This document shows positions 1 through 45,884 of a stretch of DNA of 45,884 nucleotides, piece by piece. A program made the translations under genes and the position numbers. The notes beneath the pieces were generated by a model. That model saw nothing but the letters and a program-made list of their open reading frames with translations, did not search any database and was not told the DNA's origin. Numbering within the stretch: position 1 is the stretch's first letter; every line of letters begins with the position of its first letter. Source of the stretch: a virus; the IMG/VR virus record IMGVR_UViG_3300013006_001152, positions 1 to 45,884 of that record; one strand, given 5' to 3'.

Positions 1-1113
1 AAGACCATTAATCGAATCCTCAACCATATTTAAATTCATAATATCATCTGAACCAAAAAATAAAATGTTTTTAGAAAGTGCCAGTTTAGATAAAGTATTA
101 AACACAATATAAGGACCGTTGTTCTTTTTAAAAAAGAAAAATTCAAAATAACCTGGATAACTATGTGATTCTATATGTTCCTTTGATTCAATACAAGAAT
201 CAATACCAACTAAAACTTGTACCTTTTTTCCACCAATGGAATTAATAATAGAATCAAAACACTCTTCCAAATATTGTGTGTTTAGATATGTTGATATTAT
301 TATTGTAAGTTCATATATGGATGTTGAATCTATTGAATTTTTTATATTATTATTCCAACCTAAATCATTAACATTTAAATTTGTTTTTGAGAAAATATTT
401 GGTTTTGTATCAAAATATGATTCTCTGGCATGACTTATATTATTATGACCGTGTGTGTCAACACTATCATTATAGAGTTCATCATCAAAGTATCTTCTGA
501 AATTTCTGGAAGATTGTTTACAAGAAATTATTGAGTAATTATATATGTACCCATCAATACCTTTTTTCAAAGGTGAAAACGACAATGTTTTTATGTATTC
601 CGTTTTTAATGACATATTAAGATTTGTAAAACCTTTATAGTCATATAAAATAACCCTATCACTTATAAATGAATAAAAATAACCTTTTGTTTGGTCATAC
701 CAATCATAGTCTTCATTTACAATTTTTTCATAACTTATTTTAAGTCTTGTTTTTGGTGAATAACAATCGGCAGCTTGAAGTAAAAAACATTTTGATGAGT
801 CACTTACGTTTTTTCCAATTTCAATCCATTTTTCAACTAAAGAAACTTTTTCATTATTTGTTATATATACAATTCTTGAGCAATTAACCAATTTTAGTTT
901 TTCGATATACAAATCAAATAGTTCTGGAAATACAGATTGTTCGTGTTTTTCTTCATAAACAATTAATTCCCAATTAAAATCAATATTGATTTGTTCACAT
1001 AAACTTTCTATAGATATCCAAGCAATTTTTTTACTATTGTAAACTGGAAGTGCTACAGTTAATTCCGACACTGTGTCGTTCTCAAAGATGGTTTGTACTA
1101 TTGTTTGATTCAT
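1..1113 (-). CDS. Tandem GT2 glycosyltransferase, C-terminus missing
   Basis: The minus-strand frame is open from ATG at 1113 to the window edge, giving 371 codons without a stop. Near the N-terminus S-E-L-T-V-A-L-P-V-Y-N followed by W-E-L-I-V-Y-E-E looks like the first strands of a GT-A (family 2) nucleotide-sugar fold. A second similar unit begins around residue 270: E-L-T-I-I-I-S-T-Y-L-N, then Q-V-L-V-G-I-D-S, and later F-F-G-S-D-D-I, which fits the metal-binding DxD position. Two GT2 domains in one chain are common in polysaccharide synthesis. In a phage it might modify host surface glycan or phage structures; that role is inferred. The gene runs off the left edge, so its real length is unknown. 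Confidence 0.75.
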   Translation of the reverse strand, partial: MNQTIVQTIFENDTVSELTVALPVYNSKKIAWISIESLCEQINIDFNWELIVYEEKHEQSVFPELFDLYIEKLKLVNCSRIVYITNNEKVSLVEKWIEIGKNVSDSSKCFLLQAADCYSPKTRLKISYEKIVNEDYDWYDQTKGYFYSFISDRVILYDYKGFTNLNMSLKTEYIKTLSFSPLKKGIDGYIYNYSIISCKQSSRNFRRYFDDELYNDSVDTHGHNNISHARESYFDTKPNIFSKTNLNVNDLGWNNNIKNSIDSTSIYELTIIISTYLNTQYLEECFDSIINSIGGKKVQVLVGIDSCIESKEHIESHSYPGYFEFFFFKKNNGPYIVFNTLSKLALSKNILFFGSDDIMNLNMVEDSINGL

Positions 1114-1150
1114 AGAAATAAATATAAAATAAAAAAACAATAAATGAATA

Positions 1151-1184
1151 GGGTGAAAAACAAAATAGGAACCGAAGTTCCTAT
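1151..1184 (-). terminator. Rho-independent terminator
   Basis: ATAGGAAC (1165-1172), loop CGAA, GTTCCTAT (1177-1184) form an 8-bp stem. On the minus strand it is followed by a T-rich tract. It sits 75 bp past the stop of the 776-residue gene and just before the glycosyltransferase start, separating the two transcripts. Confidence 0.8.
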
Positions 1185-1258
1185 CTTGCTAGATACTTAA
1201 ACACCTCCTTCTTTTAGATGGTTTATTCTTATTCGGTAACTACACCAAACAAGTATCT

Positions 1259-3589
1259 TTAGTATCCATTTCTTTTTATGTTTGTTAAAATTTTAGTTAA
1301 AGTAGATTCTGTAAGTTTTAAATTTTTCTTTTTTGTTATTGCTTCGCTTAAATTTTTCTTAACTGTTTTTCTTACTGATTCGTAAACTGCAAAACCTTCT
1401 CTATAAAAGTCTTTATCTATAAAATTGTTATTTGTAATTTCAACACCATTAACTTCTTCGCCTCTTAATAGTTTAATTATATCATTCATATCTAATTTTT
1501 TCTTAAACATACCAAAAGGTAATCGATCTTGATCTACATTTAGGAAATCGTCTTCTGTTAAAGGTCCTAATTGTTTTAATTCTCTACGAACATCGCCTTT
1601 GGCTAAACATCTTTCAAATTCATCTAATTTTTCTCTATTACCTTTAGTTGATCTTGATGCTGCAAATGCAGTATTTAAATACATAATTAATTCATCTCTT
1701 AATGTTTCTGCATTACATTCAATAGACATAGTACTAGCAGCACTACGACCCATTTGAGTTTGATAAATAGGTAAAGTTGATTTTGTTTCTAAAAAATTAC
1801 CAAATGTATTTTTTTTATATTGTGAACTAGATTCGCCTTCTAACGGTGTTAATTCTGAATAGTTTTCTTTATCAATAACTTCTCCAGCATACTCCTCAAC
1901 TTCAAAATTTTCTGGGAATCTTAATTTATATTCAGAAAGACCTTCGATATCCATTAGTTCGTTATAATCTTCAAACCATTCGGATCTTGCATCATACTTA
2001 TCAATCGCATGTTGGATACTCCCTGTTCCACCAACACCTTTATTTGGTGTTTTATTCATTAACTGAATTCTAGTCTTTGGTGGTACTGTATTTCCTTGTG
2101 AATCAACAAAACCAAACATTTTTCTTAGTTCATCTTTTCTACTTCCACTAACAATAGTTGCACTACCTTGACTTTGACTACTTCCAGAACCTTGACTACT
2201 TCCAGAACCTTGACTACCACTAGTATTTTGTGATTGTCTTTTTTTCTTTTCGATTTTAACACATTCTGATTCAACTTGACCTAATAAAGATTCTAATTGA
2301 CTCATATATGATTCATCTTCTTTACTTAAAGCAAAACTCAACTCAGCTTTCTTTTTTACCAAATCTTCTTTTGTTTTAACTAGTTCAGCCTTATTTTCAG
2401 CACTACAAAAATCTTTAGGGTTTTTTCCTTGTATTTGTGTTCTTGCGTTATCAATTTCGGTATTAATTTTACCTTTAGCTGGATTAATAGCCAATTTTTT
2501 TGAATTACTATCATCCCATTCGTCAATAAGCTTTAAAGCTTTTTCTTTTATGGGTCTCATAACTTTTTCAGTCTCTTCTACTTCATTAAAATTACTTAAA
2601 ACGCTAGTACTACTTGAACTTTGATTAGTTGTACTACTTGAACTTTGATTAGTTGTACTACTTGAACTTTGATTAGTTGTGTTACTTGGACTGAAATTCC
2701 AAGAACTACCAAGTATTGGTGCGAACTCAATTTTTTGTTCACTTAATTTTCTTCTTCTTTTTGATTCCAAAAATACAGCATTCCCAGGTTTCCAAGTATA
2801 GGATGGATCTGTAATAATTTCATTTCTTTTTTCCATATATCCATATAGTAAATCTGGAAATAATAAAACAAATAAATGATTGGGTGAAAATGTTACATCA
2901 GCTTTTCCAGAAATTGGTATACCATTTCCGATTGCTGTTATTTTTCCTTGTTCATTTCTTGTACATTCAAATTTCTTAACATAACAATATCTATAAATTG
3001 AGCCGTCTCTACCTGTTAAATCAGAATTAGATGAAAATTCGTGAATATAGCCATCGTAAACTCTTCCTGTACCACTTAAGCTTACAAAAAATTCTTTTTG
3101 TTTTTCTGGTGCCATAACACCACCTTGATTATTAGGCGATTGGTCATCAACTGAAACACCTTTACAGATATTCTCAACATCACTTTCTTTAAATGTTGTT
3201 TTACCAGTTTTTGCTTTAAGGGCTTTTTCTGTTTTTGGTCCAAACTTACTATCTTGTGACGCACCAATACATCCTTGTACTTTGTATATAGGTCCATTAG
3301 GATTTGGTGCTCCGGAATCTTTACAACCATTTGAATAAGTTGGCCCAGAACAAACAGAATAACTAACCCCAGAACCAGTTCCAGTACCACCAGTTCCAGT
3401 ACCACCAGTTCCAGTACCACCAGTTCCAGTACCACCAGTTCCAGTGCCACCAGTTCCAGTACCAGAATTAAATTGTGAACAATTACCACTACGTGCTACT
3501 TTTCTTTTAGCATCGTCCGTTATAATACTATAGTCCGAAGCACCACACTCCTCAAATTTACCTGTCCTAGGACTTTTACAACAATACAT
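1259..3589 (-). CDS. Large repeat-linker protein with peptidoglycan-binding-like domain and C-terminal LTES tag
   Basis: 776 residues. The N-terminus is Cys-rich, followed by six Gly-Thr-Gly-Thr-Gly-Gly linker units (about residues 43-73). The segment around residues 100-140 (I-Y-K-V-Q-G-C-I-G, then F-G-P-K-T-E-K-A-L-K) resembles a PG_binding_1 fold. Further on are three T-T-N-Q-S-S-S-S repeats, a Lys/Glu-rich coiled-coil-like part and S-Q-G-S-G linkers. The last 20 residues contain L-K-L-T-E-S-T-L-T-K-I-L, the same motif that most neighbouring proteins carry at the N-terminus, here at the C-terminus. It is last in a minus-strand group (8085 to 1259) that includes two other large proteins, and ends in a good terminator. 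A structural or packaged virion protein is my inference; enzymatic residues were not recognised. Confidence 0.75.
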   Translation of the reverse strand: MYCCKSPRTGKFEECGASDYSIITDDAKRKVARSGNCSQFNSGTGTGGTGTGGTGTGGTGTGGTGTGGTGTGSGVSYSVCSGPTYSNGCKDSGAPNPNGPIYKVQGCIGASQDSKFGPKTEKALKAKTGKTTFKESDVENICKGVSVDDQSPNNQGGVMAPEKQKEFFVSLSGTGRVYDGYIHEFSSNSDLTGRDGSIYRYCYVKKFECTRNEQGKITAIGNGIPISGKADVTFSPNHLFVLLFPDLLYGYMEKRNEIITDPSYTWKPGNAVFLESKRRRKLSEQKIEFAPILGSSWNFSPSNTTNQSSSSTTNQSSSSTTNQSSSSTSVLSNFNEVEETEKVMRPIKEKALKLIDEWDDSNSKKLAINPAKGKINTEIDNARTQIQGKNPKDFCSAENKAELVKTKEDLVKKKAELSFALSKEDESYMSQLESLLGQVESECVKIEKKKRQSQNTSGSQGSGSSQGSGSSQSQGSATIVSGSRKDELRKMFGFVDSQGNTVPPKTRIQLMNKTPNKGVGGTGSIQHAIDKYDARSEWFEDYNELMDIEGLSEYKLRFPENFEVEEYAGEVIDKENYSELTPLEGESSSQYKKNTFGNFLETKSTLPIYQTQMGRSAASTMSIECNAETLRDELIMYLNTAFAASRSTKGNREKLDEFERCLAKGDVRRELKQLGPLTEDDFLNVDQDRLPFGMFKKKLDMNDIIKLLRGEEVNGVEITNNNFIDKDFYREGFAVYESVRKTVKKNLSEAITKKKNLKLTESTLTKILTNIKRNGY
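2604..2690 (-). repeat. In-frame 24-bp tandem repeat (TTNQSSSS)
   Basis: Three head-to-tail copies of a 24-bp unit (TACTACTTGAACTTTGATTA plus GTTG) encode repeated Thr-Thr-Asn-Gln-Ser-Ser-Ser-Ser. The frame is preserved, so it acts as a flexible linker. Copy number is likely variable. Confidence 0.85.
3372..3466 (-). repeat. In-frame Gly-Thr-rich tandem repeat
   Basis: Six near-identical copies of an 18-bp unit containing CCAGTTCCAGTACCAC (plus-strand view) encode Gly-Thr-Gly-Thr-Gly-Gly. It joins the Cys-rich N-terminus to the peptidoglycan-binding-like domain of the 776-residue protein. Confidence 0.85.
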
Positions 3590-3612
3590 TTTATATAAAA
3601 ATTTTTAATTTA

Positions 3613-5238
3613 TTATTTAACAGTTTTTGACCAAGTACCACTTGTGGCATCACGAGTTCCTGTTGTTTTTTTTCCGTCAGCATCAACATAAAATAATTCC
3701 TGCCAATCAGAACCAGATTTATAAAAACCACCGTCATTAGCAAAATCATAATCATCACCATTTTGTGATAAATTATTATCTTTGGCCCACGCTAAAATTC
3801 CAGTTTTATTATATGAATATTGTTTACCAGTACCAGTTCCAGTACCAGTTCCAGTACCCGTTCCAGTACCAGTACCTGTTCCAGTACCCGTTCCAGTACC
3901 ACTAACAGGTGCTTTAATTTCTTTACCAGTATTTAATTCTTTTTTTGTTCCGTCTTTGAATTTAATAACAGTACGAAGAACTCCAGTAACTGGGTTTTCT
4001 TCAGTTTCAACAGAGATTGGGGGGTTGGCACATTCAAATGCTTCACAGCCAATACCACTATTCAATATTTCTTTTTGTTCTTCAACTGATTTTGTTGCAA
4101 ACGTAGACACATTTTTTGTCCAACAGAAACAACTAGTTCCAGGTGCATCACAACCCATTTTGTTTCTATTAACATATTCGGTAGCATAATTATAAATAAA
4201 AAGACCAGTACCTACAATTGCGACTATACTAACAATTGTCCATTTAAATTTTTTCAAAAAAGTTAAAGCTGGTCCACCAATACCCTCAGTTAAAAATTTA
4301 ATTAAACCTTTTATAAAATCAGTTCCTAAACCAGCCAAAGCGTTAAATTTATTTTTAAAAATATCTATTTTACTTAAAATTGTTTTTGGGTCACTACCAA
4401 AATACCCAACCATTTCTTTTCTGATTTTTTCCAATTCGGTCATATCGCCTTCATCAATAGCCTTTCCGATTCTTTCAGAAAAATAATCATAGAACTCATC
4501 ACCTTTATTTTTTGGGAAGTCTTTTGGTACTTTACCTTGCTCCTCAATTGCCTTAAAGTTTTTATTAAATTCTAATTTAATTTGTGCGTCTTTAGTTGGG
4601 TTTGAAATAACGTCATCGGCAACGTCATCGGCAGCTCTTGCTCCAGTACCACTAGTGTCATCAACAATTTTAAAATATCCACTATCAATTAACCCTCTTC
4701 GTAACGCTGCGTCTATTTTTTTTGTTTTTAAGTCATCAACTAATTTCGCTAAATCAGGATTTGTGGTTGATATAACTTCATCCCCTTGTTGTTTAACAAA
4801 ACTATCCCAATCGGCTTTTGTTATTTCACTTCCCATTCCAGCTGACTGCTTTAGTGTTGTCATAGAATTTAGTAGTCTACCATGTGCTGTTGTTAAATTT
4901 GCATAAACACCGTTTAAAAATTCATCTTGTTTTGCTACTGGTATTTGTTTGTATAATTTACCTAAAGCCGAAGCTCCAGCGTCACCACCAGCTTTTAACC
5001 CACCAGCAATTTCATCAGCGTCCAGAACCCCTCTTGGTATTTGAAAGTCATCCTCAAGTTTAGCTAACATTGTTGGGTTAGTGACGTTACCACCACCTTT
5101 CCTAACAGCAAAACCAATCATATCATCGACAATACTTTCTGTTAATAATGTACGTTTTGTTGTAAAATTCATAATCTCATTAATTCTACTTAACTCCTCA
5201 AGTAGAATTAAACTTTTATCAAATCTATTTGTTCTCAT
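3613..5238 (-). CDS. Tagged membrane protein with central TM segment and (GT)n linker
   Basis: 541 residues. The N-terminus has N-R-F-D-K-S-L-I-L-L-E-E, then T-K-R-T-L-L-T-E-S-I-V-D-D-M-I (residues 27-41), a variant of the LTES tag seen in neighbours. A long helical part follows. One clear transmembrane segment lies around residues 332-352 (W-T-I-V-S-I-V-A-I-V-G-T-G-L-F-I-Y). After it come Cys residues (C-D-A-P-G-T-S-C-F-C-W) and a Gly-Thr dipeptide run at about 444-471. The last 70 residues form a small Tyr/Trp/Gly-rich domain. It is preceded at 5254 by the recurrent ATATTTAT element. No family was recognised. A virion membrane-interacting protein is possible, given the neighbouring peptidoglycan-binding-like proteins, but this is inference. 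Confidence 0.7.
   Translation of the reverse strand: MRTNRFDKSLILLEELSRINEIMNFTTKRTLLTESIVDDMIGFAVRKGGGNVTNPTMLAKLEDDFQIPRGVLDADEIAGGLKAGGDAGASALGKLYKQIPVAKQDEFLNGVYANLTTAHGRLLNSMTTLKQSAGMGSEITKADWDSFVKQQGDEVISTTNPDLAKLVDDLKTKKIDAALRRGLIDSGYFKIVDDTSGTGARAADDVADDVISNPTKDAQIKLEFNKNFKAIEEQGKVPKDFPKNKGDEFYDYFSERIGKAIDEGDMTELEKIRKEMVGYFGSDPKTILSKIDIFKNKFNALAGLGTDFIKGLIKFLTEGIGGPALTFLKKFKWTIVSIVAIVGTGLFIYNYATEYVNRNKMGCDAPGTSCFCWTKNVSTFATKSVEEQKEILNSGIGCEAFECANPPISVETEENPVTGVLRTVIKFKDGTKKELNTGKEIKAPVSGTGTGTGTGTGTGTGTGTGTGTGTGKQYSYNKTGILAWAKDNNLSQNGDDYDFANDGGFYKSGSDWQELFYVDADGKKTTGTRDATSGTWSKTVK
3826..3905 (-). repeat. (GT)n dipeptide-coding tandem repeat
   Basis: Repeats of CCAGTACCAGTT / CCAGTACCCGTT encode about 13 Gly-Thr dipeptides in frame in the 541-residue protein. 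The same linker style is used in the 776-residue neighbour, suggesting exchange of linker DNA. Confidence 0.85.
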
Positions 5239-5284
5239 ATTTTTAATTTATATATAAATATTAGTTATTTGAAAAAAAACCGAA

Positions 5285-7849
5285 TTACCTCAAAGGTAAA
5301 CTAGATAAATCCTCAAGCGCTTGCTTTTGTTCCGGTGTTATTGTTTGTTGTGCTGCTTGCACTTTATAAAAATCTAACCATTGTTTTACTTGTTCTTGAT
5401 TTTTATAATATTTTTTTCTTTCTTTTCTATTTAAAGTTGCCGGGTCAAGGTTTTTCAAACTATCCGTACCAGTTATATTACCAATAATTAATTTTTTTTC
5501 AACTTTATCACCACTAGCTTTTAATTTTTCATATTCACCAAAAGTTATTTTAACCCATTCTGATTTTCTAGAACTCCAGTTAAAATACTCATATTTATCT
5601 TCTTCTAGTGAGTCAAGTGCCTGTGTTGTAGTTTTAGTTGGTAAAGCTTCAATTGGGTCTTTAACTATATATGAATATGTCTCAAGTCCAATTGGACCTC
5701 TTTCGGTTATTTCTTTACCGTAAAAATTTTTAACCACATTCTCTTGGAAATCAAGTATTACACTTAAAAAATCATCATCAAAATTCGGATTACTTATGGT
5801 TTTCATTAGTAGTTCTTTATTTAAAGCATTACCAAAATTAATTCTAACTTTATTTTTAATTTTTAATAAGTCATCACTTGTCATTCCATATGAAAACTTT
5901 TTACCAGAATTTAAAACTTCTTGTATTGTTGGTGTTGGAATTACATTTTCATTTCCACTACCGACATATCCTGGTTTTTTGTTTTTTACGTTTGAATTGT
6001 ATACATTTCTAACCCTAGTTAGTAGCCATTCTGCTGCGGCACCTTGTTCTTTACCGGTATCTGATCCTTGTTTTATTAGTGTTGCCACAGCTTTTTCTGG
6101 GTCTTTAAGGTACTTGTCAGCAAATTCTTGTATCAATCTTTCTTGTTCTTTTTTTGCCGCTTCTTCTTCTGGTAGTCCACCACCTTTAATTAAATAATAT
6201 AATTTTCTAATATCTGAATTTTGTCTATCTTCATCTCTACCGTATAATGCTAAATATAGTTGATCAATTCCCCACATTGTTCCACCAACACTTATAGCCA
6301 TTTTTGGAAATGATCCGGTAGCTTTCGACAATCTACCAATAAAATCAAAAAACGTTGACCAAGAACTTGATGGTTTTCCAGATAAATCCACACCTTTTTT
6401 TACAAATTCACCATATGTCTTACCCAATTCTTTCACATTTTTTTTTGCTTGTTGTTGCATAGCCTCAACCATTGCTGGTGCAATCTTATCTTTTTCTTTT
6501 ACAAAAGCATTAAAAATTTTAGCTTCACTTGCTTCAGTAATTTCACCAGCCATCCCTTTTTTAATTATATTTTTAACTTCTTGTTCCCCAAGTTGTTCAA
6601 GGGCTTCAACCCCTATTTTTTTAGCTTTAAGTATTTTGATAAGTTCTCCACCTGGTATAACTTCTAAACCTAACATCATAGATCCCATATATGTATCACC
6701 TTCGGCAAAATATGTTCCAGCGTCAGCTGCTCCAAAAACTGAAGACACACCAAATAGAATAGGTGCTAATGGTGGGAACGCGAAGGCTCCAGCTAACGCA
6801 CCCAGTTCTCCTACTGTAAATATATCGTGTAAAAATTCTGTTGACCACATCGTATAGCGTGGCTCTCCATAATCATTATTGTCTGATGCGTTAAAACTTT
6901 GTGAACTAATACCTGTTGTTAGTGATGCTATTTTACCTAAAATTTCATTAGCATTATCGGTTTCCCAATATGTTGTAAACCAGTTCCAAACACCATCCGG
7001 AAACATCCAGTTATTATGTGGCGCTGTAGGTGATGTTGCGTCTTGTACCGGTTTAATAATTTTCCCATAATCAAAATAGAAATTTTGTAAAAAACAATAT
7101 TGTGGTGGCTTAAATGTTTTACCATTAAAAGTTTGGTTTTGTAGACTATTAATGTCTTCTGCCATTGCCATATCAAAATAATTATATGTTTTAAAGGTTC
7201 CTGGAGCACACGTTGACCCAACTATTTTAACACAAACTCCGTATTTTTGAAAGTCTTTCCCACCAACTTGTCTTTGTATCCTATCAGTCGCTGTTTTTGT
7301 AATTTTAAGGGCAGCTAAAGCCATAGCTTGATTATTACTATTACCACCAGAACCATCTAAACCAAGACTAGCTAAATGTTTTATTGTTCCATAATCCACA
7401 TTAGCAATACCACCACAAGCTTTTAATTTGTTATTCCTAATTTCATACATTTTTTTTGCAATCTCTCCTTGACATATACCACCACAACCAGGCGTGTTAC
7501 CAACACTATAGCCCTTCTCTTTTAATTTTTGCCATAATTGTAATGATGTCTTTTGAGTATCTGGTTTACCAAAAAGATGGGTCCATATTGCCGTTGACGT
7601 TGGGTTACCTAAAGCCCAATCTTTTGTTATTTTAAAACCTAATGCGATTAAGTAATCTTGTATTGTACCAATATTATTATCTAATGGTTTATTTTTAAGT
7701 CTAACCCATCTTTCACATTCAGTCTCTTCATTAATCAAATACCTCTTATGTCTTTCAAGAATAATTTTTTCATTCTCCTGTCTTGTTATTTTTGGATTAT
7801 AAGACATATTTAATAATATTTGTTCTAACCTTTTACTTATTTCATTCAT
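5285..7849 (-). CDS. Large tagged protein with peptidoglycan-binding-like domain and pretoxin-like hydrophobic segment
   Basis: 854 residues. The N-terminus I-T-R-Q-E-N-E-K-I-I-L-E-R-H-K-R belongs to the second leader type, shared with genes starting at 9551, 22407 and 23699. Residues about 60-95 (I-Q-D-Y-L-I-A-L-G-F, then A-L-G-N-P-T-S-T-A-I-W) resemble a peptidoglycan-binding repeat and closely match the 29414 gene. A hydrophobic part around residues 345-400 contains G-A-A-D-A-G-T-Y-F-A-E-G-D-T-Y then V-I-P-G-G-E-L, similar to the pretoxin segment of polymorphic toxins and large phage virion proteins. The remaining C-terminal half is Lys/Glu-rich and unrecognised; I see no toxin active site. 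The start overlaps the upstream stop as ATGA, so translation is probably coupled. Confidence 0.75.
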   Translation of the reverse strand: MNEISKRLEQILLNMSYNPKITRQENEKIILERHKRYLINEETECERWVRLKNKPLDNNIGTIQDYLIALGFKITKDWALGNPTSTAIWTHLFGKPDTQKTSLQLWQKLKEKGYSVGNTPGCGGICQGEIAKKMYEIRNNKLKACGGIANVDYGTIKHLASLGLDGSGGNSNNQAMALAALKITKTATDRIQRQVGGKDFQKYGVCVKIVGSTCAPGTFKTYNYFDMAMAEDINSLQNQTFNGKTFKPPQYCFLQNFYFDYGKIIKPVQDATSPTAPHNNWMFPDGVWNWFTTYWETDNANEILGKIASLTTGISSQSFNASDNNDYGEPRYTMWSTEFLHDIFTVGELGALAGAFAFPPLAPILFGVSSVFGAADAGTYFAEGDTYMGSMMLGLEVIPGGELIKILKAKKIGVEALEQLGEQEVKNIIKKGMAGEITEASEAKIFNAFVKEKDKIAPAMVEAMQQQAKKNVKELGKTYGEFVKKGVDLSGKPSSSWSTFFDFIGRLSKATGSFPKMAISVGGTMWGIDQLYLALYGRDEDRQNSDIRKLYYLIKGGGLPEEEAAKKEQERLIQEFADKYLKDPEKAVATLIKQGSDTGKEQGAAAEWLLTRVRNVYNSNVKNKKPGYVGSGNENVIPTPTIQEVLNSGKKFSYGMTSDDLLKIKNKVRINFGNALNKELLMKTISNPNFDDDFLSVILDFQENVVKNFYGKEITERGPIGLETYSYIVKDPIEALPTKTTTQALDSLEEDKYEYFNWSSRKSEWVKITFGEYEKLKASGDKVEKKLIIGNITGTDSLKNLDPATLNRKERKKYYKNQEQVKQWLDFYKVQAAQQTITPEQKQALEDLSSLPLR

Positions 7850-8085
7850 AATAAAGTATTTGCTTTTCCTCTTGTAATTTTATATAATGACGACCAAGTT
7901 ACTTTATCATCAATTGTGTTTGCAACACTTCTGGTTAATCCAGTTTCCCACTTTGTTACAGTTGGGTAACCACCACCTCCACCAGAATCGGCAGCCGGAG
8001 CAGCATCTTGTTCGTCTAATTCTCCATCAACATCACTATTAAAGGTATATTTTTCCATTAAACCAATTAATTCTTCAAGTTGCAT
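7846..8085 (-). CDS. Small acidic protein, unknown function
   Basis: 79 residues: M-Q-L-E-E-L-I-G-L-M-E-K-Y leader-like N-terminus, an acidic stretch with D-E-Q-D-A-A-P, a five-Gly run and a short C-terminal part ending K-A-N-T-L-L. It overlaps the 854-residue gene by ATGA, so the two are probably translated together. The N-terminus loosely resembles the MNLQEQ leader seen 30 kb away. No family recognised. Confidence 0.6.
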   Translation of the reverse strand: MQLEELIGLMEKYTFNSDVDGELDEQDAAPAADSGGGGGYPTVTKWETGLTRSVANTIDDKVTWSSLYKITRGKANTLL

Positions 8086-8106
8086 AAATTATTTCTTTAT
8101 AAATAG

Positions 8107-8136
8107 TTGTAGGTTTAAAAAAAAGTACTATCTTTG
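8107..8136 (+). promoter_or_regulatory. Bacteroidetes-type promoter
   Basis: TTG at 8107-8109, a 19-bp spacer and TATCTTTG at 8129-8136 match the Bacteroidetes housekeeping sigma consensus (TTG / TAnnTTTG). The lipoprotein start ATG follows at 8158, giving a 5' leader of about 15 nt. Confidence 0.75.
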
Positions 8137-8157
8137 TAGATATATAAATAATACAAT

Positions 8158-8661
8158 ATGAAAAACATTTTTAAACTTTTAATCATTCTAATTTCTTTAA
8201 GTTCTTGTGTTAAATACACCCAACCAAAACTTTTATCTTTAAGTGGTGAATATCGTATTGATAAAATCACATATGAACAAACTGATAATACAGCATCACC
8301 ACAATCTATGGTTTTTTATCCTGGTGATATGTATATCAATCCAAATGACAATTCACCATTTGATACGATTGCTGTTGGTTTTTTTAAATTACATATGGAT
8401 TATGTTATAATGCGTTTTTCACCAAGCCCAATGCCAGACGGTTCAACATATTGGGGTAAAGAATATTTTTATAACGTTGTTGGCGAAACAAATTCAAGAC
8501 TTGGTAATTTAATTGTTGAATATGAAGGAACAAGAAAAGTTTTTAATATAATTGAGGATGGCGCTGAAACCTTGGTTTTACGTTCAACAGGACAGTGGGC
8601 TTACGGTTCATCTGGACCAAACGAATCAATAACATTGTTTTTAACAAGAGTTGGTCCGTAA
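8158..8661 (+). CDS. Lipoprotein
   Basis: 167 residues. The N-terminus M-K-N-I-F-K-L-L-I-I-L-I-S-L-S-S-C is a lipoprotein signal with lipobox L-S-S-C, so the mature protein should be lipid-anchored at Cys17. The rest is beta-rich (S-G-E-Y-R-I-D-K-I-T-Y near the new N-terminus) without a known catalytic motif. It has its own host-type promoter and a terminator that includes its stop codon. It is therefore an independent, probably early or constitutive unit, as expected for a lysogenic-conversion or superinfection-exclusion gene. That role is inference from context. Confidence 0.8.
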   Translation: MKNIFKLLIILISLSSCVKYTQPKLLSLSGEYRIDKITYEQTDNTASPQSMVFYPGDMYINPNDNSPFDTIAVGFFKLHMDYVIMRFSPSPMPDGSTYWGKEYFYNVVGETNSRLGNLIVEYEGTRKVFNIIEDGAETLVLRSTGQWAYGSSGPNESITLFLTRVGP

Positions 8662-8679
8662 GAAATTACGGACTTTTTT
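8654..8679 (+). terminator. Terminator overlapping the lipoprotein stop codon
   Basis: GTCCGTAA (8654-8661), loop GAAA, TTACGGAC (8666-8673), then TTTTTT. The 8-bp stem contains the TAA stop of the lipoprotein gene. Confidence 0.9.
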
Positions 8680-8983
8680 ATATAATCTCAACCTTTGGTA
8701 GTTTTTCCGTATAAACAATATAATATTCATTTAAAAAAGAAAGTAATATATCTTCATCTATTGTTTGGAAATCGGAATCGTCATCATCATCAAAATCATC
8801 ATCATCAAAATTAAAAAAGTCTGTACTTTCTTGTATTAATTCATAACCAAATTCTTTTGATTCATCTAAATTAATAACGTCATTTCTTATTTCATCTTCG
8901 GAATCGGTTGTAAGTCTAAATGAGACCTCAACTCTTTTTGTGTCTTCATATAAATAGTAAGAAACAAGCTCCTGTATTTCCAT
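8678..8983 (-). CDS. Small acidic protein, unknown
   Basis: About 101 residues from the start at 8983 (M-E-I-Q-E-L-V-S-Y-Y-L), chosen because it falls 2 nt after the upstream stop; an in-frame ATG at 9019 would overlap the upstream gene by 35 nt. It contains a run of Asp (D-D-D-D-F-D-D-D-D-D) and otherwise beta/alpha mixed sequence. No family recognised. The acidic tract is shared in style with the upstream gene. Confidence 0.6.
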   Translation of the reverse strand: MEIQELVSYYLYEDTKRVEVSFRLTTDSEDEIRNDVINLDESKEFGYELIQESTDFFNFDDDDFDDDDDSDFQTIDEDILLSFLNEYYIVYTEKLPKVEII

Positions 8984-8984
8984 T

Positions 8985-9551
8985 TTAATTATATCTTTTA
9001 AATCTTTTAAACATATCAAGTGATTCGTTTAATTTTTCCATAAAATCAGGTAATTCTTCATCATCAACCTCATCTTTAAAACTATCACCAGTAACTTTGT
9101 AATTCATTGGCCCTGCTAAATCTTCAGAGAAATCTCTATCAATATCGTATTCAAACTCCTCATCTAACTCATCAATGTCAATTACAATATCCAATGAATC
9201 ATCATCTTCTTCATTATCATGCAAACCAAGTGATACGTACTCATCATCATTATTTAAATTATCAAATTCACCAGATAAATCAACAGTTCCGTTTTTTAAA
9301 TCCATTGATCCGTCACCAATTCTATCGTGTCTATCGATATCTTCATTAATGTTCATATTTGTATATGGCATAACTTCACCTTTATTGTTTACAGTAATCC
9401 CACCTTTATCGTTTGCAAAATCTTGAACGTATAGTGGTTGTGTATTTGGCTGCTGACCATATTGTGTTACATACCCATCATAAATTGTTTTATGTTTGTC
9501 TAAAATGTCATTTTTTTCTGCTTGGGACATTTTGAAAAAATATTGTGCCAT
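8985..9551 (-). CDS. Acidic tagged protein, unknown
   Basis: 188 residues. M-S-Q-A-E-K-N-D-I-L-D-K-H-K at residues 8-21 is the second leader type (E-x-N-x-I-x-x-x-H), also found at 22407, 23699 and 7849. The body is strongly acidic (many Asp/Glu, for example N-E-E-D-D-D-S-L-D-I). The C-terminus is basic (F-K-R-F-K-R-Y-N). A charge-segregated packaged or scaffold-like protein is possible but not shown. Confidence 0.65.
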   Translation of the reverse strand: MAQYFFKMSQAEKNDILDKHKTIYDGYVTQYGQQPNTQPLYVQDFANDKGGITVNNKGEVMPYTNMNINEDIDRHDRIGDGSMDLKNGTVDLSGEFDNLNNDDEYVSLGLHDNEEDDDSLDIVIDIDELDEEFEYDIDRDFSEDLAGPMNYKVTGDSFKDEVDDEELPDFMEKLNESLDMFKRFKRYN

Positions 9552-9554
9552 ATC

Positions 9555-9857
9555 TTATTTTTTTATTTCTTTGATTATTGCTCTTTTTGTTGTAAAAAAC
9601 ATAAAATTTTCATTTAGGTCTTCTTCACCTTCTTTAACTACTTTTCTCCATTGATCAACATCATCAAGAAGGGCCAAACTTGAGCCATTGTCCCATTTAA
9701 CATAGTAAATTTTACTACCCATTACTTCACTTACTGATTTAACAGTACCAGTTGTTCCCGCTTTTACCGCTGAAAATTGGTCGTCCATATTAACACAAAC
9801 AACTTCGTCACCAACCTCAAGTGGTGCGTTTTTTAAATATTTAATTCTCTTTGCCAT
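9555..9857 (-). CDS. DUF4314-like SH3-fold protein
   Basis: 100 residues. G-D-E-V-V-C-V-N-M-D-D, then G-T-T-G-T-V and V-K-W-D-N-G-S-S-L-A-L-L match the small DUF4314 beta-barrel, a protein of unknown function frequent in phages and plasmids. The C-terminal tail F-F-T-T-K-R-A-I-I-K-E-I-K-K is extra and recalls the T-T-K-R-T-L-L-T-E-S tag of the 541-residue protein. TATATTTG lies within 2 nt upstream of the start, so a leaderless transcript is possible. Confidence 0.65.
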   Translation of the reverse strand: MAKRIKYLKNAPLEVGDEVVCVNMDDQFSAVKAGTTGTVKSVSEVMGSKIYYVKWDNGSSLALLDDVDQWRKVVKEGEEDLNENFMFFTTKRAIIKEIKK

Positions 9858-9890
9858 ACAAATATAAATATAGCGAAATATTTATTTGTT

Positions 9891-10508
9891 ATGAAGATAA
9901 TAATAACAGAATCTCAATATATTAAAATTTTATCAGAAGAAAGACAAAATAACTTATTAGAGAAACTAAAAGACTTAAAATCTTTTTTTAAAAAAGTTAG
10001 TGAAGAAACAAAAAATCAAGTTGGTTTGGATTTAAGTTTTCTAACAACTTGGGGTGTAACTATTGCAGGGTTTGTAAAACCAGTTTCAGATTTTATTGAA
10101 GGTAAATTTCCAGAGATGTCATCTACCGACTTAGCGTTAATATCAACAGGTATAATTTTAACATACTACCATTCAAATAAAGAAATGTTGGGTAAAGTTT
10201 TAAATAAGATAAAAGAAAAAGAACTTGTTTTTGAATTTGATAGTGCATTAAAAGTTGCTGATAAATTAAAAAATGTTTTTTTATCCTTCATTGAAAGTTT
10301 AGCAGTACCAACTTCTAAAATATCAAATATGTTAGCATATACATTTTTAATTCCGATATTACCTGAATTATATGAAGCGGCACAATCTGGAAGTCAAGTT
10401 GACGTTAAAGAAATTATTGAGAGAAGTGTTGCTTTTTTAGTTGTTAGTTTTGGTGGTAATTTTGCAAAAAGATTAATGTTAGAAATTGTAAAAAGATTTA
10501 AATCTTAA
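9891..10508 (+). CDS. ITES-tagged protein with hydrophobic segments
   Basis: 205 residues. Starts with M-K-I-I-I-T-E-S-Q-Y-I-K-I-L-S-E-E, the commonest leader in this window, on the plus strand here. A Lys-rich helix follows, then hydrophobic stretches around residues 50-65 (L-T-T-W-G-V-T-I-A-G-F-V), 80-97 (L-A-L-I-S-T-G-I-I-L-T) and 140-160 (N-M-L-A-Y-T-F-L-I-P-I-L). It could be a membrane-active protein such as a holin-like or pore-forming cargo. The stop overlaps the convergent neighbour by 4 nt. The upstream ATATTTAT element is present. Confidence 0.65.
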   Translation: MKIIITESQYIKILSEERQNNLLEKLKDLKSFFKKVSEETKNQVGLDLSFLTTWGVTIAGFVKPVSDFIEGKFPEMSSTDLALISTGIILTYYHSNKEMLGKVLNKIKEKELVFEFDSALKVADKLKNVFLSFIESLAVPTSKISNMLAYTFLIPILPELYEAAQSGSQVDVKEIIERSVAFLVVSFGGNFAKRLMLEIVKRFKS

Positions 10509-10909
10509 TATTCTTCTCCAACATCATAAAAAATTCCAAATGTTAGTTCTTGAAATTCAGCCCTCCAAATTTTACAATCATAAAATAAAATACCCCTAAG
10601 AGAACTTTTGGTACTTTTTAATTCAAAGGTTGGTGAGATATAAAAACTAGCAGCTCTTGTTAACCTATCTCTTAATTCTGAAATTGTTTTTCCAATTTGT
10701 TCTGGTTCAAAATCACATTCAGAACACTCAACATCATTTAGTTTAAGACTAAATACAATTTCAGAAACTTCGTTATCACCAGATTCGTAAAATTCTTCGA
10801 CCTCCATTTTAAGGTTATTAAGACCGTATTCTGTTAATAACCCAGATCTTGATAAAATAATATTTTTTATTTTTTCTACTTTAGTAGTATATTGTGACGG
10901 AACTCTCAT
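10505..10909 (-). CDS. Unknown protein, 134 residues
   Basis: N-terminus M-R-V-P-S-Q-Y-T-T-K-V-E-K-I-K-N-I-I-L then S-G-L-L-T-E-Y-G-L-N, a divergent tag-like segment. Contains V-E-C-S-E-C-D. No domain recognised. It starts as ATGA overlapping the metalloprotease stop, so the two are probably co-translated, and its 3' end overlaps the convergent plus-strand gene. Confidence 0.6.
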   Translation of the reverse strand: MRVPSQYTTKVEKIKNIILSRSGLLTEYGLNNLKMEVEEFYESGDNEVSEIVFSLKLNDVECSECDFEPEQIGKTISELRDRLTRAASFYISPTFELKSTKSSLRGILFYDCKIWRAEFQELTFGIFYDVGEEY

Positions 10910-11505
10910 TTTCTATAATTTAAAATTTTACTTATAACATCTTGTGCTTGTTCGTTTGTTAGTCTATGAACATCGCCATGCGTTTTAAACCACCTTTTAA
11001 CCACAACATCCATTGGTGTTTTTGTAATCTTTGATAATCTTTTAAATCCAAAGACTTGAGCATCAAGTTCGTGTGGTTGGGTGTAATATTTGTATGGATC
11101 TTCTTCTTCTGGTCCACTTAAATCAAATGTTCCTTTTATTTTTTGATTGATGTGTCTTATTTCGTGAGCAATTATTTCATTTAATTCACCAACCAAATCA
11201 TAGGTCATTCTTGTTTTATTATTTGGGTTATATTCAATTGTTACTTCAATTATGTCTTCATTATGGTAGTAATTGGCATTTACCTTAAAACTTTCAAGAC
11301 TTTCATTTGGTTCTAAAACAACTTCTAAAACAAACGCTTCGCCAAAATTAGGAAATTCGTAAAAATCTTTATCCTCGTCTTTATAGTCCGGAAGATAAAA
11401 TTCACCATCGTTTTCTTTTTTGTATAGTTCAATAATATCTTTAACCAAAGTTCTGATGATTTCTTTTCTTCTACCATCTTCTAATATTAAATCTTTAAAT
11501 TTCAT
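10906..11505 (-). CDS. Zinc metalloprotease (HExxH) with capsid-targeting-like leader
   Basis: 199 residues. H114-E-I-R-H118 is a zincin HExxH site, preceded by a helix (V-G-E-L-N-E-I-I-A). P-H-E-L-D-A-Q (H145-Q150) supplies a plausible third ligand or glutamate, the arrangement of many phage and bacterial small metallopeptidases. The N-terminus M-K-F-K-D-L-I-L-E-D resembles the T4 internal-protein leader M-K-T-Y-Q-E-F-I-A-E, including an [LI]-x-E site. Substrate unknown. If packaged, it could act on host proteins or cell wall early in infection; that is inference. Confidence 0.75.
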   Translation of the reverse strand: MKFKDLILEDGRRKEIIRTLVKDIIELYKKENDGEFYLPDYKDEDKDFYEFPNFGEAFVLEVVLEPNESLESFKVNANYYHNEDIIEVTIEYNPNNKTRMTYDLVGELNEIIAHEIRHINQKIKGTFDLSGPEEEDPYKYYTQPHELDAQVFGFKRLSKITKTPMDVVVKRWFKTHGDVHRLTNEQAQDVISKILNYRK

Positions 11506-11569
11506 AATAATAAATACTTTATTTGATTATAATATAAAATATATCTATTATTTTAATAAAATAAAACAA

Positions 11570-12529
11570 ATGAAAAAAGTATTTGATTTTGATAACATAA
11601 CATTATTACCAAATTTTAGTCGTGTTGAAAGTAGGACTGAATGTGAAACAAGTTGTAAGTTTGGTGATCACACATTTAAACTACCGGTCGTTCCTGCAAA
11701 TATGGAAAGTATTATTGATGTTGATTTGGTAATTAAACTTGCAAAAGAAGGGTATTTCTACATTCTACATAGATTTAATATTGATGAGGTTGCATTTGTT
11801 AAAATGATGAAGGATATGAATTTAATTACATCAATTTCTGTTGGGGTAAATGAAGATTCGTATAATCTTATTAATGAACTTGTATCAGAAGACCTAATAC
11901 CACACTTTATCACTGTTGATATTGCTCACGGACATTGTATTAAGATGAAAAAAATGATTAAATACATCAAAAGTAAAATGTCTAACGTGTTTTTAATTGG
12001 TGGTAATGTATGTACACCAGAAGCTGTTGAGGATTTAACTGACTGGGGTTGTGACGCTATTAAATGTGGTATTGGTGGTGGTTCTGCATGTACAACATAC
12101 CACTCAACTGGGTTTGGTAATCGTGGATGGCAGGCTAGTATGATAAAAAAATGTGCTAAAATCTCAAAGGTTCCAATTATTGCCGATGGGTCTATAAAGG
12201 AACATTGTGATATTGTTAAAAGTTTAGTTTTAGGAGCGTCAATGGTTATGGTTGGTGGTATGCTTGCTGGGTATGATGAATCACCGGGTAGTTTAATTGA
12301 AGAGGGGCCCAAGAAATATAAAGAGTTCTGGGGTAGTGCATCATCGTCACAATCTGGAAAAACTAATAGGGTTGAGGGTATTAAAAAATTAATTCCGTAT
12401 AAAAATCAATCTATTTTTAATAAGTTAACTGAAGTTGAGGAATCTTTACAAAGTGCGATTTCGTATGCTGGTGGTAATCCTAGTGATTTATCTTGTTTAA
12501 ACACTATTAAATACGTTACGCGGACGTAA
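11570..12529 (+). CDS. guaC: GMP reductase
   Basis: 319 residues from ATG 11570; an in-frame upstream extension is AT-rich and non-homologous. This is an IMPDH/GMPR-family TIM barrel without CBS domains. Motifs: F-D-N-I-T-L-L-P near the N-terminus, P-A-N-M-E-S, G-G-N-V-C-T-P, G-I-G-G-G-S-A-C174-T-T with catalytic Cys174, I-I-A-D-G-S-I (phosphate site), G-S-A-S near 256 and V-E-G. The C-terminus L-Q-S-A-I-S-Y-A-G-G follows the short bacterial (Bacillus-type) GMP reductases. It converts GMP to IMP with NADPH, releasing ammonia. In a phage it would shift purine pools from guanine toward adenine nucleotides, which suits an AT-rich genome; that reading is inference. The last 14 nt overlap the convergent transpeptidase gene. 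Confidence 0.85.
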   Translation: MKKVFDFDNITLLPNFSRVESRTECETSCKFGDHTFKLPVVPANMESIIDVDLVIKLAKEGYFYILHRFNIDEVAFVKMMKDMNLITSISVGVNEDSYNLINELVSEDLIPHFITVDIAHGHCIKMKKMIKYIKSKMSNVFLIGGNVCTPEAVEDLTDWGCDAIKCGIGGGSACTTYHSTGFGNRGWQASMIKKCAKISKVPIIADGSIKEHCDIVKSLVLGASMVMVGGMLAGYDESPGSLIEEGPKKYKEFWGSASSSQSGKTNRVEGIKKLIPYKNQSIFNKLTEVEESLQSAISYAGGNPSDLSCLNTIKYVTRT

Positions 12530-13394
12530 TATTTGAATTGTCAACATTTGATGAATTTTTAACTAAGTAGTCTTTATCGCCTAAACTAAAAATTTTATAT
12601 TTGGATATATCAATTCCCATATTATCTAATTTATCTAAAAAACTTGTTGGTAAATTTATACAACCACTAGATAAATCTAAATTAGTATCTTTAGTAAGTG
12701 TTGTACCATTTACACACTTAAAAGCATCAATTCTTTCTTTAGTATCTTTAACTCCGTGTATTGCCGGAACTAATTCTTTACCATAGTCATCAAAAAAGGA
12801 CCAAAGATTTTTTTTTGGGTCTTCTGGTGTTCCAGCACCAGTATATTGTTTATATGTTTGTCCTGGTCCGGCGTTAAACGTACCACTAGGTGCAAATCTA
12901 CCTCCGACTCTTGATATTGGGTCATCAAGACCGAATTTAACTCTTTCATCATAACTCATTTTAGACCAATCTTCAAATTCTTTAGTTGGTTTGTCTTTTC
13001 CCATAATTGCTAAAGTCCCAGTTAAATATGTTCCACCATTATCAAAAAAATATACCGTATTTTTAACCTGGTCTATTATTAACCAAGGTTTGTCTTGGTA
13101 ATTTGGTCTTATAGTATTTAAAGCAACTTGACAAGCAGACCTAATCTCAAGATTTTCATTTTGATCTTTATTTTTTACATTCTGTAATATTTCTTTTGCT
13201 TTAATTGTTAAAGCTTCAGAAACTTTATTAACGTCATTACCATATTTAGACATTATCCCATTATAGTCACTTAAAGTATTTTTATAAACATCACTAAAAG
13301 TACAACCAGTTGTATTTTCTTGTTCGGTTAACAAACCATAAAGTTTTTTTATTTGGTTTCTTTCACCCTCTGTTATAATAAATCTTTTAGACAT
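12516..13394 (-). CDS. L,D-transpeptidase (YkuD-like), ITEG-tagged
   Basis: 292 residues. Leader M-S-K-R-F-I-I-T-E-G-E-R-N-Q-I-K-K-L-Y (mix of the two leader types). The YkuD fold begins near residue 103 (W-L-I-I-D-Q-V-K-N-T-V-Y-F-F). The catalytic pair is A-I-H213-G and S-S-G-C245-I-N. P-S-G-T-F at 169-173 is also typical. These enzymes form or exchange 3-3 crosslinks in peptidoglycan. A second, clearly homologous copy lies at 33351-34655. Phage-borne L,D-transpeptidases could reseal or reshape the wall around the entry site; this is inference. Confidence 0.85.
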   Translation of the reverse strand: MSKRFIITEGERNQIKKLYGLLTEQENTTGCTFSDVYKNTLSDYNGIMSKYGNDVNKVSEALTIKAKEILQNVKNKDQNENLEIRSACQVALNTIRPNYQDKPWLIIDQVKNTVYFFDNGGTYLTGTLAIMGKDKPTKEFEDWSKMSYDERVKFGLDDPISRVGGRFAPSGTFNAGPGQTYKQYTGAGTPEDPKKNLWSFFDDYGKELVPAIHGVKDTKERIDAFKCVNGTTLTKDTNLDLSSGCINLPTSFLDKLDNMGIDISKYKIFSLGDKDYLVKNSSNVDNSNITSA

Positions 13395-13395
13395 T

Positions 13396-14070
13396 TTAAT
13401 ATTCTTTAATTTTTACAATTAAATCTCCACTACCCTTTATTACTCTATGATAAACACCTTTTGGTATAAATATTGTTTGACCTTCCTTTAATGGTTTTGG
13501 AATATCATTATCCATCTGTAACATCCAGTTATTAGATTTTACAACTTTAACTTTCCTATCTTGTTTATCAAAATGCCATTTTAATTCACCACTATTAATA
13601 CTTTCTTTAAACAATCTAATTTTAATTCCATTTTTTTCTTCTTGGACAAAAGGCAGTTTATCTTCGTTTACAGAATCTTCAACAACATAATCCAAATCAT
13701 ATAAAGGTCTTTTATTAAAATTAAGCCCAAGACGAAACTTTTCTGATTTATACCCCAACCAGTCACCTTCCTGTAATTGTAAAAAACTTCTACCTTTTAA
13801 AAAGATTAAATCTTCAATAAAATTAATGTTTTCCAAATAATCATTTTGTTCAGAATCAATAAAAAAACTTACAGTAGCTTGTGAATCTAATAAATCTTCT
13901 TTAGGTATTGCCTCATAAATAGAATTTTTTGGTCGTACTGAAATACCATATAATTTAAATTTTATTTTTTTTTGATACTTGTCATAAACAATAGGTTCAA
14001 CAACTTCTTTTAAAAAGTGGTTGAATATTTTTACATATCTACGGTTAATGAATCTTTCGTATGGTTTCAT
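13396..14070 (-). CDS. Phage protein with C-terminal cupin-like domain
   Basis: 224 residues. The C-terminal 65 residues are cupin-like: E-L-K-W-H-F-D, K-V-V-K-S-N-N-W-M-L-Q-M-D-N, E-G-Q-T-I-F-I-P-K-G-V-Y-H-R-V-I-K-G. The two His-containing motifs fit a metal or small-ligand binding double-stranded beta-helix; similar cupin tails occur in T4-like marine phages. The N-terminal 150 residues are unrecognised. The N-terminus K-I-F-N-H-F-L-K-E-V-V-E-P is a possible leader. The gene sits between a transpeptidase and a DUF5872-like gene with only a few bases between them, so they are probably one operon. Confidence 0.65.
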   Translation of the reverse strand: MKPYERFINRRYVKIFNHFLKEVVEPIVYDKYQKKIKFKLYGISVRPKNSIYEAIPKEDLLDSQATVSFFIDSEQNDYLENINFIEDLIFLKGRSFLQLQEGDWLGYKSEKFRLGLNFNKRPLYDLDYVVEDSVNEDKLPFVQEEKNGIKIRLFKESINSGELKWHFDKQDRKVKVVKSNNWMLQMDNDIPKPLKEGQTIFIPKGVYHRVIKGSGDLIVKIKEY

Positions 14071-14076
14071 AATGTA

Positions 14077-14691
14077 TTACCAGTTTCTGGATGATTTAAG
14101 CCCTAATTTTTTTGCGTATCTCCCAACATTACAAGACCAGTATCCTGCTGTAGTTCTATCTTTTTTCTGATCACATTTATGTCTAGCTCTAAATGATTTT
14201 GCTCTTGCTTTATTTGCGTTTTTAACCCTTAAGTTAGGATCCCCAAATGTAACTTTTTTAACCCCGCCACCTGGTGTTTTAACATATACAGCAAATTTCT
14301 TTGGTCCGCCTGGCGTCCTAAAAGGACTTCCAAGATTTACCTTCTTCCCTCTATGTACTGCTTCACTAATTGTTTCTTTTATTTCAAATGGAACATCTAA
14401 CCAAACTATCTTTCCATTATCAAGAGTTACAGATTCACCTAAATTACTTTCAACAAGCCATAAGTCTTCATCGTTAACATCCATTAAACCATTATTATAA
14501 AGGGTTCTAACTTCATTAATTAATTCAAAATAAGAAGGTGAAAAAATTCTAAAGACATTTTCAGACAAAGACAATCTATTGTTTAGATGGTATTTTAAAT
14601 TTTCTGATATATTTACAGATTCTTTAAGAATCATAGGGTGATTTATTTCTTCATTTATAATTCTTTTTATAATATTGTCTAACATAATCAA
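14077..14691 (-). CDS. DUF5872-like basic protein with leader
   Basis: 204 residues. The N-terminus M-L-D-N-I-I-K-R-I-I-N-E-E is a leader with an I-x-E site. The C-terminal 90 residues contain K-K-V-N-L-G-S-P-F-R-T-P-G-G-P-K-K-F-A-V-Y, F-G-D-P-N-L, R-A-R-H-K-C-D, and Y-W-S-C, a small basic cysteine module that I associate with DUF5872, found in marine T4-like phages near head genes. The Cys/His pattern could bind zinc or nucleic acid. The N-terminal half is unrecognised. A head-interior DNA-associated protein is plausible. Confidence 0.65.
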   Translation of the reverse strand: MIMLDNIIKRIINEEINHPMILKESVNISENLKYHLNNRLSLSENVFRIFSPSYFELINEVRTLYNNGLMDVNDEDLWLVESNLGESVTLDNGKIVWLDVPFEIKETISEAVHRGKKVNLGSPFRTPGGPKKFAVYVKTPGGGVKKVTFGDPNLRVKNANKARAKSFRARHKCDQKKDRTTAGYWSCNVGRYAKKLGLKSSRNW

Positions 14692-14763
14692 CTATTTAGA
14701 TATTTATTAATATAAATACATTAAAATTGATTAAATAAAACATATTTATTTTAAAATAATCAT

Positions 14764-15315
14764 ATGAAAAAAATAAGATTAACAGAAAGTGAGCTTGTTG
14801 CTTTAATTGAAAAGGTAATTAAAGAAAACGGTGATGTTCAAATGGGTGGTGAACAAAAAGAAAATAAGAAAAAAGAACCACCAAAACCTAGGTGTATGGA
14901 AGAAAATATGATTCCATTAGATGAAATGGTTGGTCAGGCTGATGAATACGTTAAATACGCACCAGGTGTTTCGAAAAGAAGGATGGGCGTAAACTCAATG
15001 GTTGATACTTTAGGTATTTTAAATAACTTAAGACTTTTCAAGGATGTAAAAGATGGTGGTGCGCATTTAGCTTACGATATGATGAATAATCTTAATAGAT
15101 TTAGAAATAAAAACTACCACGACGAAACAACCGGTGATTGTCATAAAGCAATGGATAAGATTATTGAATTATATAAAGAAAATGAACACGGAACTGAATT
15201 AGTTAAGGATATTGAAAGGGTTTTAGCACTACAAACTAAAGATGATGAATATACACCATCACCCAGAGCTAAAGAATATCTTAAACAATGTGTAAACCTT
15301 GTAAAAGGACAATAA
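14764..15315 (+). CDS. LTES-tagged protein, unknown
   Basis: 183 residues. Leader M-K-K-I-R-L-T-E-S-E-L-V-A-L-I-E-K-V-I-K-E-N is one of the clearest examples, with L-T-E and I-K-E sites. The body is helical and charged, with K-P-R-C-M-E-E-N-M and D-C-H-K-A-M-D-K-I; no domain recognised. It is an independent plus-strand unit with ATATTTAT upstream and a palindrome plus terminator directly downstream. Confidence 0.7.
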   Translation: MKKIRLTESELVALIEKVIKENGDVQMGGEQKENKKKEPPKPRCMEENMIPLDEMVGQADEYVKYAPGVSKRRMGVNSMVDTLGILNNLRLFKDVKDGGAHLAYDMMNNLNRFRNKNYHDETTGDCHKAMDKIIELYKENEHGTELVKDIERVLALQTKDDEYTPSPRAKEYLKQCVNLVKGQ

Positions 15316-15332
15316 AAGTTTTTCTTAGGATC

Positions 15333-15350
15333 GTTACCGTTAACGGTAAC
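15333..15350. repeat. Perfect 18-bp palindrome
   Basis: GTTACCGTTAACGGTAAC is a perfect palindrome, GC-richer than its surroundings, 17 bp after a stop codon and 7 bp before a terminator. It could be a dimeric-protein operator or a second hairpin. Confidence 0.8.
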
Positions 15351-15352
15351 AC

Positions 15353-15385
15353 AAAAAGGGACAATTCGCTACTGTCCCTTTTTTT
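15353..15385 (+). terminator. Rho-independent terminator
   Basis: GGGACA (15358-15363), 9-nt loop, TGTCCC (15373-15378), then seven T. The stem can be extended by A/T pairs on both sides. It ends the LTES-tagged gene. Confidence 0.9.
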
Positions 15386-15418
15386 ATTTTAAAGATATTT
15401 ATAAATAAAACAATTACG

Positions 15419-15649
15419 ATGAAAAATTATTGGAAACCAACCCCAAAAAAATGGAGAAGATTAGGAGATTCATTATTAGCTGTAGCAACCATTATTGCAG
15501 TAGGCGGTATTTGGCAATATGATAGTCTAAAAGAAATTTTTACACCACAAGAATTAAAGATTATGATAATATCGTCAATCATTTCTGGTGTTGTAGGTAA
15601 ATTTTTAACAAACTTTTTTAAAGAAGATGAAAAAGAATCTCAAGAATAA
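15419..15649 (+). CDS. Two-TM small membrane protein, holin candidate
   Basis: 76 residues. A basic N-terminus (M-K-N-Y-W-K-P-T-P-K-K-W-R-R) precedes TM1 (L-L-A-V-A-T-I-I-A-V-G-G-I) and TM2 (I-M-I-I-S-S-I-I-S-G-V-V-G-K-F). The tail is highly charged (K-E-D-E-K-E-S-Q-E). Size, two segments and the charged C-terminus fit class II-type phage holins, and similar proteins occur in flavobacterial phages as far as I can tell. The cell-wall enzymes elsewhere in the window would fit a lysis role, but no endolysin is adjacent. Confidence 0.6.
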   Translation: MKNYWKPTPKKWRRLGDSLLAVATIIAVGGIWQYDSLKEIFTPQELKIMIISSIISGVVGKFLTNFFKEDEKESQE

Positions 15650-15679
15650 GTATTAATAAAATTTTTAAAAAAATTTTAT

Positions 15680-15687
15680 TATATTTG
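15680..15687 (+). promoter_or_regulatory. Bacteroidetes -7 element
   Basis: TATATTTG (TAnnTTTG) lies 6 nt before the ATG of the 51-codon gene. With a TSS a few bases downstream the mRNA would be nearly leaderless. A -33 TTG is not clear. Confidence 0.45.
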
Positions 15688-15693
15688 TATTCT

Positions 15694-15849
15694 ATGAGTG
15701 ATAAGAAAGTTAAAAAACCGATTGAACATAAGAGATTTGAAAGGGTAATTACCTTTGAAGATAGTATTATTATCTGGAAATATGACAATCATAAGACAAA
15801 TACTGGACCATACGAGGTAGAAATCAAACAAGTGAAGAAAAAAGGTTAA
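15694..15849 (+). CDS. Small basic protein, 51 residues
   Basis: ATG 15694 to TAA 15847-15849. Sequence begins M-S-D-K-K-V-K-K-P-I-E-H-K-R-F-E-R-V-I and ends V-K-K-K-G, with a beta-prone middle (I-I-I-W-K-Y). It lies in a gap between the holin candidate and the ART-like gene on the same strand and has a TAnnTTTG box directly upstream. Function unknown. Confidence 0.55.
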   Translation: MSDKKVKKPIEHKRFERVITFEDSIIIWKYDNHKTNTGPYEVEIKQVKKKG

Positions 15850-15866
15850 TTATAGTATTTATTTAT

Positions 15867-16310
15867 ATGAAGTTATTACCCATTTTAAGTGAAATAATAG
15901 ACAAAAAAGCCCTCATTTCGGTCTTAAAATCAATGGATTATAGTGAAAAAGAAGCTAAAAATGAGCTAAAAGACCACCTAAATAGGGTAAAAAACCTTCC
16001 AGAAACACTAATTGGGTACCGAATTTTGGCTGTAAATGACAAAAAAGACATCAATTTAGACGAAATTGGGTCACATTTTGGTGAAAATAAGGTAGAATTA
16101 CTGTCAAATCACTCATTTTGTACCGGTTGTGGTGAAAAATACTTCCTAATTACAGCAAAAATACCAAAAAAAGAGGTAGATTTACAAGAAATGCTTAAAA
16201 ATAACATACTTTATCCCAATGAATTGGAAATTACAGTAAAAAATAAGGGAAAAAACGTAAAAATTGTTAAAATTGAAGAAATTAATGCCAAAAATGACTA
16301 CTTTTTATAG
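15867..16310 (+). CDS. Tagged protein, possible ADP-ribosyltransferase fold
   Basis: 147 residues. Leader-like M-K-L-L-P-I-L-S-E-I-I. Then I-G-Y-R-I-L-A-V (Arg on the first strand), D-E-I-G-S-H-F, C-T-G-C-G, F-L-I-T-A-K-I-P, and N-E-L-E-I-T-V near residue 125, which fits the E-x-E strand of ART enzymes. The order matches small ART-like phage proteins I know from marine phages, but the canonical S-T-S motif is not visible, so activity is uncertain. T4 packages the ART Alt in its head with a similar leader, which makes the combination interesting. The 3' end overlaps the convergent gene by 13 nt. Confidence 0.55.
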   Translation: MKLLPILSEIIDKKALISVLKSMDYSEKEAKNELKDHLNRVKNLPETLIGYRILAVNDKKDINLDEIGSHFGENKVELLSNHSFCTGCGEKYFLITAKIPKKEVDLQEMLKNNILYPNELEITVKNKGKNVKIVKIEEINAKNDYFL

Positions 16311-16528
16311 TTTTTCTTCATTAAATCATTAAAAATACTCATTTGTTGTTTAATATTGTCTAAATTTGGTAATTTTTGACTATTAAATGGTGAATTATTC
16401 ATATTTTTAACCATTTTAAACATATTTACCAAATTTTTTCCGAATTTTTTCCAAAAAACGTATCCTAAAACCCCAAAAATAGTTAATTGTACTACTAAAA
16501 TTAATAATAATATGGTTACAAGTGTCAT
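16298..16528 (-). CDS. Single-TM small membrane protein
   Basis: 76 residues. One N-terminal TM helix (T-I-L-L-L-I-L-V-V-Q-L-T-I-F-G-V-L-G) followed by a basic, Met/Asn-rich cytoplasmic tail. No family recognised. Convergent and overlapping with the ART-like gene. Confidence 0.55.
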   Translation of the reverse strand: MTLVTILLLILVVQLTIFGVLGYVFWKKFGKNLVNMFKMVKNMNNSPFNSQKLPNLDNIKQQMSIFNDLMKKNYKK

Positions 16529-16582
16529 AATTTAATTGTTTTACACAAAAAATAACAATTTTAAAAGAAATTGTCAATAATA

Positions 16583-17149
16583 TTAACGAATTAAGGTTAA
16601 ATGTCCGTGATTTTCTATTTTTCCATCATCACCAAAGACATTAAACTTCATTTTCCATATATAAACACCTTCTGTACACATTTTATTATCAAAAGTACCG
16701 TCCCAACGACCATTTGGGTTGTTAGATTCCCATACAACCTCACCCCAACGGTTAAAAATGTAAAATTCAAACCCATTTACATCAAATCCTTCAGTCATAA
16801 CTGGCCCAAATAGTTGATTATGTTCGTTTCCATCTGGTGTAAAACAGTTTGGGATCCAGTAAATGTTCCCAGGACAGTCTGTGACAAGTACTTGTAAGGT
16901 TTCTTCAACATAACAAGGACCATTTTCTCTTTTTACAACAATATTATATGTCCCAGCTTGATTAAAAGTATATATTAAGTCTTCTGATAGGTAAGTATCA
17001 CCATTTACAGACCATATATTTGATCCGTCACCACCTGAAATTGTTGTATATGTGACCGTTTTAGTTTCTCCGGCACACAATTCAATAAGTTGTTGTGCCG
17101 AAGTTACTAAGGACATTAAAATAAATGATATGAAAAAAATGAATTTCAT
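16583..17149 (-). CDS. Secreted protein with gliding-motility / T9SS C-terminal domain
   Basis: 188 residues. Signal peptide M-K-F-I-F-F-I-S-F-I-L-M-S-L-V-T-S-A, cleavage before Q-Q. Residues about 20-90 form a PKD-like beta sandwich. From about 95: I-P-N-C-F-T-P-D-G-N-E-H-N, F-E-F-Y-I-F-N-R-W-G-E-V-V-W, G-R-W-D-G-T-F and G-V-Y-I-W-K-M-K, the CHU_C domain that serves as a type B sorting signal for the type IX secretion system of Bacteroidetes. The product is expected to be exported and surface-attached by host machinery. It is third in a three-gene set, one base after the preceding gene. Finding this in a phage context ties it to a T9SS-bearing host. Confidence 0.85.
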   Translation of the reverse strand: MKFIFFISFILMSLVTSAQQLIELCAGETKTVTYTTISGGDGSNIWSVNGDTYLSEDLIYTFNQAGTYNIVVKRENGPCYVEETLQVLVTDCPGNIYWIPNCFTPDGNEHNQLFGPVMTEGFDVNGFEFYIFNRWGEVVWESNNPNGRWDGTFDNKMCTEGVYIWKMKFNVFGDDGKIENHGHLTLIR

Positions 17150-17731
17150 TTAGTTATGTTGGATTGGAGATAGTGTTGGTGTGCCATAAACAGGAACAAT
17201 AACAGAAGTGGAGAATGTACATCCAGCAGAACTAAAAGTATATGATACTGTTGATGTTGCGTTAGTACCATTTGTTACGTTATCTGGACAAAATTGGTTT
17301 CCAGAAACACCTAAACCAGACCAAGTACCACCAACTGGTGCACCAACAAGGGTAACACAAGGGTCTGACTCACAAAATGGTCCTATTGCGGTAATTGTTG
17401 GTATAACTTGATATATTAATACATTTAAATTTACCGGTGTTGCAGGACAGTTAGCGGGTGGTGGTGAAGAATAGGTTACCGACACACCATTTGGTATTAA
17501 TCCAGGTGCTGCTGCCGACCAATTGACACTTATAGAATTAGTCCCTTGACCTGCAGTTATAACTCCGGGAGCAGTAATAGTCCAAGTGTAGGTTCCTGAT
17601 CCAACAGATGGTACTGTATAGGTTGATAGGGCGGTTGATTGATAACAAACCGTATCAGGGTTTGTTGTTGTTAATTGTGAAAATGAAATTGATGATGTCA
17701 ATAACATTAAAGAGGTTAATAATTTTTTCAT
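17150..17731 (-). CDS. Secreted PKD-like repeat protein
   Basis: 193 residues. Signal peptide M-K-K-L-L-T-S-L-M-L-L-T-S-S-I-S-F-S before Q. Y-T-W-T-I-T-A-P-G-V-I-T-A-G and N-S-I-S-V-N-W-S are typical of PKD-like modules of large Bacteroidetes adhesins; Cys pairs (F-C-E-S-D-P-C, F-C-P-D-N) suggest disulfides. It ends T-L-S-P-I-Q-H-N, matching the tail of the upstream gene (V-L-G-P-I-N-H-N). Probably works with its neighbours on the cell surface. Confidence 0.75.
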   Translation of the reverse strand: MKKLLTSLMLLTSSISFSQLTTTNPDTVCYQSTALSTYTVPSVGSGTYTWTITAPGVITAGQGTNSISVNWSAAAPGLIPNGVSVTYSSPPPANCPATPVNLNVLIYQVIPTITAIGPFCESDPCVTLVGAPVGGTWSGLGVSGNQFCPDNVTNGTNATSTVSYTFSSAGCTFSTSVIVPVYGTPTLSPIQHN

Positions 17732-17737
17732 GGTTTT

Positions 17738-18331
17738 TTAATTATGGTTTATTGGTCCCAAAACAATTGGGGTTGTGTTTATTGTTCCGTTAAATACATT
17801 AAATGGTGTAGCAAGGTCACATGATGTGCTTGTATAACTACCCCACATACCGTCAGATCCTGGTGTAACTTGTATTAATAAATTTTGGGGTGTACATACG
17901 TTTGCAACTGTTAAAGTCGCACAGAACGTCCACACACAACTACCGGCATCACCAAAATCATTTCCGGGGTTTCCGTCAACGGTTAAGTCAAAGAAATATC
18001 CTGGTCCTACAGTCACTATTGGTGTTGTTGTTGATGTTACAGAAGTTCTCCATACCCATTGACCTCCTGTCGAATTACCACCACAGTTTGCTGGTGCTGA
18101 TTGTGGTATAACTGACGCCCAACCTGCGCCTAAATTTAAATCAAATCCTTCAATCCAATTTGTTCCGGCCTGAGTATATCCGTTCATAGTGTAACACATT
18201 GTAACGGTTTGTCCGGGTAAATACGTTCCCCCAACTGGTGGGGGTGTTAATGTAAATGATTGTGTACCATTACATTGTGTAAACCCAAAGACACTAATAA
18301 AAAATAATACGATTAACAACAAAATTTTCAT
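17738..18331 (-). CDS. Secreted beta-rich protein, first of the T9SS trio
   Basis: 197 residues. Signal peptide M-K-I-L-L-L-I-V-L-F-F-I-S-V-F-G-F-T, then Q-C-N-G-T. Contains G-Q-T-V-T-M-C-Y-T-M, N-W-I-E-G-F-D-L-N-L-G and F-C-A-T-L-T-V, resembling ectodomain modules of Bacteroidetes surface proteins. The C-terminal P-I-N-H-N is shared with the next gene. It has no sorting domain of its own; the third protein does. Function unknown, perhaps surface masking or attachment. Confidence 0.7.
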   Translation of the reverse strand: MKILLLIVLFFISVFGFTQCNGTQSFTLTPPPVGGTYLPGQTVTMCYTMNGYTQAGTNWIEGFDLNLGAGWASVIPQSAPANCGGNSTGGQWVWRTSVTSTTTPIVTVGPGYFFDLTVDGNPGNDFGDAGSCVWTFCATLTVANVCTPQNLLIQVTPGSDGMWGSYTSTSCDLATPFNVFNGTINTTPIVLGPINHN

Positions 18332-18411
18332 ATACTATAAATACGTTTAAATAATAATAAAGTTTTGTATTATTGTTGTCAAATGAATATTTGCTGGTTA
18401 TTATTTATTAT

Positions 18412-18690
18412 ATGAAGTACAAAAAATATCTACAAAAAATTATTGATAGACAATTTAAGACAGACTTAGAAGAATTTTTTGGAAAAAAAAGTTATATCAC
18501 CATAAGTAATATGACTTATATAAGAAGTAAGGATTCGTATTTAATAAGTTTAAACTTATATTTAGATGAACCAGAAAAACTTGATTTACTATTTCCTAAC
18601 GCTTTAGAAATGTTAATACAAAGGGCTTGGAATGTTATTGGTGATAAGAAAGAAATTATAATTCAATCTTCATTTGATTTAATCCCGTAA
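18412..18690 (+). CDS. Small protein, unknown
   Basis: 92 residues from ATG 18412 (M-K-Y-K-K-Y-L-Q-K-I-I-D-R-Q-F); an upstream in-frame TTG at 18373 is less likely because the extension is AT-rich and the TATTTAT element lies between. Alternating hydrophobic strands (Y-L-I-S-L-N-L-Y-L-D). It overlaps the convergent 64-residue gene by 35 nt. Confidence 0.55.
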   Translation: MKYKKYLQKIIDRQFKTDLEEFFGKKSYITISNMTYIRSKDSYLISLNLYLDEPEKLDLLFPNALEMLIQRAWNVIGDKKEIIIQSSFDLIP

Positions 18691-18850
18691 TTAAACCCAT
18701 CTCAATTAAATTTTTAATTGTTTTATTTTCTGGTGCTTTTATATAAAAATTTTCACCTTCATTTCTAAAGAAACACCAACCAGTCAAAACTGTATGTAAG
18801 TGGTTATATGTTTCTTTATCTTTTACTTTATATACCGTTAGTCCCACCAT
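18656..18850 (-). CDS. Small protein, unknown
   Basis: 64 residues, M-V-G-L-T-V-Y-K-V-K-D-K-E-T-Y-N with G-W-C-F-F-R-N-E-G-E. Overlaps the upstream gene by 13 nt and the convergent gene by 35 nt. A compact alpha/beta protein; no family recognised. Confidence 0.5.
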   Translation of the reverse strand: MVGLTVYKVKDKETYNHLHTVLTGWCFFRNEGENFYIKAPENKTIKNLIEMGLITGLNQMKIEL

Positions 18851-19419
18851 CTTTCAATTTTTTGTTCTAATAATTTAAATAATAATTTTCTTGCCTTTTC
18901 TTGGTTGTGTATAGCAACATAATGACAAAGAGTGTCTTTCTCTAAATCGTTACCTTTTTCTTTTAATACTTTTCTAACACTTGACGGATATTTTTTTAAA
19001 AACTCATCATAGTTTTCACTTAAAACAGTCATTTTCATTTCCTTTAAATTTGAGTTACCCTCAACAGGGATAAAATCAAATTCAGTTTCACTGTAATCAA
19101 TATGCTCCATACTATAGTAATCGTCTTTTACTCTTTCAAGTAAATTAAGGGCTATTGTCATATCACGATTATCTCTATCTATTTCTGTGTGACGATTTGC
19201 GTTGATGATTTCTTGTCTTTGATATTCTATCTTTTTTTGTAGTATTGTGTAGATATGCCAAGAGTCCCAATTCCTATCTTTATATAAAGTTGGTGCCCAT
19301 CTGAATATGTTTTTAACACCAGTTAGAAAGTATCTTATTCTCCAGTGTAAACTTCTCCATAGAACGTCTCTACTCCAAGCAGAATCATTTGGTACTGTCA
19401 GTTTTTTGTAATTTTTCAT
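18838..19419 (-). CDS. Conserved phage protein (WRxRYF / RNWDSW), unknown function
   Basis: 193 residues. Trp/Arg-rich N-terminal part: D-V-L-W-R-S-L-H-W-R-I-R-Y-F, then F-R-W-A-P-T-L-Y-K-D-R-N-W-D-S-W, then a long charged helix. I recognise this pattern from large T4-like and Bacteroidetes phages as a conserved hypothetical. C-terminal K-I-E-R-W-W-D. No function known to me. Confidence 0.6.
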   Translation of the reverse strand: MKNYKKLTVPNDSAWSRDVLWRSLHWRIRYFLTGVKNIFRWAPTLYKDRNWDSWHIYTILQKKIEYQRQEIINANRHTEIDRDNRDMTIALNLLERVKDDYYSMEHIDYSETEFDFIPVEGNSNLKEMKMTVLSENYDEFLKKYPSSVRKVLKEKGNDLEKDTLCHYVAIHNQEKARKLLFKLLEQKIERWWD

Positions 19420-19603
19420 TTTGTTCTTCTTTGTATTGCAAATATACAGAAAAAATAACTAAAAAGTTTACTAAAACACATAAAAAAGTTTCAATTAAAT
19501 AATGCCAATTAGTTTGTGTCATTGAGACGTGAGTACCAAACCACATAAATGAACCATATTTATTCATCAACTGGACAATTAGGTATTTGAAAAACTTTAA
19601 CAT
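19385..19603 (-). CDS. Single-TM small protein
   Basis: 72 residues. TM segment around residues 36-52 (I-E-T-F-L-C-V-L-V-N-F-L-V-I-F-S-V). Starts as TAATG overlapping the upstream stop, and its 3' end overlaps the next gene by 35 nt; it is the last of the cell-wall pair operon. Could be an accessory lysis or membrane protein; not shown. Confidence 0.5.
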   Translation of the reverse strand: MLKFFKYLIVQLMNKYGSFMWFGTHVSMTQTNWHYLIETFLCVLVNFLVIFSVYLQYKEEQNEKLQKTDSTK

Positions 19604-20184
19604 TACGTTACAGTTTTTGTTGTAGTCGTTGGTATTGGTGATGGACTTAATTTACTTCCATCTAAAACTTTTGCTAAAAGATCACCGGTACCCCAAGTCT
19701 TTAAAGCGTCTTTACATTGTCTTGCAATTTTTTTGGCTCCAATATCATTTTTTAAACCATTTGTTATACAAGTATAATAATTTAATTTTAAAGTTTCTAT
19801 TGTCGCATCAATACCTTCTTGTTGACTACTATAATTTCTAACACCACCAACACATTTACCGTCTTTTCTACTAAGACAATTATAGAATGTTGATTTTTCT
19901 TTTTTCTTTGTTGTATTAAATGGGTTAAATGCGGCTTTAGCAGCTTCACCTTGTCTCCAACCATACATAAATTTCATATTTTCTTTTGTAATTGGTGCTC
20001 CAATACCAGTGAGTATCGCTTCATATACACCATCGTCAGATAATGACGGTTTAGAAATTTGGGTGTCTTCTTTTTCTGAATCCAATTCTAAGTTATCTAA
20101 TTTTAAACCCGAAGTTAAAAAAGATACTAACATATTAACAAGTGAATTAGAGTCTGATTCTTTTATAATTTTTTTCATATCCAT
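19603..20184 (-). CDS. Muramidase/transglycosylase-like protein, tagged
   Basis: 193 residues from ATG 20184, chosen because it lies just past the upstream stop (20187). Leader M-D-M-K-K-I-I-K-E-S. A segment S-L-V-N-M-L-V-S-F-L-T-S-G matches the neighbour's S-L-V-N-K-I-V-S-Y-L-T-S-G. The catalytic-looking domain has G-A-P-I-T, Y-G-W-R-Q-G-E80, N-P-F-N-T-T (87-92) and G-V-R-N-Y-S-S-Q-Q-E-G-I-D-A-T (114-128), the layout of lysozyme-like transglycosylase domains of phage tail and secreted proteins. Glu80 is the likely catalytic acid. Probably cleaves peptidoglycan glycan strands, complementing the adjacent peptidase. Confidence 0.65.
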   Translation of the reverse strand: MDMKKIIKESDSNSLVNMLVSFLTSGLKLDNLELDSEKEDTQISKPSLSDDGVYEAILTGIGAPITKENMKFMYGWRQGEAAKAAFNPFNTTKKKEKSTFYNCLSRKDGKCVGGVRNYSSQQEGIDATIETLKLNYYTCITNGLKNDIGAKKIARQCKDALKTWGTGDLLAKVLDGSKLSPSPIPTTTTKTVT

Positions 20185-20186
20185 AA

Positions 20187-20789
20187 TTATTTTGTATAAT
20201 ACAAATGCCAAGGTTCGGCAACCCTTAATGTTCCTTGTGTTTTATAAGTGATCCTAAAACCATATTTACTAGCGTTGTCTGCAACCCATTTTTTTACATC
20301 TGACTTGTTATTCCACCAAGATTCTTCTGTACTAAAAATATCAAAAGCTTTACCAGTATGATGTTCACTAAAACCTGGTAGTGTGTTTGATGCTTGAGTA
20401 TTATCAATACCCCTTTTAACGGCTTTACCACCAAAGTTATCAACTTGTTTATCATAACTTCTATAATCTGAAACAATACCACCTAAATTACCAAATTTAC
20501 TATTACAATCTTTTATTAGTTTAGTTATACTTGTTTGCGCTTCTTGGTTTACACCCCCAGCGTCTTCTCTCCAAGAACCTTCTTGTTCTAATTCTTTATC
20601 TATATGTTTTTGTGTAATATCAAGACCATAAACTGTTTTAAGTTTATTTATTGCTGATTGTACTTTCGAAGGTAGTTTTGACTTCTCTTCTGATTTTTCT
20701 TCTTTCTTATTTTTAGAATCAATTGTAACAACATCTAGGTTAATTCCGGATGTTAGGTAAGAAACAATTTTATTTACTAATGAATCCAA
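20187..20789 (-). CDS. M15B-type D,D/L,D-carboxypeptidase (VanY-like)
   Basis: 200 residues. S141-E-H143-H-T-G-K-A-F-D150 and E192-P-W-H195 form the zinc and catalytic set of M15 peptidases (SxHxxGxAxD and ExxH). S-D-Y-R-S-Y-D-K-Q upstream is typical of the VanY group. It cleaves the terminal D-Ala or the peptide stem of peptidoglycan. The N-terminal S-L-V-N-K-I-V-S-Y-L-T-S-G segment is shared with the next gene, so both enzymes probably go to the same place or partner. Together they look like a two-enzyme wall-degrading set. Confidence 0.85.
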   Translation of the reverse strand: MDSLVNKIVSYLTSGINLDVVTIDSKNKKEEKSEEKSKLPSKVQSAINKLKTVYGLDITQKHIDKELEQEGSWREDAGGVNQEAQTSITKLIKDCNSKFGNLGGIVSDYRSYDKQVDNFGGKAVKRGIDNTQASNTLPGFSEHHTGKAFDIFSTEESWWNNKSDVKKWVADNASKYGFRITYKTQGTLRVAEPWHLYYTK

Positions 20790-20839
20790 TTTTGATTTTT
20801 TAATATTTTATTGATATATTACTATAAATACTTTTGATT

Positions 20840-20974
20840 ATGAAAAAATTTTTTTTAGATTTTTTACTTTTTAGAAAAAAAGGGATTTTACTCAAAACAA
20901 TTTCTTTTTTAATTTGGTGTCAAATATTGATTGTTATTTGTAATATTATTTTAACGTTAATGTTTTACATTTAA
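20840..20974 (+). CDS. Tiny membrane protein (44 residues)
   Basis: ATG 20840 to TAA 20974, M-K-K-F-F-L-D-F-L-L-F-R-K-K-G then one TM segment (F-L-I-W-C-Q-I-L-I-V-I-C-N-I-I-L). TACTTTTG (TAnnTTTG) is at 20829-20836, so a nearly leaderless transcript is possible. Composition is extremely AT-rich, so this could be chance. Confidence 0.4.
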   Translation: MKKFFLDFLLFRKKGILLKTISFLIWCQILIVICNIILTLMFYI

Positions 20975-21007
20975 AATTAAATAAGTTATTCTTTTTAAAA
21001 AAAAATT

Positions 21008-21433
21008 ATGAGTAAAGTAAGTCTAAACAGTACTGTGACTGTAAATTACACAGGTAAATTAGAAGACGGTTCTATTTTTGATTCTTCATTAAATGAAGGT
21101 CGCGAACCATTAAAAGCAACTTTAGGTCAAGGACAATTAATTCCTGGTTTTGAATCTGGATTAATTGATATGACTATCGGTGATAAAAAAACGGTAGAAA
21201 TTCCACATACTGAAGCGTATGGTGACTACAATGACGAGTTGATTACTGAAATCCCTAAAGATCGTGTTCCAGAAGGAGTAGAAGAAGGTGCTATGTTACA
21301 AACATTTGGTCCTAATGGTCCTGTAATTGTAAAAGTTGTTGAAATAAAAGAAAACGTTGTTGTTTTGGATGCAAACCATCCTTTAGCAGGACAAAAATTA
21401 ATTTTTGATTTAGAACTTTTAGAAGTTGAGTAA
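21008..21433 (+). CDS. FKBP-type peptidyl-prolyl isomerase, SlyD-like
   Basis: 141 residues. V-T-V-N-Y-T-G-K-L-E-D-G-S-I-F-D-S-S, G-Q-L-I-P-G-F-E-S-G-L and H-P-L-A-G-Q-K-L-I-F-D give a classical SlyD-like FKBP with an insert-in-flap domain. It isomerises X-Pro bonds and often has chaperone activity; it lacks the His-rich SlyD tail. It looks host-derived (close to flavobacterial FKBPs) and is rare in phages. It may help fold abundant virion proteins. Own strand unit ending in a strong terminator. Confidence 0.9.
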   Translation: MSKVSLNSTVTVNYTGKLEDGSIFDSSLNEGREPLKATLGQGQLIPGFESGLIDMTIGDKKTVEIPHTEAYGDYNDELITEIPKDRVPEGVEEGAMLQTFGPNGPVIVKVVEIKENVVVLDANHPLAGQKLIFDLELLEVE

Positions 21434-21440
21434 AAAAGAA

Positions 21441-21467
21441 AAAGGGAGTTTTAAACTCCCTTTTTTT
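21441..21467. terminator. Bidirectional terminator
   Basis: GGGAGTTT (21444-21451) pairs with AAACTCCC (21453-21460), flanked by A and T runs on both sides. It sits between the convergent FKBP gene and the 313-residue gene. Confidence 0.9.
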
Positions 21468-22407
21468 ATTGTAGACCTAAATCTCTCATTTCTTGATCTG
21501 CAGCGGAAAGCCTGCCCATTCCACTACCAGCTACTCCTGGCTTAGTTGCATTAGCGGCTCCAGTTGCATTAGCGGCTCCAGTTGCCCCAACCGGATTAGC
21601 CTGAAGGTAATCTGGCACGCCGTTACCATCTGAATCAGCATTAAACCCATCGTAACCAGGGCCAGCGGTTGTAGGTGTCAAACAAAATTTTTGTTTTTGT
21701 ACATTAGGTAAATATTTTTTATCTTTTGAAAAAATTGGGCAACAAGACTCAATTTCTGCTGTATAACCTTTAAATGATTCAGCCCCTTGTGGTGTTTTAA
21801 TTAAGTTTGCTTTTCTTGTTTCATCCCCAAAATACTTAACGTAAGTATCAAAAGTCCCTCTACATTTTTTAACATTTTCTTTTGTTAATTTTTTCTGAGC
21901 TCTTCTTTGTTGGTTAGCTTGTTGTTTTAATTGTTTTTCTAAGTCATTTAATTCTCGTCCACCCATCAATTTTTGTGGTTGTCCAGTTGCATTTTCTGTT
22001 CCAGTTGCACCAGTTGTACTAAGTTGTCCAGTTGCATTAGCTGCATCAGAACCTAATACTGTTGTTGTTGTGGCTGCCGGTAAACTTGTGTACCATTTAT
22101 TTGTTGATTTTTGTCCTTTTGAATCAACCGCGGTACCATCCTGTAATAAATAATATTTTAGATTATTTGTTGCATCTAAAACTTCCCAAACCGTAGTTGG
22201 TTTACCGTCAATATCAGCTTCGTAAATATACCCATCTTTAGGAAATCCTGGTAATGTTGTCTTTAAACCCTCAAAAAATTTTTGTGCCGCTGGGTCTATT
22301 GCTTCTCTAATTAATCCACGAAATTCAAACTTTCGTCTTTCTTGATGTAAACCAATAATTCTATTTTTTTCTTGTTCACTTAATAATGTTTTTAAATAAT
22401 AACTCAT
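21466..22407 (-). CDS. Tagged repeat-linker protein with calcium-binding-like loop
   Basis: 313 residues. Leader L-L-S-E-Q-E-K-N-R-I-I-G-L-H-Q (second leader type) then R-G-L-I-R-E-A (L-I-R-E site). A small domain (D-G-Y-I-Y-E-A-D) follows, then A-T-G-Q / N-A-T-G low-complexity linkers, a Lys/Gln-rich helix, C-C-P-I-F with further Cys, and N-A-D-S-D-G-N-G-V-P-D-Y-L, a thrombospondin-type-3 / dockerin-like calcium loop. More A-T-G-A-A-N repeats lead to the C-terminus. Unknown function; probable structural or cargo protein, similar in build to the next two genes. Confidence 0.65.
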   Translation of the reverse strand: MSYYLKTLLSEQEKNRIIGLHQERRKFEFRGLIREAIDPAAQKFFEGLKTTLPGFPKDGYIYEADIDGKPTTVWEVLDATNNLKYYLLQDGTAVDSKGQKSTNKWYTSLPAATTTTVLGSDAANATGQLSTTGATGTENATGQPQKLMGGRELNDLEKQLKQQANQQRRAQKKLTKENVKKCRGTFDTYVKYFGDETRKANLIKTPQGAESFKGYTAEIESCCPIFSKDKKYLPNVQKQKFCLTPTTAGPGYDGFNADSDGNGVPDYLQANPVGATGAANATGAANATKPGVAGSGMGRLSAADQEMRDLGLQ

Positions 22408-22412
22408 AATTT

Positions 22413-22510
22413 TAAATTTTTAATCGGCTTTAGGTGTTTGACCAAATGTTGGTTCTATAAATTTAGATTCACCATCAGTTCCAGGTTTAATCTCTTGACT
22501 TCCTCCAGGT
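22413..22510 (-). repeat. Direct repeat A, copy 1 (3' end of gene)
   Basis: 98 bp, offset 833 bp from the copy at 23246-23343, with one mismatch seen. It encodes the shared C-terminus (G-E-S-K-F-I-E-P-T-F-G-Q-T-P-K-A-D) plus the bases after the stop. Confidence 0.85.
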
Positions 22511-23187
22511 TTAATCTCTTGACTTCCAGTATCTTTAGGATTCCAAGTACCTTTACAAAGTGCATTTCTAATATTTATATTTGTTGCACCGTCACCTAAT
22601 ACACAAGGTGTTGTTCCATTACATTTAGCATCAATCCATTTTTGTTTTGTTTCTTTCCAATTTAATCCCATACTTACAGCAAGATCCATTGGTCCTTTAC
22701 TACAATCTCCACCGGTTTGACCTCCTGGTGTTGTTCCTTGTTGATTACCAGTAGTTGTTCCTTCTTTGGTTTCACAAGCTTGACCTTGCGGTACTTTACA
22801 TTCGTGTTCTTTTTCAACATCTGAAGTTGCGACTTTACACTTTCCACCTTCACATTTACAATACCAATATCTACTAAAAAAACCTCTTTCGTCTTTTTTC
22901 CAACCAGGGAAATTCCCCTCCGCAATACGTTCACCATCCGTATCTATCAAGAAAACATAACTTTGGTAATATTCATAACCATTTGTACCATCATGTGCTT
23001 TTAAATTACGTATAGAGGAGACCCCACTATAAATTTTATATTCACCAACATTTGATGCACAATAAAAATCTGTTTGACTAGTAGCTTCTTTTAATAATCG
23101 TGAAGGTTTTTTCTTTTCCAAATATCTAGATTCTGCAATTAAATTTAGATATTGCATTGATCTAATTTTACTATAACTTCTATTCAT
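22420..23187 (-). CDS. Tagged Cys-rich protein with shared C-terminal tail
   Basis: 255 residues. N-terminus Y-L-N-L-I-A-E-S-R-Y-L then S-R-L-L-K-E-A carries two [LI]-x-E sites. The middle is Cys-rich (Y-C-K-C-E-G-G-K-C-K, H-E-C-K-V). A further module G-P-M-D-L-A-V-S-M-G-L-N-W-K-E-T-K resembles the next gene's L-P-L-N-V-A-T-T-L-G-I-N-W-N-E-A-K. The tail (S-Q-E-I-K-P-G repeats and T-F-G-Q-T-P-K-A-D) is identical to that of the gene at 23253. The two are partial duplicates. Function unknown. Confidence 0.6.
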   Translation of the reverse strand: MNRSYSKIRSMQYLNLIAESRYLEKKKPSRLLKEATSQTDFYCASNVGEYKIYSGVSSIRNLKAHDGTNGYEYYQSYVFLIDTDGERIAEGNFPGWKKDERGFFSRYWYCKCEGGKCKVATSDVEKEHECKVPQGQACETKEGTTTGNQQGTTPGGQTGGDCSKGPMDLAVSMGLNWKETKQKWIDAKCNGTTPCVLGDGATNINIRNALCKGTWNPKDTGSQEIKPGGSQEIKPGTDGESKFIEPTFGQTPKAD

Positions 23188-23245
23188 AATATCGTAATAT
23201 ATTTTATAAATATATTAATAAAGTAAAAAAATAATTTATTAGTCA

Positions 23246-23343
23246 TAAATTTTTAATCGGCTTTAGGTGTTTGACCAAATGTTGGTTCTATAAATTTAGA
23301 TTCACCACCAGTTCCAGGTTTAATCTCTTGACTTCCTCCAGGT
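23246..23343 (-). repeat. Direct repeat A, copy 2
   Basis: Partner of 22413-22510; again covers the last codons, stop and trailer of its gene. Evidence of recent duplication or gene conversion. Confidence 0.85.
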
Positions 23344-23699
23344 ACAGTTCCAGGTTTAATCTCTTGACTTCCAGTAGTGATAGGCTGAGTACTACCTTCT
23401 TTAGCATCACCAATTCTCCAACCATCACACATGGCGTCACGTAAAACTAAATTCTGTTGTTGACTTCCATCAGAACCCCAACCTTTTTTAGCTTCATTCC
23501 AGTTTATTCCAAGTGTTGTTGCAACGTTTAACGGTAATTGTTTTTTACAAGCAGCAGCGCCACCGTCAAATTTTTCACCAGGTTTACCACTATAAGCTTC
23601 TCTAATGTTTAAAATTCTTGTATTATTAGTATAGGTATTGTGCATACCTAGTATTCTTTTCTTTTCAGATTCCTCAATCAATCTTCTATAATAACTCAT
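23253..23699 (-). CDS. Tagged protein, paralogue of the previous gene
   Basis: 148 residues. Leader M-S-Y-Y-R-R-L-I-E-E-S-E-K-K-R-I-L-G-M-H-N (second leader type, very close to the gene starting at 22407) then I-L-N-I-R-E-A. Body has C-K-K-Q-L-P-L-N-V-A-T-T-L-G-I-N-W and D-A-M-C-D-G-W-R. Tail with three S-Q-E-I-K-P-G-like units and T-F-G-Q-T-P-K-A-D. The N-W-N/K-E motif suggests a small domain that is duplicated in the next gene. Confidence 0.6.
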   Translation of the reverse strand: MSYYRRLIEESEKKRILGMHNTYTNNTRILNIREAYSGKPGEKFDGGAAACKKQLPLNVATTLGINWNEAKKGWGSDGSQQQNLVLRDAMCDGWRIGDAKEGSTQPITTGSQEIKPGTVPGGSQEIKPGTGGESKFIEPTFGQTPKAD

Positions 23700-23742
23700 A
23701 ATTTTAATTTATTTATAAATATGTTATAAAACCAAAAAAAAC

Positions 23743-24282
23743 TTAATTTAAATCAGTTTTTGGTCTTGGTCTAAACTTATCAAGTCTATTTGTAAATCTA
23801 TTTTGTGTTTTGTATAATTCCATAGTGTAGTCAGTCATATATTTACCAACATTTAATGTAAGATCAGTCAATCTCTCAATAAGATTTTCTTTTGATAAAA
23901 GTTCTTCACCCATATTAATCATTGTTCTAATTTTTTCTTGGTATGACTCTAATTTTCTATGTAATATCTCACCTTTCATAATTGTTTTTCTTTCCGTAAA
24001 GTCTTTAAATGTTATTTTCATAACATCTATTATTTCATAAATAAGATCTATAGCTAACTGAAGATTTTCTTTAAGGTCTATATACTCAATATTATTTGAT
24101 TTTGTCATTTTAACAATACCACCAAATACTCCTGTTAAATCTTTAATGTTGTCAATTAAGATACCCATTGAAGCTCCTCCGTGTTGGTGCATAATATTAT
24201 AATCGTCATACCCAGCGGCTTCCTCTGTAATTCTTTTCATTAATTTTTGGAATTGTTTTTCGGTTACTAATATTTTTGCCAT
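23743..24282 (-). CDS. VTEK-tagged helical protein
   Basis: 179 residues. Leader M-A-K-I-L-V-T-E-K-Q-F-Q-K-L-M-K-R-I-T-E-E-A. The rest is predicted to be long helices (K-E-N-L-Q-L-A-I-D-L-I-Y-E-I-I). No catalytic motif seen. Could be a scaffold or core protein. Confidence 0.6.
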   Translation of the reverse strand: MAKILVTEKQFQKLMKRITEEAAGYDDYNIMHQHGGASMGILIDNIKDLTGVFGGIVKMTKSNNIEYIDLKENLQLAIDLIYEIIDVMKITFKDFTERKTIMKGEILHRKLESYQEKIRTMINMGEELLSKENLIERLTDLTLNVGKYMTDYTMELYKTQNRFTNRLDKFRPRPKTDLN

Positions 24283-24306
24283 AATTATTTTTTATATTAA
24301 TAAATA

Positions 24307-24867
24307 TTACTCACTTTCTAATTCTTTAAATGTTCTTTCACAAAAATCAATTATATATTTAATATAATCATTTTCCATCCAATCTACTATAGCCTGGAAA
24401 TTTTCAAATTCTGTTGGTAATTTATATCGTTCATAATAACCACCAGTTAGTTCTTCATCACCTGAATCGCCATCGTCATCTGTAAAATAGTAATATTCAA
24501 TATCAATTGGCAAATAACAGTTACCATCCCAGTAAGGTGTTGCGTAACCATCAAGACTATTTGTTGTTTTTTTATCTGTAACTTGAAAATATACAGCACC
24601 TAAAAAATCGTCCTTATCTAACCAAATGTGATATTCTTCTGTTTTATATTGTTTTTTTACATCACCATCATAAATTAATACAGAACAAATTTCATTTAAA
24701 TCAAGACAACTAAATTCTGGTAATCTTGAATTTTTATAAATTTTATCAAGTTGGGGTGTAGTTAATTTATATCTATTAATTGTTGCAACAAAACCAATTT
24801 CATTAAATGATTGTGTTAATTGATTCTTCAATCTAGACCCTTGTGATTCTGTAATTAGATATTTCAT
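24307..24867 (-). CDS. ITES-tagged protein, unknown
   Basis: 186 residues. Leader M-K-Y-L-I-T-E-S-Q-G-S-R-L. Beta-rich middle (V-L-I-Y-D-G-D, E-Y-H-I-W-L-D-K-D-D) and acidic C-terminus. Next to the acidic RR-module gene at 25194; spacing one base. Confidence 0.6.
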   Translation of the reverse strand: MKYLITESQGSRLKNQLTQSFNEIGFVATINRYKLTTPQLDKIYKNSRLPEFSCLDLNEICSVLIYDGDVKKQYKTEEYHIWLDKDDFLGAVYFQVTDKKTTNSLDGYATPYWDGNCYLPIDIEYYYFTDDDGDSGDEELTGGYYERYKLPTEFENFQAIVDWMENDYIKYIIDFCERTFKELESE

Positions 24868-25194
24868 TTAATCGTCATCTTCATTTTCTTCTTCACTACA
24901 ATCGGCATCATCGTAGTATTTTTTTATTGTTTTTAAAAATATTTTTTGAACAGTGTATCTTATAATTTCATTTTCTTCATCACCATCAGTTGCTGGATTA
25001 TCTTTTGTATACACATAAAAAATAATATCTGTAAGACCATCAAGAACAACTTCTGTATATTTACCTTTTCCAAGAAAACTACCAAATTTATTTATATAAT
25101 AACAAGGTTGCTGGTCTTCCATTTCCCCAGCCAGTAATTCTTTTAAATATTCTGGAGAAATTCTCCTTAATAAAAATTCTAAACTTTTATCCAT
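24868..25194 (-). CDS. RR-module small acidic protein
   Basis: 108 residues. Lacks the long leader but starts M-D-K-S-L-E-F-L-L-R-R-I-S-P-E-Y-L-K-E-L-L, the core of a family repeated across this window (F-L-R-R-V-T-P-E-E and similar). C-terminal D-D-A-D-C-S-E-E-E-N-E-D-D-D is strongly acidic. Confidence 0.6.
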   Translation of the reverse strand: MDKSLEFLLRRISPEYLKELLAGEMEDQQPCYYINKFGSFLGKGKYTEVVLDGLTDIIFYVYTKDNPATDGDEENEIIRYTVQKIFLKTIKKYYDDADCSEEENEDDD

Positions 25195-25195
25195 A

Positions 25196-25957
25196 TTAAA
25201 ATTTTATTTTAGTTAAATCAACAACTGGAATAAAAGTATCGGTTTTTAATTCAACTGGTTCTTTTTCATTTTGCCATTTCTTATAGAAATCTAAATTTCT
25301 AGAAGCGTCTTCGTCGTTTTCAAAATCCTCATCAGAAAAATATTCAAATTTAGAATGTCTCATATTTTCTGGTAAACGCATATAAATATCATTCATATAT
25401 TCTTCTAATTCTCTATTAAATTCAGTACCAAACTTATCTCTATATTCTTCATCAACATATCTAAATAAATATAGTCCTTCCAATTCAAGATGAGATAGAA
25501 GAAAATCAAATTTTTCGTAATTTTTTGGTGGTGTTACATTATAAAAATCATAAAACTTATTTAGATTAAATTTAAAATTAACGTAACCAAAAGCTCCGTA
25601 TTTTTTGTCATAATTAATATCAATGTCCATAACAAATGGATATTCGTCTTTAATGTGTTTTAGTAGGAGTTTTTTTCCGGCATCAGCCCTTTTAATTTCA
25701 GATTCAGAAATTACTGGATTTTTTTTTCCGGTAATCGATTCTTTAATATCAACAACACCTATAATTTCTTTTTTTTCTGGTAACGATTTTTTATAGTCTT
25801 GCCATTCTTGTTCATCTTTAAATTCTAACATATGTGATTGATAAACCGGTTCCTCACCCTTACCTGGTGAAAACTTAATTGCAACACCTTTTTTTATTGG
25901 TCTATCTTCAGTTAATAACTTTGTTAATTGTTCTTCTGTTAGAATATAGTTTTTCAT
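25196..25957 (-). CDS. LTEE-tagged protein, unknown
   Basis: 253 residues. Leader M-K-N-Y-I-L-T-E-E-Q-L-T-K-L-L-T-E-D. Then a mixed alpha/beta sequence with I-G-V-V-D-I-K-E-S and S-E-I-K-R-A-D-A-G-K-K-L-L-L. No family recognised; ATATTTAT element just upstream. Confidence 0.6.
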   Translation of the reverse strand: MKNYILTEEQLTKLLTEDRPIKKGVAIKFSPGKGEEPVYQSHMLEFKDEQEWQDYKKSLPEKKEIIGVVDIKESITGKKNPVISESEIKRADAGKKLLLKHIKDEYPFVMDIDINYDKKYGAFGYVNFKFNLNKFYDFYNVTPPKNYEKFDFLLSHLELEGLYLFRYVDEEYRDKFGTEFNRELEEYMNDIYMRLPENMRHSKFEYFSDEDFENDEDASRNLDFYKKWQNEKEPVELKTDTFIPVVDLTKIKF

Positions 25958-25969
25958 ATATTATAAATA

Positions 25970-26260
25970 TTAGTGCATTGGATAATCTCTTCTTAGATTA
26001 TTATAATACATATCAATTAAGGATCCAAAGATATTTGACACATACTCAATCATCTTATCCATATCTTCTTTACCTAATTCATTAACATCAATTTTATGTA
26101 AAACAAATAAAAAAGCATCAATTGATGATGATATAAGTTCTCTTTTAAAACTTTCTCTATTTTTTGTATCAAAAAAAGCGTGTATTGCGGCACGTTTCAT
26201 AATTTTTTCAAATTTCTGACCATTAAACCTTCTTAAAAAAAATGATGGTACTTTATTCAT
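25970..26260 (-). CDS. RR-module protein
   Basis: 96 residues from ATG 26260, chosen because it lies just after the upstream stop at 26263. Starts M-N-K-V-P-S-F-F-L-R-R-F-N-G-Q-K-F; the rest is helical, ending in D-M-Y-Y-N-N-L-R-R-D-Y, the family's terminal pattern. Confidence 0.55.
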   Translation of the reverse strand: MNKVPSFFLRRFNGQKFEKIMKRAAIHAFFDTKNRESFKRELISSSIDAFLFVLHKIDVNELGKEDMDKMIEYVSNIFGSLIDMYYNNLRRDYPMH

Positions 26261-26262
26261 AA

Positions 26263-26718
26263 TTAATAATCCCACTCATCATCAATATAATCTGAATCTC
26301 CATATTCAGTATTACTAACCCAATCCCAAGGGTCAATTTCGTCATTGTCTTTAAGTTCGTATAAATAACTTTGATCCACATCATCACTAACATATGTTAA
26401 TAATGTACCACTATGTGTTGTAAAAGAAGTTTGTCTTTCTTTTACAATGAATTGAATGTCCATTTCATTAAGTTTTGGCCTATCAATATTTTCAGTGTTA
26501 AAGTTATTGTTATAACTAAACACATAATAAAGATATTCTTTATCGAGTCTTGATAAGGAACCACCAATTGGTGCTGCAAGCTGTTTTTCCGATTGACCAT
26601 CTATACCATTAACGAAATTTCCAACATCTAGTGCTAATTGATCAAGAATTGGTGAAGCATATTTCATATACTTGATTAAGTGTTTGTCCGAAAAGTTTTC
26701 AAATAAAGAGTTTTCCAT
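26263..26718 (-). CDS. Acidic protein, unknown
   Basis: 151 residues. M-E-N-S-L-F-E-N-F-S-D-K-H-L-I-K-Y start without a leader. Many Asp/Tyr in the C-terminus (D-D-E-W-D-Y). No family recognised; position between tagged genes suggests the same functional set. Confidence 0.55.
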   Translation of the reverse strand: MENSLFENFSDKHLIKYMKYASPILDQLALDVGNFVNGIDGQSEKQLAAPIGGSLSRLDKEYLYYVFSYNNNFNTENIDRPKLNEMDIQFIVKERQTSFTTHSGTLLTYVSDDVDQSYLYELKDNDEIDPWDWVSNTEYGDSDYIDDEWDY

Positions 26719-26726
26719 AGTAATTT

Positions 26727-27125
26727 TTATTTATTACCTCTTGATATTGTACCACCAAAATATTTGTTTAACAATCTAGTTTGTTCATCGTCGCTTATTT
26801 GTAAAATATGTCCATTTTGGAGTTCTTTCGCCGTTTTACGACCAGTGTAATTCAATCTAAATTCACCAACACTTTCGCGCCGACCATTATCTTCCATTTC
26901 ATCAATTGTAAAATTAACAACACCATTAACGTCTTTTGGTTCAAGTCTACTAATAAGTTTAACATTGGTTTTACCCATCCACCTTTTTACTTTAATATAA
27001 TGTTCATCATCATTTTTTTTTCTTTTAAACGGATTAAAAAACTCATCAATTTCTGTTGTTTCGTTAATCATCCGTCTAATAATTCTTGTTAAATCTGATT
27101 CTGTAAGTCTTATAATTTTTTTCAT
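26727..27125 (-). CDS. LTES-tagged protein, unknown
   Basis: 132 residues. Leader M-K-K-I-I-R-L-T-E-S-D-L-T-R-I-I-R-R-M-I-N-E, the canonical form. Then a basic beta-rich small domain (K-V-K-R-W-M-G-K-T-N-V-K-L). No family. Confidence 0.6.
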   Translation of the reverse strand: MKKIIRLTESDLTRIIRRMINETTEIDEFFNPFKRKKNDDEHYIKVKRWMGKTNVKLISRLEPKDVNGVVNFTIDEMEDNGRRESVGEFRLNYTGRKTAKELQNGHILQISDDEQTRLLNKYFGGTISRGNK

Positions 27126-27152
27126 ACTATAATTTTATTATAAATATATCAT

Positions 27153-28154
27153 TTATAAAGATATTTTCCTTTCCCAAGCTTGATATAGACGATCTTTATA
27201 TTTTTTTATTAGGATTGGTTTTAAATCCCAATACATCCCCATAATTTTATCTCTACTCTCGTCCTTATAAACCACACCATAGTCAGGATCCTCCTCGGTT
27301 TCAATTTCATCACCCTTTCTATCCATAATAAAGTCGTGAAGAAGATCACCAATAACAACACTTGAAAAATATTTTAAATCATCCATCGGTGGCGTTGATA
27401 GAATGTAGCTAGTTATATTATCATCAAAATATTTTAAATCATCCAGTGTTATTCTTCTTTTAAGAAATGGTGGAAGATCAGTAAACAATCTTTCATACTG
27501 GGATTCTGTTAATTGTTTTTTATGTTTATTATAAAAATCTACTAATTCTTGATAAAAATGTGACTGAACAAATACCTTAATTTGATTTCTAAAAGTAACA
27601 TAATCAAAATCAGTCCCTTTCTCTTCTAGTCTTCCGGCAAGGATATCACCAATAAACATAGATGTTGCATGAATAAAACCATCTTTATCCAAACCTTTGG
27701 CAGTACGTATAAAAAGATCCTCATACTCTTTAAGTATATCTTCAATCTCACCAACTCTTCGGTAAAGATGTTTTCTTTTATTAGCAATAGATTCATTTAT
27801 ATTTCCACGTTGTGTATGATATCCCATATGATAATCATACAATACATCGTGATATTTCTTTTTTAGAAATGGAATTAATTGCCAAAAAATTTTAGATATA
27901 ATATTTTCCTCATTATCCCAATCATCATTATCAAAGTCTTGGTTAATTTCTTCAATTTTATAGTCGTGAATAAACTCATTTAAAGAATCTTGTAAATTAC
28001 CCTCAAGGTACTTATCAAAATCTTGTCCAACATAATATCTTTTATTGTTACGAATAACATCATCAAGAATATCAAAATCTCTTTCGGTCATCCTCCTTTT
28101 AACAGATGGGGGGATGAGGTTATAAAGTTGTTCTTCTGTAATTATTATTTTCAT
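27153..28154 (-). CDS. Triple RR-module protein with internal tag
   Basis: 333 residues. Leader M-K-I-I-I-T-E-E-Q-L-Y-N-L then module 1 (V-K-R-R-M-T-E-R-D-F). A second module follows near residue 130 (L-Y-R-R-V-G-E-I-E-D). At 214-223 a former leader Q-L-T-E-S-Q-Y-E-R-L precedes module 3 (L-K-R-R-I-T-L-D-D-L). So it looks like fused family members, the third with its tag still visible. The end matches the family (K-K-Y-K-D-R-L-Y-Q-A-W). Starts as ATGA overlapping the small gene upstream. Confidence 0.65.
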   Translation of the reverse strand: MKIIITEEQLYNLIPPSVKRRMTERDFDILDDVIRNNKRYYVGQDFDKYLEGNLQDSLNEFIHDYKIEEINQDFDNDDWDNEENIISKIFWQLIPFLKKKYHDVLYDYHMGYHTQRGNINESIANKRKHLYRRVGEIEDILKEYEDLFIRTAKGLDKDGFIHATSMFIGDILAGRLEEKGTDFDYVTFRNQIKVFVQSHFYQELVDFYNKHKKQLTESQYERLFTDLPPFLKRRITLDDLKYFDDNITSYILSTPPMDDLKYFSSVVIGDLLHDFIMDRKGDEIETEEDPDYGVVYKDESRDKIMGMYWDLKPILIKKYKDRLYQAWERKISL

Positions 28155-28342
28155 AATAGTCTAAATCTTAATAATGGTTTTCCATTAATTGTAATATCCC
28201 CTTTTTCATTTTTACCAATAGTTTTAACAACAATCTTTTTGTTTTTAAATTTACCACCCATAATTATATCCCCAACTTTAATGTCAAGTTTAATCATTTC
28301 TGTAATATGTTTGTATTGTTGTTCGGTTATAATGATTTTCAT
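28151..28342 (-). CDS. ITEQ-tagged mini SH3-like protein
   Basis: 63 residues. Leader M-K-I-I-I-T-E-Q-Q-Y-K-H-I then a small beta-rich basic domain (V-G-D-I-I-M-G-G-K-F-K-N-K-K-I-V). Shows that the leader is attached even to very small domains. Confidence 0.6.
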   Translation of the reverse strand: MKIIITEQQYKHITEMIKLDIKVGDIIMGGKFKNKKIVVKTIGKNEKGDITINGKPLLRFRLL

Positions 28343-28343
28343 A

Positions 28344-28712
28344 TTATAATAAATACTTAATATATTTATGCTCTAATCTCCTTAAAATAAAATTTTTGAG
28401 GTCTTTTGATATACTATCAAAATCAACAGTATAATACCCACTATAACTTTTCGGGACATCAAGCGACTCATCGTAATTTACCCCAATACCAAATTGGTCA
28501 TTTATATGAAGCGCAAAAAGAATTTTTCTTGTATCAAACCAAATTTCCTGAAGATAAACAATATCATTATCCCTATACAATTCCAGTCCACCTGGTACCC
28601 TATCCTCAAGTTCCTTAACTAATTTTTTTGGTAACTCCCAGTAAAGAAGATCAGTCTCGGTAACTTCCTCTTTAAGTGCTCGTTTAATAATATTTATTAG
28701 TTCAGTTCCCAT
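28344..28712 (-). CDS. Tagged protein, unknown
   Basis: 122 residues. Leader G-T-E-L-I-N-I-I-K-R-A-L-K-E-E (amphipathic, with A-L-K-E-E). Alpha/beta body and C-terminal I-L-R-R-L-E-H-K-Y. AGTATTTAT lies upstream. Confidence 0.55.
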   Translation of the reverse strand: MGTELINIIKRALKEEVTETDLLYWELPKKLVKELEDRVPGGLELYRDNDIVYLQEIWFDTRKILFALHINDQFGIGVNYDESLDVPKSYSGYYTVDFDSISKDLKNFILRRLEHKYIKYLL

Positions 28713-28734
28713 ATTATAATAAATACTTTATAAA

Positions 28735-28768
28735 ACAAAAAACCCCACCTGTTATGGATGGGGGTTAT
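28735..28768 (-). terminator. Rho-independent terminator
   Basis: CCCCACC ... GGATGGGGG with A-run on the plus strand (T-run on minus). Follows the 212-residue gene on the minus strand. The same CCCCAC core recurs at three other minus-strand terminators. Confidence 0.75.
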
Positions 28769-28775
28769 ACGAATT

Positions 28776-29414
28776 TTATGACCAAACAGTAGGTTTTGGT
28801 GAAAATTTAGATTCCAAATTTTCAAGATTACTTTGTATTTTATTTAAATTACTTAAACTTTTATTTATTTTTGTTAATTCAGTATTACAACCACTTTTAA
28901 CATTACCGACAATTGTGTTTATTTTTGAGGCCACGGTTGTTTCCATTTTGTCAAATGAAACATTAAGTTTGGTTTGTAAACTTGAAACGGAATTTATTCT
29001 AAGTTTGGCCCCATAAAAATATGTCCCAAGTGCCGTTGCCGTTTGATTACCAAAAATCCCATCTCTTCCTATATTATGACCAATTGCGATTAAAAAGTCT
29101 TGTATCTCACCAGCATTGGCTCTAGGTATTTTTATAGTATTATAGGGTGAACATCTTTTATTAATTTTATTTTTTGCTTCTGTTACATCTTTTATTAAAG
29201 TCTGCACTTTTTTTAATTGAACTCGAGTGTCATTTAAACTTTTGAGATCACCGCCAGTACTAGAACCACCACCAAAATCAATGTCCGGTCCCCATCCCAT
29301 TCCGGGTCCTTCAGAAACGGCAGCTTCAGCAAAGGTCAACCACCATTGTTCTTCAATTACCCGTTTAACAATTCTAGTTAAATCTGATTCTGTTAATGTT
29401 ATTATTTTTTTCAT
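28776..29414 (-). CDS. LTES-tagged protein with peptidoglycan-binding-like domain
   Basis: 212 residues from ATG 29414, because that ATG starts the canonical leader (M-K-K-I-I-T-L-T-E-S-D-L-T-R-I-V-K-R-V-I-E-E); an in-frame upstream extension to 29594 has no leader. After a Gly-rich linker, I-Q-D-F-L-I-A-I-G-H-N-I-G-R-D-G-I-F-G-N-Q-T-A-T-A is a peptidoglycan-binding repeat like that of the 854-residue protein. A coiled coil follows (residues about 160-200). Confidence 0.65.
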   Translation of the reverse strand: MKKIITLTESDLTRIVKRVIEEQWWLTFAEAAVSEGPGMGWGPDIDFGGGSSTGGDLKSLNDTRVQLKKVQTLIKDVTEAKNKINKRCSPYNTIKIPRANAGEIQDFLIAIGHNIGRDGIFGNQTATALGTYFYGAKLRINSVSSLQTKLNVSFDKMETTVASKINTIVGNVKSGCNTELTKINKSLSNLNKIQSNLENLESKFSPKPTVWS

Positions 29415-29535
29415 AATAAGTCGCTTTATAAATAAATATATTGACCATTCAAAAAACGCGGCCGGGAAAAACCATTTAAAATCACGGACGAAGTCCGGGT
29501 TCGGTTTACACCCCCAATAAGAAAAGAAGAATTTT

Positions 29536-29916
29536 TTATCTAGATTTACCTTTGTACCAGGCCTTATGTAACTTATCTTTATAATGGTCTTCAAAAAAAG
29601 GGATTAATTCCCAATACTTATCAAAAACTTCTTTCAAACTATCGTTATTATAAACCGCCCTAAAATCGGGGCCCTCCTCATACTCGGTTTCAATTTCATC
29701 ATCCTTTCTCTCAAGAACAAATTCATGCATGACCTGTGAAATAACATTATAAGAAAATTCATCAAAGTCGGATGACCAAAGTAAACTATCGTGAATGTTT
29801 TTATTTAAATTGTTATCAAAATATTCAAAATCATCTGGGGTTATTCTTCTTTTAAGAGAAGTGGGTAATTCCTTAAATAACATTTCGTACTGGGATTCGG
29901 TTATAATAATTTTCAT
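29536..29916 (-). CDS. ITES-tagged RR-module protein
   Basis: 126 residues. Leader M-K-I-I-I-T-E-S-Q-Y-E-M-L then S-L-K-R-R-I-T-P-D-D-F-E-Y-F-D-N-N-L. Closest to the gene at 30277 and to module 3 of 27153. Ends Y-K-D-K-L-H-K-A-W. Function unknown. Confidence 0.65.
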   Translation of the reverse strand: MKIIITESQYEMLFKELPTSLKRRITPDDFEYFDNNLNKNIHDSLLWSSDFDEFSYNVISQVMHEFVLERKDDEIETEYEEGPDFRAVYNNDSLKEVFDKYWELIPFFEDHYKDKLHKAWYKGKSR

Positions 29917-29931
29917 AATAATATTTTTAAT

Positions 29932-30261
29932 TTACCAACGGGATTTATCACACATACGAACAAACATATTTCTAATGTAATTCCCGTAGTTTTCCTCAAC
30001 AACTTTATTTAATAGATTAATATCCATATTTGCCCCACCCCTATCAGAATCATCGTGAAAGAAATCCCAATTCCGAACGGTAAAGTCTTCAATACATTGT
30101 TCCACAAAACCGTCATAAAATGAATACGGACCATTATTACGACACCACCAAGCATTGTGTTCACTCATTTCATAGTCATCAATCCTTTTTTCAACAACCT
30201 CAACAAATTCCTGTAACCGTCTAAGAATATAATTTTGATTTTCTGTAATAATAATTTTCAT
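29932..30261 (-). CDS. ITEN-tagged RR-module protein
   Basis: 109 residues. Leader M-K-I-I-I-T-E-N-Q-N-Y-I-L-R-R-L. Body with W-W-C-R-N-N-G and D-S-D-R-G-G. Weaker member of the RR family. Confidence 0.6.
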   Translation of the reverse strand: MKIIITENQNYILRRLQEFVEVVEKRIDDYEMSEHNAWWCRNNGPYSFYDGFVEQCIEDFTVRNWDFFHDDSDRGGANMDINLLNKVVEENYGNYIRNMFVRMCDKSRW

Positions 30262-30276
30262 ATAGGAAAGAATTTT

Positions 30277-30642
30277 TTATCTGGACCTACCTTTTACCTT
30301 CCAGGCCTGGTATAATATATTTTTATATCTTTTTTCAAGAAATGGTATAATTTCAAAGTAAAGATCAAAAACTTTAGTTATCTCTGGTGTCATACCAAAC
30401 ATATCAAGTTCAACGCCTGGTGGTACTGCTGGTAATTCATCATATTTTTTACCTAAAACAAATTCATTAACAAGATCACTAATAACATCATAAGAAAATT
30501 TATTAAAATTCGGTACCCAACGTATATCATCAATATGATAAACTAAATTAGTATCAAAGTATTTAAAATCATCCGGGGTTAATCTTCTTTTAAGAGAATT
30601 AGATAATACATTGTACTGGGATTCAGTTATTATTATTTTCAT
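30277..30642 (-). CDS. ITES-tagged RR-module protein
   Basis: 121 residues. Leader M-K-I-I-I-T-E-S-Q-Y-N-V-L then S-L-K-R-R-L-T-P-D-D-F-K-Y-F-D-T-N-L; ends Y-K-N-I-L-Y-Q-A-W. Paralogue of the gene at 29536, suggesting tandem duplication with divergence. Confidence 0.65.
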   Translation of the reverse strand: MKIIITESQYNVLSNSLKRRLTPDDFKYFDTNLVYHIDDIRWVPNFNKFSYDVISDLVNEFVLGKKYDELPAVPPGVELDMFGMTPEITKVFDLYFEIIPFLEKRYKNILYQAWKVKGRSR

Positions 30643-30663
30643 AATAATAAATATATCATAAAA

Positions 30664-30694
30664 TAAAAAACCCCACTTAGGGTTGGGGGTTAAC
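30664..30694 (-). terminator. Rho-independent terminator
   Basis: AACCCC / GGGGTT stem with T-run on the minus strand, after the stop of the 104-residue gene. Confidence 0.65.
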
Positions 30695-30710
30695 TTAATA
30701 TAAAATATTT

Positions 30711-31025
30711 TTAATAGCGTCCTCTTCTTCTGTAATTTTCGTTTGTTGCGGGTGTTGCGGGTGTTTCTTGATTACGACTACCGCAGAAAAAATTAAGAGC
30801 TTTATCGGTTAAAGGTAATATTTCCGTACCTCTTTTCAAATATGGATTATTTGTATATTCATTTGCGGGATCTGCAGTTCCAACAATTGCCTTATTACAA
30901 CTAAGGACAATAGTATCACCATTACTTGATGTGTATTTTGTTGTCGGCACAATAAGGCCTTCTTTAATAATCTTTCTTACAATTCTTGCAAGATCCGACT
31001 CTGTTAGTCTAACTGTTCTTTTCAT
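30711..31025 (-). CDS. LTES-tagged protein, unknown
   Basis: 104 residues. Leader M-K-R-T-V-R-L-T-E-S-D-L-A-R-I-V-R-K-I-I-K-E. Short beta-rich body and basic tail ending R-R-R-G-R-Y. Preceded by the 54-bp repeat R1. Confidence 0.6.
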   Translation of the reverse strand: MKRTVRLTESDLARIVRKIIKEGLIVPTTKYTSSNGDTIVLSCNKAIVGTADPANEYTNNPYLKRGTEILPLTDKALNFFCGSRNQETPATPATNENYRRRGRY

Positions 31026-31053
31026 TTTGTTATTTTTTTTTAATTATCTTAAA

Positions 31054-31107
31054 TATAAATATATCCGCGTTATAATAATTGCCGTATAATCCGAATTTTT
31101 TTTAAAA
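31054..31107 (-). repeat. Repeat R1, copy 1 (upstream of tagged gene)
   Basis: 54 bp, same as 31539-31592 with four mismatches. Lies directly upstream of the gene at 31025 on the minus strand and contains the ATATTTAT element; probably a repeated promoter/leader region. Confidence 0.8.
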
Positions 31108-31524
31108 TTATTGTTCTGGTTCGTACATACACACGCCTTCTCCTTTACACATACCACTTGTATTATCACTAGCGGCCATTAAATTAATGTTAGTGCCGTC
31201 AAAAGAATATGTGTAGTTACCATTACCACTTCTAAACCCTCTACCAAATTCGGTCCCATTAGGACTCCAAAAATCATTAAAAGTATAATTACTTGTGGTA
31301 TCAATACCATTAATACTCTGAATACTAGGAACGGGTTTATTTGGTTCAAGTATCATAACACCTGTTTTGGCACCCTCAAAGTATTGTTTGTTAAACTGAA
31401 AAACACTTTCAGCAGCACTTTTTAATGCCCCCAAAGCTTCAGGTGAAGGCACTTGTTCCATAACCAACGGTTTAACATTTCCCATTGTTGATTCTAGTAA
31501 TTGTTTAAATCTATTTTTGTTCAT
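31108..31524 (-). CDS. Tagged protein (RFxQLLES leader), unknown
   Basis: 138 residues. Leader N-R-F-K-Q-L-L-E-S-T-M-G-N-V-K-P-L-V-M-E-Q is shared with the gene at 35152 (N-R-F-N-Q-L-M-E-S-K-S-G-D-V-K-P-L-I-K-E-Q), a third leader type. Ends with Cys-containing K-G-E-G-V-C-M. The gene lies between two copies of repeat R1. Confidence 0.6.
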   Translation of the reverse strand: MNKNRFKQLLESTMGNVKPLVMEQVPSPEALGALKSAAESVFQFNKQYFEGAKTGVMILEPNKPVPSIQSINGIDTTSNYTFNDFWSPNGTEFGRGFRSGNGNYTYSFDGTNINLMAASDNTSGMCKGEGVCMYEPEQ

Positions 31525-31538
31525 AGTAATATTTTAAT

Positions 31539-31592
31539 TATAAATATACCCGTGTTATAATAATTGTTGTATAATCCGAATTTTTTTTAAAA
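31539..31592 (-). repeat. Repeat R1, copy 2
   Basis: Partner of 31054-31107, upstream of the gene starting at 31524. The gene between the two copies could be gained or lost by recombination. Confidence 0.8.
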
Positions 31593-31600
31593 ATTGGGGG

Positions 31601-31632
31601 AAATAAAAAACCCCACTCTAATAAGAGTGGGG
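31601..31632 (-). terminator. Rho-independent terminator
   Basis: CCCCACTCT (31611-31619), loop AATA, AGAGTGGGG (31624-31632) with a T-run on the minus strand. Ends the 59-residue gene. Confidence 0.9.
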
Positions 31633-31638
31633 AATGTT

Positions 31639-31818
31639 TTACAAACGGGATGCCGCTTCCATAAGTCGTCCTAACTTAATTTCCAGTTCACGGATTTCAT
31701 TTAACTGTCTTTGGTTTAATTCCAGAGATTCCCCCTTTATTGAAGAAATCTTATTTTGTGTTCTTGTATATTCAAACATTAGTTGATTATACTGCTCTGC
31801 TTTTAATTCGTTATTCAT
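31639..31818 (-). CDS. Small coiled-coil protein (59 residues)
   Basis: ATG 31818 to TAA 31639. Heptad-like M-N-N-E-L-K-A-E-Q-Y-N-Q-L-M-F-E-Y then S-L-E-L-N-Q-R-Q-L-N-E-I-R-E-L-E. ATATTTAT upstream and a strong terminator directly downstream support it as a gene. Confidence 0.65.
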   Translation of the reverse strand: MNNELKAEQYNQLMFEYTRTQNKISSIKGESLELNQRQLNEIRELEIKLGRLMEAASRL

Positions 31819-31914
31819 AATTGATATATAGTTAATAAATATAAAAAGGAAATAAACCTACTTGGTATTTTCTGAAAAAATTTCCAAAAATTTTTTTTTG
31901 AAATTAAAGGTTAA

Positions 31915-32226
31915 TTAAAATAGGGGGTCTTGTTGTAGACTACCAGGTTTCTTGTTGTCATATATCTTTCTTATCTCACCTCTTAGTTCATAGACAATGT
32001 AATCTCTAAGCTCTGTACGTAAAGGATATTTTCCCCCACGTCCATCAAATGGTACCATATAACTTGGAAGTTCATTTAAGGTTGTTAATGCAACATAAGA
32101 AATATAATTTTGAAAATCAGTAAACTCGGTTGGATCAACAAATTGTAATACATTATTAAGTTTCTCCTCAACGGCCGGAAGTCTTCTAAGGTAAGTAAAT
32201 TGTGATTCTGTTATAATGATTTTCAT
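31915..32226 (-). CDS. ITES-tagged RR-like protein
   Basis: 103 residues from ATG 32226, chosen because the leader M-K-I-I-I-T-E-S-Q-F-T-Y-L-R-R-L begins there and the upstream gene stops at 32243. Helical body, end with S-L-Q-Q-D-P-L-F. Intergenic 31819-31914 is AT-rich with no other gene. Confidence 0.6.
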   Translation of the reverse strand: MKIIITESQFTYLRRLPAVEEKLNNVLQFVDPTEFTDFQNYISYVALTTLNELPSYMVPFDGRGGKYPLRTELRDYIVYELRGEIRKIYDNKKPGSLQQDPLF

Positions 32227-32242
32227 ATAACAATAAATATAT

Positions 32243-32575
32243 TTAACATTCGTTATCTTCTTCCCACACACTAACAAGATCATCGTAGTATTCCTTATAC
32301 ATTAGATTTTCCACTTCTTCTCTTTCCGGTTGATCATCTTCTTCTCTTTCCGGTTGATCATCATAATCTATCTCTTCATCCGAATCATCATACCCTTCAT
32401 CTTTATAGAAAAAACTTAATCCCTGACTAATACAAAAATCAGCGTAATCCTCACTGTCTTCAAAATTACACGGATCCTGAATTTCTGTTTGATACTCAAT
32501 AATATCTCTAAGTTCCTGGAGTCTTCTAAGTCTTTGGAAAATTTTGTTTTGAGATTCTGTAATAATGTATTTCAT
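32243..32575 (-). CDS. ITES-tagged acidic protein with repeat
   Basis: 110 residues. Leader M-K-Y-I-I-T-E-S-Q-N-K-I-F. Contains a tandem D-D-Q-P-E-R-E-E duplication (exact at DNA level) within an acidic tract. RR motif (R-L-R-R-L) directly after the leader. Confidence 0.6.
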   Translation of the reverse strand: MKYIITESQNKIFQRLRRLQELRDIIEYQTEIQDPCNFEDSEDYADFCISQGLSFFYKDEGYDDSDEEIDYDDQPEREEDDQPEREEVENLMYKEYYDDLVSVWEEDNEC

Positions 32576-32597
32576 ATATGAATAAATATACTAGGAA

Positions 32598-32620
32598 ATA
32601 AAAACCCCACTCTTTATGGG
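32598..32620 (-). terminator. Weak terminator
   Basis: CCCA / TGGG stem with T-rich minus-strand tail, downstream of the archaemetzincin gene. Confidence 0.45.
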
Positions 32621-32632
32621 AAAAAAATTTAA

Positions 32633-33289
32633 TTATTTTTTAATTACATAATTACATTTTTCGCATAACCATATTTTTTCTAAATCAACTTGTGTTATAG
32701 TACCTTTTGCGTCGTTCATCATACAGTGTGGGTTATTATCACAGTGACCCAAACCTAAATTATGACCAATTTCGTGAAGCGCAACTTTTTTTAATCTATC
32801 TTTTACAATATTTTCATTCACATTTCTTTTCATTCTAAAAGTTGAGACCACACAGGTAGTTCCTGGTCTATAACCAAGTCCAAGAATCCCCCATTCTGGA
32901 TATTGATTTTTTGATGTGGCAATATCTTTTTCTGTTAAAATTAAATAATTTTGTTTAGTGTCAAATTTTTCTAATATTTTACCAGCAGAATATCTAACGC
33001 CACTTACTGTTAATAAATCATTAGTTAAAGGTTTTGTTTCTTTTATTATACAATCAAAATGATAAAAAGACTCGACAGATTCTTTAACTAGTTTTAAATA
33101 CTCTTGATTTACATCACCTAATGGTTGAATAAAAATGACGGTATTTGTCTTTTTGATTTTTTTAATCTGGGTTTTTTTATTATTTTTTTTTATATTATTT
33201 TGTGTTGGGGTTTTGAAAAGCCCGTAAACAAAATAACCAAAAAGAAGAAGAATTATTAATAATCCGATTAAATAAAATAGTTTTTTCAT
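32633..33289 (-). CDS. Archaemetzincin-like membrane-anchored metalloprotease
   Basis: 218 residues from ATG 33289, chosen because a host-type promoter lies directly upstream; a longer start at 33307 would lie inside it. N-terminal TM (L-I-G-L-L-I-I-L-L-L-F-G-Y-F-V). The motif H172-E-I-G-H176-N-L-G-L-G-H182-C183, C189-M-M, then 17 residues and C209-E-K-C212 is the archaemetzincin (M54) signature HExxHxxGxxHC..CxM-x17-CxxC; only the spacing between the first two Cys is one longer than usual. A zinc peptidase that also binds structural zinc. Untagged, with its own host promoter, unlike its neighbours; likely host-derived or a moron. Confidence 0.8.
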   Translation of the reverse strand: MKKLFYLIGLLIILLLFGYFVYGLFKTPTQNNIKKNNKKTQIKKIKKTNTVIFIQPLGDVNQEYLKLVKESVESFYHFDCIIKETKPLTNDLLTVSGVRYSAGKILEKFDTKQNYLILTEKDIATSKNQYPEWGILGLGYRPGTTCVVSTFRMKRNVNENIVKDRLKKVALHEIGHNLGLGHCDNNPHCMMNDAKGTITQVDLEKIWLCEKCNYVIKK

Positions 33290-33304
33290 AGTTTTAAATT
33301 TATC

Positions 33305-33335
33305 CAAAGATACATAAATTTTTAAGATACTACAA
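33305..33335 (-). promoter_or_regulatory. Bacteroidetes-type promoter
   Basis: On the minus strand TATCTTTG (33312-33305) with TTG at 33335-33333 and a 20-bp spacer. The TSS would be near 33298, just before ATG 33289. Confidence 0.7.
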
Positions 33336-33350
33336 TTTTTTTTATTTAAA

Positions 33351-34655
33351 TTATGTTAAATCGGAAATTGGTATTGCACCTAAAGATTTTGGTGATGGAC
33401 AAGAAGTTGAGTTCATCATTTTATCAAAAAATTTATTAGTATCATTTACCAAATAATTTACTTTGTCTTCACCAATATTAAAGACATAAGAATTTGGTGC
33501 GTATTCTCTTAAATAACTCATAAAAGATAATGGAACATTAAAACAACCATAAGATTGTGAAAGATTTACAGAACCATTTGACACTAAACTCATAAACTCA
33601 TTACTAACATTTTGGTCATTAGGATTTGATAAAACCTGTTCGGCTTTGCTTATTGCTAAAGTTCTCGGTTGCTCAATGTAATAACCATGGATTGCTTGAG
33701 CAATTTCTTTGTTATCTTTAAATAAAGATAACACATTACTTGTTGTTCCCGCATATTCTGAATCACTATGTAGTGAACCACTTGTTGTATATATTCCTTT
33801 TGGTAAAAATCTAGCACTTGTATTTTTTGTATCGTTATAAACTAAATCAGAATTATATTCTCTTCCTTTACCAGTAATATCAACATATCCTTTAGCATCA
33901 ACCCATTTAAACCCTAATTTATTTGCTTGTTCTTCCCAAGTTAATAAAGATCGGGCAACTTTAACTGGGTCTAAAGACTGTTTGTCTCCACCAGAAATAA
34001 TTACTGTTTTTGCAATAAATTGACCAGAACTATTAAAGATATATAATAATTTATTTAAGGTATCAACAATAATTGCGTTTTTGTTTGCATAACCAGGTCT
34101 AATTTGTAGAAGCGCAACTTCACAGGAAATCCTTGTTGGGATTCCGTAAGTTTTATAACTTGTGGCATGCTTATTTAAAGTTCTATTTATTAAACCATAA
34201 GTTTCAACATTAGGATATTTTTGTTTCCAAGACGAAACTATTTGACTTAAATCACTTATATCAGAATTTGGTTTAATTACCTGGCACAATGAAGTGACAG
34301 TTTCGTTTTTAGGTTTAGGGTTTTCTTTATTTGCATTCCAAATAGCACCGGAAAATGAACTGGGATTCATCATTTTACTAGCACTTGTTGGTGACTCAAC
34401 ACCTGCACCATATTTAGATTTTGAGGATGGTTTTATTTTAAAAACTTTTGTTTTAATTGCTTCCATTGCCGAACCGCTAGTTAAAATCCATTTGTTTTCT
34501 CCTTTTTTAGAAGTATAATAATTATCACCTTGTTTCATATAATCATAATCATTATCAAAGTTAGTAACATATTCTTTTTTATCACCTTGTTCGTTTAATA
34601 CAATTTTAATAATTTTGATTAAATCAGATTCTGTTAGTCTAATTATTTTTTTCAT
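33351..34655 (-). CDS. LTES-tagged L,D-transpeptidase (YkuD-like), paralogue
   Basis: 434 residues. Leader M-K-K-I-I-R-L-T-E-S-D-L-I-K-I-I-K-I-V-L-N-E-Q. Low-complexity middle. The YkuD core: A-I-I-V-D-T-L-N-K-L-L-Y-I-F near 195, F-L-P-K-G-I-Y-T-T, A-I-H323-G and S-Q-S-Y-G-C371-F-N. The section from S-C-E-V-A-L-L-Q-I-R-P aligns with A-C-Q-V-A-L-N-T-I-R-P in the 292-residue paralogue. S-Y-G-C instead of S-S-G-C is a mild variation of the catalytic site. Likely a second wall-modifying enzyme with a different leader. Confidence 0.8.
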   Translation of the reverse strand: MKKIIRLTESDLIKIIKIVLNEQGDKKEYVTNFDNDYDYMKQGDNYYTSKKGENKWILTSGSAMEAIKTKVFKIKPSSKSKYGAGVESPTSASKMMNPSSFSGAIWNANKENPKPKNETVTSLCQVIKPNSDISDLSQIVSSWKQKYPNVETYGLINRTLNKHATSYKTYGIPTRISCEVALLQIRPGYANKNAIIVDTLNKLLYIFNSSGQFIAKTVIISGGDKQSLDPVKVARSLLTWEEQANKLGFKWVDAKGYVDITGKGREYNSDLVYNDTKNTSARFLPKGIYTTSGSLHSDSEYAGTTSNVLSLFKDNKEIAQAIHGYYIEQPRTLAISKAEQVLSNPNDQNVSNEFMSLVSNGSVNLSQSYGCFNVPLSFMSYLREYAPNSYVFNIGEDKVNYLVNDTNKFFDKMMNSTSCPSPKSLGAIPISDLT

Positions 34656-34669
34656 ATGTTATAATTAAA

Positions 34670-35152
34670 TTAAATCTTAACAGTAATATCTCCACCAACC
34701 TTAGTTACTAGTTTAATATCATCGATTGTAAATTCTTTAGGGTTATCATGGATGAGATAGTCTTTACCTACGGTTTTGGGTGATCCATCTAAACTAGTTA
34801 TTTTATTTTGGCCACAATTAAAATCACCACCTACAGTTTCTGGACAACCAACTAAACTAGTAATCTCATTTCCCCAACAACTAAAATTTCCCGTAACTTC
34901 TTTGAATGTCACCCCTTTAAGGTTTGTTAAATTTTGCTCGGAGCAATCAAAATCACCAACTATTGTCACATATCCATTATCATCAATATTTACTGAATTA
35001 AAATAATTCTCGGCACAATCATTTAACCATCGTTTTACTTCGTTAGAATAAACCTTTATTGTTTGTTGTTCTTTAATCAATGGTTTAACATCACCTGATT
35101 TTGATTCCATCAATTGATTAAATCTGTTTTTGTATTCGCTAATTCTTTTCAT
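34670..35152 (-). CDS. Tagged repeat protein (phage LRR-like), unknown
   Basis: 160 residues. Leader N-R-F-N-Q-L-M-E-S-K-S-G-D-V-K-P-L-I-K-E-Q. Then repeats of about 20-21 residues: G-D-F-D-C-S-E-Q-N-L-T-N-L, G-N-F-S-C-W-G-N-E-I-T-S-L, G-D-F-N-C-G-Q-N-K-I-T-S-L, as in leucine-rich-like repeats of T4-like phage proteins. May bind a surface ligand. Confidence 0.65.
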   Translation of the reverse strand: MKRISEYKNRFNQLMESKSGDVKPLIKEQQTIKVYSNEVKRWLNDCAENYFNSVNIDDNGYVTIVGDFDCSEQNLTNLKGVTFKEVTGNFSCWGNEITSLVGCPETVGGDFNCGQNKITSLDGSPKTVGKDYLIHDNPKEFTIDDIKLVTKVGGDITVKI

Positions 35153-35417
35153 AATATTATTTTATTAATAAATATACACACTCACTAATAAGCGGGGGAA
35201 TATAAACCGGATTTTTCCCAAAAATTTTTCCAGAAATTTTTTTACGAATATTTCATTTAAGGGATTGAGCCCCCTTTTGGGGCGACAATATGTCATATAT
35301 GGGGGGGATACGGGAGGGGGCCCCCGGTCATAATGTCAGAAGGTATGGGGGGGAGGGGGTAATATGACGGTAGGGGTCCCCTATGTCAAATTGTCATATA
35401 TAATAATCCACTAATTG
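35153..35417. other. Non-coding island, part 1 (G-runs and hairpins)
   Basis: No gene seen. GC-rich against the AT-rich surroundings. Contains GCCCC / GGGGC (35269-35283), G7, G3 and G5 runs (35301-35320), GGGGGCCCCC (35316-35325), G7-A-G5 (35347-35359), and TAGGGG-T-CCCCTA (35371-35383). TGTCA-type hexamers recur (35291, 35333, 35384, 35392, and reversed at 35363). Confidence 0.7.
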
Positions 35418-35449
35418 TTTGGTAATGTCATTTATTATTCATACCTTTG
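35418..35449 (+). promoter_or_regulatory. Strong Bacteroidetes-type promoter in non-coding island
   Basis: TTTG at 35418-35421, 20-bp spacer, TACCTTTG at 35442-35449. Best host-type promoter in the window. TSS expected near 35456, reading into a non-coding stretch. Confidence 0.65.
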
Positions 35450-35455
35450 TATTGT

Positions 35456-35604
35456 CTATGGTAATTCCGATGACGGGTTCAATCCAGATGTTGGGGATTG
35501 CAGAGGGTGGACTCCTTGACGTTGTCTTCGGAGATAGATAACTCCATAACATCTTATAAAACTATAAGACATAAAAAAATTCCCCACCCTAATGAGGGGG
35601 ATTA
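35456..35604 (+). ncRNA. Candidate small transcript (ncRNA or leader peptide)
   Basis: From the predicted TSS the plus strand has no long ORF; a 27-codon frame (ATG 35459 to TAA 35542) exists. Hairpins include TCTTATA-AAAC-TATAAGA (35552-35569) and CCCC/GGGG at 35583-35604. Unknown role. The T-loop-like GGTTCAATCC here does not fold into a tRNA. Confidence 0.3.
35571..35604 (-). terminator. Terminator for the 91-residue gene
   Basis: CCCC ... GGGG stem with seven T on the minus strand (35574-35580 A-run on plus). Ends minus-strand transcription from 36008. Confidence 0.65.
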
Positions 35605-35732
35605 GAAATTAGATTGTTTAAGATTCATCTTGATCTTTACGTACCACCTGGGTTACTGAACAACTAATTCCCAACTGAGGGGAAAATGAACTCTTATAAT
35701 AAATATACACTAACTTTGAAAAGTGTACATAG

Positions 35733-36008
35733 TTATTCTATCTGTGCTCTTGAATGTGTTTGAATAAGATATGATATTCTTTCTAAATCCTGGGGACCAG
35801 TTACTTCCCCAATCTTGTATAGGTATTCTATTACATCATCCATATCTGTATTGATTAATATATTCACACGTTGTTTAAACTTGGTGCCTTGAAGTATTGT
35901 TTCATTGTAGGAACACGTGCCAGAATATAAGTCGTGACAATATGTCACAGTTATGGTACCAGCGGATTTAATAACTTGGGGATTGAAAATGTCTAATACA
36001 GATGCCAT
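35733..36008 (-). CDS. Small protein in the non-coding island, unknown
   Basis: 91 residues, M-A-S-V-L-D-I-F-N-P-Q-V-I-K-S-A-G; T-V-T-Y-C-H-D-L-Y-S-G-T-C-S-Y and D-D-V-I-E-Y-L-Y-K-I-G. No leader and no family. It stands alone inside a 1.7-kb non-coding region and may be a regulator or origin-associated protein, by position only. Confidence 0.5.
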   Translation of the reverse strand: MASVLDIFNPQVIKSAGTITVTYCHDLYSGTCSYNETILQGTKFKQRVNILINTDMDDVIEYLYKIGEVTGPQDLERISYLIQTHSRAQIE

Positions 36009-36797
36009 AAATAATGTTTTATGTTAATAAGTATTTGTTAAAATACTTGATTTTGTCAAAATGTCAGTCGCGTGTTGGGGACCACACAGTCCTTTTCCCC
36101 ACTTTTTACCACTTTCATATTATATATTCTTACCACTTTCTACCACCACAATCTATCCTCCTGGTATGTAGAAGACCGATTTATCCCCTCTGTAGGTATC
36201 TGGAGGACCACTTTTTTTACTATACCTATTTCCCAGTAAAAAAAGGAAGTTATAGCTCCTAAGCCAGGGACAGACATTTATGTCGTTAGTAGTTCATTAA
36301 TAGATCATTATATAAACAACTTCAACGACCACTTTAGTGTCCTGACCGAACACAGTGAGTGGACCATTCAACATCTGACCCCCTAAATTTATACATTAAT
36401 TAACACAAAGTAAATGGTGTCGGAGACCGACACATAGTGGAGTGGTAATAAGTGGGATATGTTTTATATCATTTACATTAGGTGAAACCTAACCATTGTG
36501 ATATGATTAGTAATCCCTCTCATAACCACACCAAAATATAATACCATATCGTTCACTCATTTAATCCGTTCATTGTCACTGAACATCCTCTGAAAATGAA
36601 CACCTCATCATTATACCAGAACGTGTTACTTATATTGTGTACTCATTGGTCACCTTAAAATGGGGGTCAACGACCACCACATTATAAAACTGGGGGGAAA
36701 TAGTTTTTACAATAGTATAGGATTATGTTAATACTATTTTACATTATGATTTAAGATATGTCCCAGAAATTACCACATAACCTTTATAGAAATGTAA
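36009..36797. other. Non-coding island, part 2
   Basis: About 790 bp without a credible gene. Four same-strand copies of ACCACTTT at 36108, 36132, 36207 and 36328, more ACCAC/GACCA words, a 7-bp hairpin GTGTCGG-AGA-CCGACAC (36417-36433) and TTAGGT-GAA-ACCTAA (36478-36492). Candidate replication origin or control region. Confidence 0.55.
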
Positions 36798-36871
36798 GTA
36801 TAAGATTAAATTATGAGACGAGTTCCGGAACGGTAGTGGAGGACTATGAGGCGAATGAATTAATCTTATAC
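36798..36871 (-). repeat. Long inverted repeat with inner palindrome
   Basis: GTATAAGATTAAATT (36798-36812) pairs with AATTAATCTTATAC (36858-36871) apart from one bulged A; inside is the perfect palindrome GTTCCGGAAC (36822-36831). It would form a long structured RNA or cruciform, partly overlapping the orphan leader. Confidence 0.7.
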
Positions 36872-36900
36872 TGAACCATTATTTGTTCTTGTAGGTTCAT
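36844..36900 (-). pseudogene. Orphan MNLQEQI leader mini-ORF
   Basis: ATG 36900, M-N-L-Q-E-Q-I-M-V-Q-Y-K-I-N-S-F-A-S then TAG at 36846-36844. The first 21 nt are the same as at the starts of five neighbouring genes, placed just after the stop of 36902-37429 as in the functional copies. Either a decayed gene stub or a leader peptide in front of the inverted repeat. Confidence 0.6.
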
Positions 36901-36901
36901 A

Positions 36902-37429
36902 TTAATCTAACCATTTAGCGTTTAATCCGATATATACATTAGGTTGTATAAACCCATTGGGGAATTGTATAAATGTCTGTGTGGTTCTATGCCACCCTTC
37001 ACCTAATACATATTTACCATCTTTGGTTTTAAGTAAAATAATTGGTTCTTCAGATATTCCCTTACTTTGAAGTAACTCTTTTTGTGTTTCGTGTCTTTCA
37101 GTATCTTTATCAACATCTTGTCTTACTTCACCTTGTATTCTACTTTCTAACTCTTTTTTTGTTTTATCGGTAAATATATCCATTGATATTGGAAAATCTT
37201 TTTGAAACTCCCATTCTACATCTTTAACATACTCATCAATCCATTCTGTAATACCTTCATATGTGTTTACATCGTCTGATTGTTTAATCATTTTATAAAC
37301 CCAATCTCTTATTACATATTCAGGAGTGTTTGGTAGTTTTTCTTTTAACCAATTAAACATTCCTTGTCTTGTTTCTGTAACAATCCCCATCATTGATTGT
37401 ATTCTTGATATTTGTTCTTGTAGATTCAT
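36902..37429 (-). CDS. MNLQEQ-tagged protein with ParB/Srx-like motif
   Basis: 175 residues. Leader M-N-L-Q-E-Q-I-S-R-I-Q-S-M-M-G-I-V-T-E-T is nearly identical to the next gene's. C-terminal half has P-I-I-L-L-K-T-K-D-G-K and G-E-G-W-H-R-T-T-Q, like the core of ParB/sulfiredoxin-fold domains (G-x-H/W-R-T). Activity not claimed. TAATG overlap with the gene at 37429-37950. Confidence 0.55.
   Translation of the reverse strand: MNLQEQISRIQSMMGIVTETRQGMFNWLKEKLPNTPEYVIRDWVYKMIKQSDDVNTYEGITEWIDEYVKDVEWEFQKDFPISMDIFTDKTKKELESRIQGEVRQDVDKDTERHETQKELLQSKGISEEPIILLKTKDGKYVLGEGWHRTTQTFIQFPNGFIQPNVYIGLNAKWLD
37385..37429 (-). repeat. 45-bp leader repeat, copy 1
   Basis: Encodes the N-terminal 15 residues; matches 37906-37950 with two mismatches. 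DNA conservation beyond what neighbouring code shows suggests recent duplication of the leader itself. Confidence 0.85.
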
Positions 37430-37950
37430 TATGCTCCGTAATTAAAATCAATATTTTTTATTAACTCTGAAGAAATGATGCCATTGTATGTTATTGACCT
37501 CCATAAATCTAAACTCTCTATAATTTTATCTTCATCATTTTCTGACTTATTCCATCCGTATAAATTCATTTTATAATCATCGTCCACATCAAATAAATCA
37601 TTATCTAATTTTGTTATATCCACGGTTAGTCTAACAATTGGTTTTTTATCATATGATTCTTCATCTTCATAATATTCATCCATGACATCCATTAAACTTT
37701 GTGGTAGATTGGCGTTATATAAACTTGGGGATGTTGTTAAAAAAATACCTTCCGTTCCTTCTTCATAAAAAGAATTGGGGTATCTTTTAGGGATTAATCC
37801 TTCATCAATTATACTTTCTAAATTATCAGTTAAGGTATAATGATATAGGTACTTACCACCAATTAAATAATTGGATATCCTATTAGATAGATTTTCATTA
37901 ATAACCCCCATCATTGATTGTATCCTTGATATTTGTTCTTGTAGGTTCAT
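37429..37950 (-). CDS. MNLQEQ-tagged protein, possible DarT/ART-like fold
   Basis: 173 residues. Leader as above. Then Y-L-Y-H-Y-T-L-T-D-N-L-E-S-I-I-D-E-G-L-I-P and E-G-I-F-L-T-T-S-P-S-L-Y, which follows the ART-fold pattern of DarT-like and RNA 2'-phosphotransferase-type proteins (H-x-T, N-L, G-L). No definite catalytic Glu is visible. Next to the ParB-like gene, with which it overlaps. Would fit a T4-Alt-like packaged modifier, as inference. Confidence 0.55.
   Translation of the reverse strand: MNLQEQISRIQSMMGVINENLSNRISNYLIGGKYLYHYTLTDNLESIIDEGLIPKRYPNSFYEEGTEGIFLTTSPSLYNANLPQSLMDVMDEYYEDEESYDKKPIVRLTVDITKLDNDLFDVDDDYKMNLYGWNKSENDEDKIIESLDLWRSITYNGIISSELIKNIDFNYGA
37906..37950 (-). repeat. 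45-bp leader repeat, copy 2
   Basis: Partner of 37385-37429. Confidence 0.85.
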
Positions 37951-38047
37951 ATTATTTTGTTTTCTTTACACAGTTAGGGTATCTCTTACCAAACATTGTC
38001 TTCATACCTTTTTGAGTATATCCTGCCCAACATTTTTCTGTAAGTTC
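37930..38047 (-). repeat. Tail-plus-leader junction repeat, copy 1
   Basis: 118 bp equal to 39034-39151 except four mismatches seen. Covers the C-terminal 30 codons of one gene, its stop, and the first codons of the next gene, so it crosses a gene boundary. Confidence 0.85.
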
Positions 38048-38359
38048 ACTTTCTTTCATTTCTTGTTGGCTATTAGTTAATCTATTATATAACTTTCTGG
38101 TGCGACCTTTAAGAAGATTACTAAAGTATTCCACAAGTTTATCATACATTTGTTCAATATGTAAATCTATGTGATCCATAATGTGTAAATCCTCAACAAT
38201 TATTACAGCAATAGCATGATTGAGGTCATAAAAACTATAGTCCTGGTCAAACTCATTTTCAGCAAATTCATAGCTTGAATCTATAATAGACTCAAGTGTT
38301 GGTTGGTCTATTCTTCTTAATAGATAATTCCTAACCTTATTTTGTTCTTGTAGGTTCAT
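37952..38359 (-). CDS. MNLQEQ-tagged RR-module protein with Cys tail
   Basis: 135 residues. Leader M-N-L-Q-E-Q-N-K then V-R-N-Y-L-L-R-R-I-D-Q-P-T-L. Tail L-T-E-K-C-W-A-G-Y-T-Q-K-G-M-K, ending R-Y-P-N-C-V-K-K-T-K; this module is known to me from T4-like marine phages. The same tail ends the gene at 39056. Confidence 0.65.
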   Translation of the reverse strand: MNLQEQNKVRNYLLRRIDQPTLESIIDSSYEFAENEFDQDYSFYDLNHAIAVIIVEDLHIMDHIDLHIEQMYDKLVEYFSNLLKGRTRKLYNRLTNSQQEMKESELTEKCWAGYTQKGMKTMFGKRYPNCVKKTK

Positions 38360-38360
38360 A

Positions 38361-38720
38361 TTAACAATTTTTTAAAGCTTCTTTAAAGTAATCTCTTATG
38401 TATTGTTCATAAACACCTTCATTTATTAATTTTTCAACTGTTCTTTGATGGTTTAAAAGTTCCGCAATAGAAGGTTCCTCATTATCAAATTGAGCCATCC
38501 TAAATGAAATATCATAAATTATTGATTGTTTAAGTTGACTCACAAAATGATCTTCCGCATCACCAAAAGTTAGTTTATCCCATTCTTCATCCGAGTATGG
38601 TGAATTACAAATATCTTGTTGTGAAAAATTTTCATCAAGATGTTCTATCATAAAACCATAAATTCTTCTCAAGTAAGAATTTAATTTATTGTGTTGTTCT
38701 TCTGTGATTAGGATTTTCAT
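38361..38720 (-). CDS. ITEE-tagged RR-module protein
   Basis: 119 residues from ATG 38720, where the leader M-K-I-L-I-T-E-E-Q-H-N-K-L begins; an in-frame start at 38798 would overlap the upstream gene by 59 nt. Then Y-L-R-R-I-Y-G-F-M. A different leader from its MNLQEQ neighbours. Confidence 0.6.
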   Translation of the reverse strand: MKILITEEQHNKLNSYLRRIYGFMIEHLDENFSQQDICNSPYSDEEWDKLTFGDAEDHFVSQLKQSIIYDISFRMAQFDNEEPSIAELLNHQRTVEKLINEGVYEQYIRDYFKEALKNC

Positions 38721-38739
38721 ATTAATAAATATTATTGTA

Positions 38740-39054
38740 TTACATAAACCGCCACTTATTATAGATGTTACGTATTTTATCATCATACATTTCAGCAACT
38801 TGATTTACATAATCAATTTCTTCTTGTTCTGGTAAGTCTTCCCACCCCATCTTATATTCTTGCCACATAACTTCTTCTAATGACTTTAAAACCAATTGAT
38901 ATTTAAAATCTTCGTAAGTCTCTGTCTCAAAAAATACTTGGCCGTCAAATGTAGAGAAATTTTTTGCAACTTCTTCCGGTGTTACTCTTCTAAGAAAGAA
39001 TTTTGTTTTGAGTTCTTCCCTTAATACTTTTCTTATTTGTTCTTGTAGGTTCAT
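38740..39054 (-). CDS. MNLQEQ-tagged RR-module protein
   Basis: 104 residues. Leader M-N-L-Q-E-Q-I-R-K-V-L-R-E-E (V-L-R-E site), F-F-L-R-R-V-T-P-E-E-V, end M-Y-D-D-K-I-R-N-I-Y. The simplest complete example of leader plus module. Confidence 0.65.
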   Translation of the reverse strand: MNLQEQIRKVLREELKTKFFLRRVTPEEVAKNFSTFDGQVFFETETYEDFKYQLVLKSLEEVMWQEYKMGWEDLPEQEEIDYVNQVAEMYDDKIRNIYNKWRFM

Positions 39055-39151
39055 ATTATTTTGTTTTCTTTACACAGTTAGGATATCTTTTACCAAACAT
39101 TGTCTTCATACCTTTTTGAGTATATCCCGCCCAACACTTTTCTGTAAGTTC
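39034..39151 (-). repeat. Tail-plus-leader junction repeat, copy 2
   Basis: Partner of 37930-38047. Confidence 0.85.
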
Positions 39152-39640
39152 TGTTTCCTGTAAATCCATTTCATCCTCATCATCCTCATTTATAATTTGG
39201 TCGGAATCTAATATTATCGTTACACCTCTATTAGCAAATGCTGGTTCCCAAATTGCACTTGATTTGAATGGGAAAAATTTATTTATTTTCTCGGACATAG
39301 TTCTTGTAACCCAAGATTCCACATTACTAACATAAACATTTGTATCAAACTGTATTTTAATACGTACTTTATCTGGTTTATTTCTATTAATCTCTAAAAA
39401 TGATATATTAATACCTTCTAATTCAGTATGATTGATAAAATTCTTTACCAACATTTCTTGTGTCTTTATATCATCTAAATCAAGATTTAATATTTTGACA
39501 AGATTATCAAGTCCACCAACCGCATTTGATGCTAACTCAATACCAACTTCATCAATAAGATTTTGTAACCTTATCTTACGTGATGATTTTTCTTCAACAT
39601 CCTCTTGTAATATTCTTTTTATGTGTTCTTGTAGGTTCAT
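39056..39640 (-). CDS. MNLQEH-tagged protein with Cys tail
   Basis: 194 residues. Leader M-N-L-Q-E-H-I-K-R-I-L-Q-E-D. Then I-E-L-A-S-N-A-V-G-G-L-D-N-L-V-K-I-L, shared with the 43611 gene. Tail identical to the 37952 gene (L-T-E-K-C-W-A-G-Y ... N-C-V). ATGA overlap with the next gene's frame at 39637-39640. Confidence 0.6.
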   Translation of the reverse strand: MNLQEHIKRILQEDVEEKSSRKIRLQNLIDEVGIELASNAVGGLDNLVKILNLDLDDIKTQEMLVKNFINHTELEGINISFLEINRNKPDKVRIKIQFDTNVYVSNVESWVTRTMSEKINKFFPFKSSAIWEPAFANRGVTIILDSDQIINEDDEDEMDLQETELTEKCWAGYTQKGMKTMFGKRYPNCVKKTK

Positions 39641-40341
39641 TCGTTACCGATTAATTCATTATATTTTTCTTCTATTCTATCACCAAAAAAACTTTTAAGA
39701 AAATAAAAAACATTATCATACCATTGAGTATCTTCTGGTGTTGTTGATTCTATTAACCAATGGATTCCATCTATTGTATTTGATATAGTATAATTTCTAA
39801 ATTCAGCTAACGACATTGTGTCTCTCTTATTAAAAATCCTTACCGCAAATATGAGAGATTCATTAAATTCTTGTTCCAATTCATTTGGTGTAACTCTACG
39901 GAAAACCATATTGGCTGGGTTTGTTTCTTCCTTTAATACCTTTCTTATTTGTTCTTGTAGGTTTTTTGGTTCAAATCTTTCTCTTTTTTTCCAAATATGT
40001 CCACCTTCTATTGTTTGGTTAAACCCTTTTGTTTTTGAATTAACGATTGGTAGGTTAAAATAATCTGATATTTTTTGATAAACTATTGTTGCAATTCCTT
40101 GTTTTCTATATTTTTCAGGAATAAAGATATCACCCACAATTATTTCATTATCTTTGATTACAATATTCATTTTTCCAAGACCAGGAACATCGTCTTCACT
40201 GGTGATATCTTGGTCGTCAACCATAATGATAATATTTTGAACTTTACCAAAATGTCTTTCCGCACTTCGTCCTAACCGAATCTGAATTTTATCTTCTTCA
40301 ATTTCCCTTAATATTCTTCTTATGTTCTCTTGTAGGTTCAC
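39637..40341 (-). CDS. Fusion: GNAT-like plus RR-module, internal former leader
   Basis: 234 residues, GTG start at 40341. Leader M-N-L-Q-E-N-I-R-R-I-L-R-E-I. N-terminal half GNAT-like: V-G-D-I-F-I-P-E-K-Y-R-K-Q-G-I-A-T-I-V-Y-Q (acetyl-CoA loop). At about residue 126 the sequence P-K-N-L-Q-E-Q-I-R-K-V-L-K-E-E is a second leader whose start Met codon is no longer there, then V-F-R-R-V-T-P-N-E-L. The second half is a full RR module ending I-E-E-K-Y-N-E-L. So two cargo genes have fused after loss of the stop and start. Confidence 0.7.
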   Translation of the reverse strand: MNLQENIRRILREIEEDKIQIRLGRSAERHFGKVQNIIIMVDDQDITSEDDVPGLGKMNIVIKDNEIIVGDIFIPEKYRKQGIATIVYQKISDYFNLPIVNSKTKGFNQTIEGGHIWKKRERFEPKNLQEQIRKVLKEETNPANMVFRRVTPNELEQEFNESLIFAVRIFNKRDTMSLAEFRNYTISNTIDGIHWLIESTTPEDTQWYDNVFYFLKSFFGDRIEEKYNELIGNE

Positions 40342-40356
40342 ATATATAAATACAAC

Positions 40357-41070
40357 TTAAACAAAAATAATCTTCCAATTACCGTCATAGTCTTCCACTA
40401 AACAAGTTGAGTTTTCACAGAAGTCTCCTGAGTTCATATAGTCACTCTCTAATTTTGGTTGGTGTATGTGACCACAAACCGCAACATCATATCCTTTTTG
40501 TTTTGTTAACCCTTTTGCGTTCTCCTCAAAATCGGATACAAAGTTAATTGCTCCCTTCACAGATTGTTTAATGTCGTTGGCTAACGAATGGTATGGTAGT
40601 TTGAATTTTCTTCTCATAAAATTATAAAACGTATTTAATCTTATAACCAAATCATACGACCATCCACCAATTACTGCTAACCACCTCATCTTCATTATAA
40701 CAAAGTCTAATACATCTCCGTGAAAACAATAATAACTTCTACCATCAGCACCAATATGTGTATATTTTCTAACTATCTGGATGTTGTTCATAGCAAATGG
40801 TACAAATGGTTTTAAAAAATCGTCGTGATTACCTCTGATATATATTACATTGGTTCCTTGTTCCGATCTTTTCATAAACCTTCTAAACACCTTTGAACAT
40901 TCTTTTTTCCATTTCCCTCCGGACTTTAATGCCCAACCATCTATAATATCACCATTTAATATTAATGTTTCAGATTCATTCTCTTCTAAAAATTTTAGTA
41001 TCTTGTCTGTTTGTGATTGTCTTGCGCCGAGATGTAAATCACTCATTATAATTGTTCTCCACTTTTTCAT
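40357..41070 (-). CDS. Calcineurin-like phosphoesterase, LpxH-type
   Basis: 237 residues. M-S-D11-L-H13-L-G, N-G-D41-I-I-D-G-W, G-N81-H-D-D-F-L, H-G-D, and G-H201-I-H203-Q-P are the five metal motifs of the metallophosphoesterase fold; the order and G-W-x-L after the second motif are like UDP-2,3-diacylglucosamine hydrolases (LpxH-type). In the host it would act in lipid A synthesis. Phage use is unclear; could alter lipid A. No leader tag. ATGA overlap with the membrane-protein gene upstream. Confidence 0.8.
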   Translation of the reverse strand: MKKWRTIIMSDLHLGARQSQTDKILKFLEENESETLILNGDIIDGWALKSGGKWKKECSKVFRRFMKRSEQGTNVIYIRGNHDDFLKPFVPFAMNNIQIVRKYTHIGADGRSYYCFHGDVLDFVIMKMRWLAVIGGWSYDLVIRLNTFYNFMRRKFKLPYHSLANDIKQSVKGAINFVSDFEENAKGLTKQKGYDVAVCGHIHQPKLESDYMNSGDFCENSTCLVEDYDGNWKIIFV

Positions 41071-41393
41071 AATAAAAATGATATGTATTGAGCTATTTTA
41101 TATCCAGCATATGCCCCAAGTGCTGCAGATCCTGGAAGGATAATAAATCTACCAAGTCTTGTTTGATATTTATCCCTATTTACAATATATGATATCAACA
41201 TATAGTAAAATATGAAATTTAAAAATACCATAACGTCAATCTCCTTTGACATAAAAACAACTATGGAGTTTCCCATAAATCCCCACATAAAGTTTATAAA
41301 AGTCTCTCTAATTAATTCTTTTGCCGTTGTGACGGCACCATAAATGTTTATCTTTTCATTCAATGGATTTTTAATTTCTTTTTTTGTTTTCAT
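41067..41393 (-). CDS. Membrane protein, unknown
   Basis: 108 residues with TM segments near 35-50, 52-68 and 85-105 (A-A-L-G-A-Y-A-G-Y-K-I-A-Q-Y). Coupled to its neighbours by ATGA and TAATG overlaps. Could be a partner of the phosphoesterase or glycosyltransferase. Confidence 0.55.
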   Translation of the reverse strand: MKTKKEIKNPLNEKINIYGAVTTAKELIRETFINFMWGFMGNSIVVFMSKEIDVMVFLNFIFYYMLISYIVNRDKYQTRLGRFIILPGSAALGAYAGYKIAQYISFLL

Positions 41394-41719
41394 TATATTA
41401 TTTTTTCTACGTATGTTGCTGTTTCACCAGATATAAATTCTTTTTCCAATAGTAATGGTAATGATGTCGGTTTGCACCACGCATAAACTAACCATCCTTC
41501 AAAATGTTTTTTAACATATTCCCACCTTGTTTCCCATAACATTCTAAACACTCCCTTTCTTCTGTGATCGTTACTTACCCAAGCATCAAGGAATTTAATT
41601 TTTTTATTGTCTTCTCTTTCCAAATAAATGTGACCAATTATTTCTCCATTTAACATCGCAACCCAAGTTTCAAGTTTCTGTGCGTTACTTTTTAAATGTA
41701 ATATTTTTATATCTTCCAT
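41393..41719 (-). CDS. GNAT-family acetyltransferase
   Basis: 108 residues from ATG 41719, chosen because the upstream gene stops at 41722. L-D-A-W-V-S-N-D-H-R-R-K-G-V-F-R-M-L-W fits the acetyl-CoA-binding motif (R/Q-x-x-G-x-G/A), with the second Gly replaced (V-F), so activity is less certain. Substrate unknown. Confidence 0.6.
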   Translation of the reverse strand: MEDIKILHLKSNAQKLETWVAMLNGEIIGHIYLEREDNKKIKFLDAWVSNDHRRKGVFRMLWETRWEYVKKHFEGWLVYAWCKPTSLPLLLEKEFISGETATYVEKII

Positions 41720-41721
41720 CC

Positions 41722-42426
41722 TTAATTCCAATATGTGTTGTCGTCATTAAAAAACTGTTTATTATTTCTATTTAAAAATGATTTGATCATTAACCTCAAC
41801 ATATATAACACTCCCTTGTTTTCAAATCTTCTTGGTGGTGTGAATACTGTTGTATTTATTATTTTAAATCTTTTTGGTTTTATTTGTTTGGATAGTAAAT
41901 AATCTTCCGCTACTTTTGCTTCCTCGTTGAACCCTCCTAATTTATTAAATGTGTTTGTTTTAAACAACATAAACCCACCTAAACAAAATGGTGAAATAAA
42001 TTTAGACATTTTTTGTATAAAATCAAATGTTTTAAACACATAATTATATTTTCCATTTGTTGTTCTTATCTTTGTTGTAAGTAAATCAATGTTCTCTGAC
42101 ATAATCACTTTAACAACATTGGTCAATAATTTAGTATCTAGTAAGAACATATCCGAATCTAAAAATAAAACGTATGGTGTTTTAACATATCTTGATCCGT
42201 TGTTTCTTGCTTTTGCTGGAAGTCCACCCTGTATTATTTTTAAATCAAACAAATCATTTGTTCTTGATTCTAATTGATATGTTGTTCCATCATCTGATGA
42301 ATCCGAAACAATGACGTTTACATCTTTTATATTATCCTGGAAATTTATTAAGGTTAGTGTGCTATCTATTGTTTTTGATTCATTTTTACAAGGAATCACT
42401 ATGGTTAATAATTTTGATAGTTCCAT
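41722..42426 (-). CDS. GT2-family glycosyltransferase
   Basis: 234 residues. L-T-I-V-I-P-C-K-N-E-S-K-T-I start, N-V-I-V-S-D-S-S-D-D-G-T, A-K-A-R-N-N-G, V-L-F-L-D90-S-D92 (DxD) and G-G-F-N with A-E-D-Y-L-L. Complete family-2 enzyme of compact length. Second GT2 in the window. Confidence 0.85.
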   Translation of the reverse strand: MELSKLLTIVIPCKNESKTIDSTLTLINFQDNIKDVNVIVSDSSDDGTTYQLESRTNDLFDLKIIQGGLPAKARNNGSRYVKTPYVLFLDSDMFLLDTKLLTNVVKVIMSENIDLLTTKIRTTNGKYNYVFKTFDFIQKMSKFISPFCLGGFMLFKTNTFNKLGGFNEEAKVAEDYLLSKQIKPKRFKIINTTVFTPPRRFENKGVLYMLRLMIKSFLNRNNKQFFNDDNTYWN

Positions 42427-42429
42427 TTA

Positions 42430-42729
42430 TTATAAATATTTGTTTCTACGAAAATAGTATTCCATAATTCTTGGTTGGTAGTGACTTTTTATTTGTTCAC
42501 CAACTGAATTATATAAAATTACATTTGAAAATGGACAATCGTCACCTAATGGTATGTCTTTTGTTATTTCTTGTTTAAGTAGTTCACAAATTAAATTAAC
42601 AAAGCTCTCATTGCAATAATCTATGTATATATCCATAAATTCATTTAATAATGGTGAAAATAATTCATTTAGTTTATCTTCTAAAACGCCAATTCTTCTG
42701 GTAAAATAATTTGTACTTCTTTGATCCAT
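42430..42729 (-). CDS. RR-module protein
   Basis: 99 residues from ATG 42729 (M-D-Q-R-S-T-N-Y-F-T-R-R-I-G-V-L-E-D-K); an in-frame ATG at 42744 exists. Similar to the RR modules, but without a leader. C-terminus R-I-M-E-Y-Y-F-R-R-N-K-Y-L. Confidence 0.55.
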   Translation of the reverse strand: MDQRSTNYFTRRIGVLEDKLNELFSPLLNEFMDIYIDYCNESFVNLICELLKQEITKDIPLGDDCPFSNVILYNSVGEQIKSHYQPRIMEYYFRRNKYL

Positions 42730-42759
42730 AAGAAAAGAATACAAAAATAATTTTAATAA

Positions 42760-43611
42760 TTAAATTCTATTATTTTTTTCTTTATTATAAACTTCCAATG
42801 TTGATGTTCCGCCACCAGAAATACGATTAAACATACCTTTAAAAAATGATTTTATCTGTGGCATAAAATTTCTTTTAATTCTATCAATTTTGTCTGAATC
42901 TTTTTCTGAAAAAGGTTGTTTCATTACAGTTGTGATTTTTAAAATATTTTCGTTATATCTTTTATCTTCTATCAAATCAACCATAAAACCATAAAAGTTA
43001 TCTGGAAATTCATAATCTTTGGTTAAATTATCAATCATTTTTTTAACCCTATTTTCTAACTTATTATGATTTGTTTTTTCTTCTTCTTCGTTAATATAAT
43101 TAAAATGGTCTATTCCTTTGAAGAGGTAGTTTACACTTATACTTTTAACCTCATCGAATTTTAATTTATCGGTAAGTTCTTCAACAAAATCACTTAATGT
43201 ATTTTGTATTTCATATTTTATTTCCCACCACATATCATATTCTCTAATATCATCACCAAGTAAATCATACGTAACATCATCACCCATAATTAAATCAACA
43301 GTTCCTTCTTCTATTGAAAAAACAAAATCGTGTTCGACACTCCTTTCTGATTTTTTTACAAATAATAATTTGAATTTGAAGTTATAACCACCCGTATTTT
43401 TTTCTATGTCGTCTGTTGAAAATGTTTCTTTACTTAGATATTTTGTAAGTAACATTTCTGGGGTTTCCTCTAATATACTGGCAAGATGATTGATACCACC
43501 AACAGCTCTTGTTATTAAAATAAAACCTTGATTTTTAATCATAGATAATATCTTTGATTTACGGTCAGTTTCTTCTTTTAATATTTTTTTTATGGATTGT
43601 CTAATATTCAT
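42760..43611 (-). CDS. MNIRQS-tagged protein, paralogue of 39056
   Basis: 283 residues from ATG 43611, where the leader M-N-I-R-Q-S-I-K-K-I-L-K-E-E begins (an in-frame ATG at 43629 overlaps the upstream stop). Then L-I-T-R-A-V-G-G-I-N-H-L-A-S-I-L, the same element as in the gene at 39056. Acidic and beta-rich afterwards. Confidence 0.6.
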   Translation of the reverse strand: MNIRQSIKKILKEETDRKSKILSMIKNQGFILITRAVGGINHLASILEETPEMLLTKYLSKETFSTDDIEKNTGGYNFKFKLLFVKKSERSVEHDFVFSIEEGTVDLIMGDDVTYDLLGDDIREYDMWWEIKYEIQNTLSDFVEELTDKLKFDEVKSISVNYLFKGIDHFNYINEEEEKTNHNKLENRVKKMIDNLTKDYEFPDNFYGFMVDLIEDKRYNENILKITTVMKQPFSEKDSDKIDRIKRNFMPQIKSFFKGMFNRISGGGTSTLEVYNKEKNNRI

Positions 43612-43612
43612 A

Positions 43613-44389
43613 TTATAGTATTCCGTCAATTACTTTAGCAATTTTTTTATAGATTGGAATATCGCCATGTGGTTCATTATTTCCAATTGGTGGTTCAACC
43701 ACTGTAGCACCTTCGTTTTTATATTTTTGATAATACTTTTTAACATCATCATCTTTGATATTTTTTAAAGGTCCAAAACCCCAAGCTCCCTGCACAACAA
43801 TAAAATCAGCATTAGGGAATTTTTTTTCCAATAATTCAAATAATTCACTAACATCATATTTTAAGTATTTACCAAATCCACCGTTGGTTCCCATACTTAT
43901 TATAACATTTTCTACGTTATTGTCTACTGGATATTTTTTAAGAGCGCCAATTAACCAGATAACACTCATTCCACCCAACCATAAAGAACTTTCACCACCT
44001 TTTTTATTTATTCTACTTGCTTTTTGAATTGCGTTGTCTAAATATGGTACTGTTGAGTCACCAATGATTATGTTTTTTAAATTACCATTAACAACTTCAT
44101 CATCCTCTTTTTTATTTTCTTTTTCTGGTTTTGTTTCTTTTTTGATTGTTTCAATTTTTTTTTCTATTTCTTTTTTTGTTGGCACATCATTTGTGTCTAC
44201 GTCATCTTTATCTTCTAATTCAATTCCAGTAACTTTTTTAAATACGTCTTTAACTTTAGATTTTAAAGTGTCAAAATTTAATCCAATTTTATCTAACACA
44301 TCATCATACCAAGCTTCATTTAACATTTCTTGTTCTGTGTATTTTTCAATAATCCGTTTTAATTGACTTTCAGTAATTTTAATTTTCAT
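43613..44389 (-). CDS. ITES-tagged SGNH/GDSL hydrolase-like
   Basis: 258 residues. Leader M-K-I-K-I-T-E-S-Q-L-K-R-I-I-E-K-Y-T-E-Q. A Lys/Glu linker follows to about residue 100. Then I-I-I-G110-D111-S112 (block I), W-L-G-G-M (block II), S-M-G-T-N169-G-G (block III) and E-P-H241-G-D (block V His). This fits an SGNH hydrolase, commonly esterases or acetyl hydrolases of polysaccharides or peptidoglycan. With the transpeptidases and peptidases it makes a wall-directed tagged set. Confidence 0.7.
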   Translation of the reverse strand: MKIKITESQLKRIIEKYTEQEMLNEAWYDDVLDKIGLNFDTLKSKVKDVFKKVTGIELEDKDDVDTNDVPTKKEIEKKIETIKKETKPEKENKKEDDEVVNGNLKNIIIGDSTVPYLDNAIQKASRINKKGGESSLWLGGMSVIWLIGALKKYPVDNNVENVIISMGTNGGFGKYLKYDVSELFELLEKKFPNADFIVVQGAWGFGPLKNIKDDDVKKYYQKYKNEGATVVEPPIGNNEPHGDIPIYKKIAKVIDGIL

Positions 44390-44390
44390 A

Positions 44391-45086
44391 TTAATAGTTT
44401 TCTCCTGTTAATTTAAACCATAAATCTTCTATTTTATCTTCGTACATTTCTTCCAATAAATCCATTACAGCGTCATACATATTAGAATCTTCCATAAAAC
44501 CATCAACTAAAATACCGTGTAGTCCATCCATCATATAATTTAGAAATCTTGTTTTGAAATCAAAAAAAGAGCGACCTGGATGACTATGACCTTCACTATA
44601 ATGTTTATAGTTCTCATAAAATTCGTCTTTTAATTCATTTTTTGATACTCTCCTAAATAAAAATTTTGCAGCATCTTTTTTATCGTATTTTGCTTCAGTT
44701 ATAACACTTTCTTTAAGTACTTTACCTTTGAAATCCATCCAGATTTTTAATATATCACCAGATTCTATTTGAACTCTTCTTTCAATACTTCTTAAAAAAT
44801 CACTTGTTTCTTTACCTTCTTGTCTTTTTAGTGCTCCGGCAATAACAACATTTTTTATTTCATCTGCCTTATCAAGAAGTTTTTCAACATTTTCATCTTC
44901 TTCAATATCAAAATAATCAATTTGTTTTTGTATCCATTCTCTACCACCATAAAGATATGGTGTTGCACCTAACATATTTGTCATTCCTGTTTTTTGTAAT
45001 ATGTTGAGGTATTCAAATATCTTTTTTAACGGATATTTTCCAACTAATTCAGAATACTTTATTAATATTTCGGTTTTTGGTTTCAT
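44391..45086 (-). CDS. RR-module protein with internal tag
   Basis: 231 residues. N-terminal part helical and unrecognised (I-F-E-Y-L-N-I-L). In the middle L-K-E-S-V-I-T-E-A-K-Y is a tag-like segment, followed by F-L-F-R-R-V-S-K-N-E-L and a C-terminal RR module ending M-Y-E-D-K-I-E-D-L-W. So again a fused arrangement. TAATG overlap with the upstream gene. Confidence 0.6.
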   Translation of the reverse strand: MKPKTEILIKYSELVGKYPLKKIFEYLNILQKTGMTNMLGATPYLYGGREWIQKQIDYFDIEEDENVEKLLDKADEIKNVVIAGALKRQEGKETSDFLRSIERRVQIESGDILKIWMDFKGKVLKESVITEAKYDKKDAAKFLFRRVSKNELKDEFYENYKHYSEGHSHPGRSFFDFKTRFLNYMMDGLHGILVDGFMEDSNMYDAVMDLLEEMYEDKIEDLWFKLTGENY

Positions 45087-45884
45087 TATCTATTATATGG
45101 TCTGAATCTACTAGGTGAATTATCAACAGCTGACTTTGGAAACCTAGTTCCGACACCTTGTCTTCTGGCCATTTTTAATGTTCTTGCATATTCATCTAAG
45201 TCTTGTTTTTTTCTTCCCTGACAATGTGCTTTTTGTGAAAAACCTTTTGGGTTTTTACAATCGATACTTTTTTTATATTTTTCAGACCATTCTTCACCAA
45301 GTTCTTTATCCATTGGTTCCAAAGTATTATCTTGATTTATTTTTTCTTTTAATATCCTAACAAATTCTTTTTGTATCATTTTTGTGAATTTCAAATATGG
45401 TGCATCTTCTCTTTCCGGATCATAATAACCCTTACCTTTTGGTGGTCTGGATGATCTACCAATGTAATTTAACCCAGAAATATTAGTAATACATTTATGT
45501 CCACCACTATTAGCTTGGATTAAATCCCAGACATTAACTTGAATCTTATCCAAAACATCCATTTCACTTTCGTCTAACTCGGTGAATGGTTTACTCATTA
45601 TATTTTCTATCTTTGTTAAATCATTTTTACCAACATTACTTGTATCAAAACTATTACCATACAACGCCATAAAATCTTTAAATGTAAAACCAACGGATTC
45701 TAAACCAAATTCTTTTCCAGATTCAGACACCCACTTAATTGTTGAAAGTTTTACATATTTTTCTTTTAGTTGTGATTCCCATTTTGATAATACCTCATCT
45801 TTAATTTCACCCAAATTAACACCTTTTAATGCTCTATCTTTTTTAAACGGATTACAGGATGATTGAACTAAACCTAATGGCCAA
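45086..45884 (-). CDS. Phage protein with CxNPKGFSQKAHC module, N-terminus missing
   Basis: The frame stays open from the right edge (W-P-L-G-L-V-Q-S-S-C-N-P-F-K at the edge) down to the stop at 45086, 266 codons, so the true start is outside. C-terminal K-Y-K-K-S-I-D-C-K-N-P-K-G-F-S-Q-K-A-H-C is a small Cys module I know from T4-like marine phages; then basic A-R-T-L-K-M-A-R-R-Q-G. The middle has N-Y-I-G-R-S-S-R-P-P-K. Another cysteine-tail architecture, like the L-T-E-K-C-W-A-G-Y tail. Function unknown. Confidence 0.65.
   Translation of the reverse strand, partial: WPLGLVQSSCNPFKKDRALKGVNLGEIKDEVLSKWESQLKEKYVKLSTIKWVSESGKEFGLESVGFTFKDFMALYGNSFDTSNVGKNDLTKIENIMSKPFTELDESEMDVLDKIQVNVWDLIQANSGGHKCITNISGLNYIGRSSRPPKGKGYYDPEREDAPYLKFTKMIQKEFVRILKEKINQDNTLEPMDKELGEEWSEKYKKSIDCKNPKGFSQKAHCQGRKKQDLDEYARTLKMARRQGVGTRFPKSAVDNSPSRFRPYNR

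Follow-up and report, generated by a model that had tools for sequence, protein, structure and literature searches.

The window analysed here, the complete 45,884-base virus record IMGVR_UViG_3300013006_001152, is a fragment of a larger phage and contains a series of small open reading frames (ORFs) with a pair of arginines (RR) near the start of a shared module. The question raised by this locus is whether these modules form one family and, if so, what a phage does with so many copies. A preliminary description of the window had listed about 16 of them, with an N-terminal and a C-terminal motif, as a large paralogous family of unknown function, and all ORFs that it named were found in place on the minus strand (Table 1).

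Membership was assessed with a held-out profile built from the modules of other records only, aligned without those of the window; since these outside modules had been gathered by profiles that had contained window members, the test is held-out and not blind. The profile recovered 14 copies in 12 ORFs (24868, 25970, 27153 with three copies, 29536, 29932, 30277, 31915, 37952, 38740, 39637, 42430 and 44391) at domain E-values of 5e-5 to 3e-29, the best among 3,444 reversed or shuffled control sequences being E 0.0065. Eleven of the 14 still gave E <1e-8 after everything through the RR motif had been deleted, and BLAST among the listed ORFs alone links several pairs. Judging from sequence, ORF 32243 is a probable further member, and ORF 38361 scores at the level of the controls, so that the count of about 16 is reduced to 14 confirmed copies and a probable one.

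The copies have in common the RR itself, a loose [YF]-x3-[IL]-x3-[YWF] end and a shared helical fold. The two motifs proposed earlier are loose consensus lines, since the exact N-terminal pattern matches ORF 38740 only and the exact C-terminal pattern is found in ORFs 29536, 38740 and 44391 alone. Their position directly after a leader applies to most copies but not to the leaderless ORFs 24868, 25970 and 42430, nor to ORFs 39637 and 44391, where the module makes up the C-terminal half and follows an internal junction.

Table 1. RR modules and predicted cut sites in the window. A slash marks a predicted cut; G numbers denote other virus records.
Feature	Coordinates	Strand	Basis	Remarks
RR-module protein, leaderless (MDKSLEFLLRR...)	24868..25194	-	held-out profile E 2e-17	ortholog in G013 at 9910-10230, 83% identical
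RR-module protein, leaderless (MNKVPSFFLRR...)	25970..26275	-	held-out profile E 4e-17	related copies in G002, G009, G010, G011, G013, G014, G015
Three-RR-module polyprotein	27153..28154	-	domains E 3e-22, 1e-17, 3e-29	modules at about 27801-28136, 27504-27800, 27156-27497; sites IITE, NINE, QLTE respectively upstream
Predicted cut after leader E7 (MKIIITE/EQ) of 27153	28134..28136	-	[LI]xE	
Predicted cut after E121 (GNINE/S), 27153 modules 1/2	27792..27794	-	junction site	
Predicted cut after E217 (KQLTE/S), 27153 modules 2/3	27504..27506	-	junction site	
RR-module protein, class I leader MKIIITE/SQ	29536..29916	-	held-out profile E 2e-26	model A
RR-module protein, class I leader	29932..30261	-	held-out profile E 5e-17	
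RR-module protein, class I leader	30277..30642	-	held-out profile E 4e-23	
RR-module protein, class I leader	31915..32226	-	held-out profile E 3e-6	Met at 32226; listed ORF begins farther upstream
Probable RR-module protein, class I leader, very acidic (net -28)	32243..32575	-	held-out profile E 2e-4	
RR-module protein, MNLQEQ start, C-terminal tag ELTE/KCWAGYTQKGMKTMFGKRYPNCVKKTK	37952..38359	-	held-out profile E 2e-6	phrog_727 among several matches of the C-terminal tag
Candidate only: class I leader and YLRRI	38361..38720	-	held-out profile E 0.02-0.06, control level	
RR-module protein, class III leader MNLQEQIRKVLRE/E	38740..39054	-	held-out profile E 6e-12	
Fusion: leader, possible acetyltransferase-like domain, internal leader, RR module	39637..40341	-	module E 4e-14	second, internal leader NLQEQIRKVLKE/E; RR module at 39640-39939; GNAT matches of the acetyltransferase-like domain below threshold only
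RR-module protein, leaderless	42430..42744	-	held-out profile E 5e-5	
RR module behind unrelated N-terminal domain	44391..45086	-	held-out profile E 9e-16	model B; RR module at 44394-44693; junction upstream VLKESVITE/A

When the family is divided into a KRR type and an F/L-L-RR type, the two halves show a profile-profile match (E 7e-9 across 91 columns). One member, present in G001, G003 and G004, is intermediate and matches KRR-type and FLRR-type profiles alike. AlphaFold models were built from two alignments without any common row, model A for ORF 29536 (21 A-type rows; pLDDT 90.9, pTM 0.81) and model B for the module of ORF 44391 (33 B-type rows; pLDDT 90.4, pTM 0.81). Both predict four helices in identical order, with the RR at residues 14-15, helix 2 from 18 to 33 or 34, helix 3 beginning at 42-43 and a final helical stretch running almost to the C-terminal end, while an extra hairpin between helices 3 and 4 is found in the A type only. 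The possibility, considered in the preliminary description, that several members would turn out to have unrelated folds was thus not borne out: these two divergent members gave high-confidence models that agree in helix order. On secondary-structure order and the profile match, the A and B types are confirmed as a family with one predicted four-helix fold. The held-out profile and the shared predicted helix order support the large paralogous family first proposed, and the RR modules are one previously undescribed family of small helical modules, ~100 residues long and present in divergent copies.

Searches of Pfam, PHROGs and PDB sequences with the modules gave weak and inconsistent matches only, tblastn of ORF 38740 against 50,697 annotated phage records gave no match, and a bacterial and archaeal genome collection yielded no relative of the one module searched. 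Foldseek against the PDB (models A and B) and against viral models (model A) returned nothing at E <0.1, and two further scans gave no new or no confirmed RR loci. The preliminary description had proposed seeking the fold among known internal proteins or toxins; toxins gave no structural or sequence match, while the comparison with internal proteins is supported by a gp21-like cleavage signature at leaders and junctions.

Scans of IMG/VR, followed by searches within the records that they yielded, brought the total to 81 RR modules in 13 records, the window included, and one additional record was read for head genes only. The carriers are an uncultured clade of large T4-like phages. Seven RR-carrying records are >60 kb, and six of them (G002, G003, G004, G012, G013 and G014) encode a gp21-type protease (Pfam S77); the seventh, G001, lacks it but has module matches near-identical to those of the gp21-bearing G003. 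The left 25 kb of the window, and sequence beyond them, run collinear with G013 in reversed orientation, mostly at 60-96% protein identity; in G013 gp21 is located at 63.2 kb and gp23 at 65.8-67.7 kb. A leader-tagged gene is situated between gp21 and a gp22-like gene in G014. In T4, gp21 cuts after L/I-X-E and gp23 loses a propeptide of 65 residues (PMC9026906). Alignment of the three major capsid proteins read (gp23 of G002, G003 and G013) places LINE60/A at the T4 gp23 site E65/A66, which fits the T4 propeptide and makes [LI]xE a candidate site of the clade protease. A 484-kb uncultured phage and Flavobacterium phage immuto (41% identity) rank with the best capsid matches in annotated records. 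The hosts of the clade may be Bacteroidota.

Three leader classes were identified on 128 distinct proteins, each ending in or containing [LI]xE at fixed positions, namely 7-8 in class I, 9 and 21-23 in class II, and 5 and 13 in class III; the first of these sites was partly built into the search pattern, while the second (class II 21-23, class III 13) lies outside it. Synonymous codons vary among the leaders, indicating that they are conserved as protein sequence. Internal junctions provide a stronger test than the leaders. Among 16 distinct modules inside longer proteins, 15 have [LI]xE within 30 residues upstream (background 29%) and the sixteenth is preceded by MNE; the copies are not independent events, and no formal probability is therefore attached to this count. 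Several units are leader-tagged and separate in one phage but fused in another with the site retained. In G005, G006 and G008 module 2 of ORF 27153 stands at the beginning of a separate ORF with an MKIIITE leader. The SEHLKGL-type module is preceded by LIKE in G011 and G013 and by NITE in G014, and SLNE stands before the RRLPAVEE module in G013, where the window has a class I leader. The protein at 87190-88128 of G002 even contains a complete second leader, including its Met. Its N-terminal part has a weak RNA 2'-phosphotransferase match (E 0.02), and an ADP-ribosyltransferase-like reading is claimed neither for this part nor for ORF 37429, where a motif is the only basis. Leaders also precede proteins outside the RR family, among them an ECF sigma factor and a GH19/peptidoglycan-binding enzyme, both plausible as cargo for early infection.

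The explanation that we favour, and consider reasonably probable, is that the RR modules are payloads of the virion head in these large T4-like phages, packaged, cut and injected in the manner of T4 internal proteins. Since most copies stand behind tags or junctions resembling T4 packaging and cleavage signals, a varied set of them is probably loaded into the head and injected. The leaders MKIIITE/S, MNLQEQIRKVLRE/E and MKKIIRLTESDLTRIVKRVIKE/N would act as capsid-targeting sequences bringing the proteins into the prohead core, and a T4-type gp21 would cut after [LI]-x-E, stripping off the leader and separating strung modules or fused domains, so that several mature units could be delivered from one gene. 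The mature modules would then exit the head together with the DNA to act immediately in the host, where each divergent copy may have its own target among host or defence proteins, much as Ip1, Ip2 and Ip3 of T4 each block one restriction enzyme. About 24 of the 81 modules are leaderless, and most of these begin 9-15 residues before the RR, as tagged copies would after the cut. Besides the packaged Alt enzyme, T4 produces relatives of it that are not packaged, and the leaderless copies, probably made in the cell, may likewise be produced there later. The leader is the sole part shared by Ip1-3 of T4, each of which blocks one GmrSD enzyme (PMC12373910), and inhibition of varied defences is for this reason our working idea; a function in counter-defence or host takeover is thus proposed by analogy.

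Several observations count against packaging. Besides the leaderless copies, no specific depletion of [LI]xE was found inside the tagged modules (observed/expected 1.0, the same as in the leaderless ones), most modules are acidic (median pI 4.9), the window stops short of the head genes, and the isolated phage immuto, with a capsid among the closest, showed no RR modules and no clear leaders. A more far-reaching version, which we put forward tentatively and regard as somewhat doubtful, is that the head protease serves as a polyprotein processor, with divergent helical inhibitors arranged between [LI]xE sites as a fast-changing packaged arsenal, each directed against a different defence, and with the leaderless copies as a second wave. 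If the proposed scheme is true, the T4 internal-protein strategy extends to uncultured phages, packaged proteins can be sought by a simple sequence criterion, a leader together with [LI]xE, and the modules provide many candidates for injected counter-defence proteins, all from one large family not described before. Since the same units occur both split and fused, the cleavage model is open to direct testing.

The leaderless copies could also mean that the RR modules act solely in the infected cell, the leaders having a different task, for instance to bind a shared partner from phage or host, and the likeness of [LI]xE to the gp21 signature being incidental. That one leader-tagged payload is a sigma factor fits such an action, as does the shortness of [LI]xE, which occurs in 29% of 30-residue stretches. 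It is nevertheless unlikely, given the fixed position of the site in three leader classes, its retention at nearly all internal junctions and its alignment with the T4 gp23 cut. The same packaging signatures, with copies that are numerous and small, would be expected if the modules were packaged for a structural task, filling or ordering the prohead core or aiding condensation or release of the DNA. Such a role is harder to reconcile with copies whose number (2 to 14 detected per record, some records being fragments) and identity vary strongly between relatives: the RR proteins of G002 have a median identity of 41-52% to those of its relatives, versus 73-89% for gp20, gp21 and gp23. The acidic modules are moreover unlike DNA-condensing proteins and it is hard to see what leaderless copies would contribute to head structure, and we judge this explanation to be slightly less likely still.

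Charge and fold together bring to mind the DNA mimic Ocr of T7, and RR modules of this type would block restriction or BREX enzymes. The median net charge per 100 residues is -6.2 for the RR modules versus -1.2 for other phage proteins, ORF 32243 has a net charge of -28, and in a second-look structural alignment Ocr chains took the top three rows for model A (Z 5.7, 5.1 and 4.8, the first with an rmsd of 4.3 over 80 residues). However, helical bundles often reach such Z values by chance, Foldseek gave no significant match and Ocr is absent from the model B listing. With net charges from +3 to -28 in the window most copies are not DNA-like, and the strong negative charge over the fold that would mark an Ocr-type mimic was not found in the RR modules; mimicry is therefore improbable. 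Fusions to other domains (ORF 39637 and the G002 protein at 87190-88128) would suit immunity or inhibitor domains that silence fused or neighbouring enzymes in the producing cell, and one A-type member matched Pfam Imm63 below threshold (E 1e-4; 22 bits, cut-off 26.7). Since Imm63 was matched by only one of 21 A-type and none of 33 B-type modules (at E 0.1 for the latter), and most modules occur by themselves, unaccompanied by an enzyme, this is the least probable of the explanations and a very remote one.

Compared with known systems, the RR module resembles T7 Ocr in being small, acidic and helical, and differs from it in a charge that is far lower in most members and in giving no significant fold match. 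Ocr is not known to be packaged. In phiKZ and SPN3US, a prohead protease matures many head proteins, which are then ejected along with the DNA (PMC10052503, PMC5694885), as is proposed here for the RR modules; those phages belong to another lineage, whereas the RR clade has T4-type head genes and a single proposed payload family of short modules. The closest likeness is to Ip1, Ip2, Ip3 and Alt of T4, with which the RR proteins share a short N-terminal leader with an L/I-x-E site (PMC9026906; PMC12373910), several variable small payloads and a T4-type head with gp21 and gp23. The T4 internal proteins have targeting propeptides of 10-19 residues and are described as basic (PMC9026906), whereas the RR modules are mostly acidic, their leaders differ in sequence and fall into three classes, and the proposed payload consists of a single large family of homologous helical modules that has predicted cut sites at internal positions.

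The C-terminal tag ELTEKCWAGYTQKGMKTMFGKRYPNCVKKTK is identical in the window ORFs 37952-38359, an RR-module protein, and 39056-39640, and in both LTE immediately precedes the CWAGY stretch within the tag. Since LTE is situated directly before this part, the tag could be another cleavable unit. A comparison with PHROGs revealed several of unknown function similar to the tag. In the 776-aa protein at window 1259-3589 the leader motif LTES is found in an unusual location, close to the C-terminus.

Among related uncultured T4-like phages, the leader MKIIITESQ fronts an ECF-type sigma factor in G001 (L035:17573-18151), which might be packaged and injected as a transcription factor. In G014 a leader-tagged gene (MKKVIRLTESDLTRIVKRVIQE..., L089:16633-17778) is flanked by the gene for the gp21 protease on one side and by the next head genes on the other. 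The portal-position protein (gp20) of G002 (L047:14400-18422) consists of 1,340 aa and, judged from sequence, contains an intein-like start, YCIAGDTKIATTDGF, which is lacking in the 617 aa G014 homologue; a GIY-YIG-like ORF, likewise identified from sequence, adjoins gp21.

Features with an enzymatic reading in the window and in G002
Feature	Location	Basis
Leader-tagged protein, ADP-ribosyltransferase-like reading	window 37429-37950	YHYT...GLIP
Leader-tagged protein, ADP-ribosyltransferase-like reading	L051:7190-8128 (G002)	YHYT...GLIP
M54 (archaemetzincin-like) metalloprotease	window 32633-33307	Pfam E 3e-11

In the G002 protein the putative ADP-ribosyltransferase-like part is joined to an RR module in one ORF, and its RNA 2'-phosphotransferase match is weak (E 0.02). 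For the window protein this reading is based on the motif and is not claimed. The metalloprotease carries a hydrophobic N-terminal segment.

The C-terminal part NRWGEVVWESNNPNGRWDGTF of window 16583-17149 presumably resembles a gliding-motility/T9SS-associated sorting domain, a hallmark of Bacteroidota, suggesting this group as host of the phage.
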